NCBI GenBank assembly: GCA_021740905.1
Contig: JAIOYV010000065.1
Coordinates: forward strand, 1-37,645
Length of the DNA: 37,645 nt
Origin: Bacteroidales bacterium
GTDB lineage: Bacteria > Bacteroidota > Bacteroidia > Bacteroidales > M50B96
Direction: 5' to 3'
Shown here in pieces: positions 1-37,645 of this stretch. The notes below the pieces were generated by a model, which was given only the letters and a program-made list of their open reading frames with translations, did not search any database and had not been told where the DNA came from. Numbering within the stretch: the stretch's first letter is position 1; each line of letters opens with the position of its first letter. A program made the position numbers and the translations under genes.

Positions 1-3000
1 TGGCCACATCGGTATTGTTATAAACTGGGTTCACACTTAAAGTAAGCACAACGGTTGAATCACAACCATCAACAGAAGCAAACACTTCGGTATAGGTATT
101 GGCTGTGGTCAAGGTTTGTGTTCCAAAAATATAGGTATCACCATCACATATAGTTGCTGCATCTGTTGTTTGAATATCTGCCGGTTCTGTAATTACAAAA
201 CTTGCTGTGGCTGTCGCACCAACAAAATCTGTAACAACAACAGAATAATTATCAGCTATAACATTTATCAAATCCTGGGTTGTACTATTGTTTGACCAGA
301 GATAAGTATACGGTGTAACACCTGAGGTTACAGAAATATCAATTGCCCCGGTGCTTGCACCAAAACAGTCAACATTTGTTTCAACACCCGAAATTATTGG
401 ATCGGGTGGTGCTAGCTGTCCTGTAACATTAACATTATCAATAGAGAAACCCGATGCGTCTAAACCATTATCATCATGATGGAAAACAATTTGTACAGTA
501 TCGCCAACAAAAGAAGATAAGTTTATAGACATATTGTTCCACACAGTAGTGCTACTTATTGGCATAGTTTGAACTAATTGGAGGTTATTTAGAGTTCCGT
601 CAAGGCTAACATATACAAAGCCTTCTGAACCATAATCCCCATTGAAAAAATAATCCATTTGCAGAGTAACACCAGAATATCCTACAAAACTAATAGGTGG
701 GCTGATGAAGTAATCGACACTTGCATCGCAGACACAAATATCATCGTTTGAGGTTGCGGCAATTGTAGTATTAGAACTTGGTATAGGATACCAGTAAAGC
801 CCATAATTCTCAGCAGCCATTACCCAACCATCGGACCCGGGAGCCTGACTGGTAGACCATCCTGTATTGGTAGGTTGCCCTTCAAAATCTTCCATAAATG
901 GAAGGTTGTAAACTATTTGCGCAGGATTGCTCCCGGTAACCGAAACATTATCGATAGAAAATCCTGACGCTGACCCTCCATTATCGGAATGAAGGAAAAC
1001 CAATTGTATGGTATCCCCAGCAAAAGCCGTGAGGTCTACTGTTGTATTTACCCAGATAAGGACGAGTGGATCAACCGTCATGGTTTTTATTAATTGTAGA
1101 TTGTTCAGTGTTCCATCGGTACTGACATAAACAAAACCAGTGGATCCATACTCACCATTGAAAAAATAATCGAAATTCAATTCAAAAGCATTGAATCCAG
1201 TCAAACTCATTTCAGGGCTTATAAAGTAATCGGCACTTGAATTACAATTGCAAATATCATCGTTTGATGTAGCTGCAATTGTTGTATTTGGATTTGATAA
1301 AGGGTTTGGATACCAATAAGAGCCATAATATTCAGCGGCCATTACCCAACCATCCGAGCCACTTGCCTGGTTAGTAGACCAATCGATGTTGGTGGGTTGC
1401 CCTTCAAAATCTTCGAGAAATGGAATGGTATAAACTGAAGGTGGAGGTAGAATGGTACTTGTAACGGAAACATTATCGATCGAAAATCCACTAGCCGAGC
1501 CCCCATTATCAGAATGAAGGAAAACCAATTGGATACTATCACCCGCAAAAGCTGATAAATCCACGCTAAGATTGTTCCACGTCAAAACAACTGGGGAAAC
1601 CAGCATAGTTTGAATAAGTTGTAAATTATTTAATGTCCCATCTGTACTTACATACACAAAACCCGTGGATCCGTATTCACCATTAAAGAAATAATCAAAA
1701 TTAAGTTCAACGGTAGCCGTATTTGTAAGATCGAGAATCGGGCTCATAAAGTAGTCGGCACTCGAATTACAATTGCAAATATCATCGTTCGATGTAGCTG
1801 CTATTGTGGTGTTAGGACTTGATAAAGGATCGGGATACCAATAAGAGCCATAATATTCAGCTGCCATAACCCATCCGTCCGACCCACTTGCCTGGTTGGT
1901 AGACCAGCCTGTATTGGTGGGTTGTCCTTCAAAGTTTTCCATAAAAGGCAAAGGATAAACGACTGCCACCGGAGGAGCTCCGCCTTCAACCACACTTACA
2001 TTGTCGATTGAAAAACCGGAGGCGGATCCACCATTATCATTATGATGGAAAACTAATTTTACCACGCTCCCTATGTATGCATTAAGATTCACTGTAACAC
2101 TTTGCCATTCTTGATTAGTAGAAAGAGGCATAGTTTGAATCAAGGTCAAATTATTAAGCGTCCCATCAGTACTTACATACACATAGCCCTCTGATCCATA
2201 ATCACCAGTGAAGAAATAATCAAAACTAAGGTTGACCACTCCATAACCAATTAAATTTAATTTGGGGCTGATTAAATAATCCAAACTGGCATCACAATTA
2301 CAGATATCATCGTTTGAGGTAGCCGCAATAGTAGTATTAGGATTTGATAAAGGATCGGGATACCAGTAAGCACCATAATATTCGGCTGCCATTACCCAGC
2401 CATCGGATCCAGTTGCCTGATCTGTAGTCCAACCGGGGTTGGTTGGGCCTCCTTCAAAGTTTTCGTTAAAGGGAAGGGTATAAATATTTTCTGTTGTTTG
2501 GGTTCCTGTAAAGGAAATATTATCGATCAAATTAATATTACCTGGTGCGAAAACCTGCGAGCTGAATAAACTGGCCCCCTGGAAACTTATGTCAATCATA
2601 TTTCCAACAAAAGCGGTAAGATCGTAAGTATGGGTTTGGTAACCGGTCGAATTGCTAACCGGACTAAATTCGATGGTCCCATTGCTATCCGCCACTGGAG
2701 TGCCATTCACCACCAATCGAAACCAAGTATAACTTTGATTGAGAACAAATTTCTGATCCAAATCGAACTGTAGCTCCAAATCGCTTAACAGCGTAGCATC
2801 CACAGCACAAGCGTTCATATAAGCATGATGGCTCACATTATCGTTCCAGGCGTTGGATGAAGTTGTGGTCCCTGGGAAACCTGTCCAACCAGAGGCTGGA
2901 AACCCAGCTCCTGTAAATTCGACATATCCATTACCGGCAGCTGTTTTAAAGGCAGCACCAGCCTGGCTTCCAACTACAAAATCGAAATACACACTTGAGC

Positions 3001-3928
3001 CAGAATTAAAGTTTTCAGTAAAAGGAAATTGATCTATTACCGAAAGACTCTTTATAATAAATGGCCCTTCGTTGTTATTGGTTAAATTTTCATCGGTGGT
3101 AAAAGCAACAGCCAATTCTATGGTATAAATAGCTGCTACAGATAAATCTGCCTTTTGCGAAAAGGTATAATTAACTACCGTACCAGATGTAATAGGTCCA
3201 GGGATAATTTCATTGACAAAGTTTGACCCACCATCGAGGGAATAAGATACCGTGATATTGCTGGCATCGGCTAATCCCAGGTTTTCAATATCAATCGTGA
3301 TGGATTCATTATCAGTAAGCCCACAACCCGTTTGTGGGATGGTCCATCCGATTATACCTACATCGTACGTCCAAGGCTCGAACACGTGGACATTATCCAC
3401 TGCAAAACCAAATGTATTTACACTTGGGGTAGGGTCATTAAACAGAAAACCTACGTTTATAGTGTCATCTACATAAGCTGACAAATCAATACTGATATCT
3501 TCCCAAGTCCCGGTTGAAAACATTGTATGTACAGTATCAGCCCAACTTGCACCATTGTCGAAGCTAATCAGCACATATCCTTGAGTCCCAGAAGTAGATA
3601 AATAAAACCCCAAGAAATCAAGACTAACAATCAAGTGGCCAGATAAATCTAATGCTGGAGAAACCAACAAGTCTGCACTTTTATCACAGCCAACACAAGA
3701 TTCATCGCTTGACATAGCATAAGAACCCTGCCCTGGAATTGGTATCACAAAAGAAGAACTCTGATTTGCACCAATAGTCCAACCATCAGATCCCGGAGCT
3801 GCAGTAACCGTCCAGCCCGATGCTGTGGGAGTGCCTTCAAAGTTTTCCACAAAAGGTAATGTTGTCTGGGCTATTGCACCAGCACTTAACAACATACACG
3901 CAAACAGGAAATAGGAAATAATTCTCAT
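1..3928 (-). CDS. Large secreted adhesin-like protein with tandem cleaved-adhesin/choice-of-anchor-J domains (C-terminus beyond window)
   Basis: The reading frame is open from an ATG at 3928 to the left edge (about 1309 residues), so the 3' end is missing. It starts with a signal peptide (MRIISYFLFACMLLSAGAIA, then Q). A divergent anchor-J/MAM-like domain follows (about residues 22-180: ENFEG, GW, DGW, DNV), then a CARDB-like domain (about 181-290) and a second jelly-roll-like domain (about 295-475). Next come four near-identical domains of about 175 residues (480-1175), each running from PF-x-E-(N/D)-FEG to SGFSIDNV. One SprB-type repeat follows (about 1182-1255). At the edge there is a segment of the CDG..Y.FG...GCDS type, which usually occurs in series, so more such repeats probably lie beyond the window. 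By analogy with its neighbours the product is probably exported by Sec and T9SS and displayed on the cell surface; the sorting domain itself is not visible. The ligand is unknown. Confidence 0.88.
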   Translation of the reverse strand, partial: MRIISYFLFACMLLSAGAIAQTTLPFVENFEGTPTASGWTVTAAPGSDGWTIGANQSSSFVIPIPGQGSYAMSSDESCVGCDKSADLLVSPALDLSGHLIVSLDFLGFYLSTSGTQGYVLISFDNGASWADTVHTMFSTGTWEDISIDLSAYVDDTINVGFLFNDPTPSVNTFGFAVDNVHVFEPWTYDVGIIGWTIPQTGCGLTDNESITIDIENLGLADASNITVSYSLDGGSNFVNEIIPGPITSGTVVNYTFSQKADLSVAAIYTIELAVAFTTDENLTNNNEGPFIIKSLSVIDQFPFTENFNSGSSVYFDFVVGSQAGAAFKTAAGNGYVEFTGAGFPASGWTGFPGTTTSSNAWNDNVSHHAYMNACAVDATLLSDLELQFDLDQKFVLNQSYTWFRLVVNGTPVADSNGTIEFSPVSNSTGYQTHTYDLTAFVGNMIDISFQGASLFSSQVFAPGNINLIDNISFTGTQTTENIYTLPFNENFEGGPTNPGWTTDQATGSDGWVMAAEYYGAYWYPDPLSNPNTTIAATSNDDICNCDASLDYLISPKLNLIGYGVVNLSFDYFFTGDYGSEGYVYVSTDGTLNNLTLIQTMPLSTNQEWQSVTVNLNAYIGSVVKLVFHHNDNGGSASGFSIDNVSVVEGGAPPVAVVYPLPFMENFEGQPTNTGWSTNQASGSDGWVMAAEYYGSYWYPDPLSSPNTTIAATSNDDICNCNSSADYFMSPILDLTNTATVELNFDYFFNGEYGSTGFVYVSTDGTLNNLQLIQTMLVSPVVLTWNNLSVDLSAFAGDSIQLVFLHSDNGGSASGFSIDNVSVTSTILPPPSVYTIPFLEDFEGQPTNIDWSTNQASGSDGWVMAAEYYGSYWYPNPLSNPNTTIAATSNDDICNCNSSADYFISPEMSLTGFNAFELNFDYFFNGEYGSTGFVYVSTDGTLNNLQLIKTMTVDPLVLIWVNTTVDLTAFAGDTIQLVFLHSDNGGSASGFSIDNVSVTGSNPAQIVYNLPFMEDFEGQPTNTGWSTSQAPGSDGWVMAAENYGLYWYPIPSSNTTIAATSNDDICVCDASVDYFISPPISFVGYSGVTLQMDYFFNGDYGSEGFVYVSLDGTLNNLQLVQTMPISSTTVWNNMSINLSSFVGDTVQIVFHHDDNGLDASGFSIDNVNVTGQLAPPDPIISGVETNVDCFGASTGAIDISVTSGVTPYTYLWSNNSTTQDLINVIADNYSVVVTDFVGATATASFVITEPADIQTTDAATICDGDTYIFGTQTLTTANTYTEVFASVDGCDSTVVLTLSVNPVYNNTDVA
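412..2490 (-). repeat. Four tandem copies of a ~525-bp domain-encoding unit
   Basis: The same landmark (ttcaaa, encoding the FEG motif) recurs at 881, 1403, 1928 and 2453, giving periods of 522, 525 and 525 bases. The units remain very similar at DNA level: the segment encoding GSDGWVMAAE-YG-YWYP and the stretch TTIAATSNDDIC are almost unchanged. A fifth, divergent relative lies near the N-terminus (landmark at 3836). Unit length is a multiple of three, so gain or loss of units would keep the frame. Confidence 0.9.
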
Positions 3929-3968
3929 AATTATAATTTATTTATGTCATTCTATAAAATATTGAGCC

Positions 3969-3990
3969 GGATGACCCTTACGAGTCACCC
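3969..3990 (-). promoter_or_regulatory. Hairpin with GTAA tetraloop upstream of the partial adhesin gene
   Basis: On the minus strand GGGTGACTC - GTAA - GGGTCATCC can form a 9-bp stem (two G-T pairs) closed by a GNRA-type tetraloop. It lies 40 bases before the ATG at 3928 and just after the candidate terminator. No T-run follows, so it is either part of the 5' leader or an mRNA-stabilising or processing structure. The function is inferred only from position. Confidence 0.3.
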
Positions 3991-3993
3991 GAT

Positions 3994-4020
3994 TCAAAAA
4001 TTAACTTATTGGAGTTAACC
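3994..4020 (-). terminator. Putative rho-independent terminator of the SprB-repeat gene
   Basis: On the minus strand, about 55 bases after the stop codon at 4073, GGTTAACT and AGTTAATT form an 8-bp stem (two G-T pairs) around a 6-base loop. A run of T follows immediately (TTTTTG). The stem is AT-rich, so the strength is uncertain. Confidence 0.4.
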
Positions 4021-4072
4021 AATTTACACTTTCGTGACTAATGTTAGCAACATTACCCACACTATTATTTCG

Positions 4073-7000
4073 CTATTGAGTTATTACTAACTTCTTAACA
4101 ATAACACGTTTAGCTTCGTCTGAAATTCTTAAATAATAGATCCCTTTCGAAATATTTTGAATATCTAAAAGGATATCGCCATTCACGTTCTTTTGGTAAT
4201 TGCTACTAATCAGGCGTCCGCTTGAATCGTATACCTTCATAGAAGAAATGCTTTCCTGATCAGGAACCGATACATAGAATAACCCGGTATTGTTCGGGTT
4301 CGGATAGACCAAAGTCAAATCTTCCAGCGACTCCAATTTAAAGGCTTCACTTGAATTCTGATTTGAAAAACCACCGATATTCCCTGCCACAGTTGGAGCA
4401 CTTGGTTGTGCAACAAAAGTAGTTGTATAAGTACACCCATTTGCATCGATAATGGTTACCGTAAGGGTAGTACCCGGAATAATATTCTTAACAAACGGTG
4501 CGGTTGCGCCACTCGGCTGCCATGAATAGGTATATGGACTAGTACCACCTGTTGGTACAGCCAAGACAGTAAGATTTGTAGTTCCAAATACAGTTATGTT
4601 GGCTCCTAATGGATCGGGTTCTAGTACAGTAGCTGAGTTGGTTGTGATACAACCATTAGCATCGGTAACCTGAATGCTGTATGTTCCAACTGAAATAGGC
4701 CAAATTATTTCATTGGTTCCTATAGTGTTCAATCCATCACTCCATTCAAATGAATAAGGCCATGTTCCACCAGTCATAACAACAGCTGCAGCACCATCGG
4801 CACCACCATAACAGCTTACATTTGAACTAAACACTTGGCTAATCAATGGATTCGGGGCAGATATTGTAATTGTATTTGTTGTCATACAATTATTTGCATC
4901 ACTAACTACAACGGCATAAGTACCAGCTCCTAATCCCGAAAGATCTTCCGTATTATAAGTTCCATTATTCCAGTTGAATGTATATGGCATTGTACCGCCA
5001 GAAACTGTCAGATCTAATTCGGCATTCTGATCACTACTACAAAGAACTCCTTGTGCCAGGATTAAACCATTCGTAAAGGCATTGGGCTGAGTAATAGTAA
5101 TTACCTGACTTTGGAAGAAACATCCATTTGCATCCCAAATCTTTACAGAATAGCTTCCAGCTTTCAGGGCAGTAAGATTCTGACTGTTTGCCAAATTCGA
5201 CCATAGGAAAGTATATGGTGAGGTGCCACCTGTAATTGAGATGGTAATAGAACCATCATACACTTTGTAACAGCTAAGGTTTGTAGATGTGTATGTTATT
5301 ACTATTGGATCAGGTTCTGTAATTGTATAGGTTTCAACCTTCATACAGGCATTTGCATCGCTAACAGTAACCATGTAAGTACCGGCCATAAGGTTGCTGC
5401 GATCTTTTGCAGTTACCCCGTCGGCCCAACTATAAGCATAAGGCAAAACTCCACCTGTAACAGTAAGGGTAATACTTCCATTCATACCACCATTACAGGA
5501 AACATTAGATGTAGCAGCACTCAATAAGATTTCAGCAGGTTCGGCTATGGTAACCGTTCCGGTAACCGAACAAGAGTTCGCATCGCCTACTGTTACTGTG
5601 AAAGTACCAGCTGCCAAATTAATCAAATCCTCATCGGATGAACTATTATCCCAAACAATAGAATATGGCATAACACCACCCGCGATAGTTAAATCGACAC
5701 TTCCGTTGTGAGCACCATAACAGGTAATATTGGTTCCTACCAAAGTAACCTGCAACTGTGCATTCATGGTAACATCAACAGAACCATTTGCCATACATCC
5801 ATTTGCATCGAGTACATCAACCATATAAGTTCCGGCCATTAAATTAGCAGGATCTTCATCGGTAGAACCATTGCTCCATAAGTAAGCATAAGGTGCGGTT
5901 CCTCCCGTAACAGCTAAATCAATGCTTCCATCGTTGCTGCAAAGTGGATCGGTAACGTTGAACGTCAGAGCTAACATAGCAGGCTGTGTAACAGTCACAC
6001 TCTGGACAGCAGTACACAGATTAGCGTCCTTAATGGTCACAGTGTAAACACCAGCAGCCAAATTGCTTATGTCTTGCATCACGCTCATACCCCAATTATA
6101 GGTATAGGGAGCTGTCCCACCTGTTACACTCAAGTCAATAGAACCGTTGGCCATGCCATTGCAACTAACATTGTTAACAACATAAGTCGGTGCAATAGGA
6201 TCAGGCTGTGTTACTTCAACTGCCAACGTTTGTGTTGCTGAAGTTGCATCGGTAACTGAAACGGTATAGGTACCAGCTGCAAGTCCTGATCTGTTCATTG
6301 TAGTTGAACCATTATCCCACAAATAGGTGTAAGGAGAAACCCCATTGCTTATAGCCAAATTAATAGCCCCATTCGCTGAACCATTACATGAAGGTGCGGT
6401 GACCGTAGGTGTAATGGTAACAGGAGTATAAGCTGCTGGTTCTGTCAAAGTAAAAGATTGAACCATTGAACATCCATTCAAATCAGTAATTGTCACACCA
6501 TAATTACCGGCAGTTAAATTAAGCCTATAATAACTATGTGACCCATTGGCCCAAGTATATAGATATGGAGGTGTTCCGCCAGTTGGAAATAAAACTACAA
6601 AACCGTTTGATGCTCCATAAGTACTGACATTATAAGGACCATATGTTGAAATATAGCTTGTTAATGTTAATGGCGTAGGCTCGGTTATTATATAGGTGTT
6701 TATTACGGAGCAGCCCTTTGTATCAGTAACTGTTGCATAATAAGTACCGCCAGCCAAATTATATTTATCCTGGGTAGTCCCACCATTCGACCAATTGTAT
6801 GTGTAAGGGGCTGTTCCTCCCGATACCGTTTGGTCAATAGAACCATTGTTGGCACCGTTGCAGCTTACATTAGCCATAACTGCTGTTACATTTAACGGAG
6901 CTGGTTGGGTAACAATAAAGGTTTTGTTTTTTGAACAAGTATTCACATCGCTTACAGTAATGGTATATGTCCCGGCAGTTACACCACTAAGATCTTGTGT

Positions 7001-10000
7001 AATTGCAGAATTCGACCAGATGTAAGAATAGGCAGGTGTGCCACCAGAAACACTCACATTGATTGCCCCATTGTTATAGCCATTACAGGTAACATTCGAT
7101 ATTACCCCTGTAATATTAATGGCAGCAGGCTGATTTATGAAATATAATGCAGAAGCAGAACATCCATTATAATCAGTCACCATGACAGAATAACCACCTG
7201 CACCCAATCCAGATACATCTTCGCTGGTAGCACTATTCGACCAGTAATAAGTGTAAGGCGCTGTTCCTCCGGATACAGTAAGGTTAATAGAACCATTCTG
7301 ATATGAATTACAGGTCGCATTAGCAACTGAAGATGTTAACGACAATGCAGTACTTTGACTTATCGTGTACATGCCCGATAACACACAGTTGTTGGCATCG
7401 GTAACCGTAAAGCTATAAGTCCCGGCTACCACACCTAAAAGATCTTCGCTTATACTTCCGTTCGACCATTCGTATGTATATGGAGTAGCTCCACCAAGCA
7501 CTGTTAAGTCGATAGCTCCATCGTTGCCACCAGAACAAGCTACCCCTGTTAATACTGCACTTTCAGTTAACATATCAGGTTGATCGATAACAAAGGTTCC
7601 ATAAGCCATACAGCCATTAACATCGCTAACAGTTACACCATACGTTCCGATTGACAAACTGGCAATATCCTCTGTGGTTTCACCATTCGACCATAAGAAA
7701 GAGTAAGGCATTGTACCACCCATTACAGATAAATCAACAGAACCATCGGTGCCGCCATTACAGTTAACATCGTTAACCATTCCGCTAGCTTCGAGGAGTG
7801 CGTTTTGGAAGATTTCATACATAGCAGTCATCGAGCATGAATTTGCATCCATAACAGTAACGGAATACATGCCACTGGCTAATCCTGAAATATCTTCTGA
7901 CATAGCACCATTTGACCACTCAACCACATAAGGCATTACGCCCCCGGTAATGGTCAAGTCAATAGCCCCAGTCATATCACCAAAGCAAAGAACATTGGTT
8001 GTCGACCCAGCAAGCATAATTTCAGTAGGTTCAGTAATGGTAAAACTCAACATTACATCTTCGTATACAGAAAAGAAGGATGATGTACCAGTAAGTGAAA
8101 CCAATCCACTAATCCCGTTCGTTGAATAGCTACCTAAGTTCGGGAAAATAGGTGCATATACTGCGGTCATATCAATAATCTGCTGATCGGAAGCACGCCA
8201 TACTTTCCAGATAAAAGTTTCTCCATCCTGGAAACCATTGTCCATTCCACTTTCAGCACCCCATGCAGTAACAGCTGTTCCACCTGAAACACCAGTCCAT
8301 TCCACATATCCACCACAAACTAAAACTCCTGATTGATCAAAGAATACTCCAACATAATCACCAGGATTAAGAGAAGTTCCATTTATTTGAGCATCAGGAA
8401 TAAATATGGTATGATTTGCACCGGTATTTGGAGCTGTCCAATTGAAAGCAGTACCAGTAGGTCCTGTACCATACGTATATGAAACAGTAACATCATAATT
8501 ACCTGGAGCCAAACCGGAAATATCTTCGGTAGTTTCGCCATTGCTCCATTCAAAATCATAAGGAGGTGTACCGCCTAAAATAGTCAAGTCGATTGAACCA
8601 TCAGTTGAACCGAAGCAAGAAACACCATATCCATTAAAATCTGAAACAACGCCACTTCCTGATAATTGAGCAGGCTCACTAACTGAATACATGGCAACAA
8701 CAGAACAGCTGCTTGCATCAGTAATTGTAACATAGTAATCACCAGCTATAAGTCCGACAATATCTTCAGTAGCATCACCACTCGACCAGATAAAAGTATA
8801 AGGGGCCAAGCCTCCTACTACAGTAATATCTATCGATCCCTGGTTTCCACCATAGATCATTGCGTCAACAACAACACCAGTAGTAGTCATTCCAGCCGGC
8901 TCGTTAATAGTAAATGAAGCACTTGCTGCACATCCGTTTACATCGACTACTGAAACCGTGTAGGTTCCCATCATTCCATTCATTAAATCTTCGTTGGTTG
9001 AACCATCGGACCATGAGTATGTAAATGGAGCTGTTCCTCCAACTACACTTAGATCTACAGTACCATCGTTGCCACCAAAGCAGGCTACATCAGAAACAAC
9101 ACCATTTGCAACAAACAGTCCTGGTTCTACAACTACTGCGCTACCATAATATTCACATGAATTGAAATCGGTAATTGTATAATTATAAGTACCTCCAATC
9201 AAGTTTGTAAGAATAAAATCTGTTGCGGCATTGGCCCAAACTATTCCATAAAGACCAATCCCACCAGCAGGTACAACTTCAATCATTCCATTATTTCCAC
9301 CATAGCAATCTATATTGGTTATCGTTTCGGTTACTGATAATGCAGCTGGCTCGCTAATAACAGCAGCGAAATCCATGGTACAACCATAGGCATCGGTTAC
9401 CGTCAACGAATAACTACCGGCAACTACGCCACTTAAATCTTCATTTGTTGATCCATCTGACCATAAGAATGTATATGGTGATGTTCCTCCAGAAACAAAA
9501 AAGTTAATATACCCCGTGGGATCACCCGCGCATAATGGGTCTGATGAAGTCATTCCATACGCAAACGCATCTGGTTCTGTAATGGTGAATGATGCCATCC
9601 ATACGCAACCATTGGCATCGGTAACTGTGACATCGTAGGTTCCGGCAACAAGGTTGCTTAAATCTTCTGAAACATCAGAAGTAGACCACATAAATGAATA
9701 GGGTGCAACACCACCAGAAACGGTAAGATCGATAGCTCCAGTGGCATCTCCGTTACACAATACATGGGTAAGCGTTTCAGCAACAACCAAAGCGGCTGGT
9801 TCTAAAACGTCGTAGCTTCCATAGAATTCGCAGCCGTTGGCATCGGTAACTGTGACACCATAAGTTCCACCACTAAGGTTCATTAAATCTTCTGTCATTT
9901 CACTGTTCGACCAGGCAAAGGTATAAGGTGAAATTCCACCTGAAACAGTAAGATCAATGGATCCATTGGCATCGCCATTACACATTATATTGACTATGGC

Positions 10001-13000
10001 TTCAGAAACCATCAATGCAGCAGGCTCTGAAATTGTATATGAATTCATAAATTCGCAGCCATTAGCATCTGTTATTGTAACATCATACATGCCGGCCATA
10101 ATATTCATCAAGTCTTCGCTTGTTTCGCTGTTCGACCAAGCAAAAGAATAAGGGGCAACGCCACCTGAAACAGACATATTAATTGAACCTGTTGCTGCGC
10201 CATTGCACAATACTTCAACGATAGCCTCGGTTGCATCCAATACTGCTGGTTCGGAAATGGAATAATTACCTACATACACACAGTTATTTGCGTCGGTAAT
10301 GATTACATTATAAGTACCCGCCATGAGACCTGAGATATCTTCAGTAACTTCACTGTTGCTCCAAGAGAAATTATATGGGGCAGCGCCACCTGAAACCATC
10401 AAATCGATGGCTCCGGTTGAAGCACCATTGCAAAGGACATTCGTAATTGTTTCTATTGCTGAAATTGCATCAGGTTCAGTAATGGTATAGTTTCCATAAT
10501 ACTCACACTGGTTTGCATCGGAAATTGTAACTTCATAAGTTCCCGCACCAACGGCAATAATATCTTCGTTTGCAGCACCATTCGACCAGGCAAAAGTGAA
10601 AGGTCCAACTCCACCGCTTACGGATAAATCAATACCACCAGATAGAATTCCATTACACATTACATTGGTAATTGCTTCGGAGGCCATTATAGCTGCTGGT
10701 TCATAAATAGTGTAGTTTCCAATATAGGAACACATGTTACCATCGGTTATGGTTACTGCATAGGCACCAGCAGCTATGGCTGATAGATCTTCAGTAGCCG
10801 CTCCATTCGACCAAGCAAAAGAATAAGGCATAACACCTCCCGAAATAGTAAGATCAATAGACCCAGTTGCTGCACCATTACATAAAATATCTGCGGTAAC
10901 TTCCGTAGCCATTAATTCTGCTGGTCCTGAAACCGTATAGCTTCCGAAGTATTCACACATATTGGCATCGGTAATTGTAACATCATACATTCCTGTACCA
11001 ATGTTCATAATATCTTTTGTTGATGCTCCACTCGACCATGAATAAGTATATGGTGCGATTCCACCCGAAACAGTCAATTCGATTGATCCGGTCAAATCAC
11101 CATTACACATTACATCGGTAATTGATTCAACTGCGCCAATGGCTGTAGGTTGATTAACAGTATAACTGCCTGTTGCAATGTTGCTTGCTAGATCCATAAC
11201 TGTAACCATATAGGTACCAGCTTCCAAACCTGAAAGATCCTCTGTCATTGCTGTGTTGGACCATTCTACATCGTAAGGTGCGGTACCTCCAGAAATGCTA
11301 AGATCAATTGCTCCAGTTGCGTTTCCATTACAAGCAACATGAGTAATGGCTGCTGAAATTTGTAATGTAGAAGAAGGATTCGGTTGGGTCAAAGTAAAAG
11401 ATCCGGTTGCAGTACACCCATTAATATCTGTTACAGTGTATGAATAGTTTCCTGCGGGAATATTGTTCAAATCCTGTGTTGTAGCCCCATTCGACCAAGC
11501 ATACGTATAAGGTGTAGTTCCTCCCAATATAGAAAGGTCGATCCATCCATCGGAAGCACCATTAATACTTACTGAATAGCCATTGTAATCAGAAACCATC
11601 CCAGAACCGACAAGTTCATCGGGTTGAAATAATGTAATTGAGCCAGGAAGCGTACAGCTATTGGCATCAGTAACTGTGTAGTAATAAAGACCAGCAACCA
11701 CACCGCTAATTTCTTCAGAAGTCGCTCCATTTGACCATAAATACGTGTATGGTGCTGTGCCTCCCGAAACTAATACGTGGGCATATCCATTTGAATATCC
11801 AAAACAAGTCACATTCTGGTGTGAGTCTATTAAAGAGCTAAGTTCGACCGGTTGGTTAACTGTTGCTGAAGTCATGTAGATACAACCATTGGCATCGGTA
11901 ACTGTAACAGCATATAATCCTGCACCAATCCCCGAAAGGTCTTCGGTATTTCCACCATTCGACCAACTAAATGAATAAGGCATAGTTCCGCCCGAAACAG
12001 TAAGGTCAATACTTCCATTCATATCACCAAAACATAAAACATCCGTTGCAACTGCTGTTGCCATAATTTCAGTTGGTTGGGTAATCGTAATACCAAAAGT
12101 TGTTGAACACTGGTTGGCATCGCTTACGATCACATCATAATAACCAGCGGCCAATCCTGAAATATCTTCGGTAACCGCTGAGTTCGACCAATTATATAAA
12201 TAAGGAGGAGTTCCGCCACTAACAGAAAGATCAATGCTTCCGGTCATGCCACCATAACATAAGTTATTGATTGCCGTTCCACTTGCAAGCAACTGAGCTG
12301 GTTCTGTAACAGTAAAGCTTTCGATTATGGACACACCACCGCCACCGCCACCACTTGGTGTTCCGGTAAGGGTAGCAAGTCCACTCATTCCATTGGTGAT
12401 GTAATTTCCTTGATTTGCGAAAGGTAAGCCTTGGTATGTTGCGGTCATATCCACAACATCGCCCTGAATAGAACGCCAAACTTTCCAATTAAACGCTTCG
12501 TTTGCTTGAAAACCATTGTTTAAGCCAGGTTCACTTCCCCATGCAGTACAAGCAGTTGAAGCATTATTCCAGGCAATATAACCGGCACATACCATGTTCC
12601 CTCCTGAATTATAGAATACCCCGATTACGTCTCCAGGCTGGATCGCACTTCCATCAATAGTAACAATACCTGTTGATATAAATATGGTATGGTTATTACC
12701 CGTATTCACAAAAGTCCAATCGAAAGGTTGATATACAGGAGCACCTCCCGAAGCATCTGTTACGGTAACATCATAGGTATCGGAGCAAAGCCCGGAAACA
12801 TCTTCAATTGATGCCCCATTCGACCAGCTGTAAGTATATGGCGTTGTTCCACCTACAACAGTAAGATCGATTGAGCCATCGCAAACGCTAAAACACGAAG
12901 CGTTAGCAACTAGACCAGTAGCCCCAAAACCGATTGGTGCTGGTTCGGTTAAAATGTAACTTTCAACAATAGTACAAGCAAGTGCATCTGTTACTGTAAG

Positions 13001-14752
13001 GTAATGAGTGCCAGCAGCAAGACCGGCAACACTATTTGTTGAACCTCCATTGCTCCATGTAAAAGTATAAGGTGATACACCACCCGAAACAGTCACATCA
13101 ATTAAACCATCGCTAGCACCATTGGTGCTAACATTGTACCCGCTATAGTCTGAAAATATTGGGGTTACAATTATTTCAGCTGATTCGGTAATTGTATATG
13201 AATCGGTAAATGTGCAGTTATTAGCATCAAAAATAAGGACTTCATAAATTCCAGGGCCTACACCGGAAATATCCTCGGTGCTTGCTGAATTGCTCCATAC
13301 AATATTAAGTGGAGCAACTCCACCAGAAATTGTTAAATCGATAGCTCCATTTTGATTTCCGTAGCAATCGACATTTGTAATTGTGCTTGAAGCCGATAAG
13401 GCTGCTGGTTCTGAAACTTGCGCCGATCCAGTGAACATACATCCATTGGCATCAGTCACTGTATAAGCATAAGTGCCAGCCATAACATTGGCTATATCTT
13501 CAGTTGAAGAACCATTCGACCAGGAATATGTATAAGGCATCGTTCCGCCTGTAACAGTTAAATCAATACTCCCGGTTGCATCTCCATTACATAACACTTC
13601 TGTTGCAGTAGCTGTTGCACCTAATTCGGTAGCTTCGGTTATTGTATAGCTATTGCTTATTGTACAATTATTTCCATCGGTGATGGTCAAGCTATAACTA
13701 CCGGCTCCCAAATTGGTAATATCTTCGTTTGTCGAACTATTGCTCCATGAGAAAGAATATGGAACTGTTCCGCCCGAAACAGTAATATCAATTGCCCCCG
13801 TGGTATTGCCATAGCATAGGATATTGGTACTATTTTGTGTCAGTGCTAATTCTGTTGGCTCACTAACCGAAAATAATGCTGAACCTGTGCAACCATTATC
13901 ATCTGTAACCGTAATGGAATATGATCCGGCCAAAATTCCGGTAAGGTCTTCTGACGAAGAGCCATTAGACCATAGATAAGTATAAGGGGAGCTCCCTCCT
14001 GCTACTGTCATGTCGATCGCACCTGTTGCTGCGCCAAAGCAGTCCGCATTGGTCGCAATATCAGTAAGTGCTATTTCACTAGGCTCGGTAATGGTAATAT
14101 TGAGCACCACATTATCGGATACATCTGAAACGGTAACCGTATACGTACCGGCACAAATTCCACTTAAATCTTCAACTGATGCTCCATTCGACCATAAGTA
14201 AGAATAGGGAGTTGTTCCATCGCTTGCTGTAACATCAATCGCCCCATCGCATAAACCAAAACAACTCACATTTGTTTCCAAAGAAGATGCACTCAGAGGA
14301 TTAGAACCGGCGGTTCCTTCCAATGTTAAAATACCGCTCATCGCATTGGTTGTATAGAAACCTCCACCAAACGAATAAGTTGCAACCATATCAACTACGG
14401 CTCCAGTGCTTGCCACCCATACTTTCCAGCTAAATGCTTCATTGTTTTGAAAACCATTATCCACACCGGATTCGGAACCCCATGCACTAAGGGCTGTTAC
14501 ACCTCCTGTATATTCAACATATCCGCCGCATGTAAGCGTACCTGATAAATCGAAAAACACACCGACATAATCTCCACTGCTAATGGATGTTCCGTTGATT
14601 GTTACTGTTCCTGGCTGAATCAAAATGGTGTGGTTAACACCTGTATTTGCATAAGTCCAAGGTAGGGTTTGAGCATTTATTGATGTTGCAATTGTCAACA
14701 TCAACAGAGTTACCCAAACATTCTTCAAAGATAAATAGTGCTTCATAATCAT
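4073..14752 (-). CDS. Giant SprB-repeat cell-surface protein with T9SS type A sorting domain
   Basis: A 3559-residue protein. The signal peptide (hydrophobic stretch ending SINAQ) leads into a ~120-residue NTG-type module (about 31-150). About 40 SprB-type repeats of roughly 75 residues follow, with pattern CNG..-G.IDL.VSGG..PY.Y.WSNG...ED...L.AG.Y.VTVTD.NGC...-EP. The same NTG module is inserted inside repeat 7 (about 673-804) and repeat 24 (about 2101-2222). The C-terminus is a T9SS type A sorting domain: VYPNPN, KVYDSSGRL, GIYYLRI, VKKLVITQ. SprB of Flavobacterium johnsoniae is a repeat-rich gliding adhesin; family resemblance here is clear, but a role in gliding is only inference. The first ATG (14752) is followed two codons later by a second (14746) with AGGA five bases before it; MKHYLSL may be the real start. 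Confidence 0.93.
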   Translation of the reverse strand: MIMKHYLSLKNVWVTLLMLTIATSINAQTLPWTYANTGVNHTILIQPGTVTINGTSISSGDYVGVFFDLSGTLTCGGYVEYTGGVTALSAWGSESGVDNGFQNNEAFSWKVWVASTGAVVDMVATYSFGGGFYTTNAMSGILTLEGTAGSNPLSASSLETNVSCFGLCDGAIDVTASDGTTPYSYLWSNGASVEDLSGICAGTYTVTVSDVSDNVVLNITITEPSEIALTDIATNADCFGAATGAIDMTVAGGSSPYTYLWSNGSSSEDLTGILAGSYSITVTDDNGCTGSALFSVSEPTELALTQNSTNILCYGNTTGAIDITVSGGTVPYSFSWSNSSTNEDITNLGAGSYSLTITDGNNCTISNSYTITEATELGATATATEVLCNGDATGSIDLTVTGGTMPYTYSWSNGSSTEDIANVMAGTYAYTVTDANGCMFTGSAQVSEPAALSASSTITNVDCYGNQNGAIDLTISGGVAPLNIVWSNSASTEDISGVGPGIYEVLIFDANNCTFTDSYTITESAEIIVTPIFSDYSGYNVSTNGASDGLIDVTVSGGVSPYTFTWSNGGSTNSVAGLAAGTHYLTVTDALACTIVESYILTEPAPIGFGATGLVANASCFSVCDGSIDLTVVGGTTPYTYSWSNGASIEDVSGLCSDTYDVTVTDASGGAPVYQPFDWTFVNTGNNHTIFISTGIVTIDGSAIQPGDVIGVFYNSGGNMVCAGYIAWNNASTACTAWGSEPGLNNGFQANEAFNWKVWRSIQGDVVDMTATYQGLPFANQGNYITNGMSGLATLTGTPSGGGGGGVSIIESFTVTEPAQLLASGTAINNLCYGGMTGSIDLSVSGGTPPYLYNWSNSAVTEDISGLAAGYYDVIVSDANQCSTTFGITITQPTEIMATAVATDVLCFGDMNGSIDLTVSGGTMPYSFSWSNGGNTEDLSGIGAGLYAVTVTDANGCIYMTSATVNQPVELSSLIDSHQNVTCFGYSNGYAHVLVSGGTAPYTYLWSNGATSEEISGVVAGLYYYTVTDANSCTLPGSITLFQPDELVGSGMVSDYNGYSVSINGASDGWIDLSILGGTTPYTYAWSNGATTQDLNNIPAGNYSYTVTDINGCTATGSFTLTQPNPSSTLQISAAITHVACNGNATGAIDLSISGGTAPYDVEWSNTAMTEDLSGLEAGTYMVTVMDLASNIATGSYTVNQPTAIGAVESITDVMCNGDLTGSIELTVSGGIAPYTYSWSSGASTKDIMNIGTGMYDVTITDANMCEYFGSYTVSGPAELMATEVTADILCNGAATGSIDLTISGGVMPYSFAWSNGAATEDLSAIAAGAYAVTITDGNMCSYIGNYTIYEPAAIMASEAITNVMCNGILSGGIDLSVSGGVGPFTFAWSNGAANEDIIAVGAGTYEVTISDANQCEYYGNYTITEPDAISAIETITNVLCNGASTGAIDLMVSGGAAPYNFSWSNSEVTEDISGLMAGTYNVIITDANNCVYVGNYSISEPAVLDATEAIVEVLCNGAATGSINMSVSGGVAPYSFAWSNSETSEDLMNIMAGMYDVTITDANGCEFMNSYTISEPAALMVSEAIVNIMCNGDANGSIDLTVSGGISPYTFAWSNSEMTEDLMNLSGGTYGVTVTDANGCEFYGSYDVLEPAALVVAETLTHVLCNGDATGAIDLTVSGGVAPYSFMWSTSDVSEDLSNLVAGTYDVTVTDANGCVWMASFTITEPDAFAYGMTSSDPLCAGDPTGYINFFVSGGTSPYTFLWSDGSTNEDLSGVVAGSYSLTVTDAYGCTMDFAAVISEPAALSVTETITNIDCYGGNNGMIEVVPAGGIGLYGIVWANAATDFILTNLIGGTYNYTITDFNSCEYYGSAVVVEPGLFVANGVVSDVACFGGNDGTVDLSVVGGTAPFTYSWSDGSTNEDLMNGMMGTYTVSVVDVNGCAASASFTINEPAGMTTTGVVVDAMIYGGNQGSIDITVVGGLAPYTFIWSSGDATEDIVGLIAGDYYVTITDASSCSVVAMYSVSEPAQLSGSGVVSDFNGYGVSCFGSTDGSIDLTILGGTPPYDFEWSNGETTEDISGLAPGNYDVTVSYTYGTGPTGTAFNWTAPNTGANHTIFIPDAQINGTSLNPGDYVGVFFDQSGVLVCGGYVEWTGVSGGTAVTAWGAESGMDNGFQDGETFIWKVWRASDQQIIDMTAVYAPIFPNLGSYSTNGISGLVSLTGTSSFFSVYEDVMLSFTITEPTEIMLAGSTTNVLCFGDMTGAIDLTITGGVMPYVVEWSNGAMSEDISGLASGMYSVTVMDANSCSMTAMYEIFQNALLEASGMVNDVNCNGGTDGSVDLSVMGGTMPYSFLWSNGETTEDIASLSIGTYGVTVSDVNGCMAYGTFVIDQPDMLTESAVLTGVACSGGNDGAIDLTVLGGATPYTYEWSNGSISEDLLGVVAGTYSFTVTDANNCVLSGMYTISQSTALSLTSSVANATCNSYQNGSINLTVSGGTAPYTYYWSNSATSEDVSGLGAGGYSVMVTDYNGCSASALYFINQPAAINITGVISNVTCNGYNNGAINVSVSGGTPAYSYIWSNSAITQDLSGVTAGTYTITVSDVNTCSKNKTFIVTQPAPLNVTAVMANVSCNGANNGSIDQTVSGGTAPYTYNWSNGGTTQDKYNLAGGTYYATVTDTKGCSVINTYIITEPTPLTLTSYISTYGPYNVSTYGASNGFVVLFPTGGTPPYLYTWANGSHSYYRLNLTAGNYGVTITDLNGCSMVQSFTLTEPAAYTPVTITPTVTAPSCNGSANGAINLAISNGVSPYTYLWDNGSTTMNRSGLAAGTYTVSVTDATSATQTLAVEVTQPDPIAPTYVVNNVSCNGMANGSIDLSVTGGTAPYTYNWGMSVMQDISNLAAGVYTVTIKDANLCTAVQSVTVTQPAMLALTFNVTDPLCSNDGSIDLAVTGGTAPYAYLWSNGSTDEDPANLMAGTYMVDVLDANGCMANGSVDVTMNAQLQVTLVGTNITCYGAHNGSVDLTIAGGVMPYSIVWDNSSSDEDLINLAAGTFTVTVGDANSCSVTGTVTIAEPAEILLSAATSNVSCNGGMNGSITLTVTGGVLPYAYSWADGVTAKDRSNLMAGTYMVTVSDANACMKVETYTITEPDPIVITYTSTNLSCYKVYDGSITISITGGTSPYTFLWSNLANSQNLTALKAGSYSVKIWDANGCFFQSQVITITQPNAFTNGLILAQGVLCSSDQNAELDLTVSGGTMPYTFNWNNGTYNTEDLSGLGAGTYAVVVSDANNCMTTNTITISAPNPLISQVFSSNVSCYGGADGAAAVVMTGGTWPYSFEWSDGLNTIGTNEIIWPISVGTYSIQVTDANGCITTNSATVLEPDPLGANITVFGTTNLTVLAVPTGGTSPYTYSWQPSGATAPFVKNIIPGTTLTVTIIDANGCTYTTTFVAQPSAPTVAGNIGGFSNQNSSEAFKLESLEDLTLVYPNPNNTGLFYVSVPDQESISSMKVYDSSGRLISSNYQKNVNGDILLDIQNISKGIYYLRISDEAKRVIVKKLVITQ
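8080..8450 (-). repeat. NTG-type module, copy 3, inserted in SprB repeat 24
   Basis: It has the same landmarks (NTGANHTIFI, GDYVGVFFD, CGGYVEWTG, AWGAE, DNGFQDGE, WKVWRAS, IDMTAVY, TNGISGLVSL). It begins after the DVTVSY strand of repeat 24, and the repeat closes afterwards with LSFTITEP. The insertion point matches that of copy 2. Confidence 0.75.
12340..12732 (-). repeat. NTG-type module, copy 2, inserted in SprB repeat 7
   Basis: It has the same landmarks as the N-terminal copy (NTGNNHTIFI, GDVIGVFY, CAGYI, AWGSE, NNGFQANE, WKVWRS, VDMTATY, TNGMSGLATL). It ends in a glycine run (SGGGGGGV), after which the last strand of the interrupted SprB repeat resumes (SFTVTEP). The module therefore sits between the penultimate and last strand of its host repeat. 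Confidence 0.75.
14305..14665 (-). repeat. NTG-type module, copy 1 (N-terminus of SprB-repeat protein)
   Basis: A ~120-residue module with landmarks W-x-Y/F-x-NTG-x-NHTI, G(D)-x-x-GVFFD, CGGYVE, AWGSE, DNGFQ-NE-F-WKVW, VDM-ATY and TN-x-SG-L-L-GT. It follows the signal peptide directly. I do not know a name for this domain; the landmarks are seen directly. Confidence 0.75.
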
Positions 14753-14807
14753 CCTTTTAAAATTATTAATATTTATTTTTCAGTTGTCTGTATCCATAAA
14801 TGATAAT

Positions 14808-14836
14808 ACTTTTTCCCTAAAAGCTAGGGAAAAAGT
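14808..14836. terminator. Perfect 12-bp hairpin between the two complete giant genes
   Basis: ACTTTTTCCCTA and TAGGGAAAAAGT form a perfect 12-bp stem around the 5-base loop AAAGC. It lies 29 bases past the stop codon of the 1727-residue gene and about 56 bases before the ATG of the next. The T/A runs lie inside the stem and no separate T-run follows on the minus strand, so it could be a terminator, an attenuator or a processing/stability element. Confidence 0.5.
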
Positions 14837-14864
14837 ACAAAATAATGATATGTTATTTAATAAA

Positions 14865-17800
14865 TTATTTTTCCATACATAATTTTTCTGTTATATATTT
14901 ATTGGGTGTTTCTAATGTATAATAGTAAATACCAGCTTGTAAACTTCCCCCATTTAACTCAACATTGTGAACACCTTCGGGATAATTTCCTGTGCAAATT
15001 TCCTGAACGAATTCACCCACTAAATTATAAAGTAATATTCTAATATCCATACTTTCGGGTAAATAAAATTCGATTGTTGTTCTATCGCGGAATGGGTTAG
15101 GGTAGTTGGACAGTGAAATACCCTCCGTATTTACCGATGCAAATTTACCAATTACAGCCTGTGAATTTACAGAGTAAACTGCTGATCCTGAGATAAAATA
15201 ATCAACTTTCAAGTCAGTGGTTACATACGAAAAACGATCCCATTTTTTGAGTGTGAATTCTTGTCCTTCCTGTATGCCATCGACAGAATTTGTATAGGGA
15301 TTATTGCCCCAAATTGTAAGAATTATATTAGAATTTTGGTAAACAGAACTTCCAAGAAGTACTCCATTTTGGTCGAAAACAGCAATTTCATCATTTACAT
15401 TCAGTATTCCTTCTGCTACATTTCGTGGAATTGCCAATGTCATATTATGGCCCGTATTCTCGCAACTATGAAAATATGTCGGCTCTAATTTGTTGCTCCA
15501 TGATACTTGTGACTTTGTTGTATTAGCTGGATAAGTGAACAAAAAGCTATTGGTTGAAAGTATTTGATAGCCTCCGCCAGGTAACATATTGCCAATTCCA
15601 TTATATTGAAAACTGGGCCAGTAAACATTGCCATTACCATCTTTAACGATCTCAACATTTAATACTACATTACTTAACATATCGACAAGTGATGCAGGCG
15701 AAGTTCGCAAGTAGCCCATAATGCTCCAACCAGAAGGTATAGTAAAGGGTGAAAGTTCGGGCTGAACTTGTATGCCCACTACTTCTAATGTATCCGCTGC
15801 GTTCATAAAAATTTGATATCCCTCTCCAATGGTCAAATCACCAACATTATTGAAATTAAATGTGGGCCAATATACATTTCCATTACCATCTTTAACAATA
15901 TTTATTTTAGTTACCACATCAGCAAATACATCTATTAAATCAGCTTCAAATGGATCTATATAGGATGAAATCATGCTCCATCCATTTACCAATACAATGG
16001 ATTGAACAGCCTGACTCGATTCTTTTGTTATTGTAATGGTGTCGGTAGAAGTACAACCATAAGAATTGGTTATCTCAACCCAATAAGTATAGGATCCAAG
16101 TGCGAGCAAATTGCCATCAACAGGGAGTATCATCGATACCGAACCTGTTGACCATAAGTATGAGGCATAACCAACTCCTGCATCCAGTATAATAACAGTA
16201 TCATCAATAACCATATCCGGTCCCAGATCAATTAGTGGAAGCGGGTTTACAATAATGTTCATATCATCAGAACCATTACAGCCATATTGATCGGTAACTG
16301 TAACATAATATGTACCAGATGTCGCAGCTTGTATTGATTGTGTCTGCTCTCCTCCTGACCAATTATATTGAAAGAAACTTCCCGATCCGGCATCAAGGGT
16401 TGCTGTTGCTCCACTACAAATTTCCAGGTCTGGCCCCAAGTCAACATTTACAGAATGAAAACTAATCGTAACCACATCGCTCGCTTCGCACAATTGGTTC
16501 GTAACCGTAACCGAATAAGTTCCATCGGTTGATACAGTTATTAATGAAACAGTGGCTCCATTACTCCATATATAATTGTCGGCAATTCCGGCATTAAGAC
16601 TTACTAAATCTCCATCGCATTTATCCTGGTTAGCCCCTAAATCAACTATTGGTAATGGGTTTATCTGTATATCAACCTGATCGATGCTTTCGCAGCCCCC
16701 ATTTGAAGATACGGTCACTGCATATTGACCCGTTTGTAAAACATTTATGGTTGAAGTTGTGGCACCATTGCTCCATGTATACGAAGCCGCTATTCCTGCA
16801 TTAAGGATAACAACATCTCCCTCACATCCAACCTGATTTGGACCTAAGTCCACACTTGGACTGGCCTCTATTATAACTTGCTGGTTTTCAACACCAATAC
16901 ACCCACCCGCACTTGCAGTATAAGTAATTGTGTGTGTCCCAACACCTGCTAACAAAGGATTAAAGGTATTCCCATTTACACCTGGACCCGAAAAAGTTCC
17001 TCCAGATGGTGTACCGGTAAGGGTCAAAGGTTGGTTAGATAGACATAGGCTAACCGTTCCACCAACCTCAAATATGGATTCTATTGAGTTTTTTGGTTGT
17101 TGGCTTAACGAAACGGTGTAATTTGAAAAACCGGTACCTGTTCCAAAGTTGGGAGTAATTTCCCACCAGCTATTGTTCCATCCATCACCATAAGTATCGT
17201 GTGCAATGAATTTATAATTTCCAAAAGGCAGATAAATTGTTCCGTTGTAAGAATAACCATACGTACTCGTGCCCGAAGGAGAGCTAAGGAAAACAGTCCC
17301 TGCATCATCTACAATTTCCCATGATTGTTCTTGTGGCCAATTCGAATTGTAATACACTTGAACCAAAACCGGAACTAAAGCCGGGCCGCTGTAAAGGCCA
17401 GAAAAACTTACTTCCGAACCTGTCACTGTAACTGATTGGGTTGAAACATTCGAACAGCCTGTAAGAGCATCGAAATAGGAATAAGTAATAACATGGCTGC
17501 CTGGTCCAGCATCAGTTGGATTGAATGAACTTCCAACAATGCCATCTCCAGAAAAGATTCCACCGACAGGGCTTCCTGTCAATGATACATCTGGATCGTA
17601 CAAACAGTAAAATGAATTTAAACCAGAAATAGATACTGTGACCGGGGCTGAATGTTCAACCAAAAAGCTTAGTGTATCGTTTGTGTTATCAATGTCGTCC
17701 TGAAGAGCTATTGCAATGGTAATAATATATTGGCCTAAGGTAGATAAATCGGCTGTTTGCGGAAAAGAATAATTTAAAGTATTGCCTGATTCAACTATAG

Positions 17801-20048
17801 TTGAAACAGTGTTTGATACAAAGATACCACCATTAATACTATAACTTAAATCGAAATTGGAAATACTTGCCCCTCCAAGATTCTGTAACTGAACTTCTAT
17901 TGACTCTGTAGAGGTTAATCCACAACCTGACTCGGGTGAGACCAATGAAACGATTGCTGCATCGGGAGGGTCAAGTTCTTGAATTACAATATTATCTATA
18001 TAAGAAACATTTCCAGGTGCGTATTGTAATGAGTTAAATTTATTACATCCCTGAAAAGTAATCGTAAACTGAGTTCCTGCATACGAGGACAAATCGAATC
18101 TATGGGTTGTAAAAGGGTCGCTGTAAGAAGTTTGAGGATGAAAATTTTGAATTCCCTGATCACTTGTTACAGGTACACCATTTACTAAAACCCTAAGCCA
18201 TGTAAAATTTGTTCCTGTCCTATAAAATTGCTTTAGATCAAACAACAATTCAACCGTAGAAAGCTGCGTGGCATCGACCATGCATGATTGTGTACTTGAA
18301 TGAAAAACAGAATTCGTATTCCATGCTTCTGTTTCAGTAGTAGCACTTGATGACCCAGCCCAAGGTTTATTGGTGTTGCTCGAATCCCATATTACAGAGG
18401 CTCCCCCCTCCAATTTTATAGCATAATTTGAATCAAAATAATTAAGGCTGACCTCGCCAAATCTCTCTGAAGCGAAACCCCAATCAGTGTTTCCACTTTC
18501 GAAATCTTCGGAATAAGGAAAAGTATTGATAGTGCCTAAATGCGAAATTTCAACATTGTTAAGTGAGTTATTGCTTATATTGAAATCGCCAGTTGCTGTT
18601 ACAGTTGCAGAACAAATAAACTGTCCGACAGTAGAAAAATTGGCTGTTGCTGTAAATGTATAATCATAGAATCCCCCAGCGGGTATCAACGACGAGACCG
18701 ATTCGGTTATGTAATTCGCTCCACCATCAATTGAATAAGCAACCGTATAATTGGTGACATTCGAAGCCCCTTTGTTCTTTATTCTTACGGTTACATTCTC
18801 GGCACTTGATAAACCACACGCATTATTCGCAGGATACACCCACTCAACCAATGCTAAATCATTGATTGGATTCATTGTAACACTTACATTGTCAACAAAT
18901 AAATTGTAGCCATATCCTGATACTCCTGTAAACTTAACATTTACTACATTGTTTTCGAATGCAGTCAGATCAATGCTTTCCTGAACAAAACTTCCAGGAG
19001 AAACATCCAGCGCTCCGTCGTTCGAAAATAGATCAATGCCGGTTTTCGACCAAACGGTATCCCAAGTCGCACAATTATCAGTTGAAATTAGAACATGAAA
19101 TTCGTCATTCGGAGCTTGATAGCTATAGCCACTCGACCATGAAAAATTTAATGTAGCCGGATTGTACAAATTGAGGGCTGGGGTAATCATTTGAGCACTT
19201 TCGCCTTGCCAGTAAAAGAAATTGCAAAAGGCCGAGGAGTTTGAATAAGAGGCCCAGTCGTTTACCCCATCAAAGGTCCAATTTGCCGGTGGCCAAGTTG
19301 AAAAATTTTCTGACCAGGGAAATGAAGAAATGCTAGATAATGAAATGATCTCACTATTCACTGTGTCGTTATTTGCAATAAGGTCACCGGTAGCAGTAAC
19401 TATTGCCATGCAATCATAAGTACCCGATGCTGCAAAATTAGCACTTTGCGAAAAAGTGAAATTAACCAACTCACCAGAATTTACACTGCCTGTATACGAT
19501 TGAGTAACAAAACTGGTCCCTCCATTTATTGAATACTTTAAAGAAAAACCATTGACAGCAGCGGAACCATAATTCCGTAGTTGAACTGTAATGTTTTCAC
19601 TTGATGTTAAGGAGGCGGAAGAAACCGGACTAACCCAGCTTACCATTCCAAGTTCGGTTGTGGATGATGACAAAACAGTAAAATCAGTTTCCTGATAATC
19701 ACCACTTGGAAAATATACCTGACCGGTTGAAATACCAGATGATGGAACAATTTGATACCAACCAGCAGCTGATGTCCATCCATCACTCTCCGAATCATAG
19801 GCTTTAAAAACATACTCGCCTGGATATAGACTTACATTTCCATTTTGCGAAAATGTGTTATCAACCAATCCAGGCCCACCAGACAGCAAAACATTACCGT
19901 CCAATTTATTAACAACCTCCCAAGAACACTCGGTGGCGTAACCACCGTAAAAAACCTGAAGAAGAACAGATTCCTGGGAAAATGCAGGTTGCGTAACAAT
20001 CATTGCTAATAGCAAACTTGATACGATTCTGAATAAATACTTTGTCAT
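14865..20048 (-). CDS. 1727-residue multidomain secreted protein with T9SS type A sorting domain
   Basis: Signal peptide (about 1-25, ending AFSQ). Approximate order: a 'GDGW' module (26-128; D-x-x-SDGW), CARDB-like domain (130-235), anchor-J/cleaved-adhesin-like domain (240-395), second CARDB-like (395-500), a jelly-roll-like domain with VDATQLS and APGNVSYIDN (500-690), third CARDB-like (690-800), Ig-like segment (800-885), second GDGW module (885-985), a second Ig-like segment, and four PKD/Ig-like repeats of the form DLGPN..C.G....AG...Y.WSNG (about 1063-1340). Two copies of a NGWSMISSY...IVKDGNGNVYWP module (1343-1510) and an NTG-type module (1518-1640) follow. The C-terminal T9SS domain (about 1643-1727) has NYPNPF, LYNLVGE and GIYYYTLE. 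It is probably an extracellular or surface-anchored binding protein; no catalytic motif is recognisable. It is the first of the three giant genes in transcription order. Confidence 0.92.
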   Translation of the reverse strand: MTKYLFRIVSSLLLAMIVTQPAFSQESVLLQVFYGGYATECSWEVVNKLDGNVLLSGGPGLVDNTFSQNGNVSLYPGEYVFKAYDSESDGWTSAAGWYQIVPSSGISTGQVYFPSGDYQETDFTVLSSSTTELGMVSWVSPVSSASLTSSENITVQLRNYGSAAVNGFSLKYSINGGTSFVTQSYTGSVNSGELVNFTFSQSANFAASGTYDCMAIVTATGDLIANNDTVNSEIISLSSISSFPWSENFSTWPPANWTFDGVNDWASYSNSSAFCNFFYWQGESAQMITPALNLYNPATLNFSWSSGYSYQAPNDEFHVLISTDNCATWDTVWSKTGIDLFSNDGALDVSPGSFVQESIDLTAFENNVVNVKFTGVSGYGYNLFVDNVSVTMNPINDLALVEWVYPANNACGLSSAENVTVRIKNKGASNVTNYTVAYSIDGGANYITESVSSLIPAGGFYDYTFTATANFSTVGQFICSATVTATGDFNISNNSLNNVEISHLGTINTFPYSEDFESGNTDWGFASERFGEVSLNYFDSNYAIKLEGGASVIWDSSNTNKPWAGSSSATTETEAWNTNSVFHSSTQSCMVDATQLSTVELLFDLKQFYRTGTNFTWLRVLVNGVPVTSDQGIQNFHPQTSYSDPFTTHRFDLSSYAGTQFTITFQGCNKFNSLQYAPGNVSYIDNIVIQELDPPDAAIVSLVSPESGCGLTSTESIEVQLQNLGGASISNFDLSYSINGGIFVSNTVSTIVESGNTLNYSFPQTADLSTLGQYIITIAIALQDDIDNTNDTLSFLVEHSAPVTVSISGLNSFYCLYDPDVSLTGSPVGGIFSGDGIVGSSFNPTDAGPGSHVITYSYFDALTGCSNVSTQSVTVTGSEVSFSGLYSGPALVPVLVQVYYNSNWPQEQSWEIVDDAGTVFLSSPSGTSTYGYSYNGTIYLPFGNYKFIAHDTYGDGWNNSWWEITPNFGTGTGFSNYTVSLSQQPKNSIESIFEVGGTVSLCLSNQPLTLTGTPSGGTFSGPGVNGNTFNPLLAGVGTHTITYTASAGGCIGVENQQVIIEASPSVDLGPNQVGCEGDVVILNAGIAASYTWSNGATTSTINVLQTGQYAVTVSSNGGCESIDQVDIQINPLPIVDLGANQDKCDGDLVSLNAGIADNYIWSNGATVSLITVSTDGTYSVTVTNQLCEASDVVTISFHSVNVDLGPDLEICSGATATLDAGSGSFFQYNWSGGEQTQSIQAATSGTYYVTVTDQYGCNGSDDMNIIVNPLPLIDLGPDMVIDDTVIILDAGVGYASYLWSTGSVSMILPVDGNLLALGSYTYWVEITNSYGCTSTDTITITKESSQAVQSIVLVNGWSMISSYIDPFEADLIDVFADVVTKINIVKDGNGNVYWPTFNFNNVGDLTIGEGYQIFMNAADTLEVVGIQVQPELSPFTIPSGWSIMGYLRTSPASLVDMLSNVVLNVEIVKDGNGNVYWPSFQYNGIGNMLPGGGYQILSTNSFLFTYPANTTKSQVSWSNKLEPTYFHSCENTGHNMTLAIPRNVAEGILNVNDEIAVFDQNGVLLGSSVYQNSNIILTIWGNNPYTNSVDGIQEGQEFTLKKWDRFSYVTTDLKVDYFISGSAVYSVNSQAVIGKFASVNTEGISLSNYPNPFRDRTTIEFYLPESMDIRILLYNLVGEFVQEICTGNYPEGVHNVELNGGSLQAGIYYYTLETPNKYITEKLCMEK
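15130..15505 (-). repeat. NTG-type module, copy 4 (near C-terminus of the 1727-residue protein)
   Basis: Landmarks match the three modules in the neighbouring SprB-repeat gene: ENTGHNMTLAI, ND-E-IAVFD-NG, GSSVY, TIWGNN, VDGIQEGQEFTLKKWD, and a closing Y-VNS segment. It is more divergent than those three are from each other. Here it stands just before the sorting domain, not inside a SprB repeat. Confidence 0.6.
15520..16020 (-). repeat. Duplicated GWS/VYWP module in the 1727-residue protein
   Basis: Two consecutive units of about 75-80 residues share the order GWS-(M/I)-(I/M)-S/G-Y, a DM/DV-x-x-V stretch, IVKDGNGNVYWP, F-(x)-N-N/G-(V/I)-G, and G-GYQI. The IVKDGNGNVYWP block is identical in both copies. 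I cannot assign a named family with certainty. Confidence 0.6.
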
Positions 20049-20067
20049 AACAAAAATTAATTTGTAA

Positions 20068-20081
20068 GTGATCTAAATCAC
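20068..20081. promoter_or_regulatory. CRP/FNR-like palindrome upstream of the 1727-residue gene
   Basis: GTGATctaaATCAC is a perfect 5-bp inverted repeat with a 4-base spacer, matching the TGAT-N4-ATCA core of FNR-type sites. It lies 20-33 bases before the ATG, downstream of the candidate promoter, where a bound regulator would act as a block. No regulator gene is present in the window. Confidence 0.35.
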
Positions 20082-20119
20082 CATGTTACGTTACCTTACA
20101 CCCTACCTAAAATAATCAG

Positions 20120-20151
20120 TAAATATATATAACTAAAAATAAATATACAAA
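20120..20151 (-). promoter_or_regulatory. Candidate Bacteroidetes-type promoter for the giant-gene cluster
   Basis: On the minus strand TTTG (20151-20148) is followed after 20 bases by TATATTTA (20127-20120). This approximates the phylum's TTTG-N19/20-TAnnTTTG consensus (7 of 8 at the -7 element). The predicted start near 20113 would give a leader of about 65 bases. The region is very AT-rich, so a chance match is possible. Confidence 0.3.
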
Positions 20152-20270
20152 TATTCAAAAATCTATTCTTTTCAGGCTATCCACAATTTGATACATGGCA
20201 GCAAAATCGCGTTTTGTAATCCTTGTAAATTATTTAATTCATTAAATCTCATAGTATACTTTGTTAACTT

Positions 20271-22094
20271 TCAATTGTTTAAGTTATCAGTCATGAAAAA
20301 TTTCTCTATTTTTTCGGCTTTGTCCTTGCCAATAAGCTTAACAATATACTCAGGATCAATACGCTGAATATTGGAAATAGTTTTAAATTCAATCAATAAT
20401 TTTTCAATGGTCTTTGTTCCGATCCCGGGAATATCTTCGAGCTTCGATTTGACAACTGATTTAGACCTTTTTGTGCGATGAAAAGTAATTGCAAACCTAT
20501 GTGCCTCATTTCTTGTTTGTTGTATGAGTTTAAGGGATTCTGAATTTTTATCAATATACAATGGAACAGGATCATTGGGAAAGTAAATTTCTTCGAGCCG
20601 CTTAGCAATTCCAATGATTGCGACCTTTCCCACAATATCTAATTCTTGCAAAGCCTCATAAGCCGCACTTAACTGACCCTTCCCTCCATCAACAACAACG
20701 AGTTGAGGTAGTTGAGTCGATTCATCGAGCATTCTCTTGTATCGGCGATGTACTATTTCGCGCATCGAAGCAAAATCATTAATCCCTTCCACCGTTTTTA
20801 TGTTGAAGTGGCGATACTGCTTCTTGGCAGGCTTTGCATTAATAAACACCACGCAGGAGGCAACAGGAAATGATCCTTGAAAATTTGAATTGTCGAAACA
20901 CTCAATTCTATATGGAATTTCTTTCATTCGCAGGTCGTCCTTCAATTTAGTCAAAATCCTGATTTCGCGGGTTTGACCTTTCAACTGGGCTCGTTTCTTT
21001 TCCTGCTCAATTTTGAAATACTTCGCATTGCGAATTGACAATTCAAGCAATTGCTTCTTATCCCCTTGTTTCGGAATGGTGAATTTCACATTATCTAACT
21101 GAATATCAGCCACAAATGGCGTAACAATTTCATTTGATGTACTGTTCAGCCTGTTTCTAAGTTCAATAATTGCATACGATAGCAATTCTTCCTTACTTTC
21201 ATCAAGTTTTTTCTTTAGCTCTATTGTATGTGCTTGAATAATAGAACCATTTAAAATCCTTAAGAAATTAACATAAGCGTATTCTTTGTCATCGATCAAC
21301 GAAAAAATATCGACATTACTTATTGCTGTTGAGACGATTTCCGATTTGCTTTGAAAGTTTTCCAACAACACCAATTTTTCTTTAATATCATGTGCATCTT
21401 CAAACTTAAATTCCTCAGCATAAGTTTGCATCAGGTTTTTCATATAGGAAATTACGGAATGAATATTTCCTTTGATGATTTTACGAATCTCAGAAATTGC
21501 ATTGTCATATTTCTCTCTTTCAACTTTTCCAATGCAAGGAGCATTGCAATTGCCAATATGATATTCGAGACAGACTTTGAATTTCCCAGCAACGATATTT
21601 TCTTGTGAAAGATTATAATTGCAAGTCCTGAGCTTATAAATTTGTCGGACAAGATTTAGAATAATCTTTACAGTGCGAGCAGAAGTGTATGGGCCAAAAT
21701 ATTCTGAACCATCTTTAATTACATTTCGAGTGGAGAAAATCCGGGGAAAGGGTTCGTTCTTTATGCAAATCCACGGAAAGGTTTTATCATCCTTTAAAAG
21801 GACATTGTAGCGGGGCTGCCATTTTTTAATCAAACTATTTTCGAGTAACAAAGCATCCTGCTCCGATTTTACCACCACATGTTTGATGTCGAAAGTTTTT
21901 TTTACAAGTACCCGCGTTTTGCCATTCTCATGAGTTTTTGTGAAATAGGATGCTACCCTTTTTTTGAGGTTTTTTGCTTTGCCTACATAAATTGTTTTCT
22001 CTTCAGAGTTGAGGAATTGATAGATGCCAGGCTTTTCTGGTAAAAGCTGAACCAAGTATTTTAACTTTTCTTCACGACTTGAAGTGCCTGACAT
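20271..22094 (-). CDS. uvrC: Excinuclease ABC subunit UvrC
   Basis: A 607-residue protein, normal for UvrC. UvrC makes both incisions around a lesion held by UvrB in nucleotide excision repair, in the cytoplasm. Visible domains: N-terminal GIY-YIG nuclease (PGIYQFLN...IYVGKAKNLKKRV, about 17-50), a UVR segment for UvrB contact (about 200-235), an RNase H-like endonuclease core (NFQGSFPVAS, then VVVDGGKGQL, about 400-480) and a C-terminal helix-hairpin-helix (DIPGIGTKTIEKLL, about 555-595). The start is ATG at 22094, 38 bases after the adenine deaminase stop codon, so the two are probably co-transcribed. It is the last gene of the housekeeping run. Confidence 0.97.
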   Translation of the reverse strand: MSGTSSREEKLKYLVQLLPEKPGIYQFLNSEEKTIYVGKAKNLKKRVASYFTKTHENGKTRVLVKKTFDIKHVVVKSEQDALLLENSLIKKWQPRYNVLLKDDKTFPWICIKNEPFPRIFSTRNVIKDGSEYFGPYTSARTVKIILNLVRQIYKLRTCNYNLSQENIVAGKFKVCLEYHIGNCNAPCIGKVEREKYDNAISEIRKIIKGNIHSVISYMKNLMQTYAEEFKFEDAHDIKEKLVLLENFQSKSEIVSTAISNVDIFSLIDDKEYAYVNFLRILNGSIIQAHTIELKKKLDESKEELLSYAIIELRNRLNSTSNEIVTPFVADIQLDNVKFTIPKQGDKKQLLELSIRNAKYFKIEQEKKRAQLKGQTREIRILTKLKDDLRMKEIPYRIECFDNSNFQGSFPVASCVVFINAKPAKKQYRHFNIKTVEGINDFASMREIVHRRYKRMLDESTQLPQLVVVDGGKGQLSAAYEALQELDIVGKVAIIGIAKRLEEIYFPNDPVPLYIDKNSESLKLIQQTRNEAHRFAITFHRTKRSKSVVKSKLEDIPGIGTKTIEKLLIEFKTISNIQRIDPEYIVKLIGKDKAEKIEKFFMTDNLNN

Positions 22095-22132
22095 AAATAA
22101 ATTAAATCCTTTTACTGAAATTATTGATCCTT

Positions 22133-23767
22133 TTACCCAACAATGAGATCGGTAAAACTAAACTTTTCTCCATCGAAAAGGCCTTTATCACCAATTTTTA
22201 AATTTGGTATTACAAGCAGGGCCATGAACGATAAAGTCATCAAAGGAGCGGTTAACGACGAACCCAACTCTTTCGCCTTTTTGCTTATCGACTCGTATTT
22301 TGTGGCTACAACAGAAGCATCCTTCGATGTCATTATGCCGGCAATCTCTAATTCGAGACTTTCAATTTGATTATTGTAGCAAATAGCAATACCCCCCTTG
22401 TTTTCAATAATCGCATTCACAACTTTAACAATTTCCGCATCAGAGCAACCCACTGCGATTATATTATGACTATCATGTGCAATGCAACTTCCGAGGGCAC
22501 CCGTTTTCAATCCGAAATTTTGTATAAAACCTACCTGTGGCCTCGATGTTTTATACCTATTAATTATAACGATTTTCAATATGTCCTCATTTATATTGCT
22601 GATGGCCTTTCCATTATGCACATAAATGGGTAGGATTTTACTTTTCGTGATAAGCTCTTTATCTATCACTTCAATCACATTCATTTGTTGACCAGGCATA
22701 GCATCAACCTCGATATCCTTTTCTGAAATGGGTGAACAATGAAAATTGTTTTTGGAATCTATTTCATTATAACCAATCAAAGAATTTTTACCATCAAAAA
22801 CCTTGATGCCATTAATAAATGTTTCTTTTATATTGAAATCATCTAAGTTGTCAACTAGAATAAAATCTGCAGCATCTCCCTTTTGTAGTAGCCCTACATT
22901 AATATTATAATGCTTTATAGGATTAACAGTAGATACTCGTAGCAGATTAAAAAAATCTAATCCCTTATCAATACCTTTCCTAATTAATAAATTAATATGT
23001 CCTTTCAATAAATCATCTGGATGTAGATCGTCTGAGCACAACATCACTTTATCCGGAAATTCATCTACCAGCTCAAAAAGCGAATCAAAATTTTTAGCTG
23101 CACTTCCTTCTCTAATCTGAATAGTAATACCATTCTTGATTTTATCAAGTGCCTCTTCAATGGTAAAACACTCATGATCAGTGGTAATTCCTGCCTTGGC
23201 ATATTTCTCCAATTGCTCACCTATAATTCCTGGAGCATGACCATCAATTGGTTTATTAGCTCTTATTGAAGCTTCAATTTTACCAATTACTTCTGGGTCT
23301 TGATAAATTACACCAGGATAATTCATCACCTCGCTTAAATAATAAATATCCTCCGAAGAAAGCAATTTCTCAATTTCATTACTATCAATTGTAAATCCCG
23401 ATGTTTCAAAGTTCGTAGCTGGAACACAAGATGGTGCTCCCCAGAAAATCTTGAATGGGACTTTTTTACTGTTCTCAATCATGAATTTTACCCCATCCAC
23501 TCCAAGCACATTGGCTATTTCATGTGGATCGGAAACTGTTGCAACCGTGCCATGCTTTACAGCAACTTTTGCAAATTCACTCGGAACTAACATAGAACTT
23601 TCAATGTGAACATGGGCATCGATCAAGCCAGGTAAAATATATTGAGTGTTAAATGTTCCACATGGAACAATTTTCTTGATTTTTCCATTTTCGACAAAAA
23701 CCTTTCCTTGGATAAATTTTCGATTTACAACATCTACGATGTTTCCTTCAACAAAATAACTTTCCAT
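22133..23767 (-). CDS. ade: Adenine deaminase
   Basis: A 544-residue amidohydrolase that deaminates adenine to hypoxanthine and ammonia for purine salvage, in the cytoplasm. Family signatures: PGLIDAHVHIESSML (metal-binding H-x-H, about residue 46-60), VSDPHEIANVLG (about 79-90), a second GHAPG motif, and LCSDDLHPDD for the catalytic/metal Asp region. The C-terminal adenine deaminase domain is complete (GALGSCIAHDSHNI, then LTAPLMTLSFMAL). The ATG at 23767 follows mnmG by 29 bases; that gap holds a 16-base palindrome, and a related site lies inside the first 115 bases of this gene. As I recall, apt or uvrC often follows mnmG in Bacteroidales; here ade occupies that place. Confidence 0.95.
   Translation of the reverse strand: MESYFVEGNIVDVVNRKFIQGKVFVENGKIKKIVPCGTFNTQYILPGLIDAHVHIESSMLVPSEFAKVAVKHGTVATVSDPHEIANVLGVDGVKFMIENSKKVPFKIFWGAPSCVPATNFETSGFTIDSNEIEKLLSSEDIYYLSEVMNYPGVIYQDPEVIGKIEASIRANKPIDGHAPGIIGEQLEKYAKAGITTDHECFTIEEALDKIKNGITIQIREGSAAKNFDSLFELVDEFPDKVMLCSDDLHPDDLLKGHINLLIRKGIDKGLDFFNLLRVSTVNPIKHYNINVGLLQKGDAADFILVDNLDDFNIKETFINGIKVFDGKNSLIGYNEIDSKNNFHCSPISEKDIEVDAMPGQQMNVIEVIDKELITKSKILPIYVHNGKAISNINEDILKIVIINRYKTSRPQVGFIQNFGLKTGALGSCIAHDSHNIIAVGCSDAEIVKVVNAIIENKGGIAICYNNQIESLELEIAGIMTSKDASVVATKYESISKKAKELGSSLTAPLMTLSFMALLVIPNLKIGDKGLFDGEKFSFTDLIVG
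23654..23669. promoter_or_regulatory. parS-like site 2, inside the start of ade
   Basis: TGTTCCACATGGAACA is a 7+2+7 inverted repeat, one base away from the perfect palindrome TGTTCCACGTGGAACA. It matches the B. subtilis parS consensus at 13 of 16 positions. Its centre is 127 bases (about 12 helical turns) from site 1. It lies in coding sequence but encodes no conserved motif of the enzyme. Confidence 0.5.
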
Positions 23768-23780
23768 AACTATATATTAT

Positions 23781-23796
23781 AGTTCCACGTGGAACT
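23781..23796. promoter_or_regulatory. parS-like 16-bp perfect palindrome (site 1)
   Basis: AGTTCCACGTGGAACT is perfectly self-complementary and has the CACGTG core of chromosomal parS. It matches the B. subtilis consensus TGTTTCACGTGAAACA at 12 of 16 positions; the differences are symmetric. It occupies most of the mnmG-ade gap. An alternative is an operator for ade, since it lies 14-29 bases before the start codon. Confidence 0.55.
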
Positions 23797-25671
23797 CTAC
23801 CTACCAAGAAATACTAAAAGAACATTAATGTCGCTCGGAGAAACACCCGAAATCCGCGAAGCTTGCCCAATTGTTGATGGCCTTTGTTTTTTCAACTTAT
23901 GTTTTGCTTCCGTTGAAAGCGAATTTAGCTTATCGTAATCGAAATCATTATAAATAACAATGTTTTCCAATCTCTTTAGTTTGTCAGCAATTTGTCTTTC
24001 TCTTTCAACATAACCTGAATATTTAATCGAAATTTCGGCAGCTTCCATTAGTTCATCAGCTGTTTCAGAAAAATCATCATACCATTTTTTAATTCCAGGA
24101 ATGAGTTCCCTTAAATCGCTAATTGAAATTTGAGGTCTTAAAATAAGATCGAAAAGCTTTGTTTTTTGTTTAATATTAGCTGTCCTTAAAATATCTAGCA
24201 TTTCATTGATCAATTCAGGTAGGACACTACATTTTTTAAATTCATTAATTATCTTTTCAACATTATTATATTTCTGTTTAACAATATTCAACCTTTCTTC
24301 AGAAGCTAAACCTAGATTATATGATTTTTCTGTTAGCCTTAAATCAGCATTATCCTGTCTTAACAATATTCGATATTCCGCTCTCGAAGTAAACATTCGA
24401 TAAGGCTCGTCAACACCTTTCGTAACTAAATCATCAATTAAAACACCAATATATGCTTCATCTCTATTCAAAACAAATTCAGATTGATTCTCAATCTTCA
24501 AATGGGCATTAATACCAGCCATAATTCCCTGTGCTCCAGCCTCTTCATAGCCAGTTGTACCATTAATCTGTCCAGCAAAATACAAATTTTCTACGATCTT
24601 GGTTTCTAATGTAGTTTTTAATTGAGTAGGGTCAAAATAATCGTATTCAATCGCGTACCCAGGTCGGAATATTTTTATATTCTCGAAACCTACAATCTTT
24701 TTCAAAGATGATAATTGAACATCCCATGGTAGTGAAGACGAAAATCCATTTATGTAATACTCTATGGTATTGACTCCTTCTGGCTCTAAAAAAAGCTGAT
24801 GGCTATCTTTGTCAGCAAAAGTAACAACCTTGTCTTCAATACTCGGGCAGTAACGAGGTCCAATACTTTTAATAGTACCATTAAACATGGGTGATTCTTC
24901 AAAACCAATACGCAAGTTCTCATGAACATCTTTCGACGTTCTGGCAATATAACAACTTCTTTGGTCCTTGATTTTTCGAGTTCCCGGCAAAAAAGAAAAT
25001 TGGTTTTCACCTTCGTCCCCTGCTTGCTCACCAAGCTTGCTAAAATCGATGCTACGTCCATCAACACGAGCTGGCGTTCCCGTTTTCATCCGTCCTGAAA
25101 CAAATCCAAACTCTTTCAATTGTTCTGTCAATCCTGTTGAAGGAGGCTCAGCATCTCTCCCACCCTTAATCTTGCTTTTTCCAACGTGCATTAACCCATT
25201 CAAAAAAGTTCCGTTGGTAAGTATTACAGTCTTCGAGTAAAAAGAAATTCCTTGTCTTGTTTTAACACCAATCACTTTGTTGCTTTCTATGATCAGTTCA
25301 TTGACCATATCTTGCCAAAAATCCAAATTTTGAATGGACTCAAGGACATTTCGCCATTCCCATGAAAACAAACGACGGTCGCATTGTGCGCGTGGGCTCC
25401 ACATTGCTGGCCCTTTCGATTTGTTTAACATCCGAAAATGGATCATCGATCGATCTGCAACAATTCCGGTGTAGCCCCCCAAAGCATCAATCTCACGTAC
25501 AATTTGACCTTTCGCGATTCCGCCTATTGCCGGATTACATGACATCTGACCAATTTTTGTCATATCCATTGTAATCAACAATACACTCGATCCCATATTT
25601 GCGGCTGCAGCTGCAGCTTCACTACCAGCGTGTCCTGCACCAACAACTATTACATCATACTCTTGTAACAT
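23797..25671 (-). CDS. mnmG: tRNA uridine-5-carboxymethylaminomethyl modification enzyme MnmG (GidA)
   Basis: A 624-residue FAD-dependent protein that, with MnmE, installs the cmnm5 group on U34 of certain tRNAs. Seen: N-terminal dinucleotide fold [11 protein letters not shown] (about 11-21), [12 protein letters not shown] with the first catalytic Cys, [12 protein letters not shown] with the second, [11 protein letters not shown] for FAD, and the helical C-terminal MnmE-binding region ending in [16 protein letters not shown]. Length is normal. The ATG at 25671 lies 64 bases after ybeY. mnmG is near the replication origin in many bacteria, which fits the parS-like site just downstream. The MnmE gene is not in the window. 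Confidence 0.97.
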
Positions 25672-25735
25672 TTTTTGAATTTCTTTTTATAAATAACAAC
25701 AGGAAAGAGATTAAGTTTTTAGGCAATGTTTTAGA

Positions 25736-26161
25736 TTATATAGCTTGTGGAAACATTAGAAGATATTCATTTTCCTTTGAAGTCATCAACACTTTTTCCT
25801 TTGTGGTTATATCCTTGTACCCAATTAAATGCAAAACACCATGAACACATACTCTTTTTAATTCATTAAGAAATTCAACTCCAAAAAGATTTGCGTTCTC
25901 TCCTACCCTCTCGACACTTATAAAAACATCACCAGACACAGTTTCACCTTCAGAATAATCGAAAGTTATAATGTCTGTGAAGTAATCGTGATTTAAGTAT
26001 TGTTTGTTTATTTCAAGGATATGTTGGTCGGAGCAAAAGATGAAATTTAGATTACCACAAAATTTTTTTTCAGTGGTCACAACCGAGATAAGCCATTTTT
26101 CGGCTTTCTTATAATCAAGATTGGGCAGACCAACATCTTCAACATGAAAATATATTTCCAC
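25736..26161 (-). CDS. ybeY: Endoribonuclease YbeY (rRNA maturation factor), GTG start
   Basis: A 141-residue metalloprotein for 16S rRNA 3' processing and ribosome quality control. The signature is HGVLHLIGYKD (about residues 104-114). The usual third zinc ligand His (HGxLHLxGYDH) is Asp here, which I recall as common in Bacteroidetes and which can still bind metal. The start must be GTG at 26161: the in-frame codon nine bases upstream is the stop of the preceding gene and no ATG occurs in the first part of the protein. The gap from that gene is only 6 bases, so they are probably translated from one mRNA. Confidence 0.92.
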   Translation of the reverse strand: MEIYFHVEDVGLPNLDYKKAEKWLISVVTTEKKFCGNLNFIFCSDQHILEINKQYLNHDYFTDIITFDYSEGETVSGDVFISVERVGENANLFGVEFLNELKRVCVHGVLHLIGYKDITTKEKVLMTSKENEYLLMFPQAI

Positions 26162-26167
26162 CTCTAT

Positions 26168-26563
26168 TTATAATTTAAACTGAAGTTCTACCTCTGCCCC
26201 ATCGTTTCTGAAATCAATAGTGTCGCATAAATGCCTCATTAAAAAAATCCCCCGACCATGTGGTTTTTCAATATTTTCAGGGGTCGTCGGATCTGGCACA
26301 TTATTGAAATCGAATCCTGGTCCTTCATCAGCAATTATAAACTTCATCAGGTTTTCTTCAATTTCATAAGCCAGGGTAACCATTTTTTCAGCATTTAATT
26401 TATTGCCATGCAAAATGGCATTATTTACTGCCTCAATGATTGAAACCTGCACTTTTCCGTAAAGTTCGGAGCTTATGCTGAATTCCGATGTAATCTCATC
26501 GACCAATTTTTCAACCTCGTTAAGTGTTTTTAGCTCAGAAGCATATTGAATGACTTTATTCAT
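26168..26563 (-). CDS. RsbW/SpoIIAB-like ATP-binding protein (anti-sigma-factor-type kinase)
   Basis: A 131-residue stand-alone HATPase_c domain. The N-box is EAVNNAILHGN (about 44-54), the G1 box DEGPGFD (about 77-83), and the G2 region KPHGRGIFLMR (about 99-109). This is the GHKL fold of serine kinases that control anti-sigma antagonists or sigma factors. Its ATG directly abuts the stop codon of the DUF4175 gene (TAG|ATG), so the two are tightly coupled. No sigma factor, STAS antagonist or PP2C phosphatase lies nearby, so the partner is unknown. Confidence 0.9.
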   Translation of the reverse strand: MNKVIQYASELKTLNEVEKLVDEITSEFSISSELYGKVQVSIIEAVNNAILHGNKLNAEKMVTLAYEIEENLMKFIIADEGPGFDFNNVPDPTTPENIEKPHGRGIFLMRHLCDTIDFRNDGAEVELQFKL

Positions 26564-29500
26564 CTATTGATCCTCATTTAATTGTTTCAAATACTTCTTG
26601 TACTTGTTGTTATAATAGTTTTTCAAAGCTACATTGTTTTTTTCAAATAATTCGCTAAAATTATGCTTTCTGTCCTTATACTCAAAATATTTTTCTGGGT
26701 TACTTAATAATTCTTCTTTATTTTCTTTTGATTTGCGCTTTTTCTCAATTTCTCGCTCGTTTTCAGACTTTTCAGCTTCCAATAATCGGGACAGAATTAA
26801 TTTTTGTCGCTCAAACAATTCGGGGGAAATTTGCTTGTTCACCAATTCCTTCTCATTATCCTGTACCAACTTATTTATTTCATTCAGAATTTTTTGTGTG
26901 TTTGAATTAATGCTAGTACCAGATCCCAGCTCGTTTAACATTTTACGGAATATCTCTTGCTGTGCCAGCATTTGAGCCATCTTTTTATTCATTCCGTTTT
27001 TATCCATCTTGCTTTTTTCGCCCTTGCCCGATTTCATTTGATCCAACATCCCCTTAACCTGTTCTTTGAGCGATTGCTGCATTTGCTGCATCATTGAAAA
27101 ACTTGGTTTTCCTTTGCCCGGCTTTTGGCAGTTTTGTGTTCCTTGCGATTGCATGCTCATTTGCTGCTGCATCGAAGCTAATGCCTCTCCAAGCAATAAG
27201 GCAAGGTTATTTGCTGCAGTCATAATAAATTGCTGCTCCCGGGTGACTGTAGCTATCGCTGACTCATCAAACCCATCATCCACGCGTTTAAGCCCCTTTT
27301 TAACAGCTAAGAGCTCTTTATTAGCCAGTGTAGACAACTGAGGAACACGTTGAGCTAAGGCGTAAATAGAATCGTGTATAATGTCAAAATCGTCGGCCAA
27401 TTTATTTTGTTGATCTCTTTTGCTGATAATCTTTGGATCGTTCACATCAATATCAGATAGCTCCTTCATCAAATCCTCTTGATCGAAAGAAAAAGTTACC
27501 AGGTTTTCTATGATTTGTCGTATGTCGTCCATGTTTTCGGATGCTTCCTGAGCCATGCTTTGATCCATCATCTTTTGCATGTCCTGGCTCATCTTTTCTA
27601 AATTCTGGGAATTTTTCTTTTGACCCTTCGAGGCTTTTCCACTTTTCCCTTTTTCTAAATTCTCCTGATTTTGCTCGAAGTTTTCCTGAATTTCATTCGA
27701 CTCCTCCGTAAAATCGTCAAGATCCATTGGGGATTTCAATTCTTTATTATCTTTCAATATTTCTTTATATTCTTCTTGGAGCTTTTGAAACTCTTCCTTC
27801 TGCTTTTTTTGCTCCTTCGCGAGATCTTCATCCGACATTTCTTTATTATCTGATTTTTCTGAAAGCTTTTCCTGATCGTCTGCCAGCTTTTTTAATTCAT
27901 CAATTTTATCTTCTACTTTATTCTGAACATCGAACTTCTTTAGCATCTCTAAATTTCGGTCCAACTGTTCGTTCAAATCTTCCATCGACAAATCAAGCTC
28001 TTCGGTCAACTTTTCCATATCTTTCGGGCTTAATTTGTCTTGCATTTTCTGAAGCTCCTCCAACAATTTTTTCAACTCATCATCCATAACATTTTCAAGC
28101 AAATCCTGAATTTGTTCTTGTTTCTTTAGGATTTCCTCGTTCATTTCCGACATCGAATTTTCTAATTGTTCCTTCGATTTATTCTCCATTGCCAACTCTT
28201 CTAACATGTTTTCCAGCTGGTTCTGTTGCTTCAGTATATCTTCGATCATCTGCTTTTGCTCCCAACTGGAAAGTTCGCTTTGAAAACTTTTGTCCTTTAA
28301 TTTTTTTACATCCTGTTGAAGCTTCTTGGCCATGTCCATACTTTCTTTCAGCATATCTTCCATCTTTTCTGATGAATTGTTTGAAAGAGAATCGATCTGA
28401 TCTTTTGATGGAATTTTATACACAAAAAGATTGCTTCTCGAACTTTTAGATCCATTTATTTGGTCGTTGTCATATACTTCAAAATAGTATTCAACTTTTT
28501 TGCTGTCATCCGTTTTGATTTTTGAAAAGTCGAAGCCAAAATAGAAATCCTGCGCAACCACACCTTTGCTTATTGGAATTGTAACCAAACTGTCAATTTC
28601 ATCATCAACAGTATATTTGAACTGTAGTTTATTAAAACCATAATCATCATTTATGTTTCCCAGAAAATGAATAACAAAGGGATTAATGGAATCACTCTTG
28701 CTAATCACATCAACGGCAGGGTACAAATCAGGTACTACATTAATGTAATAATCAACCACATTATTCTTTTTCAGAAACTTATTCAAAACCGAAATGGTAT
28801 ATCGGCTGCTGTTCTTGAATACTTTATTCAGCACAAAACTATTCTCTTCTGATCTCTCCAAAACATTTAGAATAGAATCGTTGAAACGACAAAACATGCT
28901 ATCGCTGTCGATGGTGTTGAACCGCCAGCTTACTTTGCTCCCCTCGGGAATGGTAAGGTCTCCAATATTCTCTAACAGGATATCGGTTTCGCCAGTGTAC
29001 GCCGGGACTTCAACCGAAACAGAAAAATCAAGAATGGCCGGAGAGGGAAGTATATTCAGCGAATATTTCTCTGATTTTAAGGCATCGCCCATGAAGAAAA
29101 AGTTGACTGAATTATTGAGGTTTCGAAACAGGTATTCATATTCCACATTCGAAATCTTCTTCATAATGAAATTGCTGCCACTATATCCGATGTAAACTTC
29201 CGAGGGGGCATATTCGCCTGTCACATTAACCCTTACCGTGAAATCGTTCCCCTTTTCAACAAAAAGAGAATCGTTCATCAGATTAAATGTAAAGGGTGCC
29301 GGGGTGCTATAAAATGTACGGTAATTCAATATCCGTTCCGATCCTTCGGAAATTATCTGTGGGGTGAAACTCAAAATCAGGATAAAGAATACTGCCACTA
29401 TGCCAAAGTATTTTAAGAGAGGGATATTTCTCCTGAAATCGATTGCTGTTGAAAATGGAATTGGCTTTAGCTCATTTATGCGCTGCTCGATACTTGCCAC

Positions 29501-29890
29501 AATAAGTTCGGTAGAATATGTGGAACGATTTTGCTCCACCTCGTTTAACTCGATTGTATTGAATAGTTTATCCTTGATGTAAGGAAAGTGATCGGCAATA
29601 ATTTTGGAAGCTTGCTGTCGCGAAATCACCTTTCCAATTTTCAGGAAACCAAATACCGGTAGTAAAATCAATTTTACAAAAACGATAAGGCTAATGGCCA
29701 AAGTTGTGTAAAAAAGGATCGTCCTTATCTGTATTGAAAAATGATTAAAATATTCCAACAAAAACACGCTGAGGTAAAACAACCCCAAAATGGAAAGCCC
29801 TATAATTAAACCCTTTATTATTTGGTTCTTATAGAATTTCCTAATAAACTGATCTATTTTTGTAATTAATATATTGTAGCTTGTACTCAT
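26564..29890 (-). CDS. DUF4175-type membrane-anchored coiled-coil protein
   Basis: Using the ATG at 29890 gives 1108 residues (MSTSYNIL...). A longer frame reaches 30007 but would overlap the EnvC-like gene by over 100 bases, so I reject that start. Three hydrophobic segments lie in the first 200 residues (IIKGLIIGLSILGLFYLSVF, a second beginning TILFYTTLAISLIVF, a third beginning FGIVAVFFILIL). A beta-rich region follows, then a long Glu/Lys/Gln/Met-rich coiled coil (about 500-830) and a Gln/Met-rich tail. This matches the Bacteroidetes family DUF4175, of unknown function. It begins 7 bases after the EnvC-like gene and ends against the RsbW-like gene, suggesting a link to envelope or peptidoglycan control. 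Confidence 0.88.
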   Translation of the reverse strand: MSTSYNILITKIDQFIRKFYKNQIIKGLIIGLSILGLFYLSVFLLEYFNHFSIQIRTILFYTTLAISLIVFVKLILLPVFGFLKIGKVISRQQASKIIADHFPYIKDKLFNTIELNEVEQNRSTYSTELIVASIEQRINELKPIPFSTAIDFRRNIPLLKYFGIVAVFFILILSFTPQIISEGSERILNYRTFYSTPAPFTFNLMNDSLFVEKGNDFTVRVNVTGEYAPSEVYIGYSGSNFIMKKISNVEYEYLFRNLNNSVNFFFMGDALKSEKYSLNILPSPAILDFSVSVEVPAYTGETDILLENIGDLTIPEGSKVSWRFNTIDSDSMFCRFNDSILNVLERSEENSFVLNKVFKNSSRYTISVLNKFLKKNNVVDYYINVVPDLYPAVDVISKSDSINPFVIHFLGNINDDYGFNKLQFKYTVDDEIDSLVTIPISKGVVAQDFYFGFDFSKIKTDDSKKVEYYFEVYDNDQINGSKSSRSNLFVYKIPSKDQIDSLSNNSSEKMEDMLKESMDMAKKLQQDVKKLKDKSFQSELSSWEQKQMIEDILKQQNQLENMLEELAMENKSKEQLENSMSEMNEEILKKQEQIQDLLENVMDDELKKLLEELQKMQDKLSPKDMEKLTEELDLSMEDLNEQLDRNLEMLKKFDVQNKVEDKIDELKKLADDQEKLSEKSDNKEMSDEDLAKEQKKQKEEFQKLQEEYKEILKDNKELKSPMDLDDFTEESNEIQENFEQNQENLEKGKSGKASKGQKKNSQNLEKMSQDMQKMMDQSMAQEASENMDDIRQIIENLVTFSFDQEDLMKELSDIDVNDPKIISKRDQQNKLADDFDIIHDSIYALAQRVPQLSTLANKELLAVKKGLKRVDDGFDESAIATVTREQQFIMTAANNLALLLGEALASMQQQMSMQSQGTQNCQKPGKGKPSFSMMQQMQQSLKEQVKGMLDQMKSGKGEKSKMDKNGMNKKMAQMLAQQEIFRKMLNELGSGTSINSNTQKILNEINKLVQDNEKELVNKQISPELFERQKLILSRLLEAEKSENEREIEKKRKSKENKEELLSNPEKYFEYKDRKHNFSELFEKNNVALKNYYNNKYKKYLKQLNEDQ

Positions 29891-29897
29891 TTCATTT

Positions 29898-31130
29898 TTA
29901 TTTTCGTGCCAGCCAACTCTCCGGGTTTTGGCTCTTGCTTCCCTTCCAAATTTCAACATGTAAAACAGTTTTTTTCCCATCATTATTATCCGTGTAAACG
30001 GTTCCAATAACCTGCTTACTGTCCACCTTGTCCCCAGCCCTTACCTTCACATTTTTTAAATTTTGATACACGCTGAAATACTCACCATGCTTGATCAACA
30101 CAGCCATGTTTTTGCCTTGTATTGCCCATACATCGCGCACTTCGCCTTTGAATATAGCCCTGACCGAGGATCCTTCTTCAGTACTAATATCCACCCCGTT
30201 GTTATAGGTTTTTATCCCCTTCAAAACCGGGTGGGCGTGTTCGCCATACGAACTGGTGACGATTCCTCGTTCGGTTGGCCATGGAAACTTTCCCTTATTC
30301 TTATCGAAATTCTCCGCAATCAGAGCCTCTTCTGGAGTTAAGGAATACTTCACTTCACCGGACTTCTTTAAAGCCTCCTCCCTTTTCCGCTTCTCTTCGG
30401 CCAAAATTTTATCAATAATGCTTTTTATCTTTTTTGCCTCTTTTTCCTTTGATCTGATCTCGCCTTTTAGCTTTCTTTCGTTTGATTTTAGGTCGCTTAC
30501 TACCTTGCTAATATTTTTCTTTTCAACCGAAAGATTAGCTTGCTCTGTTCTTTCCAATTTCAACAACCTTTCCTTTTCTGTCTTCTTCCCGGATAATTCC
30601 TCGATCTCCTTCCCTACCTCAACCTCCTTCTGATTGATCAATTCAATTTGCTTTTTACGATAATCAGTGAACTGCTGAAGGTACTTCAATCTGCGGTAAG
30701 CCTGATTAAAATCTTGCGCCGAAAAAACAAACATCCATTTGTTGTACTTGTGTTTATTGTTGTAAGCCGAAACGATTAGGTCAGCATATTCTTTTTTTAT
30801 CTCCTTGATTTCAATTTCTAACTTCGATATTTCCGATTGCCTGTCATTTATCTCATTGTTTAAAATTTTAACTTCAGTTTGATAAGTGAGAATAAGTTTT
30901 TCGCGATACCCTATTTGCTTCTCCAGCAGGTTAAGTTGATTTAGGCTAACCTTCTTCTCTTGCTGCATTTCCTTAAGCATCTTATTCGACAAATCCATTT
31001 GCTGAAGAAGCTGTTTTCGTTGCTGCTCTAAACTGTTTTTATCCTGGGCCGACAGATTATTGCACAGAAAAACCATCAGGATAAGCATACTGCCAATAGT
31101 TGAAACCTTATATTTCAAGAGTCTTCCCAT
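29898..31130 (-). CDS. EnvC-like murein hydrolase activator with degenerate LytM (M23) domain
   Basis: A 410-residue protein with a signal peptide (IGSMLILMVFLCNNLSAQ), a long coiled coil (about 30-265) and a C-terminal LytM/peptidase M23 fold (about 285-405). The catalytic H-x-x-x-D motif reads NNGVD and the H-x-H motif reads VLH-VEIW. Two of the usual zinc ligands are therefore missing, as in E. coli EnvC, which activates cell-wall amidases rather than cutting peptidoglycan itself. Role by family: periplasmic control of septal or envelope amidases. The ATG at 31130 overlaps the upstream stop codon (TGATG), a coupling signal; a TTG one codon earlier is less likely. Confidence 0.9.
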   Translation of the reverse strand: MGRLLKYKVSTIGSMLILMVFLCNNLSAQDKNSLEQQRKQLLQQMDLSNKMLKEMQQEKKVSLNQLNLLEKQIGYREKLILTYQTEVKILNNEINDRQSEISKLEIEIKEIKKEYADLIVSAYNNKHKYNKWMFVFSAQDFNQAYRRLKYLQQFTDYRKKQIELINQKEVEVGKEIEELSGKKTEKERLLKLERTEQANLSVEKKNISKVVSDLKSNERKLKGEIRSKEKEAKKIKSIIDKILAEEKRKREEALKKSGEVKYSLTPEEALIAENFDKNKGKFPWPTERGIVTSSYGEHAHPVLKGIKTYNNGVDISTEEGSSVRAIFKGEVRDVWAIQGKNMAVLIKHGEYFSVYQNLKNVKVRAGDKVDSKQVIGTVYTDNNDGKKTVLHVEIWKGSKSQNPESWLARK

Positions 31131-31933
31131 CAAAGATTTATTATCTCGAAACGCTTAATAATTTTAAATGGATATCTTTGATTCTTATCCATGTTGACTT
31201 TTGTTATCTCTATTTCCATCTTCTCTTGCTTCTCTGCCGACTTGGTGGCTATAGCAATAAAATGAGGGAATAGTTTTTGAAATATAGATTCAAACTGAGA
31301 ATATTCTATGTCCAGGCTGTTTTTATTATCTAAAAAATTAATTGCCTCAATTTTATTGTTATGTTTACCCACTCTGTATGTGATGCCTACTGTTGAACTA
31401 TCCCCAGGACTAACCACATAAAATAAGCTATTGTAACTTTCTTTCTTCTGAACTTTTTTATCAACAATTTTTAGAGAACCTGTGTTGTTTTTCCATATTT
31501 CGTTCACTATAATCGATTGCAAAATATCATAGTTTAAACGAATCCCTTTCCTTTTCTCCAATTGCTCGTAATTGCCCATATAAATCATGTCGTTCACCCG
31601 GTCCAATATCTTGATTGTATCGGGTGTAAAACTTGCTTTTCCAATTGGCAAGCCTGTATTCAAATTCAAGGAAACCCAAATAATACTATCGCGCTTAATC
31701 CTGATGGAGACTTTTAAAGGATGCTTTCTATCTACAAAATCTGCCATTATTTTTGCCTTGATCTCAAGATTCTCGAACTCTAAATTTTGTTTGTCAATCA
31801 TATCAATCAATGCCAAATTATCATCGGTGGTTTTCGGCTCGGTGTATTGAACCAAACTTTTGCACGATTGGAATATCATAAACACCAATGCTATAATCAT
31901 TAACCGTCCTATCCTTCCCTTCATATCCCTCAT
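31130..31933 (-). CDS. DUF4292 lipoprotein
   Basis: A 267-residue protein. The N-terminus is a lipoprotein signal (LMIIALVFMIFQSC, Cys about residue 23), so it is probably anchored in an envelope membrane. The body is beta-rich, with phrases typical of DUF4292 (IRIKRDSIIWVSLN, GIRLNYDILQSIIV). The fold may resemble LolA/LolB-type lipid-binding proteins, but I infer this only from general family knowledge. Start ATG at 31933 overlaps the TPR gene's stop by four bases (ATGA); an internal ATG at 31924 is possible. The gene also overlaps the EnvC-like gene, so all three are translated together. Confidence 0.85.
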   Translation of the reverse strand: MRDMKGRIGRLMIIALVFMIFQSCKSLVQYTEPKTTDDNLALIDMIDKQNLEFENLEIKAKIMADFVDRKHPLKVSIRIKRDSIIWVSLNLNTGLPIGKASFTPDTIKILDRVNDMIYMGNYEQLEKRKGIRLNYDILQSIIVNEIWKNNTGSLKIVDKKVQKKESYNSLFYVVSPGDSSTVGITYRVGKHNNKIEAINFLDNKNSLDIEYSQFESIFQKLFPHFIAIATKSAEKQEKMEIEITKVNMDKNQRYPFKIIKRFEIINL

Positions 31934-33672
31934 TCTACCAATTCGCCTCTCTCTATTTTAACATCTAAAAATTCCGACCCTTGTCCCTTATCTTTTGCAC
32001 GTTTCCACTCTGCGAGGGCCTTTTCCTTATCACCCGATTTAAACAAAATGTCACCATAATGTTCAATAACCACAGCGCTGGGATTATTGTCTTTTTCAAC
32101 AGCCAATTGAATATATTTTTTGGCCTCGATTATTTCATTCAATCGATATAAAACCCAGGCATACGTATCCAAATAGGTACTATTTCCAGGCTCCAAATCA
32201 ACCACTTTTTTAGCCATCTCTTTTGCCTTGCTTAATTTTTCATTTCGCAAAGCGAGATAGTAGCTGTAGTTGTTCAACACTATCCTATCGCTGCCATTAA
32301 GCTCCAATGCCTTATCGAAAGCCTTATCCGATTCCAAATATTGATTATTCCGATAATAAAGCTCACCAAGGGAAGAATAAAATTGCCCTTTCAAATCATC
32401 CTGGTCAATGACCAGGTCGATACCTATTTCAAGAGCTTCGATACCCTCCTGAAACTTTTTTAGTCTCTGACAGGCAAAGCCATTGTATAATAAAAACTTG
32501 GGATAGTTAGGAAAATACTCAATAGCCTCTTTGCTGTGGGCATACATATTTTTGTATTCATCCAAATCGGAGTCGATCAAAACCAGCTGTTCCCAAACCA
32601 TATAATTACTTTTATCTAATTCCAGGATAAACAAAAGCTCTTGCTGTGCTTCTTTCAGCCGATTCTCCCGAATATATAGCTCGGCCTTAATGCTGTGCCC
32701 CTCTACTCTATCAGGGTGTGTTTGGTCAAGCATGTCCAACAATATATGGAACATGTCGCTTGTGAACTCTTCGCCATAGAATTTCATCAAACTTAAAATA
32801 AGATCAAGTTTGGGCTTAATGTCCAGGTTTTTATTTTCGATCCCCTTCTTAAACTCCGCAATTGCATCTTGTTTGTTGCCAATTTTCAATAAAAACTCGC
32901 CATACGACAAATGGCCAATAGGATTCTCCGGATCTATCTCAAAAAGGGTTTTATAGGCTTTCAAGGCCTCGTCTTTTTTGCCGAAATTCATAAGGGTTTC
33001 TGCATAGATGCCGATGTATCGCGGATTGTCGGGAAAAGCCATTACTAATTTCTCCAATTCATTGAGCAATTTATCTTCCTTGCCCAACTTTATATACAAC
33101 TTCTCTTTTTTGAAATAAATTTCTTCTGAAAACCCAAAACTCTTCTCAGCTTCATCATAAAGCTTTAATGCCTTGTTGTAATCTTTTTCCTTCACGGAAT
33201 ATAAGTCGGCAAGGCTCATCATTATTTCAAAATCATTGGGGTTCGCTTTCCGAAGCTTTTCAAACACGGAAACCGCTTTGTCGTACTGCCTGTTTTGTGC
33301 CAACAAATTAGCATAGAGCAATTGATACCAAACATTATCTTGCCTAAGAACAGCTGCCTTTTCGGCGTATTCGAGTGCTTTTGCGAAATTGTTCGCATAG
33401 ATGTTCAGGTTGGCCAATTCGTAATTGGGTGCTGCTGCTTTTTCTTTTAGGTCGATACACTTTGTGAATGCAGCAATGGCCTCGGGAAAATAGCCCAAAG
33501 TTTTAAGCTTATTCCCTTCGATGAAATAGTGCATGTATTCCATTTCCTGCTTCTCTTCAAGAAAACTATCTTTTTCACTTGTAATTTTCTTTGTTGATGA
33601 ACAGGAAACAAGCGAACCAAACACTAAGGCCGCAATTAGACCAGTTATTATCTTATTGTTGGTTTTTATCAT
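31930..33672 (-). CDS. TPR-repeat lipoprotein
   Basis: A 580-residue protein with a lipoprotein signal (ALVFGSLVSC, Cys about 24). Its entire remainder is consecutive tetratricopeptide repeats, e.g. GYFPEAIAAFTKCIDL, GKKDEALKAYKTLFEIDP, NQYLESDKAFDKALELNG. TPR arrays bind partner proteins; here the target is unknown. It starts 20 bases after dut and overlaps DUF4292 by four bases. In Bacteroidetes I recall TPR-DUF4292-EnvC-like as a recurring order, which suggests a shared envelope complex. Confidence 0.9.
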   Translation of the reverse strand: MIKTNNKIITGLIAALVFGSLVSCSSTKKITSEKDSFLEEKQEMEYMHYFIEGNKLKTLGYFPEAIAAFTKCIDLKEKAAAPNYELANLNIYANNFAKALEYAEKAAVLRQDNVWYQLLYANLLAQNRQYDKAVSVFEKLRKANPNDFEIMMSLADLYSVKEKDYNKALKLYDEAEKSFGFSEEIYFKKEKLYIKLGKEDKLLNELEKLVMAFPDNPRYIGIYAETLMNFGKKDEALKAYKTLFEIDPENPIGHLSYGEFLLKIGNKQDAIAEFKKGIENKNLDIKPKLDLILSLMKFYGEEFTSDMFHILLDMLDQTHPDRVEGHSIKAELYIRENRLKEAQQELLFILELDKSNYMVWEQLVLIDSDLDEYKNMYAHSKEAIEYFPNYPKFLLYNGFACQRLKKFQEGIEALEIGIDLVIDQDDLKGQFYSSLGELYYRNNQYLESDKAFDKALELNGSDRIVLNNYSYYLALRNEKLSKAKEMAKKVVDLEPGNSTYLDTYAWVLYRLNEIIEAKKYIQLAVEKDNNPSAVVIEHYGDILFKSGDKEKALAEWKRAKDKGQGSEFLDVKIERGELVE

Positions 33673-33692
33673 TTTCTCAATTCAATATCAAT

Positions 33693-34127
33693 CTATTTTA
33701 CACCTGTATGCCCGAATCCGCCGGCGCCCCTTTCTGTATCATTCACTTCGTCAACCCTCTCCCACTCCACCGTTTCGTGTTTCGATACAACCATTTGGCA
33801 AATCCTCTCCCCGTCTTCTATTATCACATTTTCAGAAGAAAGATTAATCAATATAACACCAATTTCTCCGCGATAGTCTGCGTCGATGGTTCCCGGCGTA
33901 TTCAAAACAGTTAACCCTTTCTTCAAAGCCAGGCCACTCCGGGGCCGGATCTGTGCTTCAAAGCCAATTGGCAATTCAATATACAACCCAGTTGGTATTA
34001 ATTTTCTTTCCAGTGGTTTTAGCTCGATGCTTTGATCTATGTTGGCCCTCAAATCCATACCGGCAGCATGTTCGGTGCTGTAGGATGGAATTTCGTGTTT
34101 CGAATTGCTTTTTATCTTCACGATCAT
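33693..34127 (-). CDS. dut: dUTP diphosphatase
   Basis: A 144-residue trimeric dUTPase that hydrolyses dUTP to dUMP and pyrophosphate, limiting uracil in DNA and supplying dTMP synthesis. All five family motifs are present: AAGMDLRA (about 22), [10 protein letters not shown] (about 62), [10 protein letters not shown] with the catalytic Asp (about 79), the GERICQMVV stretch (about 103), and the flexible C-terminal [10 protein letters not shown]. The start is ATG at 34127. Gaps to its neighbours are 55 and 20 bases. Confidence 0.97.
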
Positions 34128-34182
34128 TTTTGAAATGATTAATTTTTATTGATTAATGATTAATTTCACAACTTACAAAATT
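34128..34182. repeat. Short AT-rich gap with three GATTAAT repeats
   Basis: GATTAAT occurs at 34137, 34151 and 34158, the last two head to tail. The stretch lies just upstream of the dut start codon and downstream of the flippase gene. No convincing promoter element is visible; it may be an operator or chance low-complexity sequence. Confidence 0.3.
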
Positions 34183-35676
34183 CTACTTAATAACATCCAT
34201 GATCTTCCTTTTATCAATCACAAAAATACTTCCTACAAACAGGATAAACAAAATGCTGTTGATACCCAGCTTAAAAATCAAGGCATCAAAGGTATTAAAC
34301 AAACTGATTGCGTAAATGATTGCGGCAACAAGGGCAAACTTTCCGATATTCTTCAAATCGTAAGAAATAGGAAAATGCTTTTTGCCCCAGTAAAACGAGA
34401 TGATCATCATAACAAGATAACAGGCAAAATGACCCCAGGCAGAGGCAATATAGCCATAAACCGGGACAAACAACACATTTATCAGAATGGTTATCGCTGC
34501 GCCAATCAGGGCTATTATTGCACCATACTGAGTAAGGTTTTTCAATTTGTACCACACCGACAAATTGTAAAATATACCCAGAAAGAAATTTCCTAAAAGG
34601 ATGATCGGTACTACGAACAAACCCCCGTGGAATTTTTGGTTGATGAAATACTTGAATATATCAAGATAAAGCATTACCCCAAGAAAAATAAGCAGGCCGA
34701 ACACAAAAAAATACTTCATTACATCGGCGTAGGTTTGCCTGGCGTTTTTTTCTTTTTCCTGAGAAAAGAAAAATGGTTCGGCGGCAAACTTAAACATCTG
34801 TATGAACAAGGTCATCAACACGGCAATTTTTGTGTTTGCCCCATACTCTCCAATTACCCCCTGTATATAATCAGCTTTGTCGGCCACATGATCGGGGGCT
34901 GTAACCAAAAACTTCAACATAATTTTGTCCGACACCTCATTTATCATTCCGGCAATCCCGATAATAACAAGAGGGTACGCATAGCTGATCATCCGTTTAT
35001 ACAATGCAAAATCAAAAGAAAACTTAATCCTAAAAATTTCGGGGAGCAACAACAATGTGGTACAAATTGTAGCTATTAGGTTAGCTATAAAGGCATACCC
35101 TACGCCCATGTCGGCATTGTAAAATTGAAGCAAAAACGAGTTGCTCCCTTCCTTATCGAGGTAGGGCATGTAAACAAAAAACAACAAATTAAAACCAATA
35201 TTTATACTGATGTTGGCTATGCGGAGCAAAGAAAAACGAAGGGCTTTATTCTCGTGCCTCAACCTGGCAAAAGGAATGGAAATAAAAGCATCGAGCGATA
35301 AAATAATGGCCAACCAAAGAATATACTCCGGGTGGTTATCATATTTAAGTGCGCTTGCAATTGCCGGAAGGAAAAAATAAACGACAACAATAAATAGGGC
35401 AGAAGTAGAAAACAACGATAATGCACTGGTACTGTAAACCTTTTCGCTGTTGGGTTCGGATGATGCAAACCGGAAAAAAGTGGTTTCCATGCCAAAGGTA
35501 AGAACAACCATTAGCAAGGCCACATACGAATACAATTCGGTAACCACCCCATATTGGCTAAGGCCGAAAATGTAAGTGTAAAATGGAGTGAGCAACAAAA
35601 AGTTTAATACCTTGGGGGCAATCGTTCCCAAGCCATATACCAATGTTTGACCTGCTAATTTTTTAATTTGATTCAA
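34183..35676 (-). CDS. Polysaccharide flippase (Wzx/MOP superfamily), TTG start
   Basis: A 497-residue integral membrane protein with about 12-14 hydrophobic segments. The opening IKKLAGQTLVYGLGTIAPKV is typical of oligosaccharide flippases, which move lipid-linked glycans across the inner membrane. The start codon is TTG at 35676: three codons upstream is an in-frame TAG, there is no ATG in between, and the next Met is deep in the second membrane segment. It lies 12 bases after the cation transporter gene. The glycan is unknown; a GT2 glycosyltransferase on the other side of the transporter could feed the same pathway. Confidence 0.9.
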   Translation of the reverse strand: MNQIKKLAGQTLVYGLGTIAPKVLNFLLLTPFYTYIFGLSQYGVVTELYSYVALLMVVLTFGMETTFFRFASSEPNSEKVYSTSALSLFSTSALFIVVVYFFLPAIASALKYDNHPEYILWLAIILSLDAFISIPFARLRHENKALRFSLLRIANISINIGFNLLFFVYMPYLDKEGSNSFLLQFYNADMGVGYAFIANLIATICTTLLLLPEIFRIKFSFDFALYKRMISYAYPLVIIGIAGMINEVSDKIMLKFLVTAPDHVADKADYIQGVIGEYGANTKIAVLMTLFIQMFKFAAEPFFFSQEKEKNARQTYADVMKYFFVFGLLIFLGVMLYLDIFKYFINQKFHGGLFVVPIILLGNFFLGIFYNLSVWYKLKNLTQYGAIIALIGAAITILINVLFVPVYGYIASAWGHFACYLVMMIISFYWGKKHFPISYDLKNIGKFALVAAIIYAISLFNTFDALIFKLGINSILFILFVGSIFVIDKRKIMDVIK

Positions 35677-35688
35677 GTAATCCTAAAA

Positions 35689-36579
35689 TTAAGTTTTTAC
35701 AAAATCGGCCAATGAATTTACATAAATAGTAGCCTGTATATCTAAATCTTCCCTTATTGCCTGTACAAATTTTCTTGTAATCGAATGTGTATCTTCAAGC
35801 ATCATTTCTCCAGGCAAACGAATATGAAAAGTCAACTCGACATGATCGCCATAGGTATGCACATGTATATGATGAATATGTAATTCTTCGTGAGTCACCG
35901 TTTTTGATATTTCTATTAATCTGTCAAGTAATTCTTCGGTTGCAGCTTCGCCAATCAACGGGTTAATGGCATTTTTAAGCACCTCTACTGCTGTGACTAA
36001 TATGAGTAAACCCACAGCAATGCCAAGCACAGCATCGACCCACCAAAACTGGCTTCCAATGAGTATCCCCACCAAAATAACCACCGAAGATAAAGCATCG
36101 CTCCTGTGGTGCCACCCATCAGCAATCATCGGTTGAGAGTTGACTTTCTTTCCGTATCGAATAGCCAATTGAGCCATAATTTCTTTTGATACAATAGAAA
36201 TAATCGTAACCACAATGGCCACAGTACCAAAATTGGCTGACTCTTTTTCGCTTAGTTGAACGATTGATTCTCGCACAAAACTAAAAGCCACCACAACTAA
36301 CAAAACCCCAATAATAATACTTGCTATCAGTTCAGAGCGGCCATGACCAAAGGGATGTTCTTCATCGGGCGGTTTGGCTGAAATTTTAGTCCCAACCAGT
36401 ACAATAACCGAAGTAACCGAATCGGATAGAGTGTGCCAGGCATCAGCAATTAAAGCTACCGAATTGGAAACAATGCCCGCCCAAAGCTTAATGGCAAACA
36501 AAATTATGTTTCCAATAAGCGACAACCAGCCTTCTACATAAGCATAATGTTTTTTTGTATCTCCTTTCGATCTTTCCAC
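35689..36579 (-). CDS. Cation diffusion facilitator family transporter, GTG start
   Basis: A 296-residue membrane protein exporting a divalent metal (Zn, Fe, Co or Mn) by proton antiport. Seen: two D-x-x-H-x-x-x-D metal sites (DAWHTLSD, about 46-53, and DGWHHRSD, about 154-161), HPFGHGRSE between them, six membrane segments and a C-terminal cytoplasmic domain with HIHHIHVHTYG. The H-D type sites favour zinc over manganese, but the substrate is not proven. The start is GTG at 36579: an in-frame TGA lies nine bases upstream and no early ATG exists. It is the first gene of the minus-strand run. Confidence 0.93.
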   Translation of the reverse strand: MERSKGDTKKHYAYVEGWLSLIGNIILFAIKLWAGIVSNSVALIADAWHTLSDSVTSVIVLVGTKISAKPPDEEHPFGHGRSELIASIIIGVLLVVVAFSFVRESIVQLSEKESANFGTVAIVVTIISIVSKEIMAQLAIRYGKKVNSQPMIADGWHHRSDALSSVVILVGILIGSQFWWVDAVLGIAVGLLILVTAVEVLKNAINPLIGEAATEELLDRLIEISKTVTHEELHIHHIHVHTYGDHVELTFHIRLPGEMMLEDTHSITRKFVQAIREDLDIQATIYVNSLADFVKT

Positions 36580-36605
36580 TTTTCTTCAAAAATCCTAATT
36601 GCTTG

Positions 36606-36613
36606 CAAAAGTA
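36606..36613 (-). promoter_or_regulatory. Candidate -7 element for the minus-strand housekeeping run
   Basis: TACTTTTG on the minus strand matches the Bacteroidetes -7 consensus TAnnTTTG exactly. It would place transcription start near 36600, about 20 bases before the GTG of the cation transporter gene. No clear TTTG is found at the expected -33 spacing, which lowers confidence. Confidence 0.4.
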
Positions 36614-36705
36614 TGAATTATCCAATGGGAATTCTTATTTTCGTTTCGTTAATATTTATTAAAACAATATAGAAACAGCTATTTATCAAGGTAGTAAAAA
36701 ATTAA

Positions 36706-37440
36706 ATGCTAAGTATCATATTACCATCCTATAAAGGGGCATCGATCCTGCAAAAACAACTACCAAGTTTTATCCAATTTTTAGATGACCATAATCTTAA
36801 ACATGAAATCATTATTGTAAACGATGGCTCCTGCGACGGAGACAAAACCAAACAAGTTGCCAACGATAATTCCTGTGTGTATATCGAAAACAAAACCAAC
36901 CTTGGAAAAGGGGCGGGTGTGCGCAAGGGCGCGCTTGCGGCCAAAGGCGATTATATTTGTTTTACCGATGTGGATATCCCATTTGCTTTCGATGATTACA
37001 TCGAATTTTACGATCATCTTAAAACCAGAGGGTTTGATATTGTGGTTGGCGACAGGACCTTGCCGGAATCGACCTATTTTACCAAGATAAGCACAACCCG
37101 GAAATTAGGGAGCGACCTGTTTTCGGCCATCGTGAGCCACTTTTTCACAGACGGCTTGCACGACACTCAATGTGGCATGAAAGCTTTCCGGCGTGACGTT
37201 GTGATGGACCTATTTTCTGTAGCCCGGGTCAACCGTTTTGCTTTTGATGTGGAACTGATATCCATTGCAGTAAAACGCAATTATTCCATCAAGCGGTTAC
37301 CAGTGACCTTTCGTTGCAACGATAGCAAAAGCGTGAAAGTAATCCAACACGGAATAGGTATGTTGTTCGATTTGGTGAGGATACAGTGGAATCATTTTGC
37401 TGGAAAATACAAGAAAATAAAAATATCACAGATTAGCTGA
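36706..37440 (+). CDS. Family 2 glycosyltransferase, dolichyl/polyprenyl-phosphate sugar transferase-like
   Basis: A 244-residue protein, the only plus-strand gene. It has a GT-A fold: ILPSYKG at the start, IIVNDGSCDGD (about 37-47), the FTDVDIPF D-x-D site for metal and nucleotide-sugar (about 86-93), and DTQCGMKAFRRD near the acceptor site (about 157-168). The spacing resembles dolichyl-phosphate glucosyltransferases/mannosyltransferases (ALG5/DPM-like), which charge a polyprenyl phosphate with glucose or mannose. There is no clear transmembrane tail. It is transcribed away from the cation transporter across a 126-base gap. It could supply the nearby flippase's pathway, but that is inference. 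Confidence 0.9.
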   Translation: MLSIILPSYKGASILQKQLPSFIQFLDDHNLKHEIIIVNDGSCDGDKTKQVANDNSCVYIENKTNLGKGAGVRKGALAAKGDYICFTDVDIPFAFDDYIEFYDHLKTRGFDIVVGDRTLPESTYFTKISTTRKLGSDLFSAIVSHFFTDGLHDTQCGMKAFRRDVVMDLFSVARVNRFAFDVELISIAVKRNYSIKRLPVTFRCNDSKSVKVIQHGIGMLFDLVRIQWNHFAGKYKKIKISQIS

Positions 37441-37645
37441 TTAAAACATTGATTCATAACTTTAAAGATCAATTTAAAAAAACGCTTTTTTCAAACATAA
37501 CTCATTAGGGTGCATTCCCAAAATATGACCATTATGCAGCCCTTGTTAGTTCTTTACTCATAATCAATTGACCTTTCACGGTTTCTCCACCTTCTGGTAC
37601 GAGAATCATCTTTCTTATGCTGTTGAGAAAGACAGGCCACCTGCC
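37441..37645. other. Right-edge region without an assignable gene
   Basis: About 205 bases follow the glycosyltransferase stop codon. From about 37532 to the edge, minus-strand frames are open: one would end at a TAA at 37532 (about 37 residues visible, ending MSKELTRAA) and another at 37554. A plus-strand frame is also open from 37550 with no ATG. I recognise none of them, so this may be the 3' end of a gene beyond the window or non-coding. An A/T-only inverted repeat (about 37475-37491) follows the glycosyltransferase gene but lacks a GC stem. Confidence 0.3.

Follow-up and report, generated by a model that had tools for sequence, protein, structure and literature searches.

Shared domains in adjacent giant surface-protein genes raise the question of whether such genes have built one another by local exchange or belong to an inherited locus with partners of its own. 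Our case is the window, a 37,645-nucleotide stretch of DNA that represents contig C134 of G000, the 6.54-Mb genome (160 contigs) of an uncultured Bacteroidota bacterium, and that starts at the contig's base 1. A sequence-only reading of this stretch attributed the modules shared by three of its genes to local domain shuffling, proposed that the genes form a shared surface system, and found no PorP/SprF-type partner. Our data support the shared system, with a gene order conserved between genera and an adjoining type B/PorP pair, and speak against shuffling as the cause of the mosaic. It is probable, in our view, that five genes (P3, P2, P1, a small PKD protein and PorP) make up an old surface locus passed on vertically, that the window contains its upstream portion, and that its products form a static, wall-anchored adhesive layer.

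The three large genes are indeed neighbouring and co-oriented, lying head to tail on the - strand (as do all features given below) in the order P3 (the 1727-residue protein, 14865-20048), P2 (the SprB-repeat giant, 4073-14752) and P1 (the partial gene, 2-3928). P3 is a T9SS type A surface protein and the uvrC-proximal first gene of the locus. It carries a CARDB domain (best stretch residues 140-231, 19356-19631; PF07705, E 9.4e-10), a jelly-roll or "VDAT" module (residues 507-691, 17976-18530), a GW double domain for which no Pfam family was found (residues 1345-1512, 15513-16016), an NTG' module of a C-terminal subfamily (residues 1526-1638, 15135-15473) and a T9SS type A C-terminal domain (14880-15104). 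P2, a type A protein of 3559 aa, has three NTG modules (residues 32-146, 14315-14659; residues 679-797, 12362-12718; residues 2105-2222, 8087-8440) and ends in a type A domain at 4082-4309 (TIGR04183, E 1.8e-18). Truncated where the contig stops, P1 retains 1309 N-terminal residues of a giant protein: a first MAM/choice-of-anchor-J domain (residues 21-187, 3368-3868), a CARDB-like domain below Pfam's cut-off (3104-3310), a jelly-roll module (residues 298-475, 2504-3037), four tandem choice-of-anchor-J (MAM) domains (401-2485), an SprB repeat (281-379; PF13573, E 7.8e-11) and the start of a tandem "CDGDTY..VDGCDSTV" repeat (2-169). By inspection, the N-termini of all three giants are signal-peptide-like. 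TIGR04183 scores, set against a cut-off of 23 bits, were 66.3 for P2, 29.4 for P3 and 40.5 for the half of P1 that we place on contig C139 (see below).

Upstream of P3 lie genes that we take, from their sequences, to be uvrC, ade and mnmG; the presumed uvrC (20271-22094), whose orthologues were matched by BLAST, served as the synteny anchor. A terminator-like hairpin between P3 and P2 (14806-14838, a consensus match only) argues against a single transcript. Promoter-like sites were not enriched (56 versus 58.3 in shuffles), and terminator-like sites numbered 16 versus 12.5 in shuffles (sd 3.2).

That these genes belong together is supported by gene order in other genomes. G001, which represents another genus of the same family (it corresponds to JAGYLP01, Bacteroidales bacterium M50B96), carries the complete order mnmG-ade-uvrC-P3-P2-P1-PKD/type B-PorP on a single contig, with a P2 orthologue of about 3200 aa in the same place in the locus. 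Its P1 frame is interrupted once by a short stretch with stops (L092:7218-7427) and was read as two pieces; the interrupting stretch reads unlike its surroundings and is possibly an assembly error. P3 follows uvrC directly in all four genomes with a P3 orthologue that were examined, our own and three others with full-length orthologues: G001 (41%), G002 (49%; corresponding to JANTGP01, Bacteroidetes bacterium bin10073) and G071 (43%; corresponding to JAPLDU01, a LacPavin MAG). In both G002 and G071 the contig ends soon after P3, and the PKD/PorP end of the locus is on another contig. When 149 genomes of the order were searched with a profile of the long PorP, five gave matches at E <= 1e-60, and every one of the five has an SprB-repeat giant with a type A tail, then the PKD/type B gene, then PorP; TIGR04183 was found in all five of these P1-type giants.

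It is conceivable, though in our judgement unlikely, that nothing more than ordinary gene order is at work, with three of many T9SS proteins left adjacent by slow rearrangement alone and having no joint function. Similar giants number dozens across G000, and the housekeeping neighbours mnmG, ade and uvrC likewise keep their order. Yet the giants are absent after uvrC in five of the six order-level genomes fetched around mnmG (over many kb in G019, G010 and G032, and over 2.6-4 kb only in G013 and G037), the sixth being G009, where the contig ends before uvrC. Moreover, the triplet of SprB giant, PKD protein and PorP is kept together in G071 and G087, which belong to other families than G000.

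The part of the locus beyond P1 must be sought outside the window, and the 3' half that this gene lacks is most likely to be found on contig C139. At its end, C139 has a 2667-aa open frame on the - strand, without a 5' end where P1 is without a 3' end. This frame has P1's tandem repeat as well as SprB repeats and two NTG modules; it also has a type A tail and a stretch that, on inspection, resembles PKD. The two frames are complementary halves, both cut within the same repeat, inside which C134 and C139 each break off; this complementarity and the gene order in G001 are the grounds for joining the contigs. Directly downstream of the C139 frame is a gene for a PKD protein of 448 aa that ends in a type B tail (TIGR04131, 65.4 bits; CHU_C, E 7e-23), followed by one for a 510-aa PorP/SprF protein that exceeds the curated cut-off (TIGR03519, 217 bits versus 90.55; PF11751, E 4e-59) and starts about 9.5 kb inside the contig. 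The reported lack of a PorP/SprF-type partner therefore holds true inside the window but most likely not for the locus, which the contig break interrupts.

The tails of the giants bear on what such a partner could be for. Passages of two papers (PMC12618676, PMC12635249) describe type A substrates as using a shared carrier, PorV, and type B substrates as relying on a PorP/SprF carrier that is dedicated to them and remains attached. Since the giants have type A tails, they need no PorP, and its absence from the window is uninformative on P2 and P3. The PorP beyond the window most likely serves the PKD protein. After its barrel come a linker that on inspection looks like a coiled coil and, at the C-terminus, a SPOR-like domain: the SPOR model (PF05036) matches the tails of all five PorP proteins at E <= 1, the best at 0.0014, with two scores of 17 and 18.5 bits against a Pfam cut-off of 21. 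When the PDB was searched with a profile built from the five tails, no SPOR structure came up, and the best match was the nuclease NucT (E 0.023). According to passages on static type B proteins, these are thought to be tied to the wall via PorP and PorE (PMC9143113), and PorE is described as having a peptidoglycan-binding domain (PMC7192894). A TPR and/or PD40 protein follows five of the ten other PorP genes of G000, four of the five with OmpA, and no such PorE-like neighbour (TPR, PD40 or OmpA) was found beside the C139 PorP.

These observations suggest how the locus may operate. The three giants would exit through Sec and then through the T9SS by the general PorV route, and the PKD protein would be picked up and retained by a PorP of its own, with a SPOR-like tail that may grip peptidoglycan. 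Together, the giants and the PKD/PorP pair would constitute a static, wall-anchored adhesive layer, in which the pair may be the base or receptor for the SprB giant. It is from gene order alone that we infer the link between such a PKD/PorP base and the giants.

A contrasting possibility is that the locus serves gliding, with the SprB-repeat giant as a motility adhesin and the neighbouring PorP as its track-riding carrier, as in Flavobacterium johnsoniae. SprB repeats with an adjoining PorP/SprF gene are compatible with this, as is the detection of SprA and GldJ in the three genomes tested (GldJ just over the cut-off in all three). However, the giants end in type A rather than type B tails, and passages on F. 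johnsoniae describe SprF as linked to the moving track (GldK) through a Cys-X-Cys tail (PMC12635249), a motif present in none of the 11 PorP-like proteins of G000; the PorP of this locus ends in a SPOR-like tail. We find a gliding function of this locus quite unlikely, although GldJ and SprA may point to gliding by other proteins. Elsewhere in G000, a PorP-like gene sits directly before GldJ (C65, L063). Another, on C62 (L064), sits directly before a gene for an FGE-sulfatase-domain protein that we presume to resemble GldK.

The sharing of modules between the giants is itself real. The CARDB-like and jelly-roll modules reported as common to P1 and P3 form part of a longer MAM-like/CARDB/jelly-roll unit (35% over residues 285-688, E 9.9e-52), though CARDB exceeds the Pfam cut-off only in P3, and the VDAT-LS, TW-R-VNG-PV and APGN-IDN motifs are legible in both translations. 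P1 and P2 do have the SprB repeat in common (one is recognised by Pfam in P1; our own model counts 40 in P2 and 28 in P1 plus C139), and NTG is common to P2 and P3, with three copies in P2 and one divergent relative in P3 (31-34% identical). What did not hold up is the statement that all pairwise links fall in adjacent genes, as the modules occur genome-wide. Jelly-roll matches number 8 in G000 (window copies counted), 5 in G001 and 2 in G002; NTG matches number 117 (window copies counted), 35 and 39, respectively; and GW matches at E <= 1e-10 number 87 in G000 (window copy counted), 17 in G001, 32 in G002, 49 in G071 and 108 in G087. The fetched stretches of G000 contain 427 SprB repeats, and matches across that genome, selves included, occur at 238 places for P3 and 262 for P1.

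Phylogenies place the shared unit by gene and not by neighbourhood. In a tree of the three-domain unit (MAM/CARDB/jelly-roll, about 455 aa; 13 hand-picked rows), the P3 copies make up a clade across G000, G001, G002 and G071 (99/98), and the P1 copies make up a separate one across G000 and G001 (100/99). Of the four other G000 loci, three are each partnered by a relative's copy. Uniting G000's P1 and P3 in a clade was rejected (AU p = 7.9e-5), and a clade of all P1 and P3 copies against other loci was disfavoured (p = 0.039). For this unit, the check by module phylogeny that the sequence-only reading had proposed finds the window copies closer to homologues in other genera than to each other, the outcome that the reading had named as refuting it. 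The jelly-roll alone gave a like picture with less support, the neighbour clade being not quite rejected (p = 0.059). Rows for the module trees were domain hits, only from the loci fetched, that passed length and E-value filters, with near-identical copies removed (58 reduced to 25 for jelly-roll, 176 to 105 for NTG and 43 to 18 for anchor-J). A quick NTG tree with few columns put the P3 copy in a 33-row C-terminal subfamily and the P2 copies in another of 72. In the anchor-J tree, P1's four later domains form a weakly supported group (82/76) that also includes a copy from contig C5, the nearest outside P1 and 70% identical to one of them, and three anchor-J domains of G001's P1 group among themselves (99/96); these groupings point to duplication inside the gene and exchange between distant loci. 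At C5:62307-63059 (L032, L078), within a 6331-aa frame, lies a stretch that matches an anchor-J domain of P1 together with its SprB repeat at 56%, and another of P1's anchor-J domains at 70%; it is likely a product of exchange between distant loci.

Module swapping between neighbouring genes of the cluster, as the source of the mosaic, is in this light decidedly unlikely, although several comparisons lean towards it. In G001, P1's NTG is most similar to an NTG of P2 (63.8%, the top value of nine compared), and the group joining that copy with P2 copies has an SH value of 88, unstarred, in the NTG tree. The best foreign match of the SprB repeats of P1/C139 lies in P2 for 10 of 28 (expected 2.8), and that of the P2 repeats lies in P1/C139 for 8 of 40 (expected 2.9). 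Regional exchange can evidently happen, as two giants about 5 kb apart on C46 show a strong mutual SprB bias (6 of 12, expected 0.2). Against this stand the rejected neighbour clade and the grouping of P1 and P3 units with counterparts in other genera, the separate NTG subfamilies of P2 and P3, and the C5 location of the closest outside copy of P1's later anchor-J repeats. P2 is also a hub for SprB matches, with equally strong ones from C17, C5, C123 and C144, and its commonest foreign partner is on C144 (9 of 40, expected 1.0), whereas the truly adjacent giants of C61 show no significant SprB bias in the one direction listed (9 of 41, expected 6.5). These SprB counts refer to a pool of fetched stretches chosen mostly from listed P1 matches, and the binomial figures assume independence among repeats, an assumption that does not hold. 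A stronger bias of P2 towards P1/C139, seen in a partial pool (14 of 40, with a neighbour share of the pool of 0.13), was set aside: after 18 more regions were added it fell to the 8 of 40 given above and was matched by genes on other contigs. Module sharing here appears to reflect mainly the repeated use, throughout the genome, of one set of domains, together with duplication within genes, rather than exchange between neighbours. The C61 giants are adjacent frames of 5352 and 6119 aa (L080, L081); those of C46 (L085) are frames of 3045 and 2591 aa with other frames between.

It is very improbable that the C139 genes come from another locus and merely resemble the missing part, leaving the window without a PorP partner, for although no common bases were found between the contig ends of C134 and C139 and SprB giants are present on many contigs, P1's last 56 residues (the start of the tandem repeat) match only C139 (82% and 77%) among the matches listed, and in G001 a P1 N-terminus stands beside a C139-type C-terminus on one contig, bar the interrupted stretch.

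The GW double domain near the P3 C-terminus (about 165 aa, with no Pfam match) was observed in many other proteins of G000. NTG' follows it in P3 and about 30 others among the loci examined, while 20 proteins end 0-11 residues after GW; in 13 the protein stops exactly where GW does, and 12 of these 13 finish in YPAN or YPPN. The sample of such endings consisted of 19 regions (L257-L275), picked because matches seemed to stop there, plus four loci, and for two of the 20 proteins the fetched stretch does not include the start. In a scan of ten of them, no T9SS type A, B or C tail was found, and these ten are very unlike one another in their N-terminal parts. Varied proteins ending at GW are what a domain for sorting or anchoring at the C-terminus would be expected to show, albeit in a sample selected for this feature, and we regard GW as a candidate for a new domain of this kind.

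Structure models had mean pLDDT values of 95.6 for NTG and 85.3 for the GW/NTG' unit. Foldseek returned nothing at E <= 0.001 for the NTG model and two adhesin chains for the GW/NTG' unit (UafA, best E 2.7e-4), with TM-scores of 0.12-0.16. The best VIA-align Z scores (6.9 and 6.6, both to 5ek8) are in the chance range, with the GW half barely covered, and Pfam and PDB sequence searches with NTG and the GW/NTG' unit gave only weak, scattered matches. We claim no function for either from these results.

Apart from NTG and GW, for which no Pfam model was found, the named parts of the locus come from known families; it is their arrangement that sets the locus apart from known systems. The sprB operon of Flavobacterium johnsoniae has the order sprC-sprD-sprB-sprF. 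In our locus, too, large surface-protein genes stand in a run, and a gene of the PorP/SprF family is found a short way downstream of an SprB-repeat giant. Our locus differs in that repeats and type B tail are on two proteins, the giant being type A, and in that PorP has a SPOR-like tail and no Cys-X-Cys motif. It also resembles the PorP-PorE-PG1035 complex of Porphyromonas gingivalis and the porE-linked PorP loci of F. johnsoniae, as described in passages of PMC9143113 and PMC12618676, in which a PorP-like barrel retains its type B substrate and is attached to peptidoglycan, as we suppose to be the case here; unlike those systems, it has no adjoining PorE gene, and a possible wall-binding part appears fused to PorP itself. 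With ordinary T9SS type A multi-domain adhesins the giants share a signal-peptide-like start, repeats and a TIGR04183 tail, but such adhesins lack the order conserved between genera that fixes the SprB giant with a type B/PorP pair.

We tentatively suggest that the locus could be a split, wall-anchored counterpart of SprB/SprF, a possibility that we rate below even chances. The repeat adhesin and the type B anchor signal would now be separate proteins and the barrel would have gained a peptidoglycan-binding SPOR tail, turning a motility design into a fixed layer that needs neither PorE nor a gliding track. In the literature searched, which excluded most subscription journals and all preprints, no paper was found that paired "SPOR domain" with SprF or PorP, and the combination of SprB repeats on a type A protein, a separate type B PKD protein and a SPOR-tailed PorP in fixed order was not found in print.

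Modules shared by adjacent giants are easily misread as local shuffling, and in this case that reading is replaced by a conserved locus with nameable partners. If the PorP tail does bind peptidoglycan, it would represent a second, one-gene way of fixing T9SS type B proteins to the wall, and it would help in telling moving from static SprB-type adhesins by sequence alone, the former by a Cys-X-Cys tail and the latter by a SPOR tail.
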